A stretch of DNA of 64,000 bases, from assembly GCA_022508305.1 (NCBI GenBank), contig JAFLVM010000001.1, positions 189,347-253,346 of the forward strand, read 5' to 3'. The notes beneath the pieces were generated by a model. The model worked only from the letters and a program-made list of their open reading frames with translations. It had not been told where the DNA came from and searched no databases. This DNA is from Clostridiales bacterium. GTDB lineage: Bacteria; Bacillota; Clostridia; Christensenellales; CAG-314. The position numbers and the translations under genes were made by a program. Positions 1 to 64,000 of the stretch are shown one piece after another; positions within the stretch are counted from its first letter, which is position 1, and each line of letters begins with the position of its first letter.

Positions 1-572
1 AGGACCTGTTTGCAGCAAGAAACGCGGCAAAAAAACTTGATAATATTGAAATTGCCAACGAGGAAGAGGGCGAGGAAATCATTTTCACTGGTGACAAGGT
101 GGATTTTGCAAAACTCAAAGTAGGCGACGTGGTGTATTCTAAAAAATTAGGCGTTCAAGTAAAGATTGCCGACGTACGAAGCAAATCACGCATTACAGTA
201 AAATGCGGTGGCATAACTACCGAAGTAAATAGCGACGATTTGTACTACAGCGTAGCGGAAGTAAATCAAAAGAAGCAACGCGTATACGGAGGCAAAGCTA
301 ACACCAAGACCCAGCTCAACACCCGAAGTTTCAACAGTGAAATCAATCTCATAGGCCAGACTGTTGACGATGCGATTGTAGCGGTAGATGAGTTTATTGA
401 CGCGTCCATTCTTGCAGGACTTAGTCAAATATGGGTAATACACGGAATGGGCACGGGGAGACTTCGCAAAGGTTTACACGAACACTTCAGGCATCACCCA
501 AACGTTGCGGAATTCAGATTGGGCGTCTACGGAGAGGGAGAAAGCGGTGTTACTGTGGTAAAACTTAAATAG
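1..572 (+). CDS. mutS2: Endonuclease MutS2, C-terminal part (5' end outside window)
   Basis: The frame is open from the first bases of the window, so only the C-terminal ~190 residues are present. The acidic stretch ANEEEGEEI is followed by a KOW-like beta region (VGDVVYSKKLG) and a complete Smr domain with the motifs VIHGMGTGRLRKG and EFRLGVYGEGESGVT. In MutS2 the Smr domain is a nuclease; the protein restricts recombination and acts in ribosome rescue. The GTG at 99 is internal, not a start. Identification is firm from the Smr domain plus the linker before it; the ATPase part cannot be seen. Confidence 0.93.
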   Translation, partial: DLFAARNAAKKLDNIEIANEEEGEEIIFTGDKVDFAKLKVGDVVYSKKLGVQVKIADVRSKSRITVKCGGITTEVNSDDLYYSVAEVNQKKQRVYGGKANTKTQLNTRSFNSEINLIGQTVDDAIVAVDEFIDASILAGLSQIWVIHGMGTGRLRKGLHEHFRHHPNVAEFRLGVYGEGESGVTVVKLK

Positions 573-643
573 TATTGCCCTTGAGCAAATCACTTTTTAA
601 GGCATTCTCCCGCCAACTATATCGAAAATTGTCAAAATAGAGA

Positions 644-664
644 ATACTATTCCAGACATAATAT
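644..664. promoter_or_regulatory. Candidate PadR-type operator, one mismatch
   Basis: ATACTAT, a 7-nt spacer, then ATAATAT. This is the same architecture as the perfect sites at 18101 and 42194, with one base different in the right arm. It lies 28 bp before the cysteine desulfurase ATG, where a promoter would be expected. Assignment to the PadR-family protein at 18180 is inference. Confidence 0.4.
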
Positions 665-691
665 GTCGATTTAAGTAAAAAACAAAAAGAA

Positions 692-1852
692 ATGAGCGAG
701 TACAACGAAAAAGATATGATACATTATTTTGACAACTGCGCAACGACAAGAGTTGACGATGACATAGTGGAAGTACTTGCGCAGTACCACACAACTAAAT
801 ACTTTAATCCATCTGCCCGCAGCAGTTTTAGTTTGGGTATTGCCAACGACGTTGCATTGGCGCGTGAAAAAGCGGCAAAATCCCTTGGCGCGACGACTAC
901 GGAAATAATATTTACTTCGGGTGGAACGGAATCCAACAATCTTGCAATACTCGGTTCATTACGCGCAAAACGCGGAAACGTTGTTACAACACTTGCGGAA
1001 CATAGCTCTGCCTACAACACAGTTACAGAGCTTACAAATCGTGGATATGAGGTTCGCTATGCAAACGTCTTGTCTGACGGACGCATTGACGCAGAGGATT
1101 TTGTTTCGAAAGTTGACAGCGAAACGGTGCTTGCCTGTTTTATGCATGTAAACAATGAAACGGGTGCAATCAACGACATTCGCAGAATAAATACACTTGT
1201 CAAAGCAAAAAACCACAAAACGGTTACTTTTTCCGACGGAGTGCAAGCAGTCGGCAAAATTCCCGTAAACTTGCGTTACCTTGGCGTAGATTTGTACTCA
1301 TTTTCTGGGCACAAGATTCACTGCAGCAAGGGAATTGGCGGACTGTATGTAAAAAACGGCGTAAGGTTAGCAGCAACTGTTTTTGGCGGCGGACAGGAGC
1401 GCGGTTTACGCTCGGGTACGGAATACGTAGGCGGAATAGTCGCATTGTCCTTAGCAATACTCAAATCCCAAAATTTACTGGAAAGTAATTCGAGAAGTTT
1501 TGAAAATTACAAAAACATTATCCGTCAATCACTGTCAAAAATACCCGATTGGAAGGAAAACTGTGCCAATGACGTATCGCCTGCGATTATGTCACTCGCT
1601 TTTGCCGACATAAAAGGTGAAGTGCTTTTGCACATGTTGGAAAAGTATGATATAATTGTCGGTACAGGCTCGGCGTGCAGTTCCAAAAACAAACAAAGCC
1701 GAATTGCAAAGGCAATAGGACTTGACTCAAACTATGCTGAGGGTGTGCTGCGAATCAGTTTCTCCAAGTACAACACGCAAACTGAAGTGGAGTTACTCGC
1801 AGAAAAGCTTGCCGAATGCGTAGCGCAACTAAGAAAAACAATGTTAGGTTAA
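692..1852 (+). CDS. Cysteine desulfurase (IscS/NifS family), probable ThiI partner
   Basis: PLP enzyme that takes sulfur from cysteine as a protein persulfide. The 386-residue protein shows FDNCATTR at the N terminus, HVNNETG near 152, the PLP lysine in SFSGHK (K208) and the active-site cysteine in GTGSACSS (C329). It lies 3 nt before thiI, so the likely job is to supply sulfur for 4-thiouridine in tRNA rather than general Fe-S assembly; no iscU or sufU is adjacent. An alternative start is the ATG at 716 (MIHYFDNC), close to the usual family N terminus. The Shine-Dalgarno sequence before 692 is weak. Confidence 0.92.
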   Translation: MSEYNEKDMIHYFDNCATTRVDDDIVEVLAQYHTTKYFNPSARSSFSLGIANDVALAREKAAKSLGATTTEIIFTSGGTESNNLAILGSLRAKRGNVVTTLAEHSSAYNTVTELTNRGYEVRYANVLSDGRIDAEDFVSKVDSETVLACFMHVNNETGAINDIRRINTLVKAKNHKTVTFSDGVQAVGKIPVNLRYLGVDLYSFSGHKIHCSKGIGGLYVKNGVRLAATVFGGGQERGLRSGTEYVGGIVALSLAILKSQNLLESNSRSFENYKNIIRQSLSKIPDWKENCANDVSPAIMSLAFADIKGEVLLHMLEKYDIIVGTGSACSSKNKQSRIAKAIGLDSNYAEGVLRISFSKYNTQTEVELLAEKLAECVAQLRKTMLG

Positions 1853-1855
1853 AAT

Positions 1856-3007
1856 ATGAAAGTAATTATTATCAGATATTCCGAAATTCATCTAAAAGGC
1901 AACAATCGCGAATTCTTTGAAAGCGCGCTTGTTAACAACATCAAAATGACGCTCAAGGACTACAAATACGAATTCTCTCGCAGTAATGCGCGGTACGTCG
2001 TACGTAACTTTGACGAGATGCGTATTGAAGAGATTGTTGATGCTATCAAAAACGTATTTGGCGTTCATTCGCTAAGCGTAGCGGAAGAAGTTGACACTGA
2101 CTACGAGAAAATTTATCAAGCAGCCCTTGAATTTGCGCCACAAAGCGGAACATTTAAGGTAAGCACTAATCGGGCAGACAAACGTTTCCCTATACCTTCA
2201 ATGAAGGTTTCGGCAGAGGTGGGCGGAGATATTTTGCAACATAACCCTAACCTCACGGTAGATTTGTTTAATCCGCAGCACACCGTATGTATTGATATAC
2301 GCGAAAACGGCAAAACCTTCGTCTACAGTGAGACGATAAAGGCCGTCAACGGCATGCCTGTTGGAACGGGCGGCAAAGGCGTAGTTATGCTGTCGGGCGG
2401 AATTGACAGTCCTGTAGCGGCGTACATGATGGCAAAACGCGGAATGTCACTTCGCGCTGTCCATTTCCACAGTTTTCCATACACGAGTTTGCAGGCAAAG
2501 CAAAAGGTGTTGGATCTTGCCAAGATTGTAAAGAAATACACCTTGCGCATGACAGTTGACGTGGTGAGCTTCACGGAAATTCAAACAGCAATACACGAGA
2601 AGTGTCCCGAGGAGTACATGATAACGATTATGCGCCGTTTTATGATGCGCATTGCCGAACGCATTGCAAAAAATCACGGAGCGGGCGCTGTTATTACGGG
2701 CGAAAGTCTTGGACAGGTGGCAAGTCAGACGCTTGAGAGCATCACAAGTACCAATTCCGTCGCGACAATTCCCGTTTTTAGACCGCTTATTGGCTTTGAC
2801 AAGGATGAAATTATTGAAATCTCACAAAAAATCGGCGCGTTTGAAACATCAATTTTGCCATATGAGGACTGCTGTACGATTTTCCTGCCCAAGCGCCCTG
2901 TAACAAAGCCACGTCTTGTCCAAGTGGAAAAGGTGGAAAGTGTTCTGGACGTGGAAACACTTGTTGAAAACGCGCTAAACAGCATCGAAACCGTTGTAAT
3001 CGAATAG
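1856..3007 (+). CDS. thiI: tRNA 4-thiouridine synthase ThiI
   Basis: Adenylates U8 of tRNA and inserts sulfur from the desulfurase persulfide. The 383-residue protein has an N-terminal ferredoxin-like/THUMP region and a PP-loop ATPase domain with SGGIDS at 180-185. The C terminus has YEDCCTIFLPKRPVTKP, typical of the short ThiI form without a rhodanese domain. The gene follows the cysteine desulfurase after 3 nt and is followed by a hairpin terminator, so the two form a compact operon. Identification is firm. Confidence 0.95.
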   Translation: MKVIIIRYSEIHLKGNNREFFESALVNNIKMTLKDYKYEFSRSNARYVVRNFDEMRIEEIVDAIKNVFGVHSLSVAEEVDTDYEKIYQAALEFAPQSGTFKVSTNRADKRFPIPSMKVSAEVGGDILQHNPNLTVDLFNPQHTVCIDIRENGKTFVYSETIKAVNGMPVGTGGKGVVMLSGGIDSPVAAYMMAKRGMSLRAVHFHSFPYTSLQAKQKVLDLAKIVKKYTLRMTVDVVSFTEIQTAIHEKCPEEYMITIMRRFMMRIAERIAKNHGAGAVITGESLGQVASQTLESITSTNSVATIPVFRPLIGFDKDEIIEISQKIGAFETSILPYEDCCTIFLPKRPVTKPRLVQVEKVESVLDVETLVENALNSIETVVIE

Positions 3008-3046
3008 ACTTGATATTCATAGACTCTCATGATTGGAATACAAACA

Positions 3047-3075
3047 AGCCCCTTTACACAAGGGGCTGTTATTAT
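3047..3075 (+). terminator. Rho-independent terminator after thiI
   Basis: Perfect 8-bp stem AGCCCCTT / AAGGGGCT with a 5-nt loop, followed by GTTATTAT. The T-tract is interrupted, so strength is uncertain. Confidence 0.75.
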
Positions 3076-3175
3076 AAATAGACTAAAATTTTATAAGTTA
3101 CAATTTTAAAAGCTGTATCAATTTAATTACAGGCAGATAAATATTGTTGCAAACATCATTGTAAGTTTTTATTGA

Positions 3176-5419
3176 TTATTTCCAATACCAAAAGTCCAGT
3201 ATTGATGGGGATTTATTTTCCGATTGTTCCTCGTTAGATTGCGGGGGCGTGTCCGTAACGTATACTTTAACCTGTGGAGTGGTGTAGACAAGTTTACCCT
3301 TTACGTACAGTTCGGCGTAAAAGACGGCGTCTTCCGTCAGGTTAGCAGTGTACGTTTCATCACGGCAGTCAAGCCTTACGTAATTTTGTTCAGTACCGTT
3401 CGAATTGTCCTGAGTCTTGGCGTAAAGCTGCCAAATACCGTCTTCTACGTGAGGTAATCCAATGGTAAGCTCGTTACCGTTCATTTTTGGCTCGAGGACG
3501 TAACCGTATGCGATTTTTTGCAACGTCTCCTTTGGTTGATTTGCCGTATCGAACCAGAATTTCAACCCCATGTCGCATTTTAGTAAAATTTGATCTTCGT
3601 ACAGACTGTCTTTATCGACGTCAAGCTGAACTACGGTTTTGGGCGGTATAAATTTATTTGGTTCATTTTTGTAATATATCTTATCCAGTAGTTTTGAAGC
3701 GAAACTACAGGGCGCGGTGCTGCCGTTTACGTTGTTGGACATGTCGCCGCTATACCACACGACGAACGTGTTGTCGGTAGTGTAACCTGCAACAAGTGCG
3801 TCTGAGTTTCCTTCGCTTGTTCCAACGGTGCCTGTTTTTGCAGCAACCTGATAGTTGGATTTTTGGAGTGTTTTTGCCGTGCCTGCGTTTACCGTATTTA
3901 CCAGCATATCCGTCATCAGATAATTTGCGCCACTTTGAAACACTCTTTCGTTTTTGAGATTTCTACTGTATATCAATCCGTTACCGCTGTATATATTTTT
4001 AATGAACGCGACGTCGTTGCACTGACCGTCGTTTGCAAGCGTGGCGTAACATTTGGCGAGAGTAAGTACGTCCAATCCTCCGTTAGCGTTACCAAGCGCA
4101 AGCGACAAATTTTGTTCGCCCATTATTCCAAACTTTTTAAGATATTTTTCCGCAGTGGGTAAACTCAGCGCATTTAGAGTTTTGACTGCAGGCACGTTTA
4201 AACTCTTTGCAACGGCGTATTTTACAGTTGTCCAACCGTTGTAACCGCCGGCATTGGTGGGCTTGTAACCGTTGAAGTCAGTTTCTTCGTCGAGTACGGG
4301 CGATGCCTGTGTAATAATTTTCTCGTTGAGCGCAGGCGCGTACACTGCAATCGGCTTGATTGCGCTACCTACCTGACGGCGCGCTCCTGCAGTTTCGCCG
4401 CGAAGAACACACGCCTCAACTCCGCCCATGTTGTCACACACTACGCAGGACAGGTCGGCGAGAGTTCCACGTTTTGTAGCGGTAGTGTCGTCGTTAACAA
4501 GCGCGCGCAACTGACGTTGAGTTGTTTGATTGCAGTACGTTTCAATGATAAAGTCCGATTTGTACAACTGCATTGGCGTCATATTCAGTATTCTGCACGC
4601 TTCCTGAATAACTTGATAAACGTATGTTTTTTCATTTTGCGTCTTTTGCGGGCAGTAAGTTATTTCGGTTGCAATCGCCTCGTCATATGTTTCCAAATCA
4701 ATAATTTGCTGCTCAAGCATCAATTTTAGTACGACGTCGCGGCGAGTTTTGCATTTTTCTGCGTTTTTGTCCGGCGCGTAGTTGTTGGGAGCTTTTATCA
4801 TACCTGCAAGCACGGCGCTTTCCGACACCGTCAAGTCGGACGCACTTTTGTTGAAATAAACGTTTGCAGCCGTTTCAATCCCATACGCGTTACGCCCAAA
4901 GTATATGGTATTGAGGTACATTTCAAGTATTTCCTTTTTGCTGTAGGCGTTTTCCAATTCGCTCGCAAGCAACATTTCATTTATTTTACGCTTTATGTTT
5001 TTGTTGTTGTCCAAGTGGGTGTTCTTGATTAGCTGTTGACTAATGGTGGAGGCACCCTCTTTGTAGCCGCCGCTTCGAATATTGTGAAGTAGCGCACCGA
5101 CAACACGCCTGTAATCTATTCCGTCATGTTCAAAAAATCGCTTGTCTTCAACGGCAACAAACGCCATATACGTATATTCATTGAGCGCATCAAGGGGGAT
5201 TTGCTTGTAATCGTTCAGATATAGCGGTTCTGTCAGTGCCGCGCCTTCGTTGTCAAGCACGGTAAGCGAGGTATAAACTTCGTTTAGACGACCCTTGTCA
5301 AAATGCACGTAACTCTCGCTGTTGCGTAATTTTTGCACAAAAATCACTCCGCTTAATACAACGGTTATTATTAGTGCGGCGGTTACAATTCCAAATATCT
5401 TCCAAAAGTTCTTTTTCAT
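3176..5419 (-). CDS. Class A penicillin-binding protein (PBP1A type)
   Basis: Bifunctional peptidoglycan synthase at the outer face of the membrane. A cytoplasmic tail and one membrane anchor are followed by a GT51 glycosyltransferase domain (VAVEDKRFFEHDGID, GASTISQQLIKN, EILEMYLNTIYFG). The transpeptidase domain follows with SAIK (SxxK), SLN (SxN) and AKTGT (KTG), so all three catalytic boxes are intact. A ~120-residue C-terminal region beyond KTG is beta-rich. I chose the ATG at 5419 (MKKNFWKIFG); an in-frame GTG at 5446 has no ribosome binding site. Transcribed divergently from miaB. Confidence 0.93.
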   Translation of the reverse strand: MKKNFWKIFGIVTAALIITVVLSGVIFVQKLRNSESYVHFDKGRLNEVYTSLTVLDNEGAALTEPLYLNDYKQIPLDALNEYTYMAFVAVEDKRFFEHDGIDYRRVVGALLHNIRSGGYKEGASTISQQLIKNTHLDNNKNIKRKINEMLLASELENAYSKKEILEMYLNTIYFGRNAYGIETAANVYFNKSASDLTVSESAVLAGMIKAPNNYAPDKNAEKCKTRRDVVLKLMLEQQIIDLETYDEAIATEITYCPQKTQNEKTYVYQVIQEACRILNMTPMQLYKSDFIIETYCNQTTQRQLRALVNDDTTATKRGTLADLSCVVCDNMGGVEACVLRGETAGARRQVGSAIKPIAVYAPALNEKIITQASPVLDEETDFNGYKPTNAGGYNGWTTVKYAVAKSLNVPAVKTLNALSLPTAEKYLKKFGIMGEQNLSLALGNANGGLDVLTLAKCYATLANDGQCNDVAFIKNIYSGNGLIYSRNLKNERVFQSGANYLMTDMLVNTVNAGTAKTLQKSNYQVAAKTGTVGTSEGNSDALVAGYTTDNTFVVWYSGDMSNNVNGSTAPCSFASKLLDKIYYKNEPNKFIPPKTVVQLDVDKDSLYEDQILLKCDMGLKFWFDTANQPKETLQKIAYGYVLEPKMNGNELTIGLPHVEDGIWQLYAKTQDNSNGTEQNYVRLDCRDETYTANLTEDAVFYAELYVKGKLVYTTPQVKVYVTDTPPQSNEEQSENKSPSILDFWYWK
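3561..3580 (+). repeat. Dispersed ACCCCATGTCG repeat, copy 1 (inside PBP gene)
   Basis: Core ACCCCATGTCG at 3565-3575, followed by CATTTTAG. It lies antisense within the penicillin-binding protein gene, where it encodes CDMGLK. See the repeat-family finding. Confidence 0.5.
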
Positions 5420-5464
5420 ACCTCTAATATTGTTTGTGATTTCCACTTTTTATATTTATTTCTC

Positions 5465-5493
5465 TTGAAAAATATTGTAAAAAAGTGTAAAAT
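5465..5493 (+). promoter_or_regulatory. Sigma-A type promoter for miaB-mutS-mutL-miaA
   Basis: TTGAAA, 17-bp spacer, TAAAAT. This places the transcription start about 40 nt before the miaB ATG at 5540. Confidence 0.65.
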
Positions 5494-5539
5494 GTATTTA
5501 TATGTGAAAGTATGTCGTAAAGACGCTTTCGGAGGAAGC

Positions 5540-6859
5540 ATGAACTACTTTATTCACACTTACGGATGTCAAATGAACGTTCACGATTCGGAAAAAATAG
5601 CAGGTATTTTGGAAGGTCTCGCTTACAGTGCTTGCGACAGCGTAGAGAAAGCCGATATCGTCGTATTTAACACCTGTTGCATTCGGGAAACAGCCGAGCA
5701 AAAAATCTACGGACATATTGGCGCGTTGAAAAAGCTTAAACGCAACAACCCAAACTTAATCGCAGTAGTGTGCGGTTGCATGTCGCAGCAGGAAGGAGTC
5801 GCGGACAAAATCAAGTCAAGTTACCCCTATGTTGACATCGTTTTAGGAACTACTAACCTCAATCTACTTGAGCGGGCAGTAGTGGACGCGCGCAAAAAGA
5901 AAAAATACTACAACGTGGATTTTCTGCAATACAGCGAAGAAGACTTCAATCAAACGCGAACAAGCTTTCCCAACGCTTGGGTAAACATCAATTACGGTTG
6001 CAACAATTTTTGCACATACTGCATTGTTCCCTATGTCCGCGGACGGGAGCGAAGTAGACCAATGAGCGACGTATTGAACGAGGTAAAACAACTGCTCCGT
6101 GACGGCTACAAAGAAGTTACGCTGCTTGGGCAAAACGTCAATTCATACGGACACGACCTACAAGAGCCTGTTACCTTTGCAATGCTATTGCATGAAATTG
6201 GTAAACTTGAAGGCAAATTTCGCTTGCGTTTTATGACCTCGCATCCCAAAGATTTGTCGCAGGATGTCATTGACGCAATTGCAGCGTATCCCAACATTTG
6301 TGACAATATTCACCTGCCTGTTCAAAGCGGCAGCAACGAAATTTTACGCAAAATGAACCGCCGTTATACTCGCGAAAATTACTTCGAGTTAATTGACAAA
6401 ATACGAAAATCCCTACCCCATGTCGGAATTACGACGGACATCATGGTGGGATTTCCCGGCGAAACCGATGATGATTTCGAGGACACTTTAGATTTGGTTC
6501 GACGCGTCAAATACAGCTCGGCGTTTTGCTTTGTGTATTCCCGCAGAAAAGGCACGCCCGCCTATTCAATGGACAATCAAATTCCCTACGCTGTGAAAAA
6601 GGAGCGTATAACTAGACTTTTGGCATGTCAAAACGAGGTAACAAAAGAAATTAGCAAATCAATGGTTGGCAACACCTACGAGGTTTTGGTTGAGGGGGCT
6701 AACTTCCATTACCAAAACACTATGTGCGGACGTACCGAGAGTGGGCGACTTGTCAACTTCAAGTGCGACGAAACTTACATTGGCAAATTTGTTTCCGTGC
6801 TAATTGAACGCGCAAGCTCCGCTACGCTGTGGGGCAGAATTGTATCGGAGGAAAAATGA
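5540..6859 (+). CDS. miaB: tRNA-2-methylthio-N6-dimethylallyladenosine synthase MiaB
   Basis: Radical SAM enzyme that adds the 2-methylthio group to i6A37 in tRNA. The 439-residue protein has the UPF0004 cluster cysteines (YGCQMN, NTCCIRE, CGCMSQQ), the radical SAM CxxxCxxC in GCNNFCTYCIVPYVRGRERS, and a C-terminal TRAM domain. The start is ATG 5540, preceded by GGAGG; the open frame extends upstream but without support. miaA, which makes its substrate, lies at the end of the same cluster. The stop overlaps the mutS start (ATGA). Confidence 0.96.
   Translation: MNYFIHTYGCQMNVHDSEKIAGILEGLAYSACDSVEKADIVVFNTCCIRETAEQKIYGHIGALKKLKRNNPNLIAVVCGCMSQQEGVADKIKSSYPYVDIVLGTTNLNLLERAVVDARKKKKYYNVDFLQYSEEDFNQTRTSFPNAWVNINYGCNNFCTYCIVPYVRGRERSRPMSDVLNEVKQLLRDGYKEVTLLGQNVNSYGHDLQEPVTFAMLLHEIGKLEGKFRLRFMTSHPKDLSQDVIDAIAAYPNICDNIHLPVQSGSNEILRKMNRRYTRENYFELIDKIRKSLPHVGITTDIMVGFPGETDDDFEDTLDLVRRVKYSSAFCFVYSRRKGTPAYSMDNQIPYAVKKERITRLLACQNEVTKEISKSMVGNTYEVLVEGANFHYQNTMCGRTESGRLVNFKCDETYIGKFVSVLIERASSATLWGRIVSEEK
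6408..6430 (+). repeat. Dispersed repeat, copy 2 (inside miaB)
   Basis: TCCCTACCCCATGTCGGAAT, core 6415-6425, sense within miaB, encoding LPHVGI in a part of the radical SAM domain that tolerates variation. Confidence 0.45.
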
Positions 6860-9456
6860 ACGACAAACTTTCACCTATGATGAAAAACTACTTGCAAACC
6901 AAGGAGCAGTACAATGATTGTATTCTTTTGTACCGTTTGGGCGACTTTTACGAAATGTTTTTCGAGGACGCGGAAAGGGCAAGTAGGATTTTAGATTTGA
7001 CGCTGACCGGCAAAAATTGCGGCTTAGAAGAGCGCGCCCCCATGTGTGGCGTTCCTTATCATGCCGTTGACAACTACATAGCCAAACTGCTTGCTGCAGG
7101 CGAAAAGGTGGCAATTTGCGAGCAGCTTTCCGAACCTAACGGACGGCAATTGGTAGAACGTGACGTAGTACGCGTAATCACCCCCGGAACGGTTATGGAC
7201 AGCGACATATTGGAAGAGAGAAAAAGTAACTTTATCGCTTCCATATGCGCCGATAACAAAATAGGTGTTGCTTTGTGCGATTTAACTACAGGCGACGTTA
7301 TAGTGTCTGAATTCACTGAGGCGGGTTACCTCAAGGATTTACAGGAGTTTTTGGTATCCTTCAAACCTGCGGAAATAATTTCTAACGACGCGGCAAGACA
7401 GCTCTCGTCAATGCTGGACTGTGTAAAAGCGGGCTACATTCCGGCTTTTTCCTACTGCGCAGAGAATACTTTTGACAAAAGATTTGCCCGTGAAAAAATC
7501 TTTTATCACTACAAGGTTACAACGTTAGACGGTTTCGGACTGCAGGGGAAAAACGCAGTGGTATGCGCCTGCGGAGCCCTTTTGCAATATTTGAGAGAGA
7601 CGCAAAAGCGCGACTTGCCGCACCTTAAGCCCATTAAGTACGTTGAAAAGAGCAAATACATGTCCATCGACGTCAAAACACGCAAGAATTTGGAGCTTAC
7701 CGTGTCCTACCGCGAAGGAAAGCGCAAGGGCAGTCTGCTGTGGCTACTTGACAAGACGGAAACGAGTATGGGTGCGCGTATGCTGTCCGACTGGATTGAC
7801 AGACCGTTGCAAAAAGCTGCGGCAATCAATTTGCGTCTTGACGGCGTAGACGAGCTGTACCGCGCGTATCTTGTTCGCGCAGAACTTAGCAAGACGTTAC
7901 ACCAAGTAAACGATATTGAAAGATTAGTAGGCAAAGTGGCGTACAACAACGTTACTCCAAAGGATTGCGTTGCACTCAAAACATCGCTCGCTTTGCTACC
8001 GGAAATAAAAAGAATCGTTGCAAACACTAAAAGTAAAATTTTGCAAGATATTTGCAACAAAATTGAGCCGTTGCCTGAAGTTGTAAACATGCTGGAAAGA
8101 GCAATTGACCCTGATGTGCCATCCATTATAAAGGACAACACAGACTACATTTTGCCGGGATTTGACGCAGAGTTGGACGAGCTGTACGACATTTCAAAGC
8201 ACGGCAGCGCGCGTATTTCTGCTTTGGAAGAGTACGAGCGCAACCGTACCGGCATCAAAAACCTAAAGTTGGGTTACAACAAGGTGTTCGGATACTACTT
8301 TGAAATTACAAACTCTATGCTGTCTTTGGCGCCGGACAACTTCATTCGCAAGCAAACTTTGACAAACGGCGAACGGTTCGTCAGCCCTGAATTGAAAGAA
8401 CTGGAAGAAAAAATGCTGACGGCCTTTGAACAAAAAGCAAAATTGCAGAAAAAGATATTTGAAGCAATACGAAACGCCCTGTTGCAGCACATTCCAACCA
8501 TACAGCAGACAGCGCAAGCAATCGCTGCGTTAGACTGTCTCAATTCTCTTGCAAACGTGGCGCAAGCAAACGGCTATTGCAAGCCGAAGATCAACACAGC
8601 CAGCACACGGCTTAGTATAGTTGACGGACGGCACCCAATTGTCGAAAGCTACCTCAAACGTGACAACTTTATTGCAAACGACGTCAATTTGGACACGGAA
8701 GAAAACCGTACGATGATTATCACCGGTCCTAACATGGCGGGAAAGAGCACATTTATGCGTCAGGTGGCACTCATCACTTTGATGGCTCACATTGGCTCGT
8801 TCGTGCCTGCGGCAAGCGCAGAAATACCAATCGTTGACAAAATCTTTACACGGGTTGGCGCAAGCGACGACATCGCGTTTAACCAAAGCACATTTATGGT
8901 GGAAATGGTGGAAGTCGCCAACATCTTGAACAATGCAACGAAAAACAGTCTGATCATTTTGGATGAAATAGGCCGCGGCACGTCCACCTTTGACGGACTG
9001 TCCATTGCTTGGGCGGTCATGGAATACGTTTCCAACAATATTTGCGCTAAAACCCTGTTCTCCACTCACTATCACGAGCTCACCGATTTGGAAGGAAGAA
9101 TAGACGGAGTCAAAAATTACCGTGTTACCGTCAAGGAACTCAACGGCTCCATAGTGTTCCTTCACAAGATTGCGCGCGGAGGAACGAACAAAAGCTTCGG
9201 TATAGAGGTTGCCTCTCTTGCAGGCGTTCCGGACGACGTGTGTGTACGCGCCCGCGAAATAGTAACGCTACTGGAAAACAGCAACGTCAGCCTAAGCTTG
9301 CAGCAGATAGAGGAACAACGCAGCAACCGACAGGTTACAAAGACGGCGCAGGAAGTTAGCTCTATCTTGCGCGATATAGACATAAACAGACTGTCTCCTA
9401 TTGAGGCGTTTGACATACTCAATTCCTTAGTGAAAAAGGTAAAAGACAATGGATAA
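6856..9456 (+). CDS. mutS: DNA mismatch repair protein MutS
   Basis: Recognises mismatches and starts repair with MutL. The 866-residue protein shows the mismatch-binding FYEMF motif near the N terminus (YRLGDFYEMFFEDA), RAPMCGVPYHA, core and clamp domains, Walker A GPNMAGKSTF near residue 625, and Walker B/signature LDEIGRGTSTFDG. ATG 6856 overlaps the miaB stop and has GGAGG upstream; an in-frame GTG at 6829 is rejected. The end overlaps the mutL start by 8 nt, which implies translational coupling. Confidence 0.97.
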   Translation: MNDKLSPMMKNYLQTKEQYNDCILLYRLGDFYEMFFEDAERASRILDLTLTGKNCGLEERAPMCGVPYHAVDNYIAKLLAAGEKVAICEQLSEPNGRQLVERDVVRVITPGTVMDSDILEERKSNFIASICADNKIGVALCDLTTGDVIVSEFTEAGYLKDLQEFLVSFKPAEIISNDAARQLSSMLDCVKAGYIPAFSYCAENTFDKRFAREKIFYHYKVTTLDGFGLQGKNAVVCACGALLQYLRETQKRDLPHLKPIKYVEKSKYMSIDVKTRKNLELTVSYREGKRKGSLLWLLDKTETSMGARMLSDWIDRPLQKAAAINLRLDGVDELYRAYLVRAELSKTLHQVNDIERLVGKVAYNNVTPKDCVALKTSLALLPEIKRIVANTKSKILQDICNKIEPLPEVVNMLERAIDPDVPSIIKDNTDYILPGFDAELDELYDISKHGSARISALEEYERNRTGIKNLKLGYNKVFGYYFEITNSMLSLAPDNFIRKQTLTNGERFVSPELKELEEKMLTAFEQKAKLQKKIFEAIRNALLQHIPTIQQTAQAIAALDCLNSLANVAQANGYCKPKINTASTRLSIVDGRHPIVESYLKRDNFIANDVNLDTEENRTMIITGPNMAGKSTFMRQVALITLMAHIGSFVPAASAEIPIVDKIFTRVGASDDIAFNQSTFMVEMVEVANILNNATKNSLIILDEIGRGTSTFDGLSIAWAVMEYVSNNICAKTLFSTHYHELTDLEGRIDGVKNYRVTVKELNGSIVFLHKIARGGTNKSFGIEVASLAGVPDDVCVRAREIVTLLENSNVSLSLQQIEEQRSNRQVTKTAQEVSSILRDIDINRLSPIEAFDILNSLVKKVKDNG

Positions 9457-11359
9457 AATTATTTTACTCAAACCGGAAGTTTACAATCTGATTGCTGCGG
9501 GCGAGGTAGTGGAAAAACCCGTTGGCGCAGTTAAAGAACTCGTGGAAAACAGTATAGACGCTGGCGCAACGCGAATTGTCGTGGAAGTTAGCGGCGGCGG
9601 ATTCGAGTTAATTTCCGTAACCGACAACGGAAGCGGAATTGACGAAAGTGACCTTGACTTGGCGTTTGTAAAGCATGCAACAAGCAAGCTGAGCGGCGCA
9701 GACGAGTTGTTCGCAGTGCAGACACTCGGTTTTCGCGGAGAGGCGCTGTCAAGTATCGCAGCAATTTCTCGCGTGCGCCTTACAACGCGCAGACGAAGCG
9801 CGGACACAGGTGTTTGCATATCAGTAGAGGATGGCGCAGTTACCAACAAACAATACGTTTCCGCTAACGTCGGAACAAAAATTGAAGTACGTGATTTGTT
9901 CTACAACACACCGGCGCGAAAGAAGTTTTTTAAGACCCCAGGTCACGAAAGTACGGATATTTCTAAGTTTATGGCGCGCCTTATTTTGACAAATCCCAAC
10001 CTCGAAATTTCCTATATTCTTGACGGAAATTTGATATACGAAACCAGAGGCAACGGACTGGAAGAGGCGTTATTTGCAGTGTACGGCGCTGACTGCTTGC
10101 GCAATTGCGTAAAAGTATCATTTGCGCGCGAAGGCCTGCGTATTGACGGATACATCGGTATTCCCGAATACAGCAAGACTAACAAAAGCTATCAAACCCT
10201 TTCGGTAAACGGACGTTACATTTTGGACCAAAGTATAAACGGTGCCATCATGCAGGCATACAAAAGCTACTTGATGACGCGCAAATTTCCCTTTTACGTA
10301 TTGAACGTGGACGTTCCGTTTGATAAAATTGACGTCAACGTCCATCCCAAAAAGCTTGAAGTTAGATTTGCAGAGGCGCAAAGAGTCAACGGGGCTTTTT
10401 ACCGCGCGGTAAATGATGCGCTGAACGAATATGCCAAGCATTCCATTGACAATTTGTTGAGCGCGCAGCATGAAGTAGAGCAATCGGTGCCCCAAAAGCA
10501 TGACGTAAACGAATTTTGGGAAAAGTTCAACAAGGCTGTAGAGGAAAATGACATTGAACAAATGAACCCCGGTCAAAGGGAAGACATCATCGCAATGGAG
10601 GAAAGCTCCGAAAGGTTAGATGACCAGTCTTTTACGGAGGTTGCAAACCGTCTTGAGCGTCAAATCACCGTAGAACGCGCGCGCAAAGTAATTGGACTGG
10701 ACAATCCGTCATTTGTCAGGCAGTCGTCAGTAGTGATAGAAGATTTAGTACCGGATCCGCCGCTGCACCTGACCGACAGTGAGGAACAAGAACTCTTTGA
10801 CCGCGCAAGGATTTTGGGCGCTGCCTTCAAAACGTATCTGATTGTGGAAATTGACGAAAAAGTTATTTTCGTAGATCAGCACGCCGCTCACGAACGCATA
10901 CTGTTTGACAAGTTTTTGGAGCGCGAAACCGGCAACATGCAACAGCTACTTTTCCCGTACGTTTTTACCGTGACGGAAGAGGAATCGCAATTTATAGAGG
11001 AAAACAGAGAGAATATTCTCGCTGCGGGCATCGAAATTGAGGATTTTGGACGTAATACATACAGGATTGTTGCCGTATCTACACTGTTGGCAGACACACA
11101 AATGAAGGACTTTGTTGAGTTTCTGCTTGCCAGCATTGAGGAATTCAAGGTTGATGAACGCACTTTGATAGTGGAAAAAATTGCAAAAAAAGCATGCAAA
11201 GCTGCAGTGAAAGCAGGTTACAGGCTTAGCGAAGACGAAATCAAATATATTCTAAAGCAAATTTACCACAACAAAATTTTACAATGCCCACACGGTCGTC
11301 CGATAACCGTCGTCTTTTCTAAGATGCAGATTGAAAAAATGTTCAAGAGGATTGTGTAA
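9449..11359 (+). CDS. mutL: DNA mismatch repair protein MutL
   Basis: GHKL ATPase and endonuclease acting after MutS. The N-terminal ATPase has ENSIDAGA, DNGSGI and TLGFRGEALSSI. The C-terminal domain carries the metal-dependent nuclease motif DQHAAHERILFDKFLE near residue 476, plus ACKAAVKAG and CPHGRP, as in organisms lacking MutH. A variable acidic linker of about 100 residues joins them. Length 636 is normal. Overlaps mutS by 8 nt and is followed 1 nt later by miaA. Confidence 0.97.
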   Translation: MDKIILLKPEVYNLIAAGEVVEKPVGAVKELVENSIDAGATRIVVEVSGGGFELISVTDNGSGIDESDLDLAFVKHATSKLSGADELFAVQTLGFRGEALSSIAAISRVRLTTRRRSADTGVCISVEDGAVTNKQYVSANVGTKIEVRDLFYNTPARKKFFKTPGHESTDISKFMARLILTNPNLEISYILDGNLIYETRGNGLEEALFAVYGADCLRNCVKVSFAREGLRIDGYIGIPEYSKTNKSYQTLSVNGRYILDQSINGAIMQAYKSYLMTRKFPFYVLNVDVPFDKIDVNVHPKKLEVRFAEAQRVNGAFYRAVNDALNEYAKHSIDNLLSAQHEVEQSVPQKHDVNEFWEKFNKAVEENDIEQMNPGQREDIIAMEESSERLDDQSFTEVANRLERQITVERARKVIGLDNPSFVRQSSVVIEDLVPDPPLHLTDSEEQELFDRARILGAAFKTYLIVEIDEKVIFVDQHAAHERILFDKFLERETGNMQQLLFPYVFTVTEEESQFIEENRENILAAGIEIEDFGRNTYRIVAVSTLLADTQMKDFVEFLLASIEEFKVDERTLIVEKIAKKACKAAVKAGYRLSEDEIKYILKQIYHNKILQCPHGRPITVVFSKMQIEKMFKRIV

Positions 11360-11360
11360 C

Positions 11361-12260
11361 ATGAAAACAATCGTTGGCATAACGGGCACAACCTCAGTTG
11401 GGAAATCTGCCGTAGCGGTTCGGTTGGCAAAGCTGCTCAACACGGAAGTTATTTCCGCCGACTCAATGCAAATATACAAGGGTATGAACGTTGGCACGGC
11501 GAAAATTACGCATGACGAAATGATGGGCGTGCCGCATCACATGATAGACGTTGTGGAGCCAAACAGCAACTATTCATCCTTTTTGTACCAACAGGATGCG
11601 TCACGTATTATCAACGGTATGCAAACAACCCCTATAGTCGTTGGCGGCACAGGGTTCTACTTTGACAGTTTGCTGTATCCACCGGAATTTGGTGACGGTA
11701 GTGCAGAAAGACGGCAACAGTTGCAAAGCTTGTTGGAAACGGATGGATTACCCGCGTTACAGGAAATATTGCGAAATTTGGATGAAGCAACGTACGCAAT
11801 TATTGACAGGCAAAATCCAAAGCGTGTCATTCGCGCCATAGAAATTGCCGAAAGCGGCATGCTTAGGTCTCAAGGACAGGGTAAAAGAAACCCTCAATAC
11901 AATTTAATACTGTTCGTGCTGCAACGCGATAGGCAAGATTTATTTGCGCAGATAGACACGCGAGTAGACGAAATGATTGCAAACGGTCTAATTGACGAGG
12001 TAAAATCGCTTGTTGATAAATACGGTTACTGCGACACATCGGCATTCTCGGCAATCGGCTACAAAGAAATTATTGAGTATTTGCAAGGTAAAACGACGGT
12101 AGAGCAGGCAGTTGATAAAATCAAACTCAACACCCGCCATTACGCAAAAAGACAAATTACTTACTACAAGAAAATGAACGTCAAAGAGTACGTAGACGTA
12201 GAAAACAAAAGCAGTTTTGAGATTGCGCAGCACATACGCGACGTACTGCTTGAAAGCTGA
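11361..12260 (+). CDS. miaA: tRNA dimethylallyltransferase MiaA
   Basis: Transfers dimethylallyl from DMAPP to A37 of tRNAs reading UNN codons; MiaB then methylthiolates it. The 299-residue protein has the P-loop GTTSVGKS, the SADSMQIYKGM motif, VVGGTGFY, and a C-terminal HYAKRQITYYK. ATG 11361 follows the mutL stop by 1 nt with AGAGGA upstream; a longer frame reaching 11331 inside mutL is unlikely. In many Bacillota hfq follows miaA; here the next 155 nt contain no hfq reading frame. Confidence 0.95.
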   Translation: MKTIVGITGTTSVGKSAVAVRLAKLLNTEVISADSMQIYKGMNVGTAKITHDEMMGVPHHMIDVVEPNSNYSSFLYQQDASRIINGMQTTPIVVGGTGFYFDSLLYPPEFGDGSAERRQQLQSLLETDGLPALQEILRNLDEATYAIIDRQNPKRVIRAIEIAESGMLRSQGQGKRNPQYNLILFVLQRDRQDLFAQIDTRVDEMIANGLIDEVKSLVDKYGYCDTSAFSAIGYKEIIEYLQGKTTVEQAVDKIKLNTRHYAKRQITYYKKMNVKEYVDVENKSSFEIAQHIRDVLLES

Positions 12261-12267
12261 AATATTC

Positions 12268-12300
12268 AAGTTTTCCCACCCCATGTCGCGTTTTTGCGTG
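12268..12300 (+). repeat. Dispersed repeat, copy 3 (after miaA)
   Basis: GTTTTCCCACCCCATGTCGC then GTTTTTGCGTG; core 12278-12288. It is one of the best matches to the consensus, located just after the miaA stop between two same-strand genes. No classical terminator accompanies it. Confidence 0.6.
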
Positions 12301-12415
12301 ATATCAACCAAAAATTCACATTTTGTTACGTGGCGATTTGTGGCAATATTTAGTAAAAATTTATTAAAAATCAACAATAAATAAAACGAAATTGAAAGAT
12401 TAATCAGGTACTAAA

Positions 12416-13624
12416 ATGAACAAAGAAATTTCAAACGCATTGGAACAAACAAAAGAAATATTTGCCAAATTAGACGAAATAGCTTTGCAAAACCAAGCAA
12501 AGGTCATTGCTGCATTTAGAAAAAATGAAGTAGCTTTGCGTCATTTTAACGGAACAAGCGGATACGGTTCAGACGATATAGGTAGAAAAACCTTAGGCGA
12601 AGTTCTTGCTCACGTTTTTGGCGCGGAAAAAGCGATTGTCACTCCGCTAATTGCTTCAGGAACCCACGCAATTTCTCTTGCATTGTTTGGTGTTTTACGT
12701 CCAAATGACGTTGTTTTGTCCGTAACCGGCAAGCCTTACGACACGCTTACTGACGTTGTATACAAAGAAGGTATCGGGAGTCTCAAGGATTTTAATGTGA
12801 AATTTGACACAGTTGATCTGCAAAACGGTCAATTCGATTACGACGCTATAAGTCAGTATCTTTCTACAAACAAAGTAAAAATGGTTTATCTTCAACGTTC
12901 GCGCGGTTATGCTTGGAGACCTGCTTTAAGCATTGCTCAGATTGAGAAAATTTGCGCTTTTGTGAAGAAAATCGCACCCCATGTCGTGATTTTTTGCGAT
13001 AATTGCTACGGAGAATTCGTTGAAGAACGTGAACCCACACAGGTTGGTGTTGATCTCTGCGCGGGATCTTTTATTAAAAATATCGGTGGCGGACTCGCTC
13101 CTACAGGCGGGTACGTTGTAGGGCAAAGCGATCTTGTGGATTTGGTTGCAGGACGGCTTACAGCGCCCTCAATCGGCGCGGAAGTAGGTTCATATCAAGC
13201 AGGATACAGACTGTTTTATCAAGGACTGTTTTTAGCACCGCACACAGTTAATCAAGCGCTCAAAACGTCCACGTTGTTTTCTTACGTGCTGGCGGCGCGT
13301 GGCTACGAAGTGACGCCTCACGCAGGAGAGCATCTTGGTGATATAGTTTGCTCAATCAAGCTTAATGATGCTGACAAAGCAATCAAATTCTGTCAAGCTA
13401 TTCAATCCGTTTCGCCCGTGGACAGCTTTGTAACGCCTGAGCCATGGTCGCAGGCGGGATACGCGGACAAGGTTATTATGGCGGCAGGCTGTTTTGTAGA
13501 AGGCGCGTCGATAGAGCTTAGCTGCGACGGACCAATCAGACCGCCTTATACAGTTTATTTGCAGGGCGGGCTTACAATCGAACACGGGATTCTGGCACTG
13601 GAACAGGTTTTGAAAATGCTATAA
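12416..13624 (+). CDS. PLP-dependent methionine gamma-lyase-like protein (YnbB family)
   Basis: Member of the family often labelled aluminium resistance protein or methionine gamma-lyase-like (YnbB in Bacillus). The fold-type I PLP enzyme of 402 residues has HFNGTSGYGSDDIGR near the N terminus, FGAEKAIVTPLIASGTHA, DNCYGEFVE, and the predicted PLP lysine in GSFIKNIGGGLAPTGGY near residue 220. The physiological substrate is not established. Its position between miaA and hflX matches Bacillota synteny. Upstream DNA is AT-rich without a convincing promoter, and the ribosome binding site (CAGG) is weak. Confidence 0.88.
   Translation: MNKEISNALEQTKEIFAKLDEIALQNQAKVIAAFRKNEVALRHFNGTSGYGSDDIGRKTLGEVLAHVFGAEKAIVTPLIASGTHAISLALFGVLRPNDVVLSVTGKPYDTLTDVVYKEGIGSLKDFNVKFDTVDLQNGQFDYDAISQYLSTNKVKMVYLQRSRGYAWRPALSIAQIEKICAFVKKIAPHVVIFCDNCYGEFVEEREPTQVGVDLCAGSFIKNIGGGLAPTGGYVVGQSDLVDLVAGRLTAPSIGAEVGSYQAGYRLFYQGLFLAPHTVNQALKTSTLFSYVLAARGYEVTPHAGEHLGDIVCSIKLNDADKAIKFCQAIQSVSPVDSFVTPEPWSQAGYADKVIMAAGCFVEGASIELSCDGPIRPPYTVYLQGGLTIEHGILALEQVLKML
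12968..13000 (+). repeat. Dispersed repeat, copy 4 (inside YnbB-like gene)
   Basis: AAATCGCACCCCATGTCG then TGATTTTTTGCG; core 12976-12986, sense, encoding APHVVIFC just before the conserved DNCYGEF motif. Only about 700 bp from copy 3. Confidence 0.5.
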
Positions 13625-13634
13625 TTTCTTATAG

Positions 13635-13675
13635 AACAGCATCTGACTCAAAAGAGAGTTATATGCTGTTTTTTC
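13635..13675 (+). terminator. Terminator after the YnbB-like gene
   Basis: Stem AACAGCAT / ATGCTGTT enclosing an inner ACTC/GAGT pairing, followed directly by a run of six T. It lies 11 nt after the stop codon. Confidence 0.8.
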
Positions 13676-14080
13676 AAAGTTTTGCAAGAATTCTTTTACC
13701 TTGACACAAAGAATTTTTAATTAAATTTGACAATAATTATAATCAAAAAATTCTGATAAAATGCCTCAAAAAGCTCTGTTTTGTCTTTAACCACTCTCAC
13801 AGCCTCTTTTTTACCCTATATCTATTCGCAAAAGCTGCCTTTTGCGAATAGATACAGGTAACACATTTTTTGGGGCTTCAACAAAATTACCACCCTCCCA
13901 CTGCCAATTAGATTTGTGAGATGAACACATCACAAGAAACAAACTTTAACGACCGATAGTAGAATGAAATCAGTATTTAGCGTGAGCTACCAACAAACTA
14001 TATTATTTTTACACCATTACAGTTTCAGTGAAATTTGGGTGCATATTAACAAAATTATTCGCAAAAACGTTTCAAAAGTG
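13676..14080. other. Long non-coding region upstream of the recombinase
   Basis: About 400 AT-rich bases with no credible reading frame. The only clear structure is the two TCTATTCGCAAA inverted-repeat pairs, annotated separately. No recognisable RNA gene or riboswitch was seen. Confidence 0.6.
13815..13858. repeat. Perfect 16-bp inverted repeat containing TCTATTCGCAAA
   Basis: Left arm TATCTATTCGCAAAAG (13819-13834), loop CTGC, and an exact reverse-complement right arm (13839-13854). The pairing continues for four more bases with one mismatch. No T-run follows, so it is not a standard terminator. The motif recurs at 14057-14097, next to the recombinase gene, so a protein-binding or recombination role is more likely than termination. 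Confidence 0.8.
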
Positions 14081-14097
14081 TTGCTTTGCGAATAGAT
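14057..14097. repeat. Second TCTATTCGCAAA inverted repeat; candidate dif site or operator
   Basis: ATTCGCAAA at 14057-14065 and its reverse complement at 14085-14093, 19 nt apart; the right arm extends to AATCTATTCGCAAA read on the minus strand. It overlaps the -35 box and spacer of the recombinase promoter. In streptococci and lactococci the single recombinase XerS has its dif site directly beside the gene. That parallel is inference; autoregulation is the alternative. Confidence 0.55.
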
Positions 14098-14109
14098 TTG
14101 CTGTAAAAT
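14081..14109 (+). promoter_or_regulatory. Promoter of the recombinase, leaderless arrangement
   Basis: TTGCTT, 17-bp spacer, TAAAAT, then exactly 6 nt to the ATG at 14116. Transcription should begin at or next to the start codon. No Shine-Dalgarno sequence is present. The same arrangement occurs at lexA and at the gene ending at 59164. Confidence 0.65.
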
Positions 14110-14115
14110 TTACGT

Positions 14116-15183
14116 ATGAGTAAGACATATTTTAATAATCGTGATGCAGACAACATAGACAAATTGGAAAGAATCTTAGATGAGGACCTGCCCGACTTCT
14201 GTCGCGAGTACTTTGTGGGCATCTCTGCCAACACTACGCCTCTCACACGGCTAAATTACGGTTACGACATTAGAACATTCTTCAACTATTTATGCGCTAA
14301 AATCGTAAGATTTAGAAGTAAGAGCGTAAAAGACATCACTCCTGCCGACATAGAATCACTGTCGCCGTTTGAAATCGAGGCGTATCTCAGCTACGTTGAA
14401 ATATACCGAGACAAGGATGGCAACATCGTCAAAAATGGCGCGCGCGGAAAGAGCCGCAAGTTAGCAGCCATTCGGTCAATGGTAAAATACTTTGAAAAAA
14501 AGCAAATAATAAAGTACAACCCCACCGCTTCAGTTGACACGCCAAAGTTACGCGAAAAGGAAATAATCCGCCTTGACAGCAACGAAATCGAAAACATGCT
14601 GGACGTCGTCGATACAGGAAACGGGCTAACGGACAGGCAACAAAAGTATCAGGAAAACACACGCGTACGCGATTTGGCAATAGTCAGTCTGCTGCTTGGC
14701 ACGGGAATTCGTGTTAGCGAGTTGGTCGGAATAGACATGGACGACGTAAACTTTGATGACTTGAGTTTTGTTGTAACCCGAAAGGGTGGCGCGCGCGTAA
14801 TACTCTACTTTTCAGAAGAAGTTGCCGGCTACCTCAGCGACTATTACAGGATTCGCGAAGCGGACACCACTCTTAAAAATGAGCCAGCGCTGTTTTTGTC
14901 GTTACAAAAAAGGCGCATAACCACGCGCGCGGTAGAAAACATTGTAAAAAAGTACAGTTCTGTTGCCACGCCGCTCAAGCATATCACGCCGCACAAATTG
15001 CGCTCCACTTTCGGCACACAACTGTACCGTAACACAGGCGACATTTACGTCGTGGCGGACGTTTTGGGACACAAGGACGTCAATACAACCAAGCGTCATT
15101 ACGCCGCCATTACAGAAGATATTAGACGTAGCGCCTCAACGAAAGTCAGTTTGAGAAGCGCACCGCCAAAGGACGAAGAATGA
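14116..15183 (+). CDS. Tyrosine recombinase, XerS-like
   Basis: Site-specific recombinase of 355 residues. The N-terminal SAM-like DNA-binding domain is followed by a catalytic domain with GTGIRVSELVG (Arg), VTRKGGAR (Lys), HKLRSTFGTQLY (His-x-x-Arg), LGHKDVNTTKRHY (His and Tyr). All catalytic residues are present. Length and an insertion before the catalytic domain resemble XerS, the single-recombinase type, rather than ~300-residue XerC/XerD. There is no phage gene nearby and hflX overlaps its stop (ATGA), so it looks like a resident housekeeping enzyme, probably for chromosome dimer resolution. XerS subtype is by resemblance only. Confidence 0.85.
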   Translation: MSKTYFNNRDADNIDKLERILDEDLPDFCREYFVGISANTTPLTRLNYGYDIRTFFNYLCAKIVRFRSKSVKDITPADIESLSPFEIEAYLSYVEIYRDKDGNIVKNGARGKSRKLAAIRSMVKYFEKKQIIKYNPTASVDTPKLREKEIIRLDSNEIENMLDVVDTGNGLTDRQQKYQENTRVRDLAIVSLLLGTGIRVSELVGIDMDDVNFDDLSFVVTRKGGARVILYFSEEVAGYLSDYYRIREADTTLKNEPALFLSLQKRRITTRAVENIVKKYSSVATPLKHITPHKLRSTFGTQLYRNTGDIYVVADVLGHKDVNTTKRHYAAITEDIRRSASTKVSLRSAPPKDEE

Positions 15184-16424
15184 AAGTTAAAGTTGAAAAC
15201 GTTGCGTTAGTATATTTGGAACTGCCTGACAGCAACGCTGAACAAGATTTGTATGAGCTTGAGGAACTTATAAGTACAGCTCAAGGGGAAATAAAACTGC
15301 ATTGCACTCAAAAGCGCAATTCTATTGACGCGAATACGGTTTTGGGCAAGGGCAAACTTGAGGAACTCAAGCGAACAATTGAACTACTGGACTGCGAGAT
15401 AAACGTGGTCATTTTTTCCTGCAACCTCAACGCTACGCAACGCGCGCTGCTCAAAAAAACTTTGAATTGCGACGTTATTGACAAGATAGATTTGATATTA
15501 GATATTTTTGCCTTGCGCGCCACGTCAGCAGAGGGAAAAAAGCAGGTTGAACTTGCGCAGCTTTCGTACAATTTGGCGACCAAACCCGAAGGTGATTTTT
15601 CCAGACAGGGCGCAGGAATAGGAACGCGCGGACCAGGCGAAACGAAACTTGAAACAAACAAAAGACTTGCGCGGGAAAGAATGTACAGATTGCGTCAAGA
15701 GCTGAAAGAAATTGAAAAGCACCGCAATCTCACACGCAAAAAACGGGAAGAAAACGGGATGTTTACAGTAGCGCTTGTTGGCTACACCAACGCCGGAAAA
15801 TCTACGCTGTTCAACCGCATTACCGAGTCCGCCGTGTACGCTGACGACAAGCTTTTTGCAACGCTGGACACCACCGTTCGGAAGGTAAAAACGCGACATG
15901 GGGTGGAGATTTTGATATGTGACACCGTTGGGTTCCTAAAAGAGTTGCCTCACGCTTTGCTAAACGCATTCAAGTCCACTTTGGAAGAGGCGACGCGCGC
16001 AGACCTACTATTAAACGTTTGCGACGCATCCGACAGCAACGTAGAAAGGCATATTGAAGTAACGGAAGAGACCCTTGCGGAACTTAGCACCACTGCGCCC
16101 ATTGTACGAGTTTACAACAAGTGTGACAAGCTTGCAGACAACTCGGCGTTGCCATTGGAACCTGCGCGTACTTCAATTTATCTGTCTGCGCTGACAGGCA
16201 AAAACGTTGACGTCTTGATGGAAACAATAGACAACTACGTCATGTCGAAATATGCAGTAGTTAAGCTTAGAGTACCTCACGCCGACAGCGCCAAACTGCT
16301 CTCCGACTTACACAAATATTCCGCTGAGTGCCAAGAGGTAAATTACTTGGACGAATGCGTAGAAATGAAGGTGGTAATTTCCAAGAAATACGTAGATCTT
16401 GTAGCCCAATATATCTATTTCTGA
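15180..16424 (+). CDS. hflX: Ribosome-associated GTPase HflX
   Basis: GTPase that binds and splits stalled or stressed ribosomes. The 414-residue protein has the HflX N-terminal domain with the glycine-rich GIGTRGPGETKLETNKR and a coiled region, then the G domain: G1 GYTNAGKSTLFN near residue 200, G3 DTVGFLKELPH, G4 NKCD. The C-terminal domain is complete. The start overlaps the recombinase stop by 4 nt, and a terminator follows. A copy of the dispersed repeat lies inside the gene just before the G3 motif. Confidence 0.95.
   Translation: MKVKVENVALVYLELPDSNAEQDLYELEELISTAQGEIKLHCTQKRNSIDANTVLGKGKLEELKRTIELLDCEINVVIFSCNLNATQRALLKKTLNCDVIDKIDLILDIFALRATSAEGKKQVELAQLSYNLATKPEGDFSRQGAGIGTRGPGETKLETNKRLARERMYRLRQELKEIEKHRNLTRKKREENGMFTVALVGYTNAGKSTLFNRITESAVYADDKLFATLDTTVRKVKTRHGVEILICDTVGFLKELPHALLNAFKSTLEEATRADLLLNVCDASDSNVERHIEVTEETLAELSTTAPIVRVYNKCDKLADNSALPLEPARTSIYLSALTGKNVDVLMETIDNYVMSKYAVVKLRVPHADSAKLLSDLHKYSAECQEVNYLDECVEMKVVISKKYVDLVAQYIYF
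15885..15915 (-). repeat. Dispersed repeat, copy 5 (inside hflX)
   Basis: On the minus strand it reads CTCCACCCCATGTCGCG then TTTTTAC; core 15894-15904. It encodes RHGVEIL in hflX, a different reading frame from copies 2 and 4. Confidence 0.5.
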
Positions 16425-16462
16425 CGCGCTCGCAATTTACAATATCACAAACTCAGACAATA

Positions 16463-16491
16463 AGGCGACATTCTTTTAATGTCGTCTTTTT
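16463..16491 (+). terminator. Terminator after hflX
   Basis: GGCGACATT / AATGTCGTC stem with one G-U pair, loop CTTTT, followed by TTTTTG. Confidence 0.8.
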
Positions 16492-16514
16492 GTATAACAA
16501 ATTCAATAATTTTA

Positions 16515-16526
16515 GAACAAAAGTTT
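16515..16526. promoter_or_regulatory. Candidate LexA (SOS) box
   Basis: GAAC-AAAA-GTTT, close to the Gram-positive LexA consensus GAAC-N4-GTTC/T. It lies 9 bp upstream of the lexA -35 box, as expected for autoregulation. No similar site was seen before recA, which is inside an operon. Confidence 0.45.
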
Positions 16527-16535
16527 TATTTTCTG

Positions 16536-16564
16536 TTGTAATAGTTTTGAATTTGTGCTAAAAT
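16536..16564 (+). promoter_or_regulatory. lexA promoter, leaderless arrangement
   Basis: TTGTAA, 17-bp spacer, TAAAAT, then 6 nt to the lexA ATG. There is no Shine-Dalgarno sequence between promoter and start. Confidence 0.7.
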
Positions 16565-16570
16565 ACAGTT

Positions 16571-17173
16571 ATGAAAAAGGGCGACATCAGACTACAAGAG
16601 ATTTACAACTACCTCAAAAGCTTTATTGATGACAACGGTTTTCCGCCGTCGGTTCGTGAAATTGGTGAAAAATTTTCCATAAAATCCACCTCTACCGTGC
16701 ACTACTATTTGGAAAAACTACGCGAACAGGGGCTAATTTCGCAGGACGGAAACAAAAAACGGGCTTTTACGGTGACTCAAACGAGAAGCTTGACAAATTA
16801 CGTACCCCTTGTCGGTAACGTTAGCGCAGGTAAAGGTATACTTGCGGTGGAAAACGTTGAAGGGGAATTTCCGCTGCCGCATGACATATTTATGGGCAAG
16901 GATTTGTTTATGCTTCGCGTAGAGGGCGACAGTATGATTGAAGCAGGAATACACGACGGCGATTTCGTAATCGTACACTCGCAAAACTCAGCCGACCTAA
17001 ACGAAATTGTGGTTGCACTGTGGCAGGACAAAGCAACGGTAAAGCGTTTGCATGCGACTTCACCAAACCTCGTGCTACACCCCGAAAACAGTTCAATGGA
17101 AGATATAGTCATTACTCCTGACGAAAACCCATCAATAATCGGTAAAGTCATCGGCTGTATTAAAAAATTCTAA
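16571..17173 (+). CDS. lexA: LexA repressor
   Basis: Represses SOS genes; RecA filaments trigger its self-cleavage. The 200-residue protein has a winged helix (SVREIGEKFSIKSTSTVHYY) and the S24 peptidase domain with cleavage site A86-G87 (NVSAGKG), nucleophile S121 (GDSMIEAGI) and K158 (KATVKRL), all intact. The start is fixed by homology (QEIYNYLKSF near the N terminus) although no ribosome binding site precedes it; the -10 box ends 6 nt upstream, so the mRNA is probably leaderless. recA lies at 22311-23327. Confidence 0.96.
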   Translation: MKKGDIRLQEIYNYLKSFIDDNGFPPSVREIGEKFSIKSTSTVHYYLEKLREQGLISQDGNKKRAFTVTQTRSLTNYVPLVGNVSAGKGILAVENVEGEFPLPHDIFMGKDLFMLRVEGDSMIEAGIHDGDFVIVHSQNSADLNEIVVALWQDKATVKRLHATSPNLVLHPENSSMEDIVITPDENPSIIGKVIGCIKKF

Positions 17174-17253
17174 CAATCTTATTGGACACTTCAATATTGT
17201 TAGAATCTTGTTTAATTTGTAATATAATTGTTATATCTAATTTGCAAAATATT

Positions 17254-18003
17254 CTATATATCTTTTAGCAAATGATATTGTTCCAGTTGCTTGGCATAAT
17301 CTTGATAGCGCGGCAGAATGTTGGAAACGAAATTCCAAAATTTGTCGTTGTGTATTGGGTTTTGAAAGTGCGCAAATGCGTGAGCAATCAGGTATGTGCG
17401 CAATTGCTGCGGAAGCTGCACTATTCTAAAATCAAAACACAGTACACGCTGGGATGCAAGTGAACAATTTACCCAAAACTCACCAATATCCTTGAAGTCT
17501 ATTTTTGCCGGACACAGTGATACGTCACTGCCAAAATTAGCAATTTCCACCGAAACGTACAGAAGCGCCATTTTTTTTAGGTAGGATTTGATTGCTTTGA
17601 GACGACCTTCGCGACTTTGATAATACCTTTCGTTCACGTACATGACGTTACCGTCAACGTAGGTTTTTGCGCTGACAGTAGACATAACCTTTATCACATC
17701 GCCCATTATTACCGTTTTGCGCCCCTCAAAAATATCTCGCGCGACCTGTTTTCCGTCAGTGGGTCTGTCAGTTTCTTTTGCTTGCCTCAATACCTTTTTC
17801 TTGGGCGGCTCAACAGTCTTTTTTTCTTCTTTTTGACAAGGTATTTGTTCTTGCTTTTGTTTGTTTATCCACTCTGAATTATCGGCAATTATTTTTCGTA
17901 ATCGTTTGTTGGAAACAAAATAATTCGCCATGACTTTTAATACGCCGTCTTCGTAGCGCATTTTTACAACGTTTTTCAGTGTTCTTGTGACTTCTACTTT
18001 CAT
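17254..18003 (-). CDS. YgjP-like metallopeptidase-family protein with altered HExxH
   Basis: DUF45/YgjP-type protein (M48-like fold), 249 residues. The C-terminal part matches the family (AIKSYLKKMA, KIDFKDIGEFWVNCS, and HAFAHFQNPIHNDKFWNFV, which aligns with the usual HELAH-x5-H-x3-FW). The three presumed zinc ligands are kept (H208, H212, H218) but the catalytic glutamate is alanine (A209). It may bind metal without cleaving peptides. A charged Lys/Glu/Pro linker at 50-85 divides it from an N-terminal beta region. No ribosome binding site is obvious. Function unknown. Confidence 0.75.
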   Translation of the reverse strand: MKVEVTRTLKNVVKMRYEDGVLKVMANYFVSNKRLRKIIADNSEWINKQKQEQIPCQKEEKKTVEPPKKKVLRQAKETDRPTDGKQVARDIFEGRKTVIMGDVIKVMSTVSAKTYVDGNVMYVNERYYQSREGRLKAIKSYLKKMALLYVSVEIANFGSDVSLCPAKIDFKDIGEFWVNCSLASQRVLCFDFRIVQLPQQLRTYLIAHAFAHFQNPIHNDKFWNFVSNILPRYQDYAKQLEQYHLLKDI

Positions 18004-18100
18004 ACGTTTACTTGTAACACATGCAAAACGCTACAAATGCCTTTATTTATACTTTGAAGATAAAATATGTCAAAATTGCAGTTATACGTCTGATTTTATG

Positions 18101-18121
18101 ATACTATGCGTGTAATAGTAT
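18101..18121. promoter_or_regulatory. Perfect inverted-repeat operator upstream of the PadR-family gene
   Basis: ATACTAT-GCGTGTA-ATAGTAT: perfect 7-bp arms, 7-nt spacer, then TCTA. It ends 9 bp before the -35 box of the PadR-family gene, as expected for autoregulation. The same sequence with the same spacing and TCTA flank occurs at 42194-42214. Confidence 0.7.
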
Positions 18122-18130
18122 TCTAAAATA

Positions 18131-18159
18131 TTGACAAAATGAGACATATATTTTACAAT
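18131..18159 (+). promoter_or_regulatory. Strong sigma-A promoter of the PadR-family gene
   Basis: Consensus TTGACA, 17-bp spacer, TACAAT. The ribosome binding site AAAGGAGG precedes the ATG at 18180. Confidence 0.85.
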
Positions 18160-18179
18160 TGTGACAAAGGAGGCATCAA

Positions 18180-19496
18180 ATGAGTGGCGATTTCACCTTT
18201 TTGAAAGGTAACATAGAAACTATCATTTTGTGCTCACTGTACAACGGAAGCAAGTACGGCTACGAGATTGCAAAGGAAATTAAAGAGCGGACAAGCAATC
18301 GTTACGAAATAAAGCAACCTACGCTCTACTCCTACCTCAAACGCTTAGAGGAAGACAAGCTTATCAGGTCATTCTGGGGCGAGAGTTCCAACGGTGGACG
18401 CCGTCGGTACTACGAATTGACAGACGTGGGTAAGGTTAACTGTCAACAGTTCATCTCCGAGTGGAACTACCAACGCTCCGTTTTGAGCGATCTGGTGGAC
18501 GGAACGGCTGACGTCGAAGAAATTTCGCAAGAGGACGCTACACCGCTGTTTGGCAGAAGAAGCTCGCGCCGCTCCAAGAAGTCGGAGTACCAAGCGGAGT
18601 TGGACGAACAGGATGAGATTGCCAGACGTTTGAGAGAGCTTGCGGGCGCTGACAGCGAAGAGGCGACTGAAACTGAATTACACGAAGCAGGACAGGAACA
18701 AACCGTTGAAAACGTTGTCTACGAGCAACAAACCATCTGGGAAACTCCCGCAGAAGAAACCGCTACCGAGGCGGACGAGGACACCAAGTCGCGTTTTGAA
18801 GTAAATCAGGACAATCCCGACGTGTTTATACAGGCATTTGATGAGCAGGCGCGCGAAATGGCAGAGCGTCAAACGGTAGAACACAGTGAGGGCGAAAACT
18901 ATCAACACGTGCTGATGGGTGTGTTGGGTGACCAGCTGGAGGGTGTAAATCAAGTGGAAGAGACCACTGCTACCACCACCTACTACGAGGATCACCACGC
19001 CGCGCTTGAGGACGTCGCCGACAATCTTGCAAAAGAGGGTATACGCCTGCGCATATACAATCATGCAACGGCAACTTACAAATCCAAAACACTCATACCG
19101 CTTGCAAAGGTGCTTTGTCAAACCTCGTGGTTGGCGTACGCGTTTGCTTTCATCTACTTTGGAATATTTGCGTTGGCGTCAATAAGCATTGACAACTGGC
19201 AACCATTTGTAATCACGTTTTCCGTTTTGCTAATTGTACCAATCGGCTTTACGGTTTACGCAATACTGGATCCAACACGTAAAGAAAAACCCAAATTCAA
19301 TTTCCGCCTAACCATCATTGTTGCGAGCGCGTTGTGTTTAGTCGTTATTCTTTTGACTATCAGCATTAGTGCTATCGGAAACCTTGATTTTTCCAATACT
19401 GTGGCTGCTTCAAAGCAAATTGCAATCCCAATCGGCATTGCAGCTACGATACCGTTAGCGGTTGTAATTTACGAATTGCTTTACAGACAATATTGA
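18180..19496 (+). CDS. Membrane-anchored PadR-family transcriptional regulator
   Basis: The 438-residue protein joins a PadR winged helix (residues ~10-100: YGYEIAKEIKERT, QPTLYSYLKRLEEDKLI, GGRRRYYELTDVGK) to a long, acidic, probably disordered linker (~105-300, Glu/Asp/Thr-rich). Four predicted membrane segments follow from about residue 305 to the end. Ordinary PadR proteins are ~110-180 residues and soluble, so the DNA-binding domain here is likely tethered to the membrane. The inverted repeat before the promoter suggests autoregulation. No partner transporter is adjacent; the signal sensed is unknown. Confidence 0.85.
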   Translation: MSGDFTFLKGNIETIILCSLYNGSKYGYEIAKEIKERTSNRYEIKQPTLYSYLKRLEEDKLIRSFWGESSNGGRRRYYELTDVGKVNCQQFISEWNYQRSVLSDLVDGTADVEEISQEDATPLFGRRSSRRSKKSEYQAELDEQDEIARRLRELAGADSEEATETELHEAGQEQTVENVVYEQQTIWETPAEETATEADEDTKSRFEVNQDNPDVFIQAFDEQAREMAERQTVEHSEGENYQHVLMGVLGDQLEGVNQVEETTATTTYYEDHHAALEDVADNLAKEGIRLRIYNHATATYKSKTLIPLAKVLCQTSWLAYAFAFIYFGIFALASISIDNWQPFVITFSVLLIVPIGFTVYAILDPTRKEKPKFNFRLTIIVASALCLVVILLTISISAIGNLDFSNTVAASKQIAIPIGIAATIPLAVVIYELLYRQY

Positions 19497-19532
19497 TTTT
19501 TACAAAAGAACCTATAAAAAACACAAAAGATA

Positions 19533-19565
19533 AAGGGAATACATACGTATTCCCTTGATTTTTAA
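19533..19565 (+). terminator. Terminator after the PadR-family gene
   Basis: Perfect 10-bp stem AAGGGAATAC / GTATTCCCTT, loop ATAC, followed by GATTTTTAAC. Confidence 0.8.
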
Positions 19566-19572
19566 CAAATAG

Positions 19573-19601
19573 TAAAAAAAATCGTCCAAACAGGACGATT
19601 T
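19573..19601 (-). terminator. Terminator of tRNA-Trp
   Basis: On the minus strand a 9-bp stem AAATCGTCC / GGACGATTT with loop TGTTT is followed by a T-run, immediately after the tRNA CCA end. Confidence 0.85.
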
Positions 19602-19675
19602 GGCAGGGGAGACGCGATTCGAACACGCAACCGACGGTTTTGGAGACCGTTGCTCTACCGTTGAGCCACTCCCCT
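19601..19675 (-). tRNA. tRNA-Trp (anticodon CCA)
   Basis: 75-nt cloverleaf: acceptor AGGGGAG pairs with CTCCCCT, T-loop GTTCGAATC, anticodon loop TCTCCAAA, discriminator G and genome-encoded CCA. It stands alone with its own promoter and terminator. Confidence 0.95.
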
Positions 19676-19701
19676 AAATTGGAAATTGTATCTCAAAACG
19701 T

Positions 19702-19731
19702 TTGCAACTTTGAGTACTTTAATATTATAAT
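19702..19731 (+). promoter_or_regulatory. Candidate rnhA promoter, overlapping the divergent tRNA-Trp promoter
   Basis: TTGCAA, 18-bp spacer, TATAAT. Its -10 box shares ATTATAAT with the tRNA-Trp -10 box on the other strand, so the two promoters should compete. Confidence 0.5.
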
Positions 19732-19752
19732 GTAAAGGAAGTTTTATGTCAA
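19724..19752 (-). promoter_or_regulatory. tRNA-Trp promoter
   Basis: Perfect consensus TTGACA, 17-bp spacer, TATAAT on the minus strand, about 48 nt before the tRNA 5' end. Confidence 0.85.
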
Positions 19753-19782
19753 ACGGTTACGATAAAATAAGTTGAGCAAAAA

Positions 19783-20241
19783 ATGAAGAAAGTTACAATT
19801 TATACAGACGGCGCTTGCTCGGGTAATCCCGGAATAGGGGGTTGGGGAGCTGTGCTTATCTACAACGGAGTAAAAAAGGAAATAAGTGGCTACGACAAGA
19901 ACACCACCAACAACCGCATGGAACTGTTCGCAGTAATTCAGGCGCTAAGATGCCTTAATCAGCGCTGCGAAGTGGAAATTTGCACAGATTCACAGTACAT
20001 TGCCGACGCCTTCAATAAAGACTGGCTTAATTCCTGGCAAACGAGCGGTTGGAAAACTGCGTCCAAAAGCGAAGTTAAAAACGTAGATTTGTGGAAGGCT
20101 CTACTGTACGAAGTGAACAAGCATAACACGCAGTTTATCAAGGTGAAAGGTCACGCCGACGTGGAACTTAACGAGCGCTGCGATGAGCTTGCGCGCGGCG
20201 AGGTAGAACGTTACAAAAAAATAATCGGGGAAAACAGTTAA
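19783..20241 (+). CDS. rnhA: Ribonuclease HI
   Basis: Cleaves RNA in RNA-DNA hybrids (R-loops, Okazaki primers). The 152-residue protein carries all four carboxylates in YTDGACSGNPG, NRMELFAVI, TDSQYI and the final VKGHADVELNERCDELAR. Length is normal for the E. coli-like type. Start MKKVTIYTDG is typical, though the Shine-Dalgarno sequence is weak. A bidirectional terminator separates it from the convergent rny. Confidence 0.95.
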   Translation: MKKVTIYTDGACSGNPGIGGWGAVLIYNGVKKEISGYDKNTTNNRMELFAVIQALRCLNQRCEVEICTDSQYIADAFNKDWLNSWQTSGWKTASKSEVKNVDLWKALLYEVNKHNTQFIKVKGHADVELNERCDELARGEVERYKKIIGENS

Positions 20242-20310
20242 CTGCAAGCATCTAACTAAATTACAACAAGTAATTTAATTTTGTTGCAGAATCCATCTAC
20301 ATTAACAAAA

Positions 20311-20338
20311 AAAAACGCCATGGAAATGGCGTTTTTTT
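20311..20338. terminator. Bidirectional terminator between rnhA and rny
   Basis: ACGCCAT / ATGGCGT with loop GGAA, flanked by an A-run on the left and a T-run on the right, so it works for both convergent genes. Confidence 0.85.
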
Positions 20339-20371
20339 GATTTGAATTAAATAATGAAGTAATTTGTTCTA

Positions 20372-21991
20372 TTACTTTGCAAAGTCTACGCTGCGCGTTT
20401 CGCGAATAACGTTGACCTTAATTTGTCCGGGATACTCAAGCTCGCTTTCAATGCGACGAGCAATGTCGTTTGCAAGCAAAACCGTCGTTTCGTCATTGAC
20501 TTCTTCCGGCTTGACGATGATACGAATCTCACGTCCCGCCTGAACAGCGTAAGACTTTTGTACGCCCTTAAAGGAATTGGCAATTTCTTCAAGCTTTTCA
20601 AGACGTTTAACGTAGTTTTCAAGCGACTCTCTGCGCGCGCCCGGTCTTGCTCCGCTTACGGCATCGGCAGCGGCAACAATAACCGCTTCCACCGTCATAG
20701 GTTCGACGTCGCCGTGGTGAGACGCTATACAGTTGACAACTTCCTTGCTTTCCTTGTACTTTTTGGCAAGGTCGGCGCCAATTTGCATGTGCGTGCCTTC
20801 GATTTCCTGATCTACAGCTTTGCCTATGTCGTGCAGCAATGCGCCGCGTTTAGCAAGAGCAACGTCCAAACCGAGTTCTGAAGCCATGATACCTGCAATG
20901 TAGCTTACTTCAATTGAGTGACGAAGTACGTTTTGTCCGTAGCTGGTACGGAACTTGAGTCTACCAAGCAGCTTGATAATTTCCGGATGGAGTCCAAACA
21001 CGCCTGTATCAAATGACGCAGCCTCGCCTTCATCCTTGATAGTGACGTCCATGTCGCGTTTGACCTTTTCCACCATTTCCTCAATGCGCGCGGGATGAAT
21101 ACGTCCGTCGGCGATAAGTTTTTCAATGGTGATGCGGGCAATCTGACGTCTAACGGGGTCAAAACCGGAAAGTATAACAACCTCGGGGGTATCGTCAATA
21201 ATCAACTCTACGCCTGTTGCATTCTCCAATGCGCGAATGTTGCGGCCTTCGCGTCCAATCAGGCGTCCTTTCATCTCGTCGCTCGGCAGCGGTACGGTTG
21301 TTACCGTCATTTCGCTGACTTGGTCGCTTGCGCAACGCTGAATTGCCGTAGCAACTATTTCTCGAGCCTTTTGCTCGCCGCTTGCCTTAGCTTCTGCCTC
21401 TATCTTGCGAACAAGTCCTGCCGCGTCCTTGCGAGCGTCGGCAACCATACTTTCAACAAGTACCTGCTTCGCCTCTTCCTGCGTCATGCCTGCAACGCGT
21501 TCCAACTCCTGTTGAATCTTTTGCTCGGATTTATCCAATTCCTGTTGACGCTTGTTAAGTTCGCCCTGTTGTGTGATTAGTTGCTTTTGTTGAACGTCAA
21601 TTTGATCGAGCTTTTTAAGAAGCAACTCTTCCTTTTTGTCCAAAGCTTCTTCCTTTTGATTCATGCGGTTTTCCTGTTTGGAAAGCTCGCTGTTACGTTC
21701 TCTGAACTGACGCTCCGTTTCGTTCTTTAGTCTTTGATTTTCTTCTCTTGCCTCATTGATGGCTTCTTTTTTCAACGACTTGGCTTCTTCCCGCGCAAAG
21801 TCCAAAATTGAATCTGCTTGCGCTTGGGTCGAGCCAATTTTGCGATTTCTATAACTTCTATATACATAGATTCCGACCAAGACACCGACGCCTGCGCAAA
21901 CGATTGCGATGACGGGCATCAAAATCCAAATCCAAGAAGGGATAGGTGTAGATTCCGGTGAAGCAAGGAAGAATGATAGCAATGATTGCAT
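20372..21991 (-). CDS. rny: Ribonuclease Y
   Basis: Membrane-anchored endoribonuclease that starts mRNA decay in Bacillota. The 539-residue protein has an N-terminal membrane segment ([17 protein letters not shown]), a long Glu/Gln/Lys coiled coil (~60-210), a KH domain ([15 protein letters not shown]), and an HD domain ([24 protein letters not shown]). GGAGGA precedes the ATG. It has its own promoter at 22051-22079, downstream of the recA terminator. Confidence 0.96.
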
Positions 21992-22050
21992 AGTTATTCC
22001 TCCTGTAAATTTGTGTAAAGCTTCGATAACTTAAACTTTCACTGTTTATT

Positions 22051-22079
22051 ATTGTACCCATTTTTCGTCAATCTGTCAA
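22051..22079 (-). promoter_or_regulatory. rny promoter
   Basis: Minus strand TTGACA, 17-bp spacer, TACAAT, giving a leader of roughly 50 nt before the rny ATG. Confidence 0.8.
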
Positions 22080-22236
22080 GACTAAAATAAAACATTAGTT
22101 AAGTATTATTCAATATAATCTATTAAAACAACTTGTGTTGTCGGTTGACAATTCCAATTCCCGTATTACACACCTCACTTGTTTCGTCAGTGTGTTCAAT
22201 ACCGTCCTAAGACCATACTTAAGCATACGACGAACC

Positions 22237-22272
22237 GCAAAAAAACAAGCCCGACATATAATCGGGCTTGTT
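22237..22272 (-). terminator. Terminator after recA
   Basis: Minus strand AACAAGCCCGA / TCGGGCTTGTT (11 bp) with a short AT loop, followed by TTTTTTT. Confidence 0.9.
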
Positions 22273-22303
22273 AAAAAATTGACATGGGGTGGGGATTTTG
22301 CGT
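22272..22303 (-). repeat. Dispersed repeat, copy 6 (recA 3' UTR)
   Basis: Minus strand AAAATCCCCACCCCATGTCA then ATTTTTTAAC; core 22280-22290. It lies between the recA stop and the recA terminator. Confidence 0.6.
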
Positions 22304-22310
22304 TTTTTGA

Positions 22311-23327
22311 CTATTCTACAGTCGCATCGTCGCTTGTTGTAGGATTGAGGCTTTCTCTGATTTTTGCGGAAAGAGCGTCCATAATTTCGGGGTGCTGTTC
22401 AAGGTAATTTTTGGTGTTTTCCCTGCCTTGACCGATTTTTTCACCGTTGTAGCTGAACCAAGAACCGCTCTTTTCAATGAGTCCTTGCGCCACAGCCATG
22501 TCGAGAATGCAGCCGGAATTGGAAATACCTTTACCGAAAATAATTTCAAATTCAGCCGTTTTGAAGGGAGGCGCAACCTTATTCTTGACAACCTTTACGC
22601 GAGTTTTGCTGCCGACAATTTCCGAGCCGTCCTTGACTTGGTCCACCTTTCTGACGTCCAAACGAACGCTGGAGTAGAATTTCAAAGCCTTGCCGCCCGT
22701 TGTCGTTTCGGGGTTGCCGAACATAACGCCGATTTTTTCGCGTAGCTGGTTGATAAAAATAATACAAGTATTGGATTTGTTTCCTACCGCAATGATCTTG
22801 CGCAACGCCTGAGACATCAGACGCGCTTGAACGCCCATGTGGCTGTCGCCCATGTCCCCCTCAAGCTCGGAGCGAGGAGTAAGCGCTGCAACAGAGTCCA
22901 CCACTACAAGGTCAACGGCGTTGCTGCGTACAAGGTAATCAAGTATATCCAAAGCCTGTTCGCCGCTGTCCGGTTGCGAAATGTACAACTCGTCAAGATT
23001 GATGCCCAAGTTTGCCGCGTACACGGGGTCAAGTGCCTGTTCCGCGTCAATAAAAGCAGCCGTACCGCCCATTTTTTGCACCTGAGCAATGACGTGCAAG
23101 GTTACGGTAGTTTTACCTGATGCCTCGGGTCCGTAAATTTCAATAATACGTCCGCGTGGCAAACCGCCCACACCAAGCGCAACGTCCAAAGGCAAACAGC
23201 CTGTGGGGATTACCTCAATGTTGCGGGTTGCAGCGTAGCTACCCAACTTCATAATCGAACCTTTGCCAAACTCTTTTTCAATTTGCAAAATGGTTTGCTC
23301 TAAAGCTTTCTTTTTGTCGTCAGTCAT
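22311..23327 (-). CDS. recA: Recombinase RecA
   Basis: Strand-exchange ATPase that also activates LexA cleavage. The 338-residue protein starts with [20 protein letters not shown], has Walker [10 protein letters not shown], Walker B-type [10 protein letters not shown], loop L1/L2 sequences ([28 protein letters not shown]) and an acidic C terminus. GGAG precedes the ATG. It is the last gene of ftsK-rimO-pgsA-cinA-recA, separated from cinA by 36 nt with no SOS box of its own visible. Confidence 0.98.
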
Positions 23328-23363
23328 ATTTGTATTCTCCTTGATTATTTTCTACGGTAAAAG

Positions 23364-24524
23364 TTATTTCGTCAGTGTTTTATACACCAAATACAACGCC
23401 ATGTTTGCTGCTTGAGCTCGTATATTATTCCTGTCGCCGCCAAACAAGTTTCTGTACACGGTTACGCTCTTTTCCGTTGCAACTGCTATGTAACACAGTC
23501 CAACGGGAAGATTGTTTTCCGCCGTTGGCCCCGCAAATCCTGTCGTTGACACCGCGACGTCGCTTCCGTTCTTGCGCAGTCCAACCGCCATTTCCTTGGC
23601 AACCTGCTGAGATACCGCGCCGTGCTCGTCCACAAAGTGCGGGTTTAGATCCAATCTGCGGCATTTGGAGGGAATGGAATAGGTCACGACCCCTTCGTAC
23701 AAGACGCTGCTTGCGCCCGCGACGTCCACTATTGAAGACGTAACCATACCTCCGGTAATAGATTCTGCAACGGATACTGTTTTGCCAAGTTGATGAAGGG
23801 TGTCAACTACCGTCTTTGCCAAACTTTGATCTGCATTAGCGTATACAAAATCGCCAAACAGCTGCTTGAAATGCTCCAAAGTCTCGGCTATTATACTTTT
23901 TGAAGATTTTGGCGGAAATGACAATATAATTTTACTGTCCAAATTCGTTGTTTCACACTTTCGTGAAACATACTTGCCAAGTTTTGAAAGCCGCTCGTTT
24001 ACAGCCTTGTTGCTCAAGCCAAACACCTTGAAAGTGAATTGAGTTGAGGAAGCGGAATTTTTGAACAGGTCTTGGTACAGATAGTTGTCGTACGCGACTT
24101 CACACTCACGTTGATCGTCGGCTATAATGTAGACGTGCGTCTTTTTGTACTCGCCGTAGCACGTGCACTGACAACCGTACGCCGACGCGTAGTGATTGAA
24201 GGACTCGGGTGCAACGCACAGCTTGTCCATTGTGTGTTGAGGGGGCAAACTTACGCCAGCCAGCTTGCAGTACTCCTTGACGTTGCGCTCGGCAAAGCTA
24301 TCGTAGAACATTGCAAGACCAAACGTGTCCGAAAACAACGCGCTGTTGTCGCCAACGTTACCCACCATTATCAAAGCCATCGAACCGATAGCGCTGTTCA
24401 AAAACTGTGAAGCGGATTGCTTACTTTTGGATAGAAACAAGTCGTATTCCGTCACTTCTTGCTCAAGCTTTTTGCACAAAAACGCTACCGCCTGACTGTA
24501 CTCTTTTGCAAATATTTTTATCAT
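23364..24524 (-). CDS. cinA: CinA-like protein, intact amidase domain and degenerate N-terminal domain
   Basis: The C-terminal ~160 residues are a clear CinA amidase domain (VSVAESITGGMVTSSI, YEGVVTYS, VSQQVAKEMAVG, STTGFAGP), which deamidates nicotinamide mononucleotide. The N-terminal ~220 residues occupy the place of the MoCF/COG1058 domain but lack its usual TGGLGPT-type signature; only the connecting FKVFGLSNKAVNERL resembles family members. The pgsA-cinA-recA neighbourhood is classical. Total length 386 is slightly short. Confidence 0.85.
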   Translation of the reverse strand: MIKIFAKEYSQAVAFLCKKLEQEVTEYDLFLSKSKQSASQFLNSAIGSMALIMVGNVGDNSALFSDTFGLAMFYDSFAERNVKEYCKLAGVSLPPQHTMDKLCVAPESFNHYASAYGCQCTCYGEYKKTHVYIIADDQRECEVAYDNYLYQDLFKNSASSTQFTFKVFGLSNKAVNERLSKLGKYVSRKCETTNLDSKIILSFPPKSSKSIIAETLEHFKQLFGDFVYANADQSLAKTVVDTLHQLGKTVSVAESITGGMVTSSIVDVAGASSVLYEGVVTYSIPSKCRRLDLNPHFVDEHGAVSQQVAKEMAVGLRKNGSDVAVSTTGFAGPTAENNLPVGLCYIAVATEKSVTVYRNLFGGDRNNIRAQAANMALYLVYKTLTK

Positions 24525-24525
24525 G

Positions 24526-25146
24526 TCAGTCCGTAAATACCTTTTTGTTTTGTATCAGATAAATTGTTCCGGACACAATAGTCAAAATAACCGAAACTGC
24601 GAAAACTACCGTTCCCAGTACCCAAACAATGTCAAAAAACACCGACTTTGTCTTGAGTAATTCCTGCGCGTTTAACACAACGAGCAGGGGCAACGCTACG
24701 TCCTGAACAACGGTTTTGACCTTGCCGTAAACGTTAGCCTGCACGACTACGCCCTTTGAGGCGGCAATTTGTCTAACTGCGCTGACAATCAACTCGCGCG
24801 CAAGTATCAACGTTGCGCCTACTGCCAAAAAGATGCGTCCAAATTCAAAAGCAAATTCGTAGGGGATTGCAATCTGCGAAAAATATTGCAACGGATTGGT
24901 CGCCACTACGCAAAACAATGCCGCGCAGACAAGAACCTTGTCCGCAATGGGGTCTAAAAGTTTGCCCAAATCCGTTACCAAACCGTTTTTTCGGGCGATG
25001 TAGCCGTCCAAAAAATCGGTGCACGCGGCAATTACGAATAAGCAAACCGCAACGAACGAGCCCCAGTAAAATGGTAAAAAATACGCCGTTACGAACAAAG
25101 GAACGAGGCATATTCTTAGTATTGAAAGTTTGTTGGGTAAATTCAT
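24526..25146 (-). CDS. pgsA: CDP-diacylglycerol--glycerol-3-phosphate 3-phosphatidyltransferase
   Basis: Makes phosphatidylglycerol phosphate in the membrane. The 206-residue protein has the CDP-alcohol motif D-G-x2-A-R-x8-G-x3-D-x3-D in DGYIARKN...GKLLDPIADK, several membrane segments, and N-terminal MNLPNKLSILRI. The gene overlaps rimO by 4 nt and ends 1 nt before cinA. Confidence 0.95.
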   Translation of the reverse strand: MNLPNKLSILRICLVPLFVTAYFLPFYWGSFVAVCLFVIAACTDFLDGYIARKNGLVTDLGKLLDPIADKVLVCAALFCVVATNPLQYFSQIAIPYEFAFEFGRIFLAVGATLILARELIVSAVRQIAASKGVVVQANVYGKVKTVVQDVALPLLVVLNAQELLKTKSVFFDIVWVLGTVVFAVSVILTIVSGTIYLIQNKKVFTD

Positions 25147-26468
25147 TCTACGACCTCACCTGACAAATCATACTCCAAAGCTCCGTCAATTGCCACCTTG
25201 CAAAAACTGCCAATTGACAGGGGATTGCGTGAAGCTATGTACACCGATCCGTCGATGTCCGGGGTCATAAAGTATGTTCTGCCTTTGTAAAAATAGTAAT
25301 TTTCGTCCTGTCCGTCAATACTGTCAACAACGCACTCGTACGTTTTGCCAACGTCCTGTTGATTTAGCTTTGTGGCAATTTCGTACTGAGCTTTGTACAG
25401 CCTTTTAACGTAACGCTGCTTGGTACGCGCAGTGATTTGTCCGTCAAATTTAGCCGCAGCCGTGCCTTCTTCCTGCGAATATGCAAAAAATCCAACGTTG
25501 CGAAGCTTGTAATCACGTAAAAACTGCTCCACTTCCGCAACCGTTTGTTCCGTTTCGCCCGGGAAACCGCATATAAATGTAGACCTCACGGCAATTCCCT
25601 TTTGCGACAGCTTGTCAAATAAAATTTTCAGGGATTGACTGTTGGATCTGCGGTTCATTTTGCGCAGAACGTCATCGTTGACGTGTTGCAAGGGAATGTC
25701 AACGTAATTTACAACCTTGGGGTTGTTCGCAATTTCCTCAACGAGTTCGTCAGTCAATAATTCCGGATAGCAGTACAGCAATCTCAGCCAATGAATGCCA
25801 TCAATACTCGAAAGCTGTCTAATCAGTTCTACTAGTCTCGGCTCGCCATACAAATCCTTACCGTAGCGCGTAACGTCCTGAGCGACGAGTATTAGCTCCT
25901 TGACGCCGCTACTTGCAAGCTCACGCGCCTGCTCTACTACCTTTTCAATGTTCACGGAACGGTAACGCCCGCGAATATACGGAATTAGACAATAGGTACA
26001 GTAGTTGTCGCACCCGTCGGCAATTTTTAGATACGCTACGTGCGGAGCAGTAGTCAAAATACGCGAACCGAATGTCAGCCCGTCGCTACAGTTGTACAGA
26101 TTTCTGTTACCCTGCAAAGTTTCCGCAACGATATCGCAAATTCTGCCGTAGTCGTAGGTGCCGACTATCGCGTCCGCCTCGTCAAGGTCACTGAACAGTT
26201 CTTTGCCGAACTTTTGCCCAAGGCAACCTGTAACGATGACCTTTTGACACTTGCCTTCCCTCTTGAAATGCGCCATCTCGAGCACCGTTTCGATAGCCTC
26301 TTTGCGCGCAGATTCCAAAAAAGCGCACGTATTTACTATGATAACGTCGGCGTCACTCGGCTCTGGCGTGATTTCGTAGCCGCCTTTGACGAGATTTGCC
26401 AACATCACTTCGGTATCTACTCGGTTTTTGTCGCAACCGAGAGACACCACTCCAACTTTTGTTTTCAT
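25143..26468 (-). CDS. rimO: Ribosomal protein S12 methylthiotransferase RimO
   Basis: Radical SAM methylthiotransferase for the conserved aspartate of S12. The 441-residue protein has N-terminal cluster cysteines (SLGCDKN, NTCAFLE, GCLGQ), radical SAM GCDNYCTYCLIPYIRGRYRS, and a C-terminal TRAM domain. It differs from the MiaB at 5540 by SLGCDKNRVD, typical of RimO. Located 15 nt after ftsK and overlapping pgsA. Confidence 0.95.
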   Translation of the reverse strand: MKTKVGVVSLGCDKNRVDTEVMLANLVKGGYEITPEPSDADVIIVNTCAFLESARKEAIETVLEMAHFKREGKCQKVIVTGCLGQKFGKELFSDLDEADAIVGTYDYGRICDIVAETLQGNRNLYNCSDGLTFGSRILTTAPHVAYLKIADGCDNYCTYCLIPYIRGRYRSVNIEKVVEQARELASSGVKELILVAQDVTRYGKDLYGEPRLVELIRQLSSIDGIHWLRLLYCYPELLTDELVEEIANNPKVVNYVDIPLQHVNDDVLRKMNRRSNSQSLKILFDKLSQKGIAVRSTFICGFPGETEQTVAEVEQFLRDYKLRNVGFFAYSQEEGTAAAKFDGQITARTKQRYVKRLYKAQYEIATKLNQQDVGKTYECVVDSIDGQDENYYFYKGRTYFMTPDIDGSVYIASRNPLSIGSFCKVAIDGALEYDLSGEVVE

Positions 26469-26483
26469 GCTATTACACTTTTA

Positions 26484-29306
26484 CTAATCGTTCTGATCGG
26501 GGAACAGGTCGTCCAATTCCTCCAAGGTGACAAGCACGCGTACCGCCTTGGAATTGGATTCGCTTGGAGGAGGTGTTTCAACGTACTTGAGCTGTTGCAA
26601 TGAATCCATTATGCGGCCTGCGCGATTGAATCCTATGCCGAGGTTACGCTGGATTGACGCGATAGACGCCTTACCCTGGTTCTTTTCCAACCAGAACCTA
26701 AGCGCCCGCTTGCAATAAGGGTCAAGCTGCGACTCTTTGTCGCCGTCCTTTTCTCTTTCCTGTTCAAGCGCCGCTTCTTCCTCTTGCCTGCGCGAGACGA
26801 AAATTTCGTCGGAAACTTTGTCGTCGTAGTAGACCTCGTTGGTCTCTTTGGAGAACTGAACGAGCGCGCGAATTTCGTCGTTAGATATATACGCGCCCTG
26901 AACACGCTCTAAATCGGGCGAGCCTGGGTTCATAAACAGCATGTCGCCCTTACCAAGCAACTTTTCTGCGCCGCCACCGCCAATAATCGTGTTACTGTCA
27001 AATTGCGATGCAACCTTGAGCGCCATACGGCAAGGAAGGTTTGCTTTTATCGTACCCGTTATCGTCTTGACGTCGGGACGTTGCGTAGCAAGTACGATGT
27101 GTATACCGGCTGCTCTTGACTTCTGCGCAAGACGTTGAAGCTTTGACTCAAAAGCCTGTTTGCTTACCGCCATCAAGTCTGCCAACTCGTCTACGATAAA
27201 CACCAAGTAAGGCAACTTTTGAGTAACGTTGGGATTGATGCGACTGTTGTACTCGGAAATATTACCAACACCATTGGTGCGGAACAGTTGATATCTTGCT
27301 TCCATTTCATTGATCAAGTAATCAAGACCTGCAAGCGCGTCGTTTGTGTTGGTTATCGTTTCGGTTGTAAGCATGTGCGGAATACCGTTGTAGCGTGACA
27401 GCTCGACGAATTTCGGGTCTACCATTACGAAACGCACATATTCGGGACCGTACTTGTACATCATACTGACAATCATACAGTTGAGGCACACGCTCTTACC
27501 CGAGCCGGTAGTTCCTGCAATCAACAGGTGCGGCATATCAGCCAAATCCGCGACTATAACTTTGCCGGTGATTTCCTGACCGATTGCAAATACCAAATTA
27601 CCCTTTGCCTCGTGGAAGGTTTTGGACTCCAGCAGACTACGCAATACGACAGGGGTTTTTACCTTGTTTGCAATTTCGATACCAACTTGATTGGTGCCGT
27701 GTACGGGCGCCTCGATACGAATATCTTCCTGCGCCTCTACGCACGCCTTGATATCGTCGGAATACTGCGCAAACATGCTCATACGCGTTTTTTCGGAAAG
27801 AACGTTGAACATATACCTCGTAACGGAAGGTCCAACGATAATGTTTGCAAGCTCAATTTTGATACCGAACACGGCAAGCTTTCTTATGATAGCGTCTGCC
27901 GCGCGCTGTCTGTCGTCCGACTCGAAGTCGTCCATTATTGTAGCGTCGTTGAGCAGTTCAAAGGGAGGCTTGTTGTATTTCATGTATTTGTGTACGCGCT
28001 CCTGCTCCTTTTTGAGGTCGCCACGCGTCATAAATTCCAATCCTTCCTGAATGACTTTGCCGCCGGAAGTTTCTATTACCGTTTCCTTGGGAATGGCAAC
28101 TATTTCATTCTCGTCCTCTTGCAACGCGGCGGAGGGTTCGTCAACTTCTTCTTCAACCACTTCCTCCTTGAGCGCCGTTGAATAGCTGTCATCCTCTTCA
28201 AACGGGTCGGGTTGTGAAATGGGTTCTTCCTTTGCAGTTACGTTGACTATGTCTATTTCTTTGGTTTTGGCAACAGGCGCAGGCTCTTCCACAATGGGTT
28301 CGACGCTGTTAACTGCGGTTTCTCGCGCAGGCTCAACAGGCGTGGACACCTTCCAGCTGTCGGCGCTCTCTTCCGCCTTGGGTTCAACAGTTTCAGTGTG
28401 GTTGTAGTAGCCTCTCACCACGAATTCGTCGTCCTCCTGCTCCTCCTGCTTGGGAACGCCGCCGAAAAAGCCCTTCGCAGTAGAAGTTGATTGCGAGGCG
28501 CCATTGCCAAACAGGATGTCCTCAGCGCGTGTCTTGTCTACGGTCGGATTGTCAATTTCCGATTGTGGCGCAACCTCAATGGGTTCAATGCTTGGGGACG
28601 TTGACACTTCTTCAGGGTAGGTTTGACCGTCTTTGAACAAAATCTCAAAGGCTCTTTGACGGGTGTCAATGCCATCGTCGGTTTCTATGGAAGGAACTGC
28701 CGCAGTCTCTTCGGAGGGTTCAACGTCACTGCGCTCGCTCTTGCTTTGTAGCGTTAGCTTGCCGGTAAAGTAGGAATAGAAAAAGTCACCGACAAATATT
28801 AGGGACAAAACCATGAGCGCCAAAACAAGTATCAGAGCGCCCCAAATGGTGATGACCGCAGCCAGTCCGTATACTATGCTGCCGAACACCACGCCGCCAA
28901 AGGTAGGAACGCCCATGTTGCCGTCGTAATAGTGATAAATATACTTTGTGTAAGTAGCAAATTCAATGTAGGAAAGGTTGTTCGATTTGAGCAGGTAAAA
29001 GGTTGTACAAATATGTACAAAAAGTATCACTGACACAAAAAGCATTGCAAAGAATGCAACGTACTTTGCGGGTATCTTGATGCTTTTGCCTGCAAGGTAG
29101 AAAGAGCATGCAACGATAACAGCCGCCATTATGCCATAGAATGACATACCGAAGCTGCCCAAAAAGAAATTACCGAACGCAGCAAAGCCCTCGCCCAAAT
29201 ATCTGCCGCAGAAGGCAATGATGATGAGCGCGGTTGCCAAACAAATTCCGACGATGCTTGCAATCTTTTTACCAAACGTAACGTTATTTGACTTCAAATA
29301 CGTCAC
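26484..29306 (-). CDS. DNA translocase FtsK/SpoIIIE
   Basis: Hexameric dsDNA pump for chromosome segregation at division or sporulation septa. The 940-residue protein has four predicted N-terminal membrane segments, an acidic Pro/Glu-rich linker (~190-420), an alpha/beta motor with Walker A GTTGSGKSVCLN and DELADLMA, and a C-terminal winged-helix gamma domain (ASIQRNLGIGFNRAGRIMD) that reads orienting sequences. The strong site GGGAGGTGA precedes the ATG. Whether it serves vegetative division, sporulation or both cannot be told from sequence. Confidence 0.95.
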   Translation of the reverse strand: MTYLKSNNVTFGKKIASIVGICLATALIIIAFCGRYLGEGFAAFGNFFLGSFGMSFYGIMAAVIVACSFYLAGKSIKIPAKYVAFFAMLFVSVILFVHICTTFYLLKSNNLSYIEFATYTKYIYHYYDGNMGVPTFGGVVFGSIVYGLAAVITIWGALILVLALMVLSLIFVGDFFYSYFTGKLTLQSKSERSDVEPSEETAAVPSIETDDGIDTRQRAFEILFKDGQTYPEEVSTSPSIEPIEVAPQSEIDNPTVDKTRAEDILFGNGASQSTSTAKGFFGGVPKQEEQEDDEFVVRGYYNHTETVEPKAEESADSWKVSTPVEPARETAVNSVEPIVEEPAPVAKTKEIDIVNVTAKEEPISQPDPFEEDDSYSTALKEEVVEEEVDEPSAALQEDENEIVAIPKETVIETSGGKVIQEGLEFMTRGDLKKEQERVHKYMKYNKPPFELLNDATIMDDFESDDRQRAADAIIRKLAVFGIKIELANIIVGPSVTRYMFNVLSEKTRMSMFAQYSDDIKACVEAQEDIRIEAPVHGTNQVGIEIANKVKTPVVLRSLLESKTFHEAKGNLVFAIGQEITGKVIVADLADMPHLLIAGTTGSGKSVCLNCMIVSMMYKYGPEYVRFVMVDPKFVELSRYNGIPHMLTTETITNTNDALAGLDYLINEMEARYQLFRTNGVGNISEYNSRINPNVTQKLPYLVFIVDELADLMAVSKQAFESKLQRLAQKSRAAGIHIVLATQRPDVKTITGTIKANLPCRMALKVASQFDSNTIIGGGGAEKLLGKGDMLFMNPGSPDLERVQGAYISNDEIRALVQFSKETNEVYYDDKVSDEIFVSRRQEEEAALEQEREKDGDKESQLDPYCKRALRFWLEKNQGKASIASIQRNLGIGFNRAGRIMDSLQQLKYVETPPPSESNSKAVRVLVTLEELDDLFPDQND

Positions 29307-29370
29307 CTCCCTACTTTTGTCTAAACGTAAGAGGCATTCGCCACAAAACGAGATTTTCTAATTAAATTAT

Positions 29371-29399
29371 ATTATACAATAATATTAAGAAATAATCAA
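29371..29399 (-). promoter_or_regulatory. Promoter of the ftsK-rimO-pgsA-cinA-recA operon
   Basis: Minus strand TTGATT, 17-bp spacer, TATAAT, about 65 nt before the ftsK ATG. Confidence 0.75.
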
Positions 29400-29452
29400 C
29401 AATATCAAAATTAAAGTGTGCGGTTAATTTTTCACTTTTTGGATGTGGCAAA

Positions 29453-29530
29453 AGACAAAAAAAATAATGACCGACTCCGTACGCTAAAAAAGCAACGGGT
29501 AAGCCCGTTACGGGGCGGTCATTATTAAAT
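29453..29530 (-). terminator. Nested double-hairpin terminator after mlpA-like gene
   Basis: On the minus strand an outer 11-bp stem AATAATGACCG / CGGTCATTATT, extended by CCGTA/TACGG, encloses an inner hairpin AACGGG / CCCGTT. Each hairpin is followed by its own T-run (TTTTTT inside, TTTTTTTT outside). The two-step design is unusual for a plain terminator. Confidence 0.7.
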
Positions 29531-29570
29531 GTAAATATATACTTACCGATACAACTTGTCAACAGCTTTA

Positions 29571-30824
29571 TTATATTTTAGAAACGGACTCGTAACCGTC
29601 AACTTTTGGTCCTACGTAGGCGGAAGCGTGCGGTTGTACGAAAATCTTACGCGCAACGGTGTTAATATCTTCTGCTGTTACCGCTTTGTACTTGTCAACG
29701 TCCTTGTTAGCGTCGAAAAGCTCGTTGAGTTTAAGCATTGACCTGCCGTAAAGGCGCATAAGGGTCATGTTGCTTTCGGCGTTCATATACAACGCATTGA
29801 CCGCCTGCATGCGCGCTCGGTTAAGCTCTCTTTCCGTTATACCGTCGTTTAGCAGCTTGTCAATTTCCGTTTTGACGAGGTTGCACACTTTGACGTTGTT
29901 TTCCGGACTCAAACCGACGTAAATTTCAAAGGTACCGCACTTAGAATAGTAGGATGGGTAGGCGTAAACGGAATACGCCAAACCGTTTTGCTCGCGAATA
30001 ACCTGATTGAGCCTACTGGACAGTCCGCCGCCGAGAATAGACGCTAACATGCTGTTTGCATAGCGTTCGGCGGAATTTAGCGCAAAACCGCCCCAAGCGA
30101 GTTGCAAATGCGATTGCTCTATCGGCTTGAAGGTATACAAAAATTTGGACTTGTAGCTTACCTCGGGTTCTGCCCCGTCCAACAATCCGCTCTTGTCGCA
30201 ATGTTGCTCAAAGTAGTTCTCTACAAGCTTGTCCAACGAGTCGAAATCGAATTTTCCGCACACCGCAACCACAGTGGACGTCGGAACGTAGTGTTTTTTC
30301 TTGAAATCTAAGATACTATGTCTGTCAGAGTATTTTATATTTTCTATACTTCCGAGAATCGTTTGCCCTAAAGGCTGCTTGTAGAACAGCGCTTTGGAAA
30401 TCAAATCCTGACTGACGTCGTCGGGCGTGTCTTCGCACATTTTGATTTCCTCTATCACTACGCCCTTTTCGCGTTCAAGTTCGTCCTCGGGAATTGCCGC
30501 GTTGAAATACATGTCTGACAGCACGTCCATACACTTTTCCAAGTCGTCTGCCGAACTTTTGGTATAAAAGCAGGTGCTGTCCTTGGAGGTGTAGGCGTTG
30601 ATATTGGCGCCTATGTCGTCAATTTCTTCGGAAATTTGCAGGCAAGTGCGCTTATCCGTACCCTTAAACACAAGGTGCTCTATAAAATGCGAATACCCGT
30701 TGGTAGCCGCGTCCTCTTTGACGCAACCGACGTTGACAAAAACACCGAGTGAGACGGTGTAGAAGTTGTCCATTTGTTTCGCCACAAGCTTCAGTCCGCT
30801 TGGGTATTGTTTGTAGAAGTCCAT
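29571..30824 (-). CDS. M16 family zinc peptidase, MlpA/YmxG-like
   Basis: Processing-protease-like metalloenzyme of 417 residues. The inverted zinc motif HxxEH is present as HFIEHLVFKGT near residue 46, with the downstream glutamate region EREKGVVIEEI. The second half is the inactive-type M16 repeat. In Bacillus the order rpsO-pnpA-ylxY-mlpA is the same. The start (AGGAG upstream) lies 34 nt inside the end of the ylxY-like gene. A near-match to the PadR-type operator lies inside it at 30313-30333. Confidence 0.9.
   Translation of the reverse strand: MDFYKQYPSGLKLVAKQMDNFYTVSLGVFVNVGCVKEDAATNGYSHFIEHLVFKGTDKRTCLQISEEIDDIGANINAYTSKDSTCFYTKSSADDLEKCMDVLSDMYFNAAIPEDELEREKGVVIEEIKMCEDTPDDVSQDLISKALFYKQPLGQTILGSIENIKYSDRHSILDFKKKHYVPTSTVVAVCGKFDFDSLDKLVENYFEQHCDKSGLLDGAEPEVSYKSKFLYTFKPIEQSHLQLAWGGFALNSAERYANSMLASILGGGLSSRLNQVIREQNGLAYSVYAYPSYYSKCGTFEIYVGLSPENNVKVCNLVKTEIDKLLNDGITERELNRARMQAVNALYMNAESNMTLMRLYGRSMLKLNELFDANKDVDKYKAVTAEDINTVARKIFVQPHASAYVGPKVDGYESVSKI
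30313..30333. promoter_or_regulatory. PadR-type operator-like sequence inside the M16 gene
   Basis: ATACTAT-GTCTGTC-AGAGTAT: same spacing as the perfect sites, one mismatch. It is inside a coding region, so it may be chance. Confidence 0.2.
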
Positions 30825-31528
30825 ATTTCTCCTATGTTTGTACTTACGGGTACAATGCTGAACCCCTTGTCAAGATAATACTTGACTATTTTGTCCAGCG
30901 CGTCACGGGTGTGCGCCGTAGGGTGCATGAGTATCAACTCGCCGCTACTCGTGTCCTTCGTCGCCCTCGTGTACACAAGGTTGCTGTCCTTGTCTCGCCA
31001 GTCAATTGTATCGCGCGACCACATTATCGTTTTGTAGCCGTTTTCACGCGCGGCAGTGAGAGTATCAATACCGAAATCGCCACCTGGGGGCGCAAAAAGC
31101 GTCATATTTTTGCCGGTGTATTCAAAGACAAGCTTGCCACAACTCACAATTTCCTTGACGTTGTCGGCGTAGGACAGCTTGCTGTGCTCCTTGTGAAAGT
31201 AGCCGTGATTGCCTATTTCATGCCCGAAGGAAACGATTTTTTGCAACACGTCGGGATATTGCGCTACCCAAGTTCCGCCAACGAAAAACGTAGTCGTAAC
31301 TCCGTACTTGTCAAATATTGCCAACATATCGTCGATATATTCCGTGCCCCAATAAACGTTTACCATCAAAGACACTTGGCTTGCGCCGACTCCGCGGTAA
31401 ATCGGGGCGTTGTCGTTGCTCTTAAACACGTTTGTCGTTGCGCCTACGAATCCTATGGACGCTACGGCAAGCACCAACACCACCAACACGACGTTTGCAA
31501 TGATATGCGTAAACACTTTTCTTTCCAT
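30791..31528 (-). CDS. YlxY-like polysaccharide deacetylase family protein
   Basis: Membrane-anchored NodB-fold protein of 245 residues. One N-terminal membrane segment is followed by the deacetylase domain (TTFFVGGTWVAQ, GHEIGNHGYFHKEH, APPGGDFG, MWSRDTIDW). Motif 1, usually TFDDG, is VNVYWGTEY, as I recall for the YlxY subgroup, so enzymatic activity is uncertain. I chose the ATG at 31528 (MERKVFTH) with AGGTGA upstream; a longer frame upstream has no support. Lies between pnp and the M16 gene as in Bacillus. Confidence 0.85.
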   Translation of the reverse strand: MERKVFTHIIANVVLVVLVLAVASIGFVGATTNVFKSNDNAPIYRGVGASQVSLMVNVYWGTEYIDDMLAIFDKYGVTTTFFVGGTWVAQYPDVLQKIVSFGHEIGNHGYFHKEHSKLSYADNVKEIVSCGKLVFEYTGKNMTLFAPPGGDFGIDTLTAARENGYKTIMWSRDTIDWRDKDSNLVYTRATKDTSSGELILMHPTAHTRDALDKIVKYYLDKGFSIVPVSTNIGEIWTSTNNTQAD

Positions 31529-31604
31529 AATTTCACCTAAAGATAACGGTATCGTTTGTTCTATTATATTAAGTGAAAGTACGAAAATTGCTCTTCTTTT
31601 ACTG

Positions 31605-31644
31605 CCACAAAACACCCTAACTACCAACGGCAGCGCAGGGTGTT
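31605..31644 (-). terminator. Possible terminator after pnp
   Basis: Minus strand AACACCCT / AGGGTGTT with an 18-nt loop followed by a short T-run. A TATAAT-like -10 for the next gene follows within 50 nt. Confidence 0.5.
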
Positions 31645-31721
31645 CTGTAAAGTAAGTTTTATTGTGGTAGATAGCGTTTACTCTTTGCTTTCAATTTTTC
31701 AATTGAAAACAATTTGTATTA

Positions 31722-33854
31722 TTACAGCTTCTTAACAAGCTTAAGGTCAATTCTGCCCTTGTCGTCAATCTTGATTACCTTGACAACTACCGTGTCATCA
31801 ATGTTGACAACGTCGGTTACCTTTTCAACGCGCTCTTTGGCAAGCTTGGAAATGTGAATCATTCCGTCCTTGCCGGGAGCAAGCTCTACGAATGCGCCGA
31901 AGTCAAGTATGCGAACAACCTTGCCTGTAAACTCTTCGCCCACTTCGGGATCCTTGGCAATGGCAAGAATCAATTTCTTAGCCTTGTCGGACATTTCCTG
32001 ATCGGCTGTTGCGATAAACACTGTACCGTCGTCAGTAATATCAATCTTAACGCCTGTTTCGTCGATAATTTTGTTGATAACCTTTCCACCGCTACCGATA
32101 ACCTCGCGAATCTTGTCGGGATCAATGCTGAAGGAAATAATCTTGGGAGCGTACTTGGACAGTTCTTCTCTCGGAGCGGGCAGCACCTTGAGCATTTGGT
32201 CGAGAATAAACAGTCTGCCTTGACGCGCCTGTTCGAGGGCAGTACGCAAGATGTTTTCGTCAATGCCCTTAATCTTGATGTCCATTTGAATTGCCGTGAT
32301 ACCTTGCGCTGTACCTGCAACCTTGAAGTCCATGTCGCCCAGGAAGTCCTCAAGACCTTGAATATCGGACAAAATCGCAACCTTGCTGCCGTCTTCCGAC
32401 TTCATAAGCCCCATTGCAATACCTGCAACGGGCGCCTTGATGGGTACGCCTGCATCCATCAATGCAAGGGTTGAACCGCAAATACTTGCCTGAGAGGTGC
32501 TACCGTTACTGCTTACAACCTCGGATACCGTACGGATTGCGTAGGGGAAGTCCGCCTCAGAAGGAATAACGGGTTCCAAAGCGCGTTCTGCAAGTGCTCC
32601 GTGACCGATTTCACGTCTGCCGGGGCTGCGCAGGGGCTTTGCTTCGCCTGTAGAGTAGCCGGGCATATTGTAGTGATGCATGTAACGCTTGAAGGTGTCG
32701 CTGTCGTCAAGGTTTTCAAGCTTTTGTACTTCGGAAATTGTGCCGAGCGTTGCCGTCGTGATAACCTGCGTCATACCGCGCGTGAACACACCGCTACCGT
32801 GAACTCTGGGCAAAATACCCGCTTCGCACCAAATGGGGCGAATTTCGGTGAGTGTTCTGCCGTCGGGGCGAATACCCTCGTTCAAAATTCTTGCGCGTAC
32901 CTTTTCCTTGGTCATCTTGTACAGAATGTCGCCAACGGAATCAAGTACTTCAGGGTTCGTCTTTTCAAAATGTTCTCTGACCTTAGCCTCGACCGCGTCT
33001 TGATTTGCCTGACGTTCGTGTCTGTCAAAGGTTTTAAGCGCCTCGGTCAGCATCTCGTCTGCGTAGGGACGAACGAGCGCCTCGTGTTCTGCGGGAGGCA
33101 AGTAAAGCGTAACTTCAGCCTTGGGTTTGCCCACTTCTTCGCGTATAAACTCGATAAATTCGCACTGTTCCTTGATGGCCTCATGACCGAACAGAATTGC
33201 GTCCAACATTTCCTTTTCGGAAATTTCGTTTGCGCCTGCCTCAACCATCATGATGGCGTCCTTGGTTCCTGCCAAGTTGAGGTTAAGTCTGCTACGCTCG
33301 CGTTGCTCGGCGTTGGGGTTGATGATATACTCGCCGTCAACGTAACCGACCACTACGCTACCCGTAGGACCTGCAAAAGGTATGTCGGAAATTGTGAGCG
33401 CAATCGAGCTACCCATCATTGCGTACACTTCCGGTTGAATGTCAGGCTCAACTGACATTGCCGTTGCAATTACAGACACGTCGTTCAAAAATCCCTTGGG
33501 GAACAACGGACGGATAGGTCTGTCAATAAGGCGAGAAGTCAAGATTGCCTTGTCGCTTGCTCTACCTTCTCTTTTCTTAAATCCGCCGGGAATTTTGCCA
33601 ACGGAATACATTTTTTCTTCAAAGTCTACTCCCAAGGGGAAGAAGTCAATGCCGTCGCGAGGCTTTGCAGCGAGCGTAACGTTGGTCATTACGACTGTTT
33701 CTCCACAGGATACCATTACGGAGCCGTTGGACTGTTCGGCATACTTGCCTACCTCAACCTGAACGGTTCTGCCACCGATTTCCGTTTCGAAGATATGGTA
33801 AGTTCTGTTACCTATTTTTCCTTCGATTTTCTTGAATTTTTTGTTGCTTTTCAT
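31722..33854 (-). CDS. pnp: Polyribonucleotide nucleotidyltransferase (PNPase)
   Basis: Phosphorolytic 3'-5' exoribonuclease. The 710-residue protein has two RNase PH domains (SVMVSCGETVVMTNV, RLIDRPIRPLFPKGF; EIRPIWCEAG, GHGALAERALEPVIP), a linker, a KH domain (IREVIGSGGKVINKI) and an S1 domain (GKVVRILDFGAFVEL). GGAG precedes the ATG. The leader upstream has hairpin-forming sequence near 33920-33960, common for pnp. Same order as Bacillus (rpsO-pnpA). Confidence 0.97.
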   Translation of the reverse strand: MKSNKKFKKIEGKIGNRTYHIFETEIGGRTVQVEVGKYAEQSNGSVMVSCGETVVMTNVTLAAKPRDGIDFFPLGVDFEEKMYSVGKIPGGFKKREGRASDKAILTSRLIDRPIRPLFPKGFLNDVSVIATAMSVEPDIQPEVYAMMGSSIALTISDIPFAGPTGSVVVGYVDGEYIINPNAEQRERSRLNLNLAGTKDAIMMVEAGANEISEKEMLDAILFGHEAIKEQCEFIEFIREEVGKPKAEVTLYLPPAEHEALVRPYADEMLTEALKTFDRHERQANQDAVEAKVREHFEKTNPEVLDSVGDILYKMTKEKVRARILNEGIRPDGRTLTEIRPIWCEAGILPRVHGSGVFTRGMTQVITTATLGTISEVQKLENLDDSDTFKRYMHHYNMPGYSTGEAKPLRSPGRREIGHGALAERALEPVIPSEADFPYAIRTVSEVVSSNGSTSQASICGSTLALMDAGVPIKAPVAGIAMGLMKSEDGSKVAILSDIQGLEDFLGDMDFKVAGTAQGITAIQMDIKIKGIDENILRTALEQARQGRLFILDQMLKVLPAPREELSKYAPKIISFSIDPDKIREVIGSGGKVINKIIDETGVKIDITDDGTVFIATADQEMSDKAKKLILAIAKDPEVGEEFTGKVVRILDFGAFVELAPGKDGMIHISKLAKERVEKVTDVVNIDDTVVVKVIKIDDKGRIDLKLVKKL

Positions 33855-34010
33855 TTCTTTCTCCTTACTCTATATTTCCCACGAAAAAGCTTTCTTACAC
33901 GCGTTACAGCCACACGGAAAGTCTGACGAAACCTAAAAACTGCGTAGTTTCGACAATTTGAGTGCAGCTAACTAACCGAGTAAGCGCCTTTTCCGTTAAA
34001 GACAACTTAA

Positions 34011-34059
34011 AAAAGGAAAAAAGGAGAATGGGCTCAGATTTTTAGCCTCTTCTCCTTTT
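34011..34059 (-). terminator. Terminator after rpsO
   Basis: Minus strand AAAAGGAGAA / TTCTCCTTTT with an inner GGCT/AGCC pairing and a trailing T-rich run. Read-through to pnp is possible. Confidence 0.75.
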
Positions 34060-34065
34060 CTGACT

Positions 34066-34320
34066 TTATTTTCTAAGTCCCAAATCAGCAATGATTTTGC
34101 GGTATTTTTCAATATCCGTTTGCTTGAGGTAGTCCAATAGCCCCTTTCTGCGACCGACCATTTGCAAAAGTCCGCGTCTTGAGTGATGGTCCTTTTGGTG
34201 AGTCCTCAAGTGCTCAGTGAGGTGATTGATACGCTCGGTGAGCAATGCGATTTGAACTTCGGGAGAGCCTGTGTCTCCTTCCTTTCTGCCAAACTTGGCA
34301 ATGATTTCTTGCTTTGTCAT
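34066..34320 (-). CDS. rpsO: 30S ribosomal protein S15
   Basis: Small-subunit protein that binds 16S rRNA early in assembly. The 84-residue protein shows [17 protein letters not shown] and [22 protein letters not shown], the S15 signature. It is a few residues shorter than the usual 88-89, mainly at the N terminus. AAGGAG precedes the ATG. The 90-nt leader contains pairing sequence (CGAAG/CTTCG) that could serve autoregulation, known for S15 in other bacteria. Confidence 0.97.
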
Positions 34321-34410
34321 GATTTTTTCTCCTTGTTTTATATTTGCCGTAAACTACGAAGCAGTCGGAGTGTCTGTCTTCGGAGAATCGGTATTTAACT
34401 TGTAAAAATT

Positions 34411-36447
34411 TTACTCTTCTTCGTCGCTTTTTTCGACCTTATCCTCGTCAACGGGGGCAGGTACTACTGCGGGACGCTCCAACAGCGCCTTGCGAGAAAG
34501 GGTTATACGCTTGTTTGCGCCGTCAAATTCAAGTACTTGCACTTCGATTTCGTCGCCAACTTTCAATGCGTGGTTAATGTCGTCCAGCCATTCCCAAGAA
34601 ACGTTGCTAACGTGAAGCAAACCGTCGATGTGATTATCCAACTCAATGAACGCGCCGAAGGGTAGAATGCGAGCAACCTTGCCCACTACCGTTGCGCCAA
34701 CGGGGAACTTCTCTGCTGCAACTTCCCAAGGTTGAGGTTGAAGTTGCTTGAGACCAAGAGACACCCTGTTCTTTTCTCTGTCAAGTCCAAGTACTACGAA
34801 TTCGTAGGTTTTGCCAATTTCCAGTACGTCAGCGGGAGATGCAATGCGTTCCCAGCTAAGATCGGAGGTATGAGCCAGACAGTCGAAACCGCGTACGTCT
34901 ACGAATGCGCCAAAGGGAGCAAAACGCAAAACTTTACCTTCAACGATTTCGCCTTCGTCGATGTTGTTCCAAAATTCGTCTTCCTTTGCTTTCTTTTCAG
35001 CGAGCAGAATTTGCTTTTGACTTGCAAAGATAACGCGCTTGTGGTCGTCCACCTTGTCTTCGCCGCTTACTACGAGTCTGAGCGTCTTGCCTACGTAATC
35101 GTTCAAATTCTTTACGTAGCCAATTCTGATTTGAGAAGCATGGACGATAACCGTGTAGCTACCGAGTTTACCCGTCAGGCATTCCTTACCGACGCGTGTC
35201 ATTACGCACTGGAACTCTTCGCCCTTCTTGATGCCTTCTACCAAAGCGTCGTCCTTGTATCTTTCGTCGATAACCTTCTTGGACAGGGTGATACCCTTGT
35301 CTACGGAAATTACCGCGCACTCCAAAGTCGAATCGGAGTTCAAAGTGTTCTTAACCGATTGATAGTCGCCGTCCAGCGCAAGTTCTTCGTTGGGAACAAA
35401 ACCTTCCTTTTTGGAACTGGGAATGCTTACGTACACTCCATCGTCGCTGACAAGTACGACACGGCATCTAACCTTTTGACCGAGCTTGTAACGGTGACCT
35501 TCCTTCATTTCGGAAACAGCCTTTGCAAGCAACGCTTCGTCTTTGTCCATAACCTTCTCTTCCGTCGCTACCTCAGCGGAAGTAATCTCGACAGTTTCGT
35601 CGGATACTACCGTTTCAACAACGGTATCTTTTGCATTTTCACTCATTGTTTCTAAAACCCCCTTAATCAACTCTGTCGGAGTTGATGCGCCTGAAATGAT
35701 ACAGACATTTTTACAATTTGATAAGTCAATATCTGTCAAAACACCATCTGTCAAAAGTGTTTTGCAGTTTTGCGAGGCGATTCCGTGCAATCTTTTAGTA
35801 TTAGAGCTGTTCGCGTCGCCCACCACAACCGCCAAGTCGCATTTGGCGGACAGCATTTGGGCATAATATTGTCTTTGAGTAGTAGTATAACAAATTGTAT
35901 TGAATATTTCAAGCGTTTTGACGCCATCTGAGCAAATATTTTGCAAACTTTTTTCAAAAAAACGCGTGTCAAACGTAGTTTGGAACATAACCAAAACTTT
36001 TTCTACACCGTCAAGCTGCAATTTGCCTTTACCGTCAAAAACAATCGCAGAGTTGTCGCACCAACCGTTTATTCCCACTATTTCGGGATGCGTAGCGTCG
36101 CCGACAAGCACTATTTGGTAGCCGTCCGCGTGATACTTCATCGCCTTTTGCTGAATTGCCCGCACCGACGGACAGGTTGCGTCCACAACTTTTATATTGC
36201 GTCTTTTCGCCTCGTCGTATACAGATTTCGGGGCCCCATGCGCGCGAATAATCAGCGTGGCGCCGTCGGGAACCTCATCTACGCGTTCTACGGTGACAAT
36301 CCCCTTTTTAGCAAGAGCTTCAGCTACGCTTTTGTTGTGCACCAACTGCCCCAAGCAGTACGCACCGCCGCCTACAGCCATTGCCTTGTCAATTGCCGAC
36401 GACACGCCGTTACAAAAGCCAACTTCCTTGGGTAACCAAATTTTCAC
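34411..36447 (-). CDS. ispH: IspH (HMB-PP reductase) fused to ribosomal S1-type domains
   Basis: The 678-residue fusion begins with 4-hydroxy-3-methylbut-2-enyl diphosphate reductase (residues ~1-285), the last enzyme of the MEP isoprenoid pathway. Its three Fe-S cysteines are visible (GFCNGVSSA, DATCPSV, NTICYTT) with GASTPTELIKGV. After an acidic linker come about four S1 domains (for example KVLRFAPFGAFVDV and KVARILPFGAFIELD), a form reported in Clostridia. The S1 part may bind mRNA or ribosomes in place of a separate RpsA. Follows plsC after 5 nt. Confidence 0.95.
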   Translation of the reverse strand: MKIWLPKEVGFCNGVSSAIDKAMAVGGGAYCLGQLVHNKSVAEALAKKGIVTVERVDEVPDGATLIIRAHGAPKSVYDEAKRRNIKVVDATCPSVRAIQQKAMKYHADGYQIVLVGDATHPEIVGINGWCDNSAIVFDGKGKLQLDGVEKVLVMFQTTFDTRFFEKSLQNICSDGVKTLEIFNTICYTTTQRQYYAQMLSAKCDLAVVVGDANSSNTKRLHGIASQNCKTLLTDGVLTDIDLSNCKNVCIISGASTPTELIKGVLETMSENAKDTVVETVVSDETVEITSAEVATEEKVMDKDEALLAKAVSEMKEGHRYKLGQKVRCRVVLVSDDGVYVSIPSSKKEGFVPNEELALDGDYQSVKNTLNSDSTLECAVISVDKGITLSKKVIDERYKDDALVEGIKKGEEFQCVMTRVGKECLTGKLGSYTVIVHASQIRIGYVKNLNDYVGKTLRLVVSGEDKVDDHKRVIFASQKQILLAEKKAKEDEFWNNIDEGEIVEGKVLRFAPFGAFVDVRGFDCLAHTSDLSWERIASPADVLEIGKTYEFVVLGLDREKNRVSLGLKQLQPQPWEVAAEKFPVGATVVGKVARILPFGAFIELDNHIDGLLHVSNVSWEWLDDINHALKVGDEIEVQVLEFDGANKRITLSRKALLERPAVVPAPVDEDKVEKSDEEE

Positions 36448-36452
36448 TACTT

Positions 36453-37217
36453 CTATTCCTCGCTTTTGCTGTCAACGTCGGACGGCTGACCGTTTTGCTC
36501 GGCGTTAGCACTTTGCTCTGCAAGCTGCTTTGCCAGGGTGCGCTGCCTGTCGTTGTACGCCATGATCTTTTCAATTTCCTTCCTGGTGCGCGGTCTGCGC
36601 TTTACTCCCTTAGCGGCTAACGTTTCGTTTAGTTGAACACGCAACTCATCCACTTTGTTTCTTATCACTTCAGTGGCGGCTTCCAGCGTTTTGCGGCTTA
36701 TGGGTTGGTCGTAAAACTCCGATAACGTAAATTCCTCGCCGATAACTATGTAGTTTCTGCGAAAAGCTTTGGCTTTGTCCCAAATGTAGAAGGGGCGAAT
36801 GGGCGACTTTGTTTTGAGAGCAAACAACGCCGCGCCCGTCTTAAATTCCTGCAAGCAGTCAATGTTGGGGTTGCGCGTGCCTTCGGGGAAAAGACACACC
36901 GATTTGTCGTCCTTCAACAGTCTCAAAATGCACTTTGAGGCGTTTATATCTACTTCGCCACGCCTGATGGGTATGCAATCCAATCCCTTAAACACCCAGG
37001 TGAGAAACTTACTTTTGCTAAATTCAGCCTTGTAGACGAATGACACGATATTCTTCATCCACATTATGTAAATTACAGGATCCCATCCAGACACGTGGTT
37101 GCCTACTACGAGACACTTCTTATTTTCCACCTTGCGATCGCCGTAGATTTTAACGGGGAAGAACGGCCGTACGAGAATCCTTGCAAATTTAACTAATCCA
37201 ACGACAAATTTGTTCAT
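36453..37217 (-). CDS. plsC: 1-acyl-sn-glycerol-3-phosphate acyltransferase
   Basis: Makes phosphatidic acid from lysophosphatidic acid. The 254-residue protein has the HX4D motif in NHVSGWDP and the substrate motif FPEGTRNP, with KGLDCIPIRRGEVD between. The C-terminal ~70 residues form a charged extension (RPRTRKEIEKIM) beyond the usual enzyme. The start overlaps the aroH stop by 4 nt. Confidence 0.93.
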   Translation of the reverse strand: MNKFVVGLVKFARILVRPFFPVKIYGDRKVENKKCLVVGNHVSGWDPVIYIMWMKNIVSFVYKAEFSKSKFLTWVFKGLDCIPIRRGEVDINASKCILRLLKDDKSVCLFPEGTRNPNIDCLQEFKTGAALFALKTKSPIRPFYIWDKAKAFRRNYIVIGEEFTLSEFYDQPISRKTLEAATEVIRNKVDELRVQLNETLAAKGVKRRPRTRKEIEKIMAYNDRQRTLAKQLAEQSANAEQNGQPSDVDSKSEE

Positions 37218-37570
37218 CTTGCCTCCAAATCTCTGCGCAACGCAGCCGCCTCACCGAGATAACAGTGCTTGCAGCTCGCTTGCTCCCGTCCGTTGACGAA
37301 GACACAAACGCGTATACAATGGTCAAGACTGTTTCCAACTTTCATTTCCTCAAAACACATAAATGCAACGTTAGACAAATTCAATTGTTCTCTCACGCTC
37401 TTTGCAGGATAGCAGGCGTTCAAGTCGTCGGTAACGGAAAAAAAGATTGCTTCAACGTCGCTCAAGTTAAGGTCGTTACGGCTGATAATCTCTTTTACAA
37501 GCTGCAACGACTTACACGATATATCTTCCACTGTATTTTCTGCGCATATTGCGCCACGGATTGCTGCCAT
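37214..37570 (-). CDS. aroH: Chorismate mutase, AroH class
   Basis: Converts chorismate to prephenate for Phe/Tyr synthesis. The 118-residue protein keeps the AroH trimer active-site residues: Arg in IRGAI, Glu in CFEEMKVG, Arg in HCIRVCV, and Tyr in HCYLGEA, with VTDDLNACYPAKSVRE in between. It is the only aromatic-pathway gene in the window and is coupled to plsC by a 4-nt overlap. GGAG lies upstream. Confidence 0.93.
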   Translation of the reverse strand: MAAIRGAICAENTVEDISCKSLQLVKEIISRNDLNLSDVEAIFFSVTDDLNACYPAKSVREQLNLSNVAFMCFEEMKVGNSLDHCIRVCVFVNGREQASCKHCYLGEAAALRRDLEAR

Positions 37571-37578
37571 GTTTTCTC

Positions 37579-38805
37579 CTATTTTGCTGTTTTTGCTGCG
37601 TTTTGCCCAGCCACGTAACCGGTGGACAGCGCAATTTGAATGTTAAATCCACCCGTGTAGCCGTCAACGTCCATAACTTCGCCACAAAAGTACAAGCCGC
37701 TTTGCAGTTTGCTTTCCATTGTAGACGGATTGATTTCCTTGACGTCTACGCCGCCCGAAGTCACTATGCCGTATTCGATATTGTCCAATCCCACGTACGG
37801 AAAAGTTAACCCCTTTATGGACTTGACAAGCGCAGCCCGTTCGGCGGCAGTAATTTGATGCACCTTTTTGTCAAAGGGAATACCGCTTTGCTCTGCCACT
37901 GCTTTAATTAGTCGCTCAGGCAGTAACGCGTCTAACGAATTGATAAAATCCTTGTTCATACGCTCGGAAAAATCCCTAAGCACACGCGCGTCCAACTTTT
38001 CTTCATCTAACGCAGGCTTCAAATCAATGGAAATACGGAAGTCGCCTTTTTGCAATTTGTTGATACGCGAGGACAACGTCAAGACGGTAGGTCCGCTAAC
38101 TCCGTCGTCGGTAAACAGCATTTCTCCAAACTCACTTTCCAACACCTTGCCGCAACCGTCCGTTAGCGACACCTCAACGTTTTTAAGGGATAAACCTTCC
38201 AGTTGCTGCGTTCCCCTACACAGTATACGACATAATGCAGGTTTCAACGCAACTATACTATGCCCGAAGTTTTTGGCGAATTTGTAGCCGTCGCCCGTGC
38301 TGCCCGTTGCGCTGTAACTGACGCCGCCCGTGGCGATAATAACCCTATCAAAGTTCGCTATGTCTGTAATAGTAGTTAATGAAAAGCCACTTTTCTGATA
38401 TACTAAAGCCAAAATTTCGGTGTTTAAGCACACGTTTACGCCACTTTTGCGCAGCTCGGTAGCAAATAGCTTTATTACGTCGCTCGACTTGTCCGAGGCA
38501 GGAAATACTCTATTACCTCGCTCCGTCTTGAGCAAAAGTCCGCGTTCAGCGCAAAAATTCATCACGTCTTGAGGCGAAAATTTGTTCACCGCGCCGTACA
38601 AAAACTTGGCATTCGTTGCGACGTTTGGGAAAAACTCGCGGGCAGAACAGTCGTTGGTAAGGTTACAACGCCCCTTGCCGCTTATATAAAGCTTTTTGCC
38701 CAGCTTTTCATTTTTCTCGTATAGCGTGACGTCCGCGCCACATTCCGCAGCTGTAATTGCTGCCATCATGCCCGCAGGTCCGCCGCCTATCACCGCAACC
38801 TTCAT
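37579..38805 (-). CDS. FAD-dependent oxidoreductase, HI0933/YhiN family
   Basis: Flavoprotein of unknown substrate, 408 residues. FAD-binding motif VIGGGPAGMMAAITAAECG at the N terminus, the family signature KKLYISGKGRCNLTND, and C-terminal TSGGVDVKEINPSTMESKL with GYTGGFNIQIALSTGYVAG. The HI0933 family is widespread but its reaction is not established. It lies between rluB and aroH and reads in the same direction. Confidence 0.9.
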   Translation of the reverse strand: MKVAVIGGGPAGMMAAITAAECGADVTLYEKNEKLGKKLYISGKGRCNLTNDCSAREFFPNVATNAKFLYGAVNKFSPQDVMNFCAERGLLLKTERGNRVFPASDKSSDVIKLFATELRKSGVNVCLNTEILALVYQKSGFSLTTITDIANFDRVIIATGGVSYSATGSTGDGYKFAKNFGHSIVALKPALCRILCRGTQQLEGLSLKNVEVSLTDGCGKVLESEFGEMLFTDDGVSGPTVLTLSSRINKLQKGDFRISIDLKPALDEEKLDARVLRDFSERMNKDFINSLDALLPERLIKAVAEQSGIPFDKKVHQITAAERAALVKSIKGLTFPYVGLDNIEYGIVTSGGVDVKEINPSTMESKLQSGLYFCGEVMDVDGYTGGFNIQIALSTGYVAGQNAAKTAK

Positions 38806-38855
38806 TACTAAACCTTTTACTTACAATTTTTGCAGTTGAAAAACAATGCCCGTAG

Positions 38856-39557
38856 TTACACCGTTTTCAGATACTCTATCTCATATTCATTCAAGAACCT
38901 ATACTCGCCACGTTTCAGTCCGCCAAGCCGTAGTTCCCCCACGGCAACGCGTTTCAAAAACTCCACTTCTTTTCCGACAGCCTCAAACATTTTTTTGACC
39001 TGCCTGTTGCGTCCCTCGTGTATGGTTATCTCACAACGCGTGTGATGTTGATCCTGCTTCAAGATTTTAACTCTTGCAGGAGCAGTCTTTACGCCGTCGA
39101 TAATTACGCCTTTTTCCAGTTGTATACGATCTTTTTCCGCCAAAACGCCGGAAATACGGGCAATATACGTTTTGTTGACCTCGTTTCGCGGGTGCGTGAG
39201 CCTGTTCGCCAAGTCGCCGTCGTTAGTGAGTATCAACAGCCCTTCCGTGTCGTAGTCCAAACGTCCGACAGGGTACAGGCGCGCCTTGACGTCAATCAAG
39301 TCCATAACCGTCTTGCGCCCCAAGTCGTCTTTGACCGTAGTGACGCAGCCCTTTGGCTTGTGCAGCATAAGGTAGTAATTCTTTTGTTTGTCGCCTACAC
39401 GCTTATCGTTTACCGTCACACGGTCGTTTTCCGACACTGTTGCGCCAAGCGTCGCTACCTTTCCGTTGATTTTCACAACGCCGTCGGCAATCAACCTATC
39501 GCACTCCCGTCTACTTCCAACGCCGCAATCGGCGAGATATTTGTTCAATCTTTCCAT
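38856..39557 (-). CDS. rluB: Pseudouridine synthase RluB family
   Basis: Modifies 23S rRNA (position 2605 region in E. coli RluB). The 233-residue protein has an N-terminal S4 domain (RLNKYLADCGVGSRRECDRL) and the catalytic GRLDYDTEGLLILTNDG, with Asp as nucleophile. RluB, RsuA and RluF-type enzymes are close; RluB fits the Clostridia context with ytfJ and dacF nearby. Confidence 0.92.
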   Translation of the reverse strand: MERLNKYLADCGVGSRRECDRLIADGVVKINGKVATLGATVSENDRVTVNDKRVGDKQKNYYLMLHKPKGCVTTVKDDLGRKTVMDLIDVKARLYPVGRLDYDTEGLLILTNDGDLANRLTHPRNEVNKTYIARISGVLAEKDRIQLEKGVIIDGVKTAPARVKILKQDQHHTRCEITIHEGRNRQVKKMFEAVGKEVEFLKRVAVGELRLGGLKRGEYRFLNEYEIEYLKTV

Positions 39558-39564
39558 TTTTCAC

Positions 39565-39963
39565 CTATTGAATTTCCTGTTCATCATTCGGAATTTCATT
39601 AGCGGTTTTTTCTGCCAACAATTTTTTTGCAACTTTCTTCTCTATAAATATCATTCCGAATGACATACCTACAAGCGAAAGATAAGTAGCCAACGCCGCT
39701 AATACCGCGAAGAGCACCCCATTTTCTACAAAGAGAACGGCGCAAAGCCAAATAAGAAGAGCGCATAATAGACAAAATCCAAATACGGGCAATAAACCCT
39801 GTATCCACCACGAAAAAACAGCTGAACGCTTTATTTTCCTAATATTGATTAAACAAGTAAAAATTGAGAAAAACCAACCAAAAATAGGAATTAATGAGAG
39901 CCAGTATTGTAATTTTGTACTGATAGAAAGTTGTATGTCATCTCTCAAATCATTATTTGGCAT
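39565..39963 (-). CDS. Small membrane protein of unknown function
   Basis: Not recognised. The 132-residue protein has three or four hydrophobic segments (WLSLIPIFGWFFSIFTCLI, GFCLLCALLIWLCAVLFV, LFAVLAALATYLSLVG) and a charged C-terminal tail. I chose MPNNDL because GGAG lies 6 nt upstream; two earlier in-frame ATGs lack one. It lies between the dacF terminator and rluB. Confidence 0.6.
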   Translation of the reverse strand: MPNNDLRDDIQLSISTKLQYWLSLIPIFGWFFSIFTCLINIRKIKRSAVFSWWIQGLLPVFGFCLLCALLIWLCAVLFVENGVLFAVLAALATYLSLVGMSFGMIFIEKKVAKKLLAEKTANEIPNDEQEIQ

Positions 39964-40012
39964 ATTAAACTCCATTTTAAAATTCATTAAATAATATAAT
40001 AACTTATTTAAC

Positions 40013-40061
40013 GCAAAAAATCAAGTAATGCCACAACAAAACCCTGTCGTGACATTACTTG
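40013..40061 (-). terminator. Terminator after dacF
   Basis: Minus strand CAAGTAATG-x-CAC paired with GTG-x-CATTACTTG, one mismatch, followed by ATTTTTTG. Confidence 0.85.
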
Positions 40062-40111
40062 TGATAAAATACGTATGCGTGACAATATTTGTTTATAGTA
40101 GCAAATAAAAG

Positions 40112-41266
40112 TCAGTTATATTTAACAAGCTGCCGCTCAAATACGGTTTGTCCGTTTAATAACGCCTTGATTGTAGGCGTTTTGCTTTCCAAGGCAATTT
40201 CAGTCGTTAGACTTTCTCCGTCAGTTACGGGGTAACTGAAACGCTCGGGGCAGAAATAGTAAACATTTTTTCCTTTTTCTAAGCGACTTCCACACACCTT
40301 ATTTTGCGGAATGACCATTTCCAAGTGATAATTTGCAAATGCCGTGTTCAGCATATCTGCCGTCTCCTCGAACATAGGACCACAGTTCAGCACGACAACC
40401 ACTACTTGCATGCCGTCGCGGGTTGCGCTGCCTACGAAGCATCTTCCCGCTTTTTTGGTATAGCCCGTTTTAACACCGTCAGCATCCGTAAAGTTCGAGA
40501 GCAACTTGTTTTTGTTGATTAAAACTCTGTCGTATTCCATTCCCTCGTTGGAAATTCTGACCGACTTGGTAGACACGATTTCACGGAAATCCTCATTGTT
40601 GAGCGCCACACAAGTCAAAACAGCCAAATCATGCGCCGACGTGTAATGCTCGTTGTCGTGAAGTCCGTGCGGATTGACAAAGTTGCTGTCGGAACAACCT
40701 GCCGCACGCGCAGTTTCATTCATCATCTCGGCAAATGCTTCAATGCTTCCCGCAACGTGCAAAGCTAAAGCCACCGCGCTGTCGTTTCCGCTACGCAGCA
40801 TCAAGCCGTACAGCAGCTCCTTGACAGTGAGGTGTTCCCCTGCGCGAAGATATATCGACGAGCCTTCTATTCCCACTGCCTTAGGACTTACTTCCACTAC
40901 GTCGTCTAAATTTGCGTGGTTTAGCACAGTCAATGCAGTTACGATTTTAGTAGTACTTGCCATAGGAAGGTGCGCGTCGGAATTTTTGGCAAACAACACA
41001 CGGCGAGACGAACGCTCCATCACAACTGCGCTTTGCGCAGAAGTACTAAAGTCCAGCGATTTTGCCGAAGAGTTAGATATAGCAGTATTATTTTTAACGG
41101 GCGTTTCTTGCGGTGATATACTATCTGATATATCTTGACTCGTACAATTTATTTCGTTTGTCAATGCTATAGCATAATCCGATGCGGCTGACAAAGTAAA
41201 CAAAACGCCACAAAGACTCAGACTAAACACGGCCACAAGCGCCGTGGCTACAACCAACCGTTTCAT
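40112..41266 (-). CDS. dacF: D-alanyl-D-alanine carboxypeptidase (DacF/DacB type)
   Basis: Low-molecular-weight penicillin-binding protein that trims peptidoglycan side chains. Signal peptide (MKRLVVATALVAVFSLSLCG), catalytic SxxK in ASTTKIVTAL, SGN in MLRSGNDSA, KTG in GVKTGYTKKAG. The C-terminal PBP5-like domain is present. I chose the ATG at 41266, 1 nt after the ytfJ stop; a longer frame overlaps ytfJ. The ytfI-ytfJ-dacF order points to a sporulation role. Confidence 0.92.
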   Translation of the reverse strand: MKRLVVATALVAVFSLSLCGVLFTLSAASDYAIALTNEINCTSQDISDSISPQETPVKNNTAISNSSAKSLDFSTSAQSAVVMERSSRRVLFAKNSDAHLPMASTTKIVTALTVLNHANLDDVVEVSPKAVGIEGSSIYLRAGEHLTVKELLYGLMLRSGNDSAVALALHVAGSIEAFAEMMNETARAAGCSDSNFVNPHGLHDNEHYTSAHDLAVLTCVALNNEDFREIVSTKSVRISNEGMEYDRVLINKNKLLSNFTDADGVKTGYTKKAGRCFVGSATRDGMQVVVVVLNCGPMFEETADMLNTAFANYHLEMVIPQNKVCGSRLEKGKNVYYFCPERFSYPVTDGESLTTEIALESKTPTIKALLNGQTVFERQLVKYN

Positions 41267-41267
41267 A

Positions 41268-41642
41268 TTACGCCTTAAACGTGTTGACAACGTCCTTGGC
41301 GACGTCGAATATTTTTTCTATCGTGTTGGTCTTGTCCGCCTCTATAACTTTTACGCTTCCGTTACTTACAACCAAAAAGCACACAGGCGTTAGCGTTGCT
41401 CCGCCGCCCGAACCGCCGGCAAAATTCGCGTCCGCGCCGTCTTTGTTGAAACCACGCTTTGCCGCCTTATTACCGTACTCGCCACCGCCCGCCATGAAAG
41501 CAAACGTAACTTGCGATACAGGCAAAATCGTCGTGCCGTCCATTGTAACCAAAGGCTGTCCGATAATTGTATTCACCTCCGCAACCTTGCTAAGGTTGGA
41601 CACCGCCGTTTCTACGATTTCTCTAATTTGCGTATTTTCCAT
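41268..41642 (-). CDS. ytfJ: GerW family sporulation protein (YtfJ)
   Basis: Spore protein family needed for lysozyme-dependent germination in Bacillus. The 124-residue protein has the family hallmarks TTILPVSQVTFAFMAGGGEYG and a glycine-rich GGSGGGATLTPVCFLV. GGAG precedes the ATG. The start lies 31 nt inside the ytfI end, so translation is coupled. Confidence 0.93.
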   Translation of the reverse strand: MENTQIREIVETAVSNLSKVAEVNTIIGQPLVTMDGTTILPVSQVTFAFMAGGGEYGNKAAKRGFNKDGADANFAGGSGGGATLTPVCFLVVSNGSVKVIEADKTNTIEKIFDVAKDVVNTFKA

Positions 41643-42130
41643 TGTCGCACTCCTTGTTTTATTAAAGAAAATGACAGTTCTGCAACACTCGTACTCGCCA
41701 CCGTCTGAAATTGTATTCTACTTTTGTCGAGTGTTCCAACAACCTGTGTGTAGAGCTGACAATGATACAAATTACAAAACGTCGCTGTTACCAATGCCAT
41801 TAGGGCATTCTCCATCGCAATGTAGAAAGCGGAAACGTTCAAGACGTTGTTTTGCAGAGACACACAAAGCTTGTCTATTGTGATGCATTTCATCAAATCA
41901 ATGCTGCTTTTTCTGTCTACCGCAGAAATGTCAACGTCCGTTGTAACAGTTCCCTCGCAATGCAAATATTTTCCGCGCAAATTCACACGTTCGTTAAACA
42001 CTTTTAGTACGCCTATTCTAACGTTAAACGTTGCAGACAAATCTTGCAAATAGGCAAAAGCGTCCACGCTAAACCTGATGGGCGCAAAAGCCAGCGTCAC
42101 AAATACAAGTATTGCAGTTACAACTATCAT
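41612..42130 (-). CDS. DUF2953 protein (YtfI-like)
   Basis: Conserved partner of ytfJ in spore formers, function unknown. The 172-residue protein starts with a membrane segment or signal (MIVVTAILVFVTLAFAPI) and continues with a beta-rich region. Assigned mainly by position before ytfJ and by the N-terminal pattern; sequence match alone is modest. The PadR-type operator lies 64 bp upstream. Confidence 0.7.
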   Translation of the reverse strand: MIVVTAILVFVTLAFAPIRFSVDAFAYLQDLSATFNVRIGVLKVFNERVNLRGKYLHCEGTVTTDVDISAVDRKSSIDLMKCITIDKLCVSLQNNVLNVSAFYIAMENALMALVTATFCNLYHCQLYTQVVGTLDKSRIQFQTVASTSVAELSFSLIKQGVRQWKIRKLEKS

Positions 42131-42193
42131 CGTTATTATTGTGTTTGATAGCGAAATTTTTATGCAAAATAGCCGATTTCAAGAAAATATAGC

Positions 42194-42214
42194 ATACTAT
42201 GTTTGTAATAGTAT
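42194..42214. promoter_or_regulatory. Second perfect PadR-type operator, upstream of ytfI-ytfJ-dacF
   Basis: ATACTAT-GTTTGTA-ATAGTAT followed by TCTA, identical in arms, spacing and right flank to the site at 18101. It is 64 bp before the ytfI start, in the expected promoter region. A half-site ATACTATGCG also occurs at 42273-42282. Confidence 0.65.
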
Positions 42215-42294
42215 TCTATAAAAGTCCAGAAATTAGAGTGGTTGAGCGCAAAATGGTATAAAATCATTCGAGATACTATGCGAAATACAAAATT

Positions 42295-42331
42295 ATAAAA
42301 AAGGGATTGCAGGCATAGCGCTGCACTCCCC
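42295..42331 (-). terminator. Terminator after the phosphodiesterase gene
   Basis: Minus strand GGGA-x-TGCAG paired with CTGCA-x-TCCC, one mismatch, followed by TTTTTT. Confidence 0.85.
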
Positions 42332-42388
42332 TATTGCTTTGAATAATAAAAATGTAATTTATTCTTCCGAAATGAAAGAAACAAAAGT

Positions 42389-43507
42389 TCATGACTTACT
42401 GCTGAACAAAATTAACGGAACGAGCATTTCCTTGGTTAGCGCCGTGTGGTGTCCTTTCATATAATGAACCTCATTTTTAGGCAATATCATCATCTTGTTG
42501 GTGTACGTTCCCGAGGCAATGAAATCGCCGAGCAAGTAACCGTACTCTCCTCTATCGCCAAAATAGCCCTGCTTTAACAAATCACTTGTCCTAAACAAAA
42601 CAAAATCCTCGCCATAATGTTCCTTGAATAACTTGGCAAACTGACGCTTTTTCCCGCGTTTGACGATAAATGCAGGCGAACGGGAATCGAGATACGGCGG
42701 ACATTTGAGCATCGACATCAATTCTTCGTCTTCACCTATATACACGTAGTCCGTAACGTCAACCTGTCCGTGATCGGCAGACACAATAAACAGCGTGTCA
42801 TTAGTTTCGCTACGCAACTTTTGCAGATTGGCAGAAATTGATTGTATCAACAGTTGCGTATTCGGATTTGTAACACCGTATTCATGCATTGTGTAATCCG
42901 GCTCGGGGCAATATGCGTAAACAAACTGTTTGCTGGGTTTGTTGCAAATTTCGCGAACGGTAGCAAAGAAATCATCAACCCCCTGTATAACGTGGTTATA
43001 TTCAGGCTTACAAGATACATATTTAGGAAATACAGTATTTACCTCGTAGTCAGTACGCGTTGCGTGGTAAAAATAACCATCGCTGTCGTCTATCATGGGG
43101 TAAACATAGTCCACTTCTTCGCCCGTTTGCGAATCTCTATGCAAGTAAATATCCACGTTGCGCTTGATTTCGTCAAAATGCAAGCTCCAACCAAGCCAAC
43201 CGTGCTCAAGGGGCAGTTTGTTTGTACAAAGCGAGGTTGTTGCGTTGGTTGTCGTCGACGGGAATGTAGACGTGAGTGTTTTTACGATGTGTTTACGCAA
43301 AAAATCACTTTCGGGCAGATTGATTTCCAACGGATTTACGCCCATTCCGTCAAAGCACATGTACACCACGTTTTTGTAACCTTTTGCAAGCTCGTCCTTC
43401 AATACCTGCAACGTCGCGTTCTCATTCGGCGCGCCAAGAAATTCCGCCAGCGTCGCCGAGATATTCAAAATGCTATTTTTCCAATCCGGTTTAATTAACT
43501 TTTGCAT
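42389..43507 (-). CDS. Type I phosphodiesterase/nucleotide pyrophosphatase family protein
   Basis: Alkaline-phosphatase-superfamily hydrolase of 372 residues, no signal peptide. Metal and nucleophile residues are visible: Asp in CFDGMG, nucleophile Thr in FPSTTTNATTSL, Asp/His in PEPDYTMHEYG, SADHGQVD, and His in KGHHTAL. The substrate is unknown. I chose MQKLIK with GGGAG upstream. The gene overlaps the end of the hydrolase gene before it by 13 nt. Confidence 0.85.
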   Translation of the reverse strand: MQKLIKPDWKNSILNISATLAEFLGAPNENATLQVLKDELAKGYKNVVYMCFDGMGVNPLEINLPESDFLRKHIVKTLTSTFPSTTTNATTSLCTNKLPLEHGWLGWSLHFDEIKRNVDIYLHRDSQTGEEVDYVYPMIDDSDGYFYHATRTDYEVNTVFPKYVSCKPEYNHVIQGVDDFFATVREICNKPSKQFVYAYCPEPDYTMHEYGVTNPNTQLLIQSISANLQKLRSETNDTLFIVSADHGQVDVTDYVYIGEDEELMSMLKCPPYLDSRSPAFIVKRGKKRQFAKLFKEHYGEDFVLFRTSDLLKQGYFGDRGEYGYLLGDFIASGTYTNKMMILPKNEVHYMKGHHTALTKEMLVPLILFSSKS

Positions 43508-44217
43508 ATTTTCTCCCAATATTCGTCTGAATTGTTCATGAATAATTCACAGTGATTGTAATTAGGCAAAATCACAAGCTTACTTGCTTTGTATTTCTTT
43601 ATTTTACGCAAACACAACTTTGCTACATCCTTCGTTCCGTAAACAAACACTATTTTCTGCTGCGCGTCCACAGACAAATTGACCAAGTTATTGTTGTAGC
43701 AGCTTTCTATAAGCCCTTTTAGGCTATCAGATATTACCAAAGGGGCGATATACTGTTGCGATTCGCCCATTCCGTCAAAGCACTTGTTCAATTCGTTTGC
43801 AGCGTTCACTTTATTTGCCTTAACTCTATTCAAACACTTTTTGTATTTTCTATAAAAGTGATTTTTGATAAATAGCGGAAAGCGGAACAATGGCGCGCTG
43901 TCTACCACTACTTTATCAATTTTGTCTGCGTTTTTACAAAAGTAATCAAACGCGATGTTTCCACCCAACGAAAATCCTACAACTAAGTTCAAGTGAGAAA
44001 TATTGTTACTTTTCAAAAACTCGTTTAGAGTGTTTTCTTCCTGCTCCGTAGAAATAAAAGTGGAATTTTCACTATGACCGCTTAACGTTGGAACAATAAA
44101 ATAATAATCACCTTGATGCTTTTCGATAAAGCTCCTGAAAAATTCAGCGCTTGTGAACATTGGATGAATCAAAAGGACTTTTTCTTTATTTATATCACCA
44201 AAGGTATAGATATCCAT
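43495..44217 (-). CDS. Alpha/beta hydrolase family protein
   Basis: Small cytoplasmic hydrolase of 240 residues. The nucleophile elbow GFSLGGN, an N-terminal LLIHPMFTSAEFF turn, an acid-containing VYGTKD strand and a terminal His in YNHCELF outline the catalytic triad. The substrate is unknown. It has a plausible own promoter and overlaps the phosphodiesterase gene. Confidence 0.8.
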   Translation of the reverse strand: MDIYTFGDINKEKVLLIHPMFTSAEFFRSFIEKHQGDYYFIVPTLSGHSENSTFISTEQEENTLNEFLKSNNISHLNLVVGFSLGGNIAFDYFCKNADKIDKVVVDSAPLFRFPLFIKNHFYRKYKKCLNRVKANKVNAANELNKCFDGMGESQQYIAPLVISDSLKGLIESCYNNNLVNLSVDAQQKIVFVYGTKDVAKLCLRKIKKYKASKLVILPNYNHCELFMNNSDEYWEKICKS

Positions 44218-44254
44218 AGATTAAACCCACTTTTTCCCAAAATTTTACATTGAT

Positions 44255-44284
44255 ATTATATCACAGTAACTATTTCCACGGCAA
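44255..44284 (-). promoter_or_regulatory. Candidate promoter of the hydrolase-phosphodiesterase pair
   Basis: Minus strand TTGCCG, 18-bp spacer, TATAAT, about 38 nt before the hydrolase ATG. Confidence 0.5.
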
Positions 44285-44290
44285 CACGTA

Positions 44291-44728
44291 TTAACACAGG
44301 GTATTTTTGTAACTCAACAAAATATGATTTACGCCAAACAAAATGGAAAATGCAATGAGCGGAACGTTTGTCAGCATTACACCGCTGAACAGGAAAATTA
44401 CCGACGGAATTATCGACAAAGACAGGGCTTTCAACTTGCCATCCTTGTTCCAGCAAACAATCCAGAACACAACGTACGCCAAACATAAAACACCGTTTAC
44501 GGACACATATACGATGAGCGCGTGGTCGAACCAAAAATCGAAATAGGTATACGGAATATTGAAAATCATCAGGGCAAAGCATGCGTATCTGCCCACTTGT
44601 TCCAATACTTCCACCACTTTATTTTGATATTTATTTGCAAAGCCGTCTTTATGTTTAATAGCGTATATTATATTAGGAATCATAATTATCGCTATTATCG
44701 CAAGACCGTAATAATTAAACCAACTCAT
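44291..44728 (-). CDS. Integral membrane protein of unknown function
   Basis: Not recognised. The 145-residue protein has about five hydrophobic segments (LAIIAIIMIPNIIYAI, ACFALMIFNIPYTYF, ALIVYVSVNGVLCLAYVVF, IIPSVIFLFSGVMLT, LIAFSILFGVNHILLS). No Shine-Dalgarno sequence is evident. A run of ten G (minus strand) lies about 50 nt upstream of the start. Confidence 0.65.
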   Translation of the reverse strand: MSWFNYYGLAIIAIIMIPNIIYAIKHKDGFANKYQNKVVEVLEQVGRYACFALMIFNIPYTYFDFWFDHALIVYVSVNGVLCLAYVVFWIVCWNKDGKLKALSLSIIPSVIFLFSGVMLTNVPLIAFSILFGVNHILLSYKNTLC

Positions 44729-44776
44729 ATATTAACTTTTTATAGTTTGAGATAGCGGCAAGTTCATTGAGAAGAT

Positions 44777-44786
44777 CCCCCCCCCC
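44777..44786. repeat. Homopolymer run of ten C
   Basis: Ten consecutive C on the plus strand, followed by AAACACACAC. It lies between the EFR1-type ferredoxin gene and the membrane-protein gene, about 50 nt upstream of the latter. Confidence 0.9.
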
Positions 44787-44829
44787 AAACACACACGTTA
44801 AATTTATCTTGCACTTTATTTGATAGTTA

Positions 44830-45576
44830 CTAATCAATATTTTTACCAATGAGATTTTCATCTACGTTTGGGTTTAAGTATCTGTCTTTTTTCTTTTTGT
44901 TGCGATACACGATAGCTTTCTTCGGACATCTGTGATAGCAGCCCAAACAAGCTACGCACTTGTCAGAGAAAACTATTTGACCGTCAACTATAGAGATATT
45001 TTTCGCAGGACATACGTTCACACACTTACCGCACTTGATACAGTCGTTAGTTACCGAAAACCGTTCGCCAATTATATACCAATTGCCTTTATTTTTGAGA
45101 TAAGTAGCTTCATTCGTTTTCTTGGCTTTGGGTACAACCGTTTCGCCGTTAGCAATACTTGTAATAACTTCTTCTATTTTTTTAACAGCATTCTTTAACG
45201 TGAGCTTGATGTAAAACTTCGGCACGGTAAAATCCACCGTGAAATTTTCCGGCATTTTGATAGTATACACGCTCTTGACGTTCAATTCGTTTCTCAACGC
45301 ATAACTGTAAACAAAGTAGTCCGCTCCACCGACCATACCGCCGTAATTTAGCACTATCACAATTTCAGTTTGATGATTTAAACGTGGCAATAAATCGTAT
45401 ACGTACGTTGGTATTCCGAAGGAGTATATAGGCGTAACGATAATAAGCTTGTCAAATTCGCTTCCGTCACCGTTATAATTAGGTATGTAAATAATTTGAC
45501 CGCCCAAATTTTCTTTGATTCTTTGAGATATGTAAAGACTGTTGCCCGTTGAACTAAAATATAAAATTCCCGTCAT
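44830..45576 (-). CDS. EFR1-type flavodoxin-ferredoxin protein
   Basis: The 248-residue protein joins an N-terminal flavodoxin-like domain (GILYFSSTGNSLYIS) to a C-terminal ferredoxin with two [4Fe-4S] motifs, CIKCGKCVNVCP and CVACLGCYHRCP. It is common in anaerobes as an electron carrier of undefined partner, and fits an anaerobic host. AGGA precedes the ATG. Confidence 0.9.
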   Translation of the reverse strand: MTGILYFSSTGNSLYISQRIKENLGGQIIYIPNYNGDGSEFDKLIIVTPIYSFGIPTYVYDLLPRLNHQTEIVIVLNYGGMVGGADYFVYSYALRNELNVKSVYTIKMPENFTVDFTVPKFYIKLTLKNAVKKIEEVITSIANGETVVPKAKKTNEATYLKNKGNWYIIGERFSVTNDCIKCGKCVNVCPAKNISIVDGQIVFSDKCVACLGCYHRCPKKAIVYRNKKKKDRYLNPNVDENLIGKNID

Positions 45577-45590
45577 ATTCGTCCTGTAAA

Positions 45591-46136
45591 TTAAACTTGC
45601 TTGGCTAACGCCGTATATTTGGTAACAAATTCGCTTTTTGCCGCGGTATAGTCGTCTCTGTCATGTTCAAACTGTTTCCAAAGTCCAAGTTTGAGTGTTT
45701 CGTATTCCTTGGCCACTTCTTGGTGAGTATTCAAGTAGTCGCGAAAGTACAACTCGTCGTTATCACCGATATAACGCAGGTGCAGGTGATATACTTTTTC
45801 GGCGAATCCTTTTTCAGTATAGCCCTTATTTAACGATACACGCTTTTCGCTTTCCGACATTTGTATCCAACCGCTATTTTGAAGGAATTTAGACACTTCG
45901 GACAAGTCTAAATTTTCACTTACCTCAACCAAAATGTCCACTATCGGTTTTGCCCAAATACCATTGACTGCCGTGCTGCCTATATGATTTATAATGGTTC
46001 CTTTGGGCAGTATTTTCCGAAGTTCGGCTGCTTGCTCCGCGTAGTACTCCGCCCAACAGTCTTTGTGTTCTGTCAAGACGATAGGAAAAAGCGCCCAAAG
46101 CTCTTCCAATGTCATTTCGGAAAGTTTCTTCCCCAT
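45591..46136 (-). CDS. GrpB family protein (nucleotidyltransferase fold)
   Basis: UPF0157/GrpB protein, 181 residues, with the family motif NHIGSTAVNGIWAKPIVDILV and C-terminal YTAAKSEFV. The fold is related to minimal nucleotidyltransferases; the substrate is unknown. It sits in the accessory stretch and ends 15 nt before the flavodoxin-ferredoxin gene. Confidence 0.88.
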   Translation of the reverse strand: MGKKLSEMTLEELWALFPIVLTEHKDCWAEYYAEQAAELRKILPKGTIINHIGSTAVNGIWAKPIVDILVEVSENLDLSEVSKFLQNSGWIQMSESEKRVSLNKGYTEKGFAEKVYHLHLRYIGDNDELYFRDYLNTHQEVAKEYETLKLGLWKQFEHDRDDYTAAKSEFVTKYTALAKQV

Positions 46137-46159
46137 TATTTACCATCGTTTGTCGAAAT

Positions 46160-46477
46160 CTATCTCTTTGTATTCTTCGGCTGCGGCAATTCGTCAAACA
46201 TCGCGTCAAACAATCCCGACAAATAGTCTTTGTCGTCCACGTTGTTAACAAGTAACATTTCCTTTGCGCCGTCATACGGTAAAGAGTAGGAAGCTTGCGG
46301 CATGTACTCTATTGCGGACTGCACGGATTTTACAAGTAACCTATCGTCATAGATACCGCCGACAAGTTTACCGCGATAATAAATAAGATATTCGCCCATC
46401 ATAGGCTTTGCCGATATTTCATCTAAGCCGGACAATTGCCCTAAAACAAAATTTAGATATTCCTTACTCGACGCCAT
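46160..46477 (-). CDS. TfoX N-terminal domain protein
   Basis: The 105-residue protein has the TfoX-N pattern (KPMMGEYLIYYRGKLVGGIYDDRLLVK, quoted here only by its key residues M-G-E-Y, Y-Y-x-G and D-D-R-L). TfoX regulates competence in Haemophilus, but stand-alone N-domain proteins are widespread and uncharacterised. GAGG precedes the ATG. Confidence 0.85.
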   Translation of the reverse strand: MASSKEYLNFVLGQLSGLDEISAKPMMGEYLIYYRGKLVGGIYDDRLLVKSVQSAIEYMPQASYSLPYDGAKEMLLVNNVDDKDYLSGLFDAMFDELPQPKNTKR

Positions 46478-46496
46478 ATTTCCTCATTACAATTTT

Positions 46497-46949
46497 CTAT
46501 TTCAAGTTTTTTCTCAGTAATGGACTGTCTATCAACTCAACGTCTGCAAAATGACCGTAAAATCTATCAGCTTCGTCATTCCTTGCGCGTATTAGGTAAT
46601 ACTGGTTTATATCGTTTTTTACACAATCCTTTTCAAACTCTGCAAAAAGCTTTTGGGCTATTCCTTGATGTCTGTATGACTTCAGAACGTAAACCCAATC
46701 TACGTACGCCATTTTGTAACCGTCCTGTATACAGCCGTAAAAGTGATACTCTATACGACCTACTACTTTGCCGTCAATTTTAGCCAAGATGGACGTCGTT
46801 TTGTTGAAAAACGGGTCGGCAACTCTATTTTTCAAACCCTCTTTGTCAACGACTTCCGCCACCATCAAATCAGGCTCTTGACTCATTGCGATTTTCAAGT
46901 AGTCAATATATTCGTCTACGTTACTTTCATTCAAACGCTCAAAAACCAT
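46497..46949 (-). CDS. GNAT family N-acetyltransferase
   Basis: 150 residues with the acetyl-CoA motif A pattern YRHQGIAQKLFAEFE and C-terminal NDEADRFYGHF. The acceptor is unknown. The start MVFERLN is chosen because GGGAG precedes it. Lies between the TfoX-like gene and the broken acetyltransferase gene. Confidence 0.85.
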   Translation of the reverse strand: MVFERLNESNVDEYIDYLKIAMSQEPDLMVAEVVDKEGLKNRVADPFFNKTTSILAKIDGKVVGRIEYHFYGCIQDGYKMAYVDWVYVLKSYRHQGIAQKLFAEFEKDCVKNDINQYYLIRARNDEADRFYGHFADVELIDSPLLRKNLK

Positions 46950-46973
46950 TTGAATCTCCCGAAAAATCAAAAT

Positions 46974-47444
46974 TTATAATGTCTTTTCCATTGTTAAACT
47001 TTGAACAGACATACCAAGCGACTGGTAGAAATTTATTGCAGCCGTATTAAAGCTCCATACCTTCAATTCAATAGAAGTTGCGCCTTGTTCTTTGGCAAGT
47101 TTGACAGCTTCTTGAAAAATGGCAGTTCCAATGCCTTTTCGACGGTAATTTTCGTCTACGACAATATTTTCAAAATATGCAAAAGTGCGTGGAGTTTGTA
47201 TTTTATACACTGATTGTCTGATTTGTACAATAACGAAGCCGACAATTTTGCCATCAACTTCTGCGCCAATCATGATTTTACTATTGTCCGTTAACTATGC
47301 TTCAAAATCCCACGCCCTTGACGTGGTTGGCTTGTCTATTTTTCTGAACAAATCAGGACGGTGTTCCATTTCCGAATTATGCAACTGCATAAAAAGGTTG
47401 TTTACGTCGTCAAAATCTTCTAATTTAAGATTGCGTATTATCAT
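46974..47444 (-). pseudogene. GNAT N-acetyltransferase gene interrupted by one amber codon
   Basis: Reading from ATG 47444 (GGAG upstream) gives a normal GNAT N terminus, MIIRNLKLEDFDDVNNLF, up to residue 49 (RAWDFEA). A single TAG at 47295-47297 follows, and the same frame continues through LTDNSKIMIGAEVDGKIVG and the acetyl-CoA motif YRRKGIGTAIFQEA to the end. Total 156 residues, normal for the family. TAG is a normal stop elsewhere here (mutS2 ends in TAG), so this is a nonsense mutation or base error. A shortened protein from ATG 47273 would lack the first strands. Confidence 0.85.
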
Positions 47445-47471
47445 TGAACGTACTCCACTAATTACAATGTA

Positions 47472-48146
47472 TCATTTGCTTTTGACTATCGCAAACATCA
47501 TTTGCGGAAAATCAGGCTCCACCGCTGTAAATCCTTGTTTAACAATTGCAAGACCGTTACGCGTAATTTCATCTTCAAAAGTCGCAAAACTGACTATTCT
47601 ACAAGAAGTGTTTGCTATTTGTACGGCTTTTCCTGTTTCTCCGTGAATACGCTCCATGATGTCAAACGCCGTATGAATATCTGTTTGGCGTTCAAAACTT
47701 CCGTCGCCCATTGTACAAATCAAGGCAATACCGTCGGGTCTTAAATGCTCACGAATAAAGCAATAAAATGCGTTTCTGTCGTCGTCGGAAACAAGCATGT
47801 GAATAACGGCAACGGCATAAATGAAATCGAATTTCTTATCAAGTTGTTCAGTTACACAGTCAACAACTTGAAAATGCTCTGAAAAATCGGGAAACTTCTT
47901 TTTACAATAACTTACTGCTTCCGAAGATATGTCGGTTGCCAAGACGTCATACCCTTGTGTTAAAAGCGGATAGGCGTCACGACCTTCACCGCAACCTATC
48001 TCCAAGATTTTAGCATTTGACGGCAATGAAAATGATTGTATGGTTTCAACTACGATTTTTGACGGCATTTCACTCGACCACTGTAAATCTTGTTTGTGGA
48101 TTTGCTTATAGCGATCGTCATAAGCTTCATAATACTTTTTTGTCAT
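47472..48146 (-). CDS. Class I SAM-dependent methyltransferase
   Basis: The 224-residue protein has motif I LEIGCGEGRDAYPL, ATDISSEAV as the second acidic loop, and IYAVAVIHML. It resembles small TehB-like or generic methyltransferases; the substrate cannot be inferred. ATG 48146 (MTKKYY) is chosen over an in-frame GTG 12 nt upstream. Confidence 0.85.
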   Translation of the reverse strand: MTKKYYEAYDDRYKQIHKQDLQWSSEMPSKIVVETIQSFSLPSNAKILEIGCGEGRDAYPLLTQGYDVLATDISSEAVSYCKKKFPDFSEHFQVVDCVTEQLDKKFDFIYAVAVIHMLVSDDDRNAFYCFIREHLRPDGIALICTMGDGSFERQTDIHTAFDIMERIHGETGKAVQIANTSCRIVSFATFEDEITRNGLAIVKQGFTAVEPDFPQMMFAIVKSK

Positions 48147-48171
48147 GTTTTTACCCACGTTAAATAGAAAT

Positions 48172-48660
48172 TTATCTTACTACAATCTCGTAGTGTATTC
48201 TTTGCCCTGCATATTCGGGGCAAATCGTTTCTTCACTCTTTTTTACAAATTGAAACCCTGCGCTTTCATAAGTACGTTGCGCGGAAATCAAACGCTCATT
48301 TGTCCAAACGATTATCTTTCTTGCTCCCTGCTCTTTTATGCGCCTAACCGCCTCTTGCATCTGCGCTTTTCCGTAGCCGTTTCCTTTGTATTTCGTAGCA
48401 ATACAATTATGTCCTACCTCTGTATATTCAGGCAAATGTGAAGGGTTCCAAGAAACAAAACCTATCGGCTCGTCGTTTAGCAGTGTCATAAACCCACTAA
48501 ATTCTGCTATATGTGGGTTATCATAGAAGAAGTCGTCAAACTCCCTCCATTGACCTTGCCAAAAAGCCGCAAATCTCGGTTCAAAAGAATAAGCGTCTTG
48601 GAGAAGTGCCGCAAGAGTGCCACGAGGACATTCCGTTATTTTTCTAAACTCAATATCCAT
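48172..48660 (-). CDS. GNAT family N-acetyltransferase
   Basis: 162 residues with motif A YKGNGYGKAQMQEAVRRI and terminal AQRTYESAGFQFV. GGAG precedes the ATG and a good promoter lies upstream, so this is the first gene of the accessory run reading away from the tRNA array. The acceptor is unknown. Confidence 0.88.
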   Translation of the reverse strand: MDIEFRKITECPRGTLAALLQDAYSFEPRFAAFWQGQWREFDDFFYDNPHIAEFSGFMTLLNDEPIGFVSWNPSHLPEYTEVGHNCIATKYKGNGYGKAQMQEAVRRIKEQGARKIIVWTNERLISAQRTYESAGFQFVKKSEETICPEYAGQRIHYEIVVR

Positions 48661-48689
48661 TGTTGCTCCACTAAATTACTGTTTACCGT

Positions 48690-48719
48690 ATTATACCACA
48701 CCACGCCACACGCTTGCAA
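48690..48719 (-). promoter_or_regulatory. Promoter of the accessory gene run
   Basis: Minus strand TTGCAA, 18-bp spacer, TATAAT, 30 nt before the acetyltransferase ATG. Confidence 0.6.
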
Positions 48720-48764
48720 CTGCCCGTAAAGGGTATAAGAAGCAAGAAAAATGAAGTGTATCAA

Positions 48765-48806
48765 TAAAAAAAGTCCCCCAACCGCGGCAATCGCAGTCAA
48801 GAGGCT
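48765..48806 (-). terminator. Terminator of the tRNA cluster
   Basis: Minus strand stem with several G-U pairs (CCTC..TGCG against CGCG..GGGG), followed by ACTTTTTTTATT, just after tRNA-Tyr. Confidence 0.7.
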
Positions 48807-48807
48807 T

Positions 48808-48892
<85 letters not shown>

Positions 48893-48911
48893 ATATATCT
48901 AAATAAAAAAA

Positions 48912-48988
48912 TGGAGCTGGTGAACGGAATCGAACCATCAACCTATTGATTACAAATCAATTGCTCTGCCTGATTGAGCTACACCAGC
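48912..48988 (-). tRNA. tRNA-Thr (anticodon TGT)
   Basis: 77 nt, acceptor GCTGGTG/CACCAGC, anticodon loop TTTGTAA, T-loop GTTCGATTC, encoded CCA. Confidence 0.95.
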
Positions 48989-49006
48989 ACTATTATTCCA
49001 ACAATG

Positions 49007-49082
49007 TGGTGCTTCGGGGCGGAATCGAACCACCGACACGGGGATTTTCAGTCCCCTGCTCTACCTACTGAGCTACCGAAGC
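49007..49082 (-). tRNA. tRNA-Phe (anticodon GAA)
   Basis: 76 nt, acceptor GCTTCGG pairs with CCGAAGC, anticodon loop CTGAAAA, T-loop GTTCGATTC, encoded CCA. Confidence 0.95.
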
Positions 49083-49089
49083 AAAACAT

Positions 49090-49166
49090 TGGCGACCCGG
49101 AAGGGGCTCGAACCCTCGACCTCCAGCGTGACAGGCTGGCGTACTAACCATCTGTACTACCGGGCC
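49090..49166 (-). tRNA. tRNA-Asp (anticodon GTC)
   Basis: 77 nt, acceptor GGCCCGG with CCGGGTC (one G-U pair), anticodon loop CTGTCAC, T-loop GTTCGAGCC, encoded CCA. Confidence 0.95.
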
Positions 49167-49185
49167 AAATATTTTGTTTTGCATT

Positions 49186-49262
49186 TGGTGGGCCTTCAGG
49201 GACTTGAACCCCGGACCAATCGGTTATGAGCCGACCGCTCTGACCAACTGAGCTAAAGGCCC
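49186..49262 (-). tRNA. tRNA with CAT anticodon (elongator Met or Ile2)
   Basis: 77 nt, acceptor GGGCCTT/AAGGCCC, anticodon loop CTCATAA, encoded CCA. The acceptor pairs at position 1-72, so it is not an initiator. Whether C34 is modified to lysidine (Ile2) or not (Met) cannot be decided by eye. Confidence 0.9.
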
Positions 49263-49281
49263 AAACGATGCCAGTTACGTT

Positions 49282-49358
49282 TGGTCGGGGCGACAGGATT
49301 CGAACCTGCGACCCCATGGTCCCAAACCATGTGCGCTACCAAACTGCGCTACACCCCG
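49282..49358 (-). tRNA. tRNA-Pro (anticodon TGG)
   Basis: 77 nt, acceptor CGGGGTG with CGCCCCG (one G-U pair), anticodon loop TTTGGGA, T-loop GTTCGAATC, encoded CCA. First gene of the array. Confidence 0.95.
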
Positions 49359-49380
49359 ATGTTTCAACATCAGCCTGTTT

Positions 49381-49409
49381 ATCTTACAATATTTTGAAAG
49401 CGATGTCAA
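49381..49409 (-). promoter_or_regulatory. Promoter of the six-tRNA array
   Basis: Minus strand TTGACA, 17-bp spacer, TAAGAT, about 23 nt before tRNA-Pro. Confidence 0.8.
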
Positions 49410-49520
49410 CTTTTTTATAGGTGTTTTTTAGAAAAAATTAACTTCGCCACTGTTGAAATACGACGTCAAAAGAATTAAACGTTGACGTAAATCCTAATAC
49501 ATAAAGGGGGCACGTTGCTA

Positions 49521-49537
49521 TTCGACATATTGTCGGG
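49521..49537. promoter_or_regulatory. Spo0A box pair upstream of spoIIAA
   Basis: TTCGACA is an exact reverse-strand Spo0A box (TGTCGAA). TGTCGGG follows 3 nt later as a near-match on the other strand. It lies about 70 bp before spoIIAA. A TTGTCG-16-TATACA element at 49530-49557 overlaps it; I could not assign a clear sigma-H promoter. Confidence 0.6.
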
Positions 49538-49603
49538 TGATTATTCAAAAGTATACAAAAGCTCCACGTCATAATGAAATAATATTGTAGGCGGAGGAAC
49601 AAA

Positions 49604-49909
49604 ATGGAAGTTTATACGGAATTTGAAGGTAAAACGATGGTTTTCCGTCTTGTCGGCGAGCTGGATGAACACTCTGCCGAATTCGTACGAAGAAAATTGG
49701 ACGCTGCTATTTCCGAAAATAGCTACGACGCCGTGTTGTTGGATTTGTCACGACTGTCCTTCATGGATTCGACCGGGATAGGCGTTGTTATAGGAAGATA
49801 CAAGTTAATTCGAAAGGAAAACAAACGTGTGTACGTGCGCAATCCCTCGCCAACGGTAGACAAGATATTCAGAATGTCGGGATTGTACGAAATAATAACA
49901 AAACTTTGA
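49604..49909 (+). CDS. spoIIAA: Anti-sigma F factor antagonist SpoIIAA
   Basis: STAS-domain protein of 101 residues that frees sigma F in the forespore by binding SpoIIAB. The phosphorylatable serine is S56 in LSFMDSTGIGVVIG. GGAGG precedes the ATG. First gene of the spoIIA operon, behind a Spo0A box. Confidence 0.96.
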   Translation: MEVYTEFEGKTMVFRLVGELDEHSAEFVRRKLDAAISENSYDAVLLDLSRLSFMDSTGIGVVIGRYKLIRKENKRVYVRNPSPTVDKIFRMSGLYEIITKL

Positions 49910-49927
49910 AATAATGAGGTCAACTTT

Positions 49928-50350
49928 ATGTCAGAAACTAACAGTATGAAACTTATACTTGAGGCAAAGTCGCAGAACGAAAGCTTTGCGCGTAGCGTTG
50001 TGGCAGCCTTTTTTGTTCAGATAAACCCCACTTTAGAACAGGTTGAGGACGTAAAAACTGCAGTGTCCGAGGCGGTAACAAACTGCATTGTTCACGCTTA
50101 CGAAGGGGCTCAACAGGGTAAAATTGAAATTTCTTGTGAACTTAACGCCAATACGTTACAGGTGGAAATATCTGACTTTGGCAAGGGCATTGACAACGTT
50201 GAACAGGCAATGAAACCGTTTTTCACCACCGTTTCTACCGGCGAACGCTCGGGAATGGGCTTTACCGTGATGCAAGCATTTTGTGACAGCGTAGAGGTTT
50301 CGTCAAAGCAAGGTCTAACTACAGTAAAGCTAACTAAAAAAGTTGCGTAG
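49928..50350 (+). CDS. spoIIAB: Anti-sigma F factor and serine kinase SpoIIAB
   Basis: GHKL-type kinase of 140 residues that holds sigma F inactive and phosphorylates SpoIIAA. N box SEAVTNCIVHAYEG, G1 ISDFGKGID and G2 GERSGMGFTVM are intact. It sits between spoIIAA and sigF in the standard order. Confidence 0.96.
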   Translation: MSETNSMKLILEAKSQNESFARSVVAAFFVQINPTLEQVEDVKTAVSEAVTNCIVHAYEGAQQGKIEISCELNANTLQVEISDFGKGIDNVEQAMKPFFTTVSTGERSGMGFTVMQAFCDSVEVSSKQGLTTVKLTKKVA

Positions 50351-50361
50351 GGGTTTGACCT

Positions 50362-51084
50362 ATGTTGAGTCACGAAGAAACGATGACGCTAATTGCCTTG
50401 GCTCAGCAAGGCGACGAAAACGCGTCTACAACACTACTAACGGAAAATGCCCCGTTACTGAAAAGTATAATAAAGCGCTACTTAGGTAAGCATATCGAAT
50501 ACGACGATTTGTATCAAATTGCCAGTATAGGATTACTCAAGTCAATAAAAAACTTTAGTTACGAGCATAACGTGCGTTTTTCCACCTACGCTGTGCCCAT
50601 GATACTGGGCGAGATAAAACGGTATATGCGCGACGACGGATATCTTAAAGTCTCCCGTTCACTCAAAACGCTCTCTTCCAAAATAACGCGTTACGTTGAC
50701 GAACAGCTGAAGGACGGCAAAGACAACCCAACCGTTGAAGAAATTGCAGAGCACTTTGGCATTGAACCAACGGAAGTTGTGTTTGCAATGGACGCGACAA
50801 AACTGCCGGTATCTCTATACGAAAAAGCAAATGACAGCGACGGAAAGCAAACTGAGCTTATCGAACATCTACCCACGGATGAGGACAAGAAAATGCTGGA
50901 CAAGGTTATATTGAAAGATATGCTAAGTCAGCTTGCCCCACGCGAACAAAAGATTGTTGTACTGCGTTACTTCCGCGACATGACGCAAGGCGAAATTGCT
51001 CGCAAAATGGGCGTATCACAGGTGCAAATATCTCGACTGGAAAATCGCATACTTAAAAAATTAAAAGAACTGTATGAAGAATAA
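50362..51084 (+). CDS. sigF: RNA polymerase sigma factor SigF
   Basis: Early forespore sigma factor of 240 residues. Region 2 contains DDLYQIASIGLLKSIKNF and FSTYAVPMILGEIKRYMRDD; region 4 contains LAPREQKIVVLRYF and GVSQVQISRLENR. Sigma F rather than sigma G is indicated by the SpoIIAA-SpoIIAB operon. A strong terminator follows. Confidence 0.96.
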   Translation: MLSHEETMTLIALAQQGDENASTTLLTENAPLLKSIIKRYLGKHIEYDDLYQIASIGLLKSIKNFSYEHNVRFSTYAVPMILGEIKRYMRDDGYLKVSRSLKTLSSKITRYVDEQLKDGKDNPTVEEIAEHFGIEPTEVVFAMDATKLPVSLYEKANDSDGKQTELIEHLPTDEDKKMLDKVILKDMLSQLAPREQKIVVLRYFRDMTQGEIARKMGVSQVQISRLENRILKKLKELYEE

Positions 51085-51092
51085 AAAATGTC

Positions 51093-51123
51093 GAAAAAAT
51101 TAACATGGGGTCAGAAAACTTGC
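51093..51123 (-). repeat. Dispersed repeat, copy 7 (part of the sigF terminator)
   Basis: Minus strand GTTTTCTGACCCCATGTTA then ATTTTTTCG; core 51102-51111. The GGGTCAGAAA part is also the 5' arm of the sigF terminator stem. Confidence 0.45.
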
Positions 51124-51142
51124 TTTCTGACCCGATTTTAAT
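51108..51142 (+). terminator. Terminator after the spoIIA operon
   Basis: Perfect 10-bp stem GGGTCAGAAA / TTTCTGACCC, loop ACTTGC, followed by GATTTTAATT. Confidence 0.9.
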
Positions 51143-51194
51143 TATTTATTTTTATTCATAATAATGTATATTTAATCTAAAATGCGCTTAGACA

Positions 51195-52655
51195 TTACAA
51201 CAGCAGGCAGAACAGTCCACCACGGTTTTCGTTGACAATTTTACCAAGAGTCTTGGTGAGTTTTTGCTTGATTTCAATAGGCATAGCCGTGCATTTTCCT
51301 TCAAGACCGTCCTTTGCCAAACCTGCCATGGTTTTGCCGAACATGTTGGTATTCCAAATTGCCTCGGGGTTTTGCTTGTACTGTTCAAGAAGATACTGAC
51401 TTTGTTGCTCAGTACCAACCATAGGGCTTACTTCCGTTGCAACGTCTACTCTAATAATGTGGTAGCTCGGCGAAGTAGCTTTTAATTTTACGCCGTAGAT
51501 ATTACCTTGCTTGACCATTTCCGGCTCGTTTAGCGACATTTTGTCCATTTGCGGGTACACAATTCCGTAGCCGTTTGCGTCAGCTTCGTCCAAAGCGTCC
51601 TTCATTGCCTCAAAGCGATTCTTAGCGTAAGCGGCAGCCGTGACAAAGCTCATAAGTGAGAATTCGTCTTTGATTTCCATTTGCGCCTCTTCCGAAAGCA
51701 CTTGGAAGAACAGGTCTGACTTAGGCGTCAGCGTATACGCAGCAACACCACTGCCCATGTCAAGTTTGCCTACTTGAGCTTCCTCAATATACTGACAGTC
51801 GCCAAACGCCATTGCCAGCTTGTCGGCGTCCTTCATCTTGTCAACTTGAGCGCAGTGTGTTTTGAGTTTGTCAATAATGTCGATTATCACCTTGTTTTCT
51901 TTACCCAAAGCACGCATCCACATAGGAAGATCAATCGCAATACGGCGAACGGGAAATTCCTTGAGAATACAGTGAAGCACCTCTTCAAGTTGGTTGCTGT
52001 TGGCAGAATGAACGTCCAACGGTAACACTGCAACTCCGTATTTTTCTTGCAAGGCAAGAGCAAGTTCTTTCGCGTGTTCAGACTTGGGTTCTTTGCAATT
52101 CAAAACAACGATGAACGGTTTGCCGGCAAGCTTTAGCTCGCGAACAACACGTTCCTCTGCCGAAATGTAGTTTTGGCGAGGAATTTCGCCTATGCTGCCG
52201 TCGGTTGTCACCACTACGGCAACCGTTGAGTGCTCGGTCGCTACCTTTTGCGTGCCGATTTCCGCCGCTTTTTCGAATGGAATAGGCTCGGTTGACCAAG
52301 GCGTGTTTACAAGACGCATTTTGTCACCTTCGAGGTGTCCTTCTGCGCCCTCAACAAGATAACCGACACAATCTATCAGGCGGACGTTTGCCGTTGCCTT
52401 GTCGTTCAAGGACAGTCTGACTGCAGTGTTCGGTACAAACTTCGGTTGCGTTGTCATTATAATCTTTCCGTCTGCCGATTGCGGAAGCTCGTCTGTCGCG
52501 CGCTTTCTCTCATTTTTGTCCGCAATGTTGGGCAAAATTAACTTTGTCATGAAGTTCGTGACAAAAGTAGATTTTCCGCTACGGACGGGACCGACTACTC
52601 CGATATAAATATCGCCGTTCGTTCTCTCCGAAATGTCCTGATATATATTGTTCAT
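51195..52655 (-). CDS. spoIVA: Stage IV sporulation protein A (SpoIVA)
   Basis: ATPase that polymerises as the basement layer of the spore coat. The 486-residue protein starts NNIYQDISERTNGDIYIGVV, has Walker A GPVRSGKSTFV, TTDGSIGEIPR, and the conserved C-terminal tail. ATG 52655 has GGAGG upstream. Length matches the family. It points to a full mother-cell programme in this organism. Confidence 0.97.
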   Translation of the reverse strand: MNNIYQDISERTNGDIYIGVVGPVRSGKSTFVTNFMTKLILPNIADKNERKRATDELPQSADGKIIMTTQPKFVPNTAVRLSLNDKATANVRLIDCVGYLVEGAEGHLEGDKMRLVNTPWSTEPIPFEKAAEIGTQKVATEHSTVAVVVTTDGSIGEIPRQNYISAEERVVRELKLAGKPFIVVLNCKEPKSEHAKELALALQEKYGVAVLPLDVHSANSNQLEEVLHCILKEFPVRRIAIDLPMWMRALGKENKVIIDIIDKLKTHCAQVDKMKDADKLAMAFGDCQYIEEAQVGKLDMGSGVAAYTLTPKSDLFFQVLSEEAQMEIKDEFSLMSFVTAAAYAKNRFEAMKDALDEADANGYGIVYPQMDKMSLNEPEMVKQGNIYGVKLKATSPSYHIIRVDVATEVSPMVGTEQQSQYLLEQYKQNPEAIWNTNMFGKTMAGLAKDGLEGKCTAMPIEIKQKLTKTLGKIVNENRGGLFCLLL

Positions 52656-52721
52656 ACCTGCCTCCAAAATACGTTTGGTAGATTATATGAGCAAGATCGC
52701 CTCATTAGTACAATTTGTTAG

Positions 52722-52760
52722 TCATAAAAAGAAAAATGCCACCTGTTGCGGCGGTCATTT
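52722..52760 (-). terminator. Terminator after the 52853 methyltransferase gene
   Basis: Minus strand AAATG-x-CCGCC paired with GGTGGCATTT, one bulge, loop GCAACA, then TTTTTCTTTTT. It separates the gene from spoIVA. Confidence 0.8.
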
Positions 52761-52852
52761 ATCTTACAATTATTTATAATATTTTTATATATACCGATTA
52801 CTCTTTGTAAATAAAATAATATTGATTGGTATTTTCGTCTAACGTTTCTATT

Positions 52853-53995
52853 TTAAAGTCCTGTGTGTAAAAGTTTATATAACGTTTGCTCGAAACGGTA
52901 TCTCTCCATCAAATTCTCTACAACTTGCTTGTTTTTGGAAGTTTTGGGCTTCGCAAGTCTTGCGCGAATCATTAAATTTTTGGGTGAGTGAGCAAGATCC
53001 ACAAATTCCATAACGTCTACGCTGTACCCCTCATCCTCTAAAAGCATTGCGCGAACCGTGTCCGTCAGCAGCGCAGCAACGCGTTCCTTGACAATACCGT
53101 ATTTAAGCAAAACGTCAATATCACCGTTCGCCTTTGAAATTGTATTGTTTACTTCGTGCTGACAGCATGGTACGGAAAAAATATACGGAACGTTGTGACT
53201 CACCGCATAATGCAGCGCGTAGTCGGTTGCCGTATCACAGGCGTGCAATGACACGACAACGTCAATTTTTTCGTCGTATAGCTTGTCTTTTGACACGTCC
53301 GCGACAACAAATTGCAAATTGTCGTAACGGTATTTTGTCGCAAGCTCGTTACAGTGCGACACCACGTCGGATTTTAGGTCGTAGCCTATTATCTTTGCGT
53401 TGATATTTTTTATATTAACTAAATAATGGTAAATAACAAAAGTCAAATAGGACTTGCCGCAGCCGAAATCCAATACCGTAATTTCGTCGCCGTCAAACTG
53501 TTTCAATACGTCGTCCAGTATTTCAACAAAGCGATTGATTTGCCTGAACTTGTCAAACATGGATTTGACAATCTTACCCTCTTTGGTAAAAATACCCAAA
53601 TCAACGAAAACGGGAATGTCGTCCCCCTCGTTCAAAATGTATTTCTTGTTCCTGTTGTTTGATTGAGTAGCACTAAAGTTTTTAGGTTTAGTGGTCTTTT
53701 CCAACCGCTTTACTTTCCCATTGGAGAACAGATAGGTGACGTCCTTGTCGCGAAGCACCACGCACAACTGTTTGAAGCGAGAAACGACGTTTTCCTCTAA
53801 CCAATCCGACAAACTGTCAAAAGAAATATTTTCATGAAAAACTTGCGTGCCTTTGAATTTCTCTGCTTGAAAGCAAAGAATATTTTTGACAGTTACAGGG
53901 CGCAAACTGACACGCAAAAATTCGCAATCCTTGGTGGGATTGCTTGCGGTGATTTTGAGTATTTCACTTGGATTTTTGCATTCTAAGACAGTCAT
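52853..53995 (-). CDS. SAM-dependent methyltransferase (Methyltransf_32-like)
   Basis: 380 residues. The catalytic domain has motif I TVLDFGCGKSYLTFVIYH, the acidic loop GYDLKSDVV, and SLHACDTATDYALHYAV with a following PCCQHEVN, a pattern seen in PF13679-type methyltransferases thought to act on RNA. The N-terminal ~130 residues are a separate beta-rich region. Substrate unknown. There is no clear ribosome binding site. Confidence 0.82.
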   Translation of the reverse strand: MTVLECKNPSEILKITASNPTKDCEFLRVSLRPVTVKNILCFQAEKFKGTQVFHENISFDSLSDWLEENVVSRFKQLCVVLRDKDVTYLFSNGKVKRLEKTTKPKNFSATQSNNRNKKYILNEGDDIPVFVDLGIFTKEGKIVKSMFDKFRQINRFVEILDDVLKQFDGDEITVLDFGCGKSYLTFVIYHYLVNIKNINAKIIGYDLKSDVVSHCNELATKYRYDNLQFVVADVSKDKLYDEKIDVVVSLHACDTATDYALHYAVSHNVPYIFSVPCCQHEVNNTISKANGDIDVLLKYGIVKERVAALLTDTVRAMLLEDEGYSVDVMEFVDLAHSPKNLMIRARLAKPKTSKNKQVVENLMERYRFEQTLYKLLHTGL

Positions 53996-54017
53996 AATTT
54001 CTTATCTAAATTTAACC

Positions 54018-54049
54018 AAAAAAATGAACATGGGGTGGGAAAACTCGCG
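54018..54049 (-). repeat. Dispersed repeat, copy 8 (after plsY)
   Basis: Minus strand GTTTTCCCACCCCATGTTC then ATTTTTTTGG; core 54027-54036. It abuts the plsY stop codon, in the plsY 3' region, and is one of the best consensus matches. Confidence 0.6.
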
Positions 54050-54766
54050 CTATTTGACAATTTTGTCCGACTTACCACGCAACGCTTTGCGCAGTCCGGT
54101 ACGCTTTTCTTGCCCAGTGAAAATCCGAACGATATTTTGCCTGTGAGCGAATATTACCACGCCGTACATAACGGTTGTGACAAGACAGCAAAACGCGTCG
54201 ATATTAACGTACACTACTCCCCACTCGTAAATTTGCGCGTAGCCCACGTACCAGGCTACCCAGCTCCACACTATCATAAACAGCGCCAAGATTAGACTCA
54301 TAACTGAAACTCTGTCAGAAACAAGCACAATTACTATACACGGAACCACAAGACACAATGCAAACAGCGGCTGCAACGAAAAGGTTACGCCAATGCTCGT
54401 CGCAACACCCTTGCCGCCGCGAAAACGGTAGTACGCGGGAAATACGTGTCCAAGCACTGCAAACAAGCCTGCAACGTACCCTGCTGTCGTCGCTTCTACC
54501 TCTCCGCAGCTTTTGAAAATGAGTTTGGCAAGTAGCACACAGGCAACGCCCTTCATCGTGTCGCAAACGAAGGTCAGCGTGCCCATGCGAAGCCCGTAAA
54601 CCCTAAACATATTAGTGGTACCTGCATTGCCGCTGCCGTAGTCGCGCACGTCGCTTTTTTTGAATAGCTTGGAAAAAACTACCGCAAAATTGATGTTGGC
54701 GAACGCGTAACAGCAAAGCGCGAGCAAAAGGTATTGCCACCATAGTTTTGCAAAAACGTCAAACAT
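54050..54766 (-). CDS. plsY: Glycerol-3-phosphate acyltransferase PlsY
   Basis: Membrane enzyme acylating glycerol-3-phosphate from acyl-phosphate. The 238-residue protein has the motifs GSGNAGTTNMFR and RFRGGKGVATSIGV and about five membrane segments. It is ~35 residues longer than most PlsY proteins, with a basic tail (TGQEKRTGLRKALRGK). The start overlaps the last base of der. Confidence 0.93.
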   Translation of the reverse strand: MFDVFAKLWWQYLLLALCCYAFANINFAVVFSKLFKKSDVRDYGSGNAGTTNMFRVYGLRMGTLTFVCDTMKGVACVLLAKLIFKSCGEVEATTAGYVAGLFAVLGHVFPAYYRFRGGKGVATSIGVTFSLQPLFALCLVVPCIVIVLVSDRVSVMSLILALFMIVWSWVAWYVGYAQIYEWGVVYVNIDAFCCLVTTVMYGVVIFAHRQNIVRIFTGQEKRTGLRKALRGKSDKIVK

Positions 54767-56091
54767 TACTCGTCCTTTTCACTCCCGTCACGGAAAATAA
54801 GCTTAATTGGCGTGCCGTCAAGGGCGAACGCGCGCCTCAGGTAGTTTTCCAAATATCTGCGATAGGAAAAATGCACCAGCTCCGCATTATTCGTGAAAAT
54901 AACAAACGTAGGCGGTTGAACGGATGGTTGAGTAGCGTACTTGATTTTTGCGCGCCTGCCGTGTTGCGATGGCGGCTCAACTGCGCGTACTGCGTCGGAA
55001 ATTACGTCGTTGAGCGTGCCGGTTGTACAACGGAAGGTGGACTTGGCGTAAACGTAATTGACCTCGTCCATAAGTTTTCCTACGCGTTGCCCGGTCAGCG
55101 CAGAAACCGTTATCGAGCGGAAATAATCCATAAACGCAAGGTCGCACGACAGCTGTTTTTTGAATTTTTCCACAGTGTGAGTGTCCTTTTCAATCAAATC
55201 CCACTTGTTTATTACCACTACCGACGGCTTGCCCTCTTCGTGAATGAAACCTGCAATCTTAACGTCCTGCTCGGACAATCCCTCGTTTGCATCCATGACG
55301 ATTAGACAGACGTCGGCGCGTCTGACGGCGTTTAGCGAGCGCATAACGCTGTACTGCTCTACGCTGTCAGCCTCAATAGCGCGTTTTTTGCGCATGCCCG
55401 CCGTGTCAATTATAATATATTTCCTGCCGTCGTATGTAAAAGGCGTGTCCACCGCGTCGCGCGTCGTTCCCGCCATATCGGACACTATCGTACGGTCGTA
55501 GCCGAGAATTTTGTTTACAAGCGAGCTTTTGCCGGCGTTAGGCTTACCGACAACGGCAATTTTGATAGCGTCGTCTTCTTCCGCCTCGCCGTCCTCTTGA
55601 GGAAAGTAGGACACGACTTCATCCAACAAGTCGCCTACACCCTGTTTTTGCTCCGCTGCAATGGCAAAGAAATCTCCGAAACCAAGCGTATAAAAGTCCG
55701 TTAAGTCCGCCTCAATATAGTGATCGACCTTGTTTACTACAAGTATTACAGGCTTGTTCGTGCGGCGCAGCAGCGTGGCAACGTCGTAGTCCTCGGTGGT
55801 AAGTCCGCTCTTGTAGTCGCAGAAAAACAAAATGACGTCAGCAAGGTCAAGCGCAATTTGCGCCTGTTCCTTGATGTGACGAAACATTACGTCCTCACTT
55901 TTGAGCTGAATACCGCCTGTGTCCACCAAAGTAAACTTTCTGCCAAGCCACTCCGCATCGGCGTAAATTCTGTCGCGCGTGACACCCGGCATGTCCGACA
56001 CAATGGATATGCGTCCGCCACACACTTTATTAAAAAAAGTAGATTTGCCAACGTTGGGTTTTCCAACGACGGCAACGAGAGGTTTTATCAT
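54766..56091 (-). CDS. der: Ribosome biogenesis GTPase Der (EngA)
   Basis: Tandem-GTPase needed for 50S assembly. Both G domains are complete: GKPNVGKSTFFNK, DTGG, NKVD and GKPNAGKSSLVNK, DTAG, NKWD. The C-terminal KH-like domain ends LIFRDG. Length 441 is normal. It overlaps DUF512 by 4 nt and plsY by 1 nt, so der-plsY is translationally coupled, as in Bacillota. Confidence 0.97.
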   Translation of the reverse strand: MIKPLVAVVGKPNVGKSTFFNKVCGGRISIVSDMPGVTRDRIYADAEWLGRKFTLVDTGGIQLKSEDVMFRHIKEQAQIALDLADVILFFCDYKSGLTTEDYDVATLLRRTNKPVILVVNKVDHYIEADLTDFYTLGFGDFFAIAAEQKQGVGDLLDEVVSYFPQEDGEAEEDDAIKIAVVGKPNAGKSSLVNKILGYDRTIVSDMAGTTRDAVDTPFTYDGRKYIIIDTAGMRKKRAIEADSVEQYSVMRSLNAVRRADVCLIVMDANEGLSEQDVKIAGFIHEEGKPSVVVINKWDLIEKDTHTVEKFKKQLSCDLAFMDYFRSITVSALTGQRVGKLMDEVNYVYAKSTFRCTTGTLNDVISDAVRAVEPPSQHGRRAKIKYATQPSVQPPTFVIFTNNAELVHFSYRRYLENYLRRAFALDGTPIKLIFRDGSEKDE

Positions 56092-57389
56092 AACTCACAC
56101 TCCAATATTGCCTGACAAAATTCGTATCCGTCGGCAGTGATGATAATTTTTTTGCCAACGGCTTTTGCAAGTTCGTCAAGCGTCATTCCGTCCAAAAAGA
56201 CGTCTTCCGTTTCACGCAACATAACGCGTGGCAACAGCAACGTGTCGCCTACGTCCGTCCTGTCCTTCAAAGTCGCAACGATGTCTTGCCCCACAACGAG
56301 TCCTGCAACAGTCACAGTTTCGCCGAAGAATTTGTTGACAACCGTTATTACGTTTGCTTGAAGTTGTGGAAACAGACTCTTTGCCTTATCCAACTGCTGC
56401 TGAACAAAGGGCGTTGCGGCAACTCCAGTTACCACCGTAAAACTGCCCTTTTTCGCAGCAACAGCGTCTTGTAATGCCAAATCAAACTGATAACGCATAT
56501 CGGCGACCAAGCCTACGCCGTTTTCCAGTTGCTCAAAGTTGCCGTAATAATCGTAAGACGGAATTTCACGTTCTGCATAAACGTACATTTCGTCAGCGCA
56601 GTAGACAAAGTGCTGCCCCGTCTTGGAAAAACACGCCGCGTCAAAACTTTCCACCAAATCAATGGTTTTACAGGCTTGCTCTTTGCTCACAGGTTGCAAG
56701 TCGTGAAGTCCACAACGGTGTTTCGTTAGCCCCACCGGCACCACTGCCAAATTTTGTACTGCGGGGTAAAGCGAGAACAAATCTTCCATGGTCTTTGCAA
56801 GCACCTGTCCGTCGTTCAAATCAGGACACATCACTACCTGCGTGTACAGCGTAATGCCACTGTCGGCAAACTCCTTCAAAAGAGGCATAATAGGTCGTGC
56901 CTTGGGATTGCCGAGAAGTTTCCTTCGTACATCGTCATCGGTGGCATGCACGGATACGTACAGCGGTGAAAACTGCTTATCTTTTATTCGAGCGACTTCA
57001 TTGTCATTGATATTTGTCAATGTTACGAAGTTGCCCGACACAAAAGACAATCGCCAATCATCGTCCTTGACGTAAAGGGTTTTACGCTGTCCTTTAGGAA
57101 GTTGATCCACAAAACAAAAGATACATTTGTTGGCGCACCAACGCGGTTCAATGTAGCTTTCGTCGTAAAAATCCCACCCCATGTCAACATTTGCGTCTTT
57201 TACAACATCAAACGTCAGATGTTTGCCGTTGCGTTCTACCGTTACTGAAAACTCCGATTGCGAGTCAAAATAGGCAACGTCAAGCATGTCGCAAGCGCGC
57301 TCACCATTGAACGCTACCACAACGTCGTCTTTCTTTAGACCTATTTTGCTTGATATTGAATTTTTGTCTAAACGGGAAATTCTAAGCAT
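56088..57389 (-). CDS. DUF512 radical SAM-like protein (PDZ plus Fe-S)
   Basis: The 433-residue protein has an N-terminal PDZ-like domain (SKIGLKKDDVVVAFNGE), the radical SAM-type cluster NKCIFCFVDQLPKGQR, LYVKDDDWRLSF, and the DUF512 C terminus. It is conserved next to der in Clostridia; function unknown. The longer frame to 57446 would cross a terminator, so ATG 57389 is preferred. A dispersed repeat copy lies in the linker before the cluster. Confidence 0.9.
   Translation of the reverse strand: MLRISRLDKNSISSKIGLKKDDVVVAFNGERACDMLDVAYFDSQSEFSVTVERNGKHLTFDVVKDANVDMGWDFYDESYIEPRWCANKCIFCFVDQLPKGQRKTLYVKDDDWRLSFVSGNFVTLTNINDNEVARIKDKQFSPLYVSVHATDDDVRRKLLGNPKARPIMPLLKEFADSGITLYTQVVMCPDLNDGQVLAKTMEDLFSLYPAVQNLAVVPVGLTKHRCGLHDLQPVSKEQACKTIDLVESFDAACFSKTGQHFVYCADEMYVYAEREIPSYDYYGNFEQLENGVGLVADMRYQFDLALQDAVAAKKGSFTVVTGVAATPFVQQQLDKAKSLFPQLQANVITVVNKFFGETVTVAGLVVGQDIVATLKDRTDVGDTLLLPRVMLRETEDVFLDGMTLDELAKAVGKKIIITADGYEFCQAILECEL
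57166..57200 (+). repeat. Dispersed repeat, copy 9 (inside DUF512 gene)
   Basis: AAATCCCACCCCATGTCA then ACATTTGCG; core 57176-57185. It encodes VDMGWDFYDE in the linker between the PDZ-like and Fe-S domains, antisense to the gene. Confidence 0.55.
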
Positions 57390-57409
57390 TTGTCGTTCAC
57401 ACCGTAACT

Positions 57410-57435
57410 TAAAAAAGGCAACCGCAAAGGTTGCC
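57410..57435 (-). terminator. Terminator after the cyclophilin-like gene
   Basis: Minus strand GGCAACC / GGTTGCC (7 bp), loop TTTGC, then TTTTTT. It lies 21 nt before the preferred DUF512 start. Confidence 0.85.
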
Positions 57436-57449
57436 TGTAATCGCATTAG

Positions 57450-58301
57450 TTATTTGCCGATTTTGGGCAATTTGGACCAGTCAGAGCTTTTACCTACGGC
57501 GCCTACAATTTCCACACGAATAAACACTCTTGAACTAAGCATTCTGATTGACGTGGAACTTCCTTTCGAATCGTCATCGTAAACGTCATAATCTTCGTAA
57601 ACATCTCTACTGGTAGTTGACGTAAATGATTTGAGGTCAGCCAAAATGGCATCGTCAACCTTGGATCTCTTCGTAAACTCACCCGTGTTACCGTATCTAT
57701 ACTCAAATGTATTCATGGTCGCAAATACGGCATAGTTGTTAGCGTTCAACGATATCTTGTCCAAAGCTAAAATCAACGTTCCGTTTGCTGCGTCAAACGA
57801 GCTGCTGTCCTTAGTATCATTGTGATACATGGCAAGTGATAAGGTGGAAAATTGCGCGTAACCGCCTTCCGGTTCTTTGTAACCGTTGGTTTTGAACTCG
57901 CCTGCAAAGGTAACGTCGGACGTTCTGTTGTAATATGTGTAGGTTGAGCTACCTTCAGTTTCCTTGATGGCGGCATATCTACCCATTACCATGTATTGGT
58001 AGGAGGTGTTGTACGTATCGATGAGGGTGTCGTTGTACACGCCTTCGCTTGCCAGCTGAATAAAGCGAATAACGGCAATGGGCGTTTGACTTAGCAACAG
58101 GTCGTAAGTGAGTCTTACCTCTCTGTCGCTGCCGCCCGTCCTGCTGTAAGAAAGCGTCACCACCGCCTGAGGGGTTCCGTATGTCTCAACCAACGCGTTC
58201 TGTCTGGAGCGCGACAAAAAACTTGTCGACGGTACGTACGTGCACGCGCACACCGTGAAAAGCATCAATATAAGTAGCAATGCAACTAAAAATTTTTTCA
58301 T
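57450..58301 (-). CDS. Cyclophilin-like lipoprotein (divergent)
   Basis: 283 residues with a lipoprotein signal (MKKFLVALLLILMLFTVCAC; lipobox cysteine 20). The body has weak cyclophilin-type patterns: TPIAVIRFIQLASEGVYND, LSLAMYHNDTKDSSSFD and NNYAVFATM. The fold assignment is an inference and the key active-site Arg/Phe are not clearly present. It may be an extracytoplasmic folding factor or have lost isomerase activity. Confidence 0.6.
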   Translation of the reverse strand: MKKFLVALLLILMLFTVCACTYVPSTSFLSRSRQNALVETYGTPQAVVTLSYSRTGGSDREVRLTYDLLLSQTPIAVIRFIQLASEGVYNDTLIDTYNTSYQYMVMGRYAAIKETEGSSTYTYYNRTSDVTFAGEFKTNGYKEPEGGYAQFSTLSLAMYHNDTKDSSSFDAANGTLILALDKISLNANNYAVFATMNTFEYRYGNTGEFTKRSKVDDAILADLKSFTSTTSRDVYEDYDVYDDDSKGSSTSIRMLSSRVFIRVEIVGAVGKSSDWSKLPKIGK

Positions 58302-58315
58302 ATAAACCTCTTAAT

Positions 58316-59164
58316 TTACTTCTTGTAGTACTGTGTTAAATCTACGTTAAGCACCACGCTTTTGCCGTCAAGATACTTCAGTGCCCCCTGTTGGAAGTGG
58401 AAAGTAACCTTTGTACAGCAAAGAAGCTGTGTTTTTACTCTGTATCTGCGGTTAATTTTGTTGATACCGTATTTGCCGTCACCCAAAATAGGCAAACGGA
58501 TATGCGCCAAATGCGCGCGTATTTGGTGAGTTCGCCCGGTCACCAGCTTAACCTCAAGTAGCGACAGCTCGCCCAACCTTTTGACCAAGTTGTAATGCGT
58601 TTCAATGGGCAAATAGCCTTTCTTTGGCTCGTCGGAAACGTATACAAAGCTTTTTTTCGCATCCTTGAACAAGTAGGCTTTGAGTTTCGCGTTGGGCTTT
58701 TGCGGAGCGCCAACAACGATACAGTTGTAGGTTTTGTCTATGTCGCGATCCTTAAAAGAGGCGAGCAATTCCGTTTCCGCCGTCTTGTTGAGAGCGAATA
58801 CAACTAAGCCCATCGTGTTGCGGTCGAGCCTGTGAACGGGAACGGCAACGGTATCCGTCAAGATATTGTTGATGCGTTCCGTCAGCGATCCTTCGCCTTG
58901 CACTTCTATACCGCAAGATTTGTTGACCACCAAAATGTTTTCGTCTCGGTAGACAACCTCAACGCTGTCCTTTTCCCTGTCTGCCAAGTAGACGTACACC
59001 GTGTCGCCAACGTTGACGTTCATGTCAGTTCCTACGCGAACGCCGTTGATTTTGACACTTTTGGACTTGATTACCTTTTGAATACGGTAATAACCCAAAT
59101 CGGTGTTTTCTCCTATCGCGTCGGACAGAAGCTGCTTGGTTTTTACTTGTATTTCTTGTAGCAT
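58316..59164 (-). CDS. RluA family pseudouridine synthase
   Basis: 282 residues: N-terminal S4-like domain (YYRIQKVIKSKSVKINGVRV), catalytic HRLDRNTMGLVVFA with Asp nucleophile, and GRTHQIRAHLAHI. The target uridine cannot be assigned. The ATG has no ribosome binding site; a TATAAT box ends 6 nt upstream, so the mRNA is probably leaderless. Confidence 0.92.
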   Translation of the reverse strand: MLQEIQVKTKQLLSDAIGENTDLGYYRIQKVIKSKSVKINGVRVGTDMNVNVGDTVYVYLADREKDSVEVVYRDENILVVNKSCGIEVQGEGSLTERINNILTDTVAVPVHRLDRNTMGLVVFALNKTAETELLASFKDRDIDKTYNCIVVGAPQKPNAKLKAYLFKDAKKSFVYVSDEPKKGYLPIETHYNLVKRLGELSLLEVKLVTGRTHQIRAHLAHIRLPILGDGKYGINKINRRYRVKTQLLCCTKVTFHFQQGALKYLDGKSVVLNVDLTQYYKK

Positions 59165-59170
59165 AAGCAG

Positions 59171-59199
59171 ATTATATCAAATTAACCCTAAAAAAGCAA
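59171..59199 (-). promoter_or_regulatory. Promoter of the RluA-family gene, leaderless arrangement
   Basis: Minus strand TTGCTT, 17-bp spacer, TATAAT, then CTGCTT and the ATG. Same -35 box and same 6-nt gap as the recombinase promoter at 14081. Confidence 0.7.
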
Positions 59200-59255
59200 A
59201 TATTTGAAATAAAAATATATTATATAGTTAACTTTTGTTGCGAAAATAACGCTTT

Positions 59256-59570
59256 TTACAAATAATCGTCCGACAAATCTTTTTCGCAAGGTATGCCCTC
59301 AAGATTCATATCTTGAGATTTGGTAACGTTGGTCAAACAGTGCGCGTCAAGAGAAACGAGAATGACGTCGTTTCCGATTTTCGTTATATTACGCCAGGGA
59401 ATAAAAATATCCTCACTCGCTTTAAACAGTTTGCGTACGCCGGGAACCACTAATCCGAGAACGTTTTTGCCGTTGCTGTCAATAATCATATCGATAATTT
59501 TGCCCATACGCGCGCCGTTTTGCAAATTGACTACTTCCTTTGCGCGAAGATCCGTGTAACTGATTTCCAT
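59256..59570 (-). CDS. YlmC/YmxH family PRC-barrel protein
   Basis: 104 residues, with the YlmC/YmxH pattern SYTDLRAKEVVNL, GKIIDMIIDSNGKNV and IPWRNITKIGNDVILV. These small PRC-barrel proteins are conserved in spore formers, often next to sigG. Function unknown. GGAG precedes the ATG. Confidence 0.9.
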   Translation of the reverse strand: MEISYTDLRAKEVVNLQNGARMGKIIDMIIDSNGKNVLGLVVPGVRKLFKASEDIFIPWRNITKIGNDVILVSLDAHCLTNVTKSQDMNLEGIPCEKDLSDDYL

Positions 59571-59680
59571 ACAATGCTCCGCTACTAATATAGCGAGTTA
59601 GGAACTCAATTAGAACACAATAACGAGTGTGTTACGCAACAAAACAATCTGCAACCCGTGCGATTCGTAATACACGAGCC

Positions 59681-60451
59681 TCATGCCATTTCGTTGCGTA
59701 GGTGTGACATCGCGTTTTTTTCCAGACGTGACACCTGCGCCTGACTAAGCCCCACCTCGCGCGAAACTTCCATTTGCGTTTTTCCCTCAAAGTAACGCTT
59801 CAATACGATGTTTTTTTCCTTTTCTTCCAAGGTGTTGAGCGCATCGAACAGCGTTACGTTTTCCGCCCAAATATATTCGGAACACTTGCTGTCAGAAATG
59901 TGATCCATGAGCGTCAAACTGTCCTCTTCGTCAGAGTAAACCGTCTCAGAAAGCGATATGGGGTCGGAAATTGCGTCCAAACAGTACAGCACCTTGTACA
60001 CGGGCAGATGCATTTCGTCGGCTATTTGGTCTATCGTCGCTTCGTCCACACTTTCGCTTTCCAACCTCTCGCGAGTCTGCAATGCCTGATAGGCAACGTC
60101 GCGAATTCCGCGGCTGACGCGCATAGATCCTTCCCGCAAAAAACGGCGAATTTCGCCTATAATCATGGGCACCGCGTAGGTGGAAAAACATACGCCGACG
60201 TCCACCTTGAAATTGTCTACAGCCTTTATTAGACCGACGCAACCGATTTGAAATAAATCGTCGGGATTACTAACCCTGTAGGAGTAACGCTGAACGATGG
60301 ACAGCACCAAACGCAGATTACAGTTGATAAAATAGTTGCGGGCAACGGCGTCTCCTTTGGAAATTCTGACAAGCAGTTCGTTGGATTCCTTTTGCGAAAG
60401 CTTGGGCAGCGCGGAAGTGTCAACGCCGCAAATTACGACTTTTTTGCTCAA
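59681..60451 (-). CDS. sigG: RNA polymerase sigma factor SigG
   Basis: Late forespore sigma factor of 256 residues. The N terminus VVICGVDTSALPKLSQKE is characteristic of sigma G; region 2 DLFQIGCVGLIKAVDNF and region 4 GLSQAQVSRLEKNAM are intact. The start codon is TTG with GGAGGG 8 nt upstream. ylmC/ymxH follows, as in other spore formers. Confidence 0.96.
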   Translation of the reverse strand: MSKKVVICGVDTSALPKLSQKESNELLVRISKGDAVARNYFINCNLRLVLSIVQRYSYRVSNPDDLFQIGCVGLIKAVDNFKVDVGVCFSTYAVPMIIGEIRRFLREGSMRVSRGIRDVAYQALQTRERLESESVDEATIDQIADEMHLPVYKVLYCLDAISDPISLSETVYSDEEDSLTLMDHISDSKCSEYIWAENVTLFDALNTLEEKEKNIVLKRYFEGKTQMEVSREVGLSQAQVSRLEKNAMSHLRNEMA

Positions 60452-60495
60452 AGTGTTCCCTCCGTTGTAAACAGTAGCTTGAGTTTGTTAAGAAT

Positions 60496-60524
60496 ATTTT
60501 GCTCCCAAAACCGACCAAATATAC
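60496..60524 (-). promoter_or_regulatory. Candidate sigma-F-type promoter of sigG
   Basis: Minus strand GTATA, 15-nt spacer, GAGCAAAAT. This partly matches the sigma F/G consensus; the -10 has GA where GG is usual. Confidence 0.35.
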
Positions 60525-60536
60525 AAAACATTCGGG

Positions 60537-60565
60537 TTGACAACGGCGCATTGAAGTACTACAAT
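60537..60565 (+). promoter_or_regulatory. Promoter of the IlvD-family gene
   Basis: TTGACA, 17-bp spacer, TACAAT. The leader would be about 10 nt and contain the GAGG ribosome binding site. It reads divergently from sigG. Confidence 0.8.
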
Positions 60566-60581
60566 ATTAGTGAGGTAAATT

Positions 60582-62231
60582 ATGTTACGCGAATTTATTG
60601 ACCAACTGGACAAGCTTCCGCAAAAAATAATGGCAAATTGCATTGAAATTGACACCGACAAACCGTTGATCGGTATAATTTCCGCGCAAAACGAGGTTTC
60701 CACCGCGCACAAAAACCTGGATGAACTCTGTCAACGCGTAAAAGAGGGGATTCTGTCAAGCGGCGCGTCAGCAAAATTGGTACACCTCGCGTCCTTGGAC
60801 TGCACGGCGCTACACGGCACTCAGTCCACTAAGTACGACCTTCCTTCGCGCGACCTTACGGCAAACGCGGTTGAAATGCTCTGCTCCAACGACTTTTTCG
60901 ACGGATTGGTGTTTGTTGCAAGCGAACCGAATATCGTAGTTGGAATGCTGCTTGGCGCAATACGCCTCAACATTCCCTGCGCGTTTGTTTGCGAAGGTAC
61001 TATGACGCCGATAGTTTACAACAACAAAGAGCACGGCTTTGCCCACTTTTACGAGCAAATTGCAAAGATAAAGACCGGCCGCACCAAGTATGAAGCGATT
61101 TCCGAAATAGAACGCAACCTTCCTTTGGCTTTAGGTACCGACTGCGAAAGATACGGCGCAAACAGCTTCAATTGCTTACTTGAAGCGGTAGGATTGGCAG
61201 TAAAAGGCAACGGCACTGCACCTGCGTCCTCCGTAGAGCGTAAAACCATCGCCTACAAGACGGGTGAGCTTGCCGTTCAACTTGCCAATGACAAATGTAC
61301 TCCCAAAAGATTGATTAACAACAACACTCTGCATAACTTGGCAGTTTTGGATTTGGCATGCGGAGGAAGCTCCACCACCATGCTCAACCTCATTGCCATT
61401 GCAAAAGAACTTGGAATAAAGAATTTTACCTTCAAAACCGTTGGCGACCTTGCCAAAAACACGCCTCTACTGCTGTCGCGTGAGAATGGAAACGGCTGCA
61501 TTATGCCGCAATACCACAACGCCGGCGGAGTTTACGCTATGTTAAAGCAACTGTTGGACGGCAAACTCATTAAGGGCGACGCGCCCGTAAACGACGGAAC
61601 AACTCTTGCGGATTTACTTAAAGACGTAGCCGTCTCAAACACCAACGTAATACGTCCGATAACCAACAGCGTTGCGCCCTCGTCAAGGCTACGCGTAATT
61701 TACGGAAACGTCGCGGAAAGCGGTGCCTTCGTTCAGTACGACGTGCCCGAAGGTGTGTTTACAGGTTCCGCTAAGGTGTACGCAAATGAGGAAATGGCAA
61801 TCGACGCGCTACTTCACAGGGAAATACGCGCAGGCGACGTGCTCGTTATACGCGGGGAAGGACCCAAGAGCGGACCGGGCATGAGGGAAATTTACACCTC
61901 GCTTGCGCTACTCAAGGGTTTCAATCTTGAAGACAAAGTGGCGGTAATAACGGACGGACGTATCGCCGATTTCTACAAAGGTTTCGTTGTCGGACATATC
62001 ACACCGGAAACAGGCGAACAAAATTTGTTCAGCGTATTGCAAGACGGCGACCAGATTGAAATAAACGTATTGAAGGGCAAAGTGAACTGTGACATAAAGG
62101 CAAAAGAGCTTGCTCAACGTTACCGCGACAGCGACGTCGGCGTTGGCAACTACGGAAACTTCTTCCTCAAAAACTGGGCAAAAACCTGTTCAACTGCCGT
62201 TGACGGTTGCATTTACAAAAACAAAAAATAA
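60582..62231 (+). CDS. Divergent IlvD/Edd-family protein lacking the usual catalytic residues
   Basis: 549 residues aligned along the whole length of dihydroxy-acid dehydratase (YDLPSRDLTANAVEML, GMLLGAIRLNIP, GANSFNCLLEAVGLAVKGNGT, LACGGSSTTMLNL, GEGPKSGPGMREIYTS). The family CDK motif, carrying an Fe-S cysteine and metal ligands, reads EPN. The second cluster cysteine position is Asp, and the catalytic serine of DGRFSG is replaced (DGRIAD). No other branched-chain gene is near. It is unlikely to be an ordinary IlvD; it may be a pseudoenzyme or have a new activity. Confidence 0.8.
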   Translation: MLREFIDQLDKLPQKIMANCIEIDTDKPLIGIISAQNEVSTAHKNLDELCQRVKEGILSSGASAKLVHLASLDCTALHGTQSTKYDLPSRDLTANAVEMLCSNDFFDGLVFVASEPNIVVGMLLGAIRLNIPCAFVCEGTMTPIVYNNKEHGFAHFYEQIAKIKTGRTKYEAISEIERNLPLALGTDCERYGANSFNCLLEAVGLAVKGNGTAPASSVERKTIAYKTGELAVQLANDKCTPKRLINNNTLHNLAVLDLACGGSSTTMLNLIAIAKELGIKNFTFKTVGDLAKNTPLLLSRENGNGCIMPQYHNAGGVYAMLKQLLDGKLIKGDAPVNDGTTLADLLKDVAVSNTNVIRPITNSVAPSSRLRVIYGNVAESGAFVQYDVPEGVFTGSAKVYANEEMAIDALLHREIRAGDVLVIRGEGPKSGPGMREIYTSLALLKGFNLEDKVAVITDGRIADFYKGFVVGHITPETGEQNLFSVLQDGDQIEINVLKGKVNCDIKAKELAQRYRDSDVGVGNYGNFFLKNWAKTCSTAVDGCIYKNKK

Positions 62232-62233
62232 GT

Positions 62234-62273
62234 GATTTTTTCGACATGGGGTAGGAAAAACTTGCAATTTGCG
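62234..62273 (-). repeat. Dispersed repeat, copy 10 (after the IlvD-family gene)
   Basis: Minus strand GTTTTTCCTACCCCATGTCG then AAAAAATCAC; core 62242-62252, located 11 bp after the stop codon and before the terminator, as with copy 6. Confidence 0.6.
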
Positions 62274-62312
62274 TGTAGTATTCGTATCGTAGCAGAGTAA
62301 AAAACATATAAT

Positions 62313-62350
62313 AAAACACAGCCTTACTCTCTACTATGGCTGTGTTTTTA
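62313..62350. terminator. Bidirectional terminator after the IlvD-family gene
   Basis: AAAACACAGCC / GGCTGTGTTTT (11 bp) with a 14-nt loop, A-run on one side and T-run on the other; also suits the convergent tdk. Confidence 0.85.
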
Positions 62351-62434
62351 TTTGCTTAGTTAAATCATTTATACAATAAAGCTTGTTTACAAAACGGCCT
62401 CATCGAATATTAAATACGATCTATTTTTTACGCT

Positions 62435-63028
62435 CTATTTTTTCTTAGCGCGAGCTTTTGCAAGCTCTTCCTGCCAACACCAATAACACATACTCTCGTA
62501 CGCCTCGTCGCCACCTATGAGCACCACGGGACCGTCATCTACGCATTTACCGTCCACGAAACGGGCGTTAACGGATGACTTACGTCCGCAACGGCAAACA
62601 GACTTGATTTCCTGCAAGGAGTCTGCCAGTTCCACCAAACGTTTGCTACCCTCAAACAGTTGACACCTGAAATCCAACAGTAATCCGTAGCAAAGTACTG
62701 TAACACGTTTTGTGAGCTGCTTGAGTTGGTTGATTTGCTCCGTCGTGCAAAATTGAGCCTCGTCCACTATTATACAATCGTAAACTACGTCTTTACTTGC
62801 CTTTTCAAACAAGTCAATGAAACTGTCGGACGGCGAGATTGTGTAACACTTTGCCTTGAGACCGATACGGGAGCGTACCATGCGTTCCTCTTCGTCATCT
62901 CGAGTGTCAAGAGCGGGTTTCACAAGCAAGACCTTCATACCCTTTTGCTCATAGTTGAACTTGCACATGAGCGCTTGCGCGGATTTGCTGCTTGCCATTG
63001 TTCCATATTTGAAATAAAGCTTCGGCAT
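62435..63028 (-). CDS. tdk: Thymidine kinase
   Basis: Phosphorylates thymidine in the salvage pathway. The 197-residue protein has the P-loop YGTMASSKSAQAL, VDEAQF, and zinc cysteines in CRCGRKSSVNARF and CYWC. The start MPKLYFKYG is chosen for its AGGAAA site and typical length; the longer frame to 63064 enters a repeat copy. Confidence 0.94.
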   Translation of the reverse strand: MPKLYFKYGTMASSKSAQALMCKFNYEQKGMKVLLVKPALDTRDDEEERMVRSRIGLKAKCYTISPSDSFIDLFEKASKDVVYDCIIVDEAQFCTTEQINQLKQLTKRVTVLCYGLLLDFRCQLFEGSKRLVELADSLQEIKSVCRCGRKSSVNARFVDGKCVDDGPVVLIGGDEAYESMCYWCWQEELAKARAKKK

Positions 63029-63054
63029 ATTCTTTTCCTTTGTCATTTGATTCA

Positions 63055-63085
63055 TTTTTTTCACCCCATGTCGCAGAATTTACTA
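63055..63085 (+). repeat. Dispersed repeat, copy 11 (between tdk and fhs)
   Basis: TTTTTCACCCCATGTCG then CAGAATTTAC; core 63063-63073, in the short gap between the fhs stop and the tdk start. Confidence 0.5.
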
Positions 63086-63090
63086 TTTTT

Positions 63091-64000
63091 TTAGTAAAGT
63101 CCGTCTATTTTACCGTCGTCGTCAATGGTCATGTTGACGGCATTGGGAGTCTTGGACAGTCCGGGCATAAGCAACATACTCCCTGCAATTACAACCAAGA
63201 ATCCAGCCCCGCCACGATACTCCACGTCGCGGACGTTCAGCGTAAAATCACTTGGCGCGCCAAGTAGTTTAGCGTCGTCGCTGAAGCTATACTGCGTCTT
63301 TGCTACTACCACAGGCAAGTCGTTTATATTCGTTACCTTGGCAAGCGCTTCTAAACTCTTTTCCGCCTGCTCGCTGTAGTTAACGCCTTTTGCTCCGTAG
63401 ATTTTAGTTGCGATCTTGAATATTTTGTCCTTTACACTGTCGCCGTCGTCGTATGCGAAACGGAATGCGCTGTTGTCAAGGTCGCACAGTTGGATAACCT
63501 TCTCGGCAAGTTCCGTTGCTCCTTTGCCACCGCGTCCCCAGACGTCGCAACATATTGCGTCAATCCCTAACTCGGCAACCGATTGCTTTACAGCTTGTAT
63601 TTCCCGCTCGGTGTCGCTCGTAAAACGGTTGATAGCGACAACGCACGGCAAGCGATATACGTCCTTGATATTGTTGACGTGGCGTATCAAATTACACATG
63701 CCGTTGTTCAATGCCGCCAAATCCTCTACCGCAAGATTGTCCTTGCTCGCGCCGCCGTGTAGCTTCAAAGCGCGAACTGTCGCCACTACCACAACCGCGT
63801 TGGGTTTCAGTCCCGATACTCGACACTTGACGTCCAAAAACTTCTCTGCGCCGAGGTCTGCGCCAAATCCCGCTTCCGTAACGGTGTAGTCGGCGTAAGT
63901 CATGGCGAGTTTCGTTGCCTGCACGCTGTTACAGCCGTGAGCAATGTTAGCAAACGGTCCGCAGTGTACAAAAGCAGGCGTGCCGCCAATGGTTTGAACG
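63091..64000 (-). CDS. fhs: Formate--tetrahydrofolate ligase, C-terminal part (5' end outside window)
   Basis: ATP-dependent ligase making 10-formyl-THF from formate. About 302 C-terminal residues are present with TPAFVHCGPFANIAHGCNS, TEAGFGADLGAEKFLDVKCR, VAINRFTSDTEREI and RGGAGFLVVIAGSMLLMPGL. The frame is open to the window edge, so the GTG at 63924 is not the start. Fhs is common in Clostridia for C1 metabolism; other pathway genes are not in view. Confidence 0.96.
   Translation of the reverse strand, partial: VQTIGGTPAFVHCGPFANIAHGCNSVQATKLAMTYADYTVTEAGFGADLGAEKFLDVKCRVSGLKPNAVVVVATVRALKLHGGASKDNLAVEDLAALNNGMCNLIRHVNNIKDVYRLPCVVAINRFTSDTEREIQAVKQSVAELGIDAICCDVWGRGGKGATELAEKVIQLCDLDNSAFRFAYDDGDSVKDKIFKIATKIYGAKGVNYSEQAEKSLEALAKVTNINDLPVVVAKTQYSFSDDAKLLGAPSDFTLNVRDVEYRGGAGFLVVIAGSMLLMPGLSKTPNAVNMTIDDDGKIDGLY

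What the first reader, a model, noticed from the sequence alone, without database searches (positions are those of the whole stretch)
3561..63085. A short dispersed repeat, core ACCCCATGTCG, occurs about 11 times, between and inside genes
Aligning all copies gives a consensus close to TTTTCCCACCCCATGTCG, then one to three bases and ATTTTT. Cores start at 3565, 6415, 12278, 12976, 15894, 22280, 51102, 54027, 57176, 62242 and 63063, six in one orientation and five in the other. Chance would give roughly one CCCCATGTC-type 9-mer in 64 kb on both strands; nine are exact here. Similarity extends into flanks (CCCA or CCTA before, ATTTTT after). Intergenic copies are closest to consensus and often lie just after stop codons (miaA, recA, plsY, the IlvD-family gene). 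None was found from about 22.3 to 51 kb. It does not match a family I know.
Basis: seen in the sequence. Interest (0 to 1): 0.75.

Follow-up and report, generated by a model that had tools for sequence, protein, structure and literature searches.

The report
Dispersed DNA-wrapping signal in gut Clostridia
A short DNA signal with evenly spaced AT-rich stretches around it is scattered through one genus of uncultured Clostridia, behind and inside genes; it looks like a docking site for an unknown protein that bends DNA, and it resembles the DNA-uptake signals known from quite different bacteria.

Summary
The repeat is real: all 11 listed cores are present, plus a weak twelfth at 59954. CCCCATGTC occurs 49 times in the 1.47 Mb genome, the reversed word 9 times. 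ACCCCATGT is the most over-represented 9-mer in 444 kb of own DNA (32 against 0.79 expected). A profile finds 72 own copies at E<=0.01, copies in 14 of 25 genomes of the genus, none in 16 of other genera.

It is not an RNA element, and where genic copies can be compared they arose by substitution, not insertion. Intergenic copies cluster behind stop codons. A/T content oscillates every ~11 bp for some 45-65 bp on both sides, in coding and intergenic copies alike, beyond tract-matched controls; a stricter control explains part of this. That suggests DNA bent around a protein.

Best reading: a clade-specific site for a DNA-wrapping protein, probably for chromosome organisation. Main rival: a USS-like uptake signal. 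USS hallmarks are met (strong core, helically spaced A/T tracts, substitution origin), but density is ~20-fold too low and no pilus platform or full-length motor gene was found in the motif-rich drafts.

The parts
3554..3592 (+). copy 1 (core 3565-3575), inside a gene on the - strand (transglycosylase/transpeptidase, 3176-5446)
   Evidence: profile 27.5 bits, E 1.4e-7; shared with G024; G023 and G011 differ by substitution without a gap
6398..6438 (+). copy 2 (core 6415-6425), inside miaB (5465-6859)
   Evidence: 23.7 bits; codons LPHVG only in G000 and G024, another residue (D, N, S or E) in place of H in the other 21 of 23 orthologues, no gap
12260..12304 (+). copy 3 (core 12278-12288), about 18 bp behind the miaA stop
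   Evidence: 38.3 bits, E 4.9e-11, best in the genome; absent from the same spacer in four of four relatives compared
12961..13002 (+). copy 4 (core 12976-12986), inside the methionine gamma-lyase family gene (12416-13624)
   Evidence: 22.2 bits
15883..15918 (-). copy 5 (core 15894-15904), inside the GTP-binding GTPase gene (15180-16424)
   Evidence: 28.3 bits; absent in G023 and G011 without a gap, and in G024 in a gapped alignment
22269..22307 (-). copy 6 (core 22280-22290), just behind the recA stop, beside a separate terminator-like inverted repeat (by eye)
   Evidence: 25.3 bits
51085..51125 (-). copy 7 (core 51101-51111), between convergent genes (sigma factor and spoIVA)
   Evidence: 18.2 bits
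54011..54052 (-). copy 8 (core 54026-54036), just behind the plsY stop
   Evidence: 20.0 bits
57166..57199 (+). copy 9 (core 57176-57186), inside the DUF512/Radical-SAM gene on the - strand
   Evidence: 20.8 bits; G023 differs by substitutions without a gap
   Evidence: 14.2 bits, E 0.0024
62225..62270 (-). copy 11 (core 62242-62252), about 11 bp behind the IlvD-family stop, between convergent genes
   Evidence: 27.7 bits
63048..63090 (+). copy 12 (core 63063-63073), at the start-codon end of the thymidine kinase gene (62435-63064)
   Evidence: 27.4 bits
14116..15183 (+). tyrosine recombinase (phage-integrase family) gene near the predicted terminus; context only
   Evidence: PF00589 E 3e-32
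20230..20230 (.). maximum of cumulative GC skew, predicted replication terminus; context only
   Evidence: dnaA domain at C1:832744-833229

Best explanation
The element is a clade-specific DNA signal bound by a sequence-specific protein that wraps or bends roughly 100-130 bp of double-stranded DNA around itself. The 11-12-bp core (YCACCCCATGTCG) is read directly; the A/T tracts, one per helical turn on both sides, let the minor groove face the protein. Copies are created and kept by point mutation wherever a gene or spacer tolerates them, most often right behind stop codons when between genes. The likeliest job is chromosome organisation or topology: dispersed anchor points, 72 at E<=0.01, densest in a stretch that holds the predicted replication terminus. 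Shown: the motif, its number, its phased flanks, its use of all frames and, between genes, both orientations, substitution origin of the genic copies compared, the 3'-end bias, the clade limit. Inferred: a wrapping protein and the topological function. Unknown: which protein.
For: Phased A/T at period ~11 bp around 155 sites chosen by core alone, 0 of 500 random sets as strong at -76..-22 and at +29..+83. Against controls matched for the near tracts: amplitude 0.072 vs 0.027 at -63..-21 and 0.081 vs 0.016 at +26..+68, 0 of 1000 each. Similar phase in 43 coding and 48 intergenic or edge sites taken apart. Six frame/strand combinations used in 43 coding sites. In unbiased own DNA 12 of 33 sites are intergenic (15% expected, p 0.0017) and 9 of those 12 lie within 45 bp behind a stop (16% expected, p 1e-5). 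Substitution origin. Five of seven comparable G000 sites keep a perfect core in G024 at 70-79% background identity, in a biased sample. Densest 175 kb of C1 (185-360 kb, holding the GC-skew turn) has 24 of 54 copies, 0 of 5000 simulations as many.
Against: No binding protein identified. A stricter control, which also fixed GC-rich spacers, kept amplitude 0.040 on both far flanks against 0.052 (left) and 0.073 (right) for the motif, so part of the long phasing, above all on the left, may simply follow from the near tracts. The motif is nearly lost in the sister species G023 and G011 (5 and 4 copies at E<=0.01) and not found at that level in 11 of 25 genus members, odd for a chromosome function. 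The terminus pattern is not clean: C1 0-185 kb, also next to the terminus, holds 2 copies, and the densest window was found by scanning one genome. The strong 9-base core (32 perfect against 66 one-mismatch words, reversed control 3 and 76) is the anomaly that PMC1626085 (passages) reports for uptake sequences, not for ordinary binding sites.
Confidence: 0.45

Rival explanations
1. An uptake-signal system: the motif marks self DNA for natural transformation, and biased uptake plus recombination multiplies it, as USS in Pasteurellaceae and DUS in Neisseriaceae.
For: Strong 9-base core: perfect copies far above background while one-mismatch words are not. A/T segments at helical spacing; substitution origin of genic copies. 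Inverted partners in 11 of 45 G024 sites, both members of a pair counted; three pairs folded (two of G024, one of G008) give hairpins with z -4.5 to -7.8. ComEC in 25 of 25 genomes, with a small gene directly upstream in 7 of 7 species examined that looks by eye like a divergent ComEA lipoprotein. USS features taken from passages of PMC1626085.
Against: About one strong copy per 20 kb against about one per kb for USS and DUS. Distribution is clumped, USS are somewhat more regular than random. For the 11-mer CACCCCATGTC one-mismatch words are also in excess (9 perfect and 20, against 0 and 7 reversed), so the edges of the core are relaxed. T2SSF found in 4 of 25 genomes and full-length T2SSE in the same 4; none of them is motif-rich. 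Canonical ComEA model hits only ORFs over 640 aa. A/T phasing seems to reach further than the USS segments described.
Confidence: 0.28
2. High-affinity gyrase sites: gyrase is the wrapping protein, and the motif is a topological sink behind genes, functionally like Mu SGS or BIME-2.
For: The E. coli gyrase motif is 130 bp with periodic (10.75 bp) arms at -63..-17 and 20..66 (PMC6379681, passages), close to the arms seen here; gyrases of three species share 10-11-bp GC periodicity (PMC12324340, passages). Intergenic copies lie behind genes.
Against: The gyrase motif is degenerate, without a fixed core. The central preferences given (-4G/+8C, -2A/+6T, +1G/+4C), laid by hand on the dyad of the A/T profile at 3.5, fit 1 of 6. 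Phasing here also runs right up to the core. No reason why only one clade should have such sites.
Confidence: 0.12
3. A dispersed mobile or RNA element: terminator hairpins or remnants of a small transposable repeat.
For: Intergenic copies sit behind stops; paired copies form hairpins in G024 and G008; at 54026 the whole spacer is shorter in G023, so insertion between genes is not excluded.
Against: Only 2 of 72 G000 sites have an inverted partner; genic copies compared arose without gaps; both orientations between tandem genes (5 same, 8 opposite in G000); the Rfam matches in the window are tRNAs only, none at a copy.
Confidence: 0.07
4. A polar fork or translocase signal (KOPS, Tus/Ter, Chi).
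For: Enriched in a stretch that holds the predicted terminus; + copies predominate on the right arm (29 of 42).
Against: Orientation does not flip at the terminus: left side 6 +, 2 -; right side 29 +, 13 - (few copies on the left). The bias may follow the coding copies, 32 of 43 antisense, which amino-acid tolerance could explain.
Confidence: 0.05

Closest known systems
Pasteurellaceae uptake signal sequence (USS)
   Same: strong non-palindromic core of ~9-11 bp, A/T-rich segments one helical turn apart, genic copies made by substitution
   Different: in Clostridia; ~20-fold rarer; clumped; A/T phasing on both sides and apparently longer; no pilus platform or full-length motor gene found in the motif-rich drafts
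E. coli 130-bp gyrase motif / Mu SGS
   Same: A/T-G/C phasing of ~11 bp in arms of similar length on both sides
   Different: has a strong fixed core; gyrase centre preferences not met; tracts continue up to the core
matS / MatP sites
   Same: dispersed protein-type sites, here densest around the predicted terminus, no polarity switch
   Different: core not palindromic, copies also far from the terminus; MatP was not searched for (matS details recalled)
KOPS / SRS
   Same: chromosomal signal, G-rich on one strand
   Different: much longer, no polarity switch at the terminus (KOPS details recalled)
REP/BIME, BOX, RUP repeats
   Same: dispersed, often behind genes
   Different: not palindromic in this genome, genic copies not inserted (repeat-family details recalled)

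Membership tests
USS/DUS uptake sequence | strong over-represented core, perfect copies above near-matches | tested here: met
   32 vs 0.79; one-mismatch 9-mers 66 vs 76 in the reversed control; for the 11-mer near-matches are in excess (20 vs 7)
USS/DUS uptake sequence | A/T-rich segments at helical spacing (Pasteurellaceae type) | tested here: met
USS/DUS uptake sequence | genic copies arise by substitution | tested here: met
   (four sites)
USS/DUS uptake sequence | about one copy per kb, regular spacing | tested here: not met
   72 in 1472 kb; variance/mean 2.5 on C1
USS/DUS uptake sequence | type IV pilus or competence pilus machinery | tested here: not met
   T2SSF 4 of 25, full-length T2SSE same 4, none motif-rich; short partial T2SSE matches in most others; drafts of the five motif-rich species are 76-97% complete
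USS/DUS uptake sequence | ComEC channel | tested here: met
   25 of 25, motif-poor species included
USS/DUS uptake sequence | ComEA DNA receptor | tested here: inconclusive
   no short canonical ComEA; a small conserved gene upstream of comEC in 7 of 7 species examined, no Pfam match for the one scanned
USS/DUS uptake sequence | motif-dependent DNA uptake | not testable with these tools
   needs live cells
Gyrase strong site | ~47-bp arms with ~10.75-bp A/T-G/C phasing on both sides | tested here: met
   broad period maximum near 11.25-11.5; partly reproduced by a strict control
Gyrase strong site | centre preferences -4G/+8C, -2A/+6T, +1G/+4C | tested here: not met
   1 of 6 at dyad 3.5, by hand
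Gyrase strong site | binding and cleavage by gyrase | not testable with these tools
   bench only
Polar fork signals (KOPS, Ter) | orientation switches at the terminus | tested here: not met
matS-like sites | confined to the terminus region | tested here: not met
   enriched, not confined
matS-like sites | palindromic site | tested here: not met
Mobile repeat (REP, MITE) | insertion gaps against relatives | tested here: not met
   genic copies compared are ungapped; intergenic copies inconclusive
Structured RNA or terminator element | fixed orientation to transcription and conserved hairpin | tested here: not met

The most novel reading that the evidence does not exclude
A previously undescribed kind of genome-wide signal: sequence-specified DNA-wrapping sites, with a strong core and ~100-130 bp of helically phased A/T flanks, that a clade of Clostridia has written into genes and spacers by point mutation. 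Either they anchor a dedicated chromosome-organising protein, or they are the first uptake-type self-DNA signal in Firmicutes, working without a type IV pilus.
Probability: 0.4. Interest if true: 0.87.

Novelty: new variant of a known kind. Interest (0 to 1): 0.72.

Why it matters
The passages seen here describe uptake signals only for Pasteurellaceae and Neisseriaceae, and a 2025 abstract still calls the USS receptor unknown, with a minor pilin predicted (PMC12616744, start of abstract). A USS-like motif in Clostridia whose drafts lack pilus genes would mean that such motifs can arise for another reason. It makes testable whether the A/T segments of USS reflect uptake or general DNA bending. 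If the sites serve chromosome organisation, they are a new sequence code for it, with natural presence and near-absence between sister species. The A/T phasing around coding copies suggests a DNA-shape constraint strong enough to influence protein-coding sequence, including a MiaB substitution seen only in the two richest species among 23 compared.

Tried and rejected
A published description of the string: 40 papers hold ACCCCATGTC, the 10 listed are unrelated by title, the other 30 were not seen. Literature for an uptake motif in Clostridia: nothing in the listings. Dialects: no comparable 9-mer in 200 kb of G023; in 100 kb of G011 the top 9-mers differ and were not pursued. Viral spread: 2 IMG/VR stretches match a strict 19-mer, about chance by my own estimate, not a call; they were not read. 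Strict pattern in the named genome collection: 13 stretches, 9 from HAN104, 1 each from two MAGs named Lapin (rabbit, my reading), 2 from unrelated records. Terminus enrichment elsewhere: in G023 three hits lie beside its terminus region, but two of the matrix hits there fall in a giant gene that repeats the same stretch; in G011 three of 14 hits at E<=1 lie within ~9 kb beside it. Both were noticed after the fact and are not counted as evidence. The second control kept 55-77% of the far-flank amplitude; I rely more on the larger matched control but count the first against me. dif: no convincing match to a recalled consensus in the window. TIGR00426 as proof of ComEA loss: weakened by the small gene. 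Gyrase as the owner: the centre does not fit.

Limits: profile E-values are rough; each genome had at most 150 candidates scored, so counts are lower bounds. Gene calls behind searches come from a simple codon-bias caller of mine; it miscalled at least one G024 miaB copy as intergenic. In one search, 48 of the 56 non-coding sites were used; left out were the tRNA-end copy, second members of pairs, the miscalled miaB copy and three by oversight. A1 used 78 of 99 copies chosen by me.
Full report
OBSERVATION. In the whole 1.47 Mb draft genome CCCCATGTC occurs 49 times, the reversed control word 9 times. In 444 kb of own DNA (window plus 19 readable sampled stretches) ACCCCATGT is the most over-represented 9-mer, 32 against 0.79 expected. 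A 49-column sequence profile built from 78 copies finds 72 own copies at E<=0.01 and 135 at E<=10, of which the weakest are doubtful. A separate weight matrix with a 13-bit cut gave 82 hits in 608 kb of own fetched DNA and none in the reversed sequence; part of that DNA was fetched around known copies.

WHERE IT OCCURS. At E<=0.01 the profile finds 72 copies in G000, 71 in G024 (76% complete), 29 in G020, 13 in G008, 12 in G006, 1-7 in nine others, none in 11 of 25 genus members and none in 16 genomes of other genera of the family (which used stricter filters). At E<=1 seven of those 11 still show 1-5 weak matches. On a MiaB tree of 23 species G000 is closer to G023 and G011 (few copies) than to G024 (many); support is moderate (93/91). 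So the motif was either lost in G023/G011 or spread apart from the tree.

ANATOMY. Consensus on the C-rich strand: W-tracts, TTTTCYC, A, CCCCATGTC, G/A, C/A, N, WWWWW. A/T content rises every ~11 bp on both sides: peaks near -63, -51, -39, -28, -17, -7, then +14, +24, +35, +47 (those 194 sites were picked partly by their near tracts). With 155 sites chosen by the core alone, the far flanks (-76..-22, +29..+83) are phased beyond 500 of 500 random sets. Genomes have an intrinsic periodicity, so I made two controls. In one search, 155 control sites chosen by the same near tracts and GC-rich spacers kept amplitude 0.040 on both sides against 0.052 (left) and 0.073 (right) for the motif. In one search, with 1000 resamples from a larger pool matched for tract score and a GC core, -63..-21 gave 0.072 against 0.027 +/- 0.009 and +26..+68 gave 0.081 against 0.016 +/- 0.008, 0 of 1000 each; +48..+80 also 0 of 1000; -76..-44 was not significant (60 of 1000). 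So long phasing is firm on the right and in the inner left arm, less so further left. Coding (43) and intergenic or edge (48) sites show it separately with similar phase; the weakest of these eight tests reached 2 of 400 (random controls). The profile is near-symmetric about position 3.5, the middle of the core (r 0.90), with -1.5 almost as good.

CONTEXT. Of 49 exact own copies 26 are coding, 21 intergenic (7 convergent, none divergent, one at a tRNA end), 2 at gene edges. In the unbiased 444 kb: 12 of 33 intergenic (one divergent), of which 9 lie within 45 bp behind a stop. Coding copies of three genomes use all six frame/strand combinations; 32 of 43 are antisense, 21 of these in the frame reading D-M-G. 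Between tandem genes both orientations occur (5 same, 8 opposite in G000; 5 and 10 in G024). This points to DNA, not RNA or protein, as the selected level. In G024, 11 of 45 sites have an inverted ATGGGG partner within ~45 bp (both members of a pair counted), in G000 2 of 72; three such pairs, two of G024 and one of G008, fold into strong hairpins.

ORIGIN. MiaB: codons LPHVG with the motif in G000 and G024 only, D, N, S or E in place of H in the other 21 of 23, no gap at the site. The copies at 3565, 15894 and 57176 differ from at least one relative by substitution without a gap; several other nucleotide alignments are gapped and uninformative. Intergenic copies at 12278, 22280, 51101 and 54026 are absent at the same place in the relatives compared (four, two, one and one); the G011 recA spacer has a decayed copy elsewhere in it. 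Spacer lengths leave insertion open. Seven of 49 own sites had a G024 alignment across the site; five share a perfect core. That sample is biased toward G024 copies.

CHROMOSOME. dnaA lies at C1:832.7 kb. GC skew is positive at 0-150 kb, negative at 270-840 kb, near zero or positive beyond, and turns inside the window at 20.2 kb, so the window holds the predicted terminus. Of 54 C1 copies (E<=0.01), 24 lie in 185-360 kb, 0 of 5000 simulations as dense. Against a simple terminus gradient: only 2 copies at 0-185 kb; the right-arm trend has p 0.03. Where the 18 copies on C12 and C23 lie relative to the terminus is unknown. Orientation does not switch at the terminus.

MACHINERY. ComEC is in 25 of 25 genomes. 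The pilus platform T2SSF is in G010, G012, G002 and G004 only, and full-length T2SSE in the same four; none is motif-rich. T2SSE had some match at E<=0.001 in 23 of 25 genomes, elsewhere only short partial ones. The canonical ComEA helix-hairpin-helix model matches only ORFs of 647-782 aa, which I take from recall to be Tex-like and ligase-like. A small gene (166-192 aa; one cut by the locus end) sits directly upstream of comEC in 7 of 7 species examined. Its G000 product has no Pfam match and looks by eye like a ComEA-type lipoprotein with a degenerate helix-hairpin-helix. DprA and other competence genes were not searched for.

INTERPRETATION. USS passages (PMC1626085) list a strong core, A/T segments at helical spacing and substitution origin, all met here, but also ~1 copy per kb and regular spacing, not met; and pilus-type machinery was not found. 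The gyrase passages (PMC6379681; PMC12324340; PMC12393610) give the closest match for the long phased arms, but the centre preferences fit 1 of 6 by hand. I therefore favour a site for an unidentified DNA-wrapping protein, with chromosome organisation the likeliest use (0.45), and an uptake-type signal as chief rival (0.28). That it is a DNA-level binding signal, whatever its use, I hold at about 0.85.

LITERATURE. From the papers named above I read passages only, and passages of PMC3879209 on ComEA; the start of the abstract of PMC12616744 was seen in a listing. No listing reports this motif or an uptake motif in Clostridia; the library holds open-licence papers only.

Noticed in passing
L210:6691-7236 (-), upstream of comEC; also L211, L184, L200, L202, L115, L116: A gene of 166-192 codons overlapping the start of comEC, its G000 product without a Pfam match, conserved in the seven species examined; possibly a divergent ComEA lipoprotein with a degenerate helix-hairpin-helix (by eye).
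   Followed up: partly
window ~20230: GC-skew turning point: the window holds the predicted replication terminus, with a tyrosine recombinase gene (14116-15183), lexA-, recA- and ftsK-type genes nearby.
   Followed up: partly
G010, G012, G002, G004 (loci L138, L139, L206, L207): Four of 25 species of the genus carry T2SSE and T2SSF genes of type IV pilus or secretion type that were not found in the others.
   Followed up: no
L181:755-8620 and 12394-19104: Two giant open reading frames (2621 and 2236 aa) next to the terminus region of G023; the second contains a repeated stretch that includes motif-like copies.
   Followed up: partly
window 48811-49358 (-): Cluster of six tRNA genes; a seventh tRNA lies at 19604-19675.
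   Followed up: no
window 34411-36447 (-): LytB/IspH domain fused to S1 RNA-binding domains in one protein (LytB and S1 Pfam matches).
   Followed up: no
window 46160-46477 (-): Small protein with a TfoX N-terminal domain match just above its cut-off.
   Followed up: no
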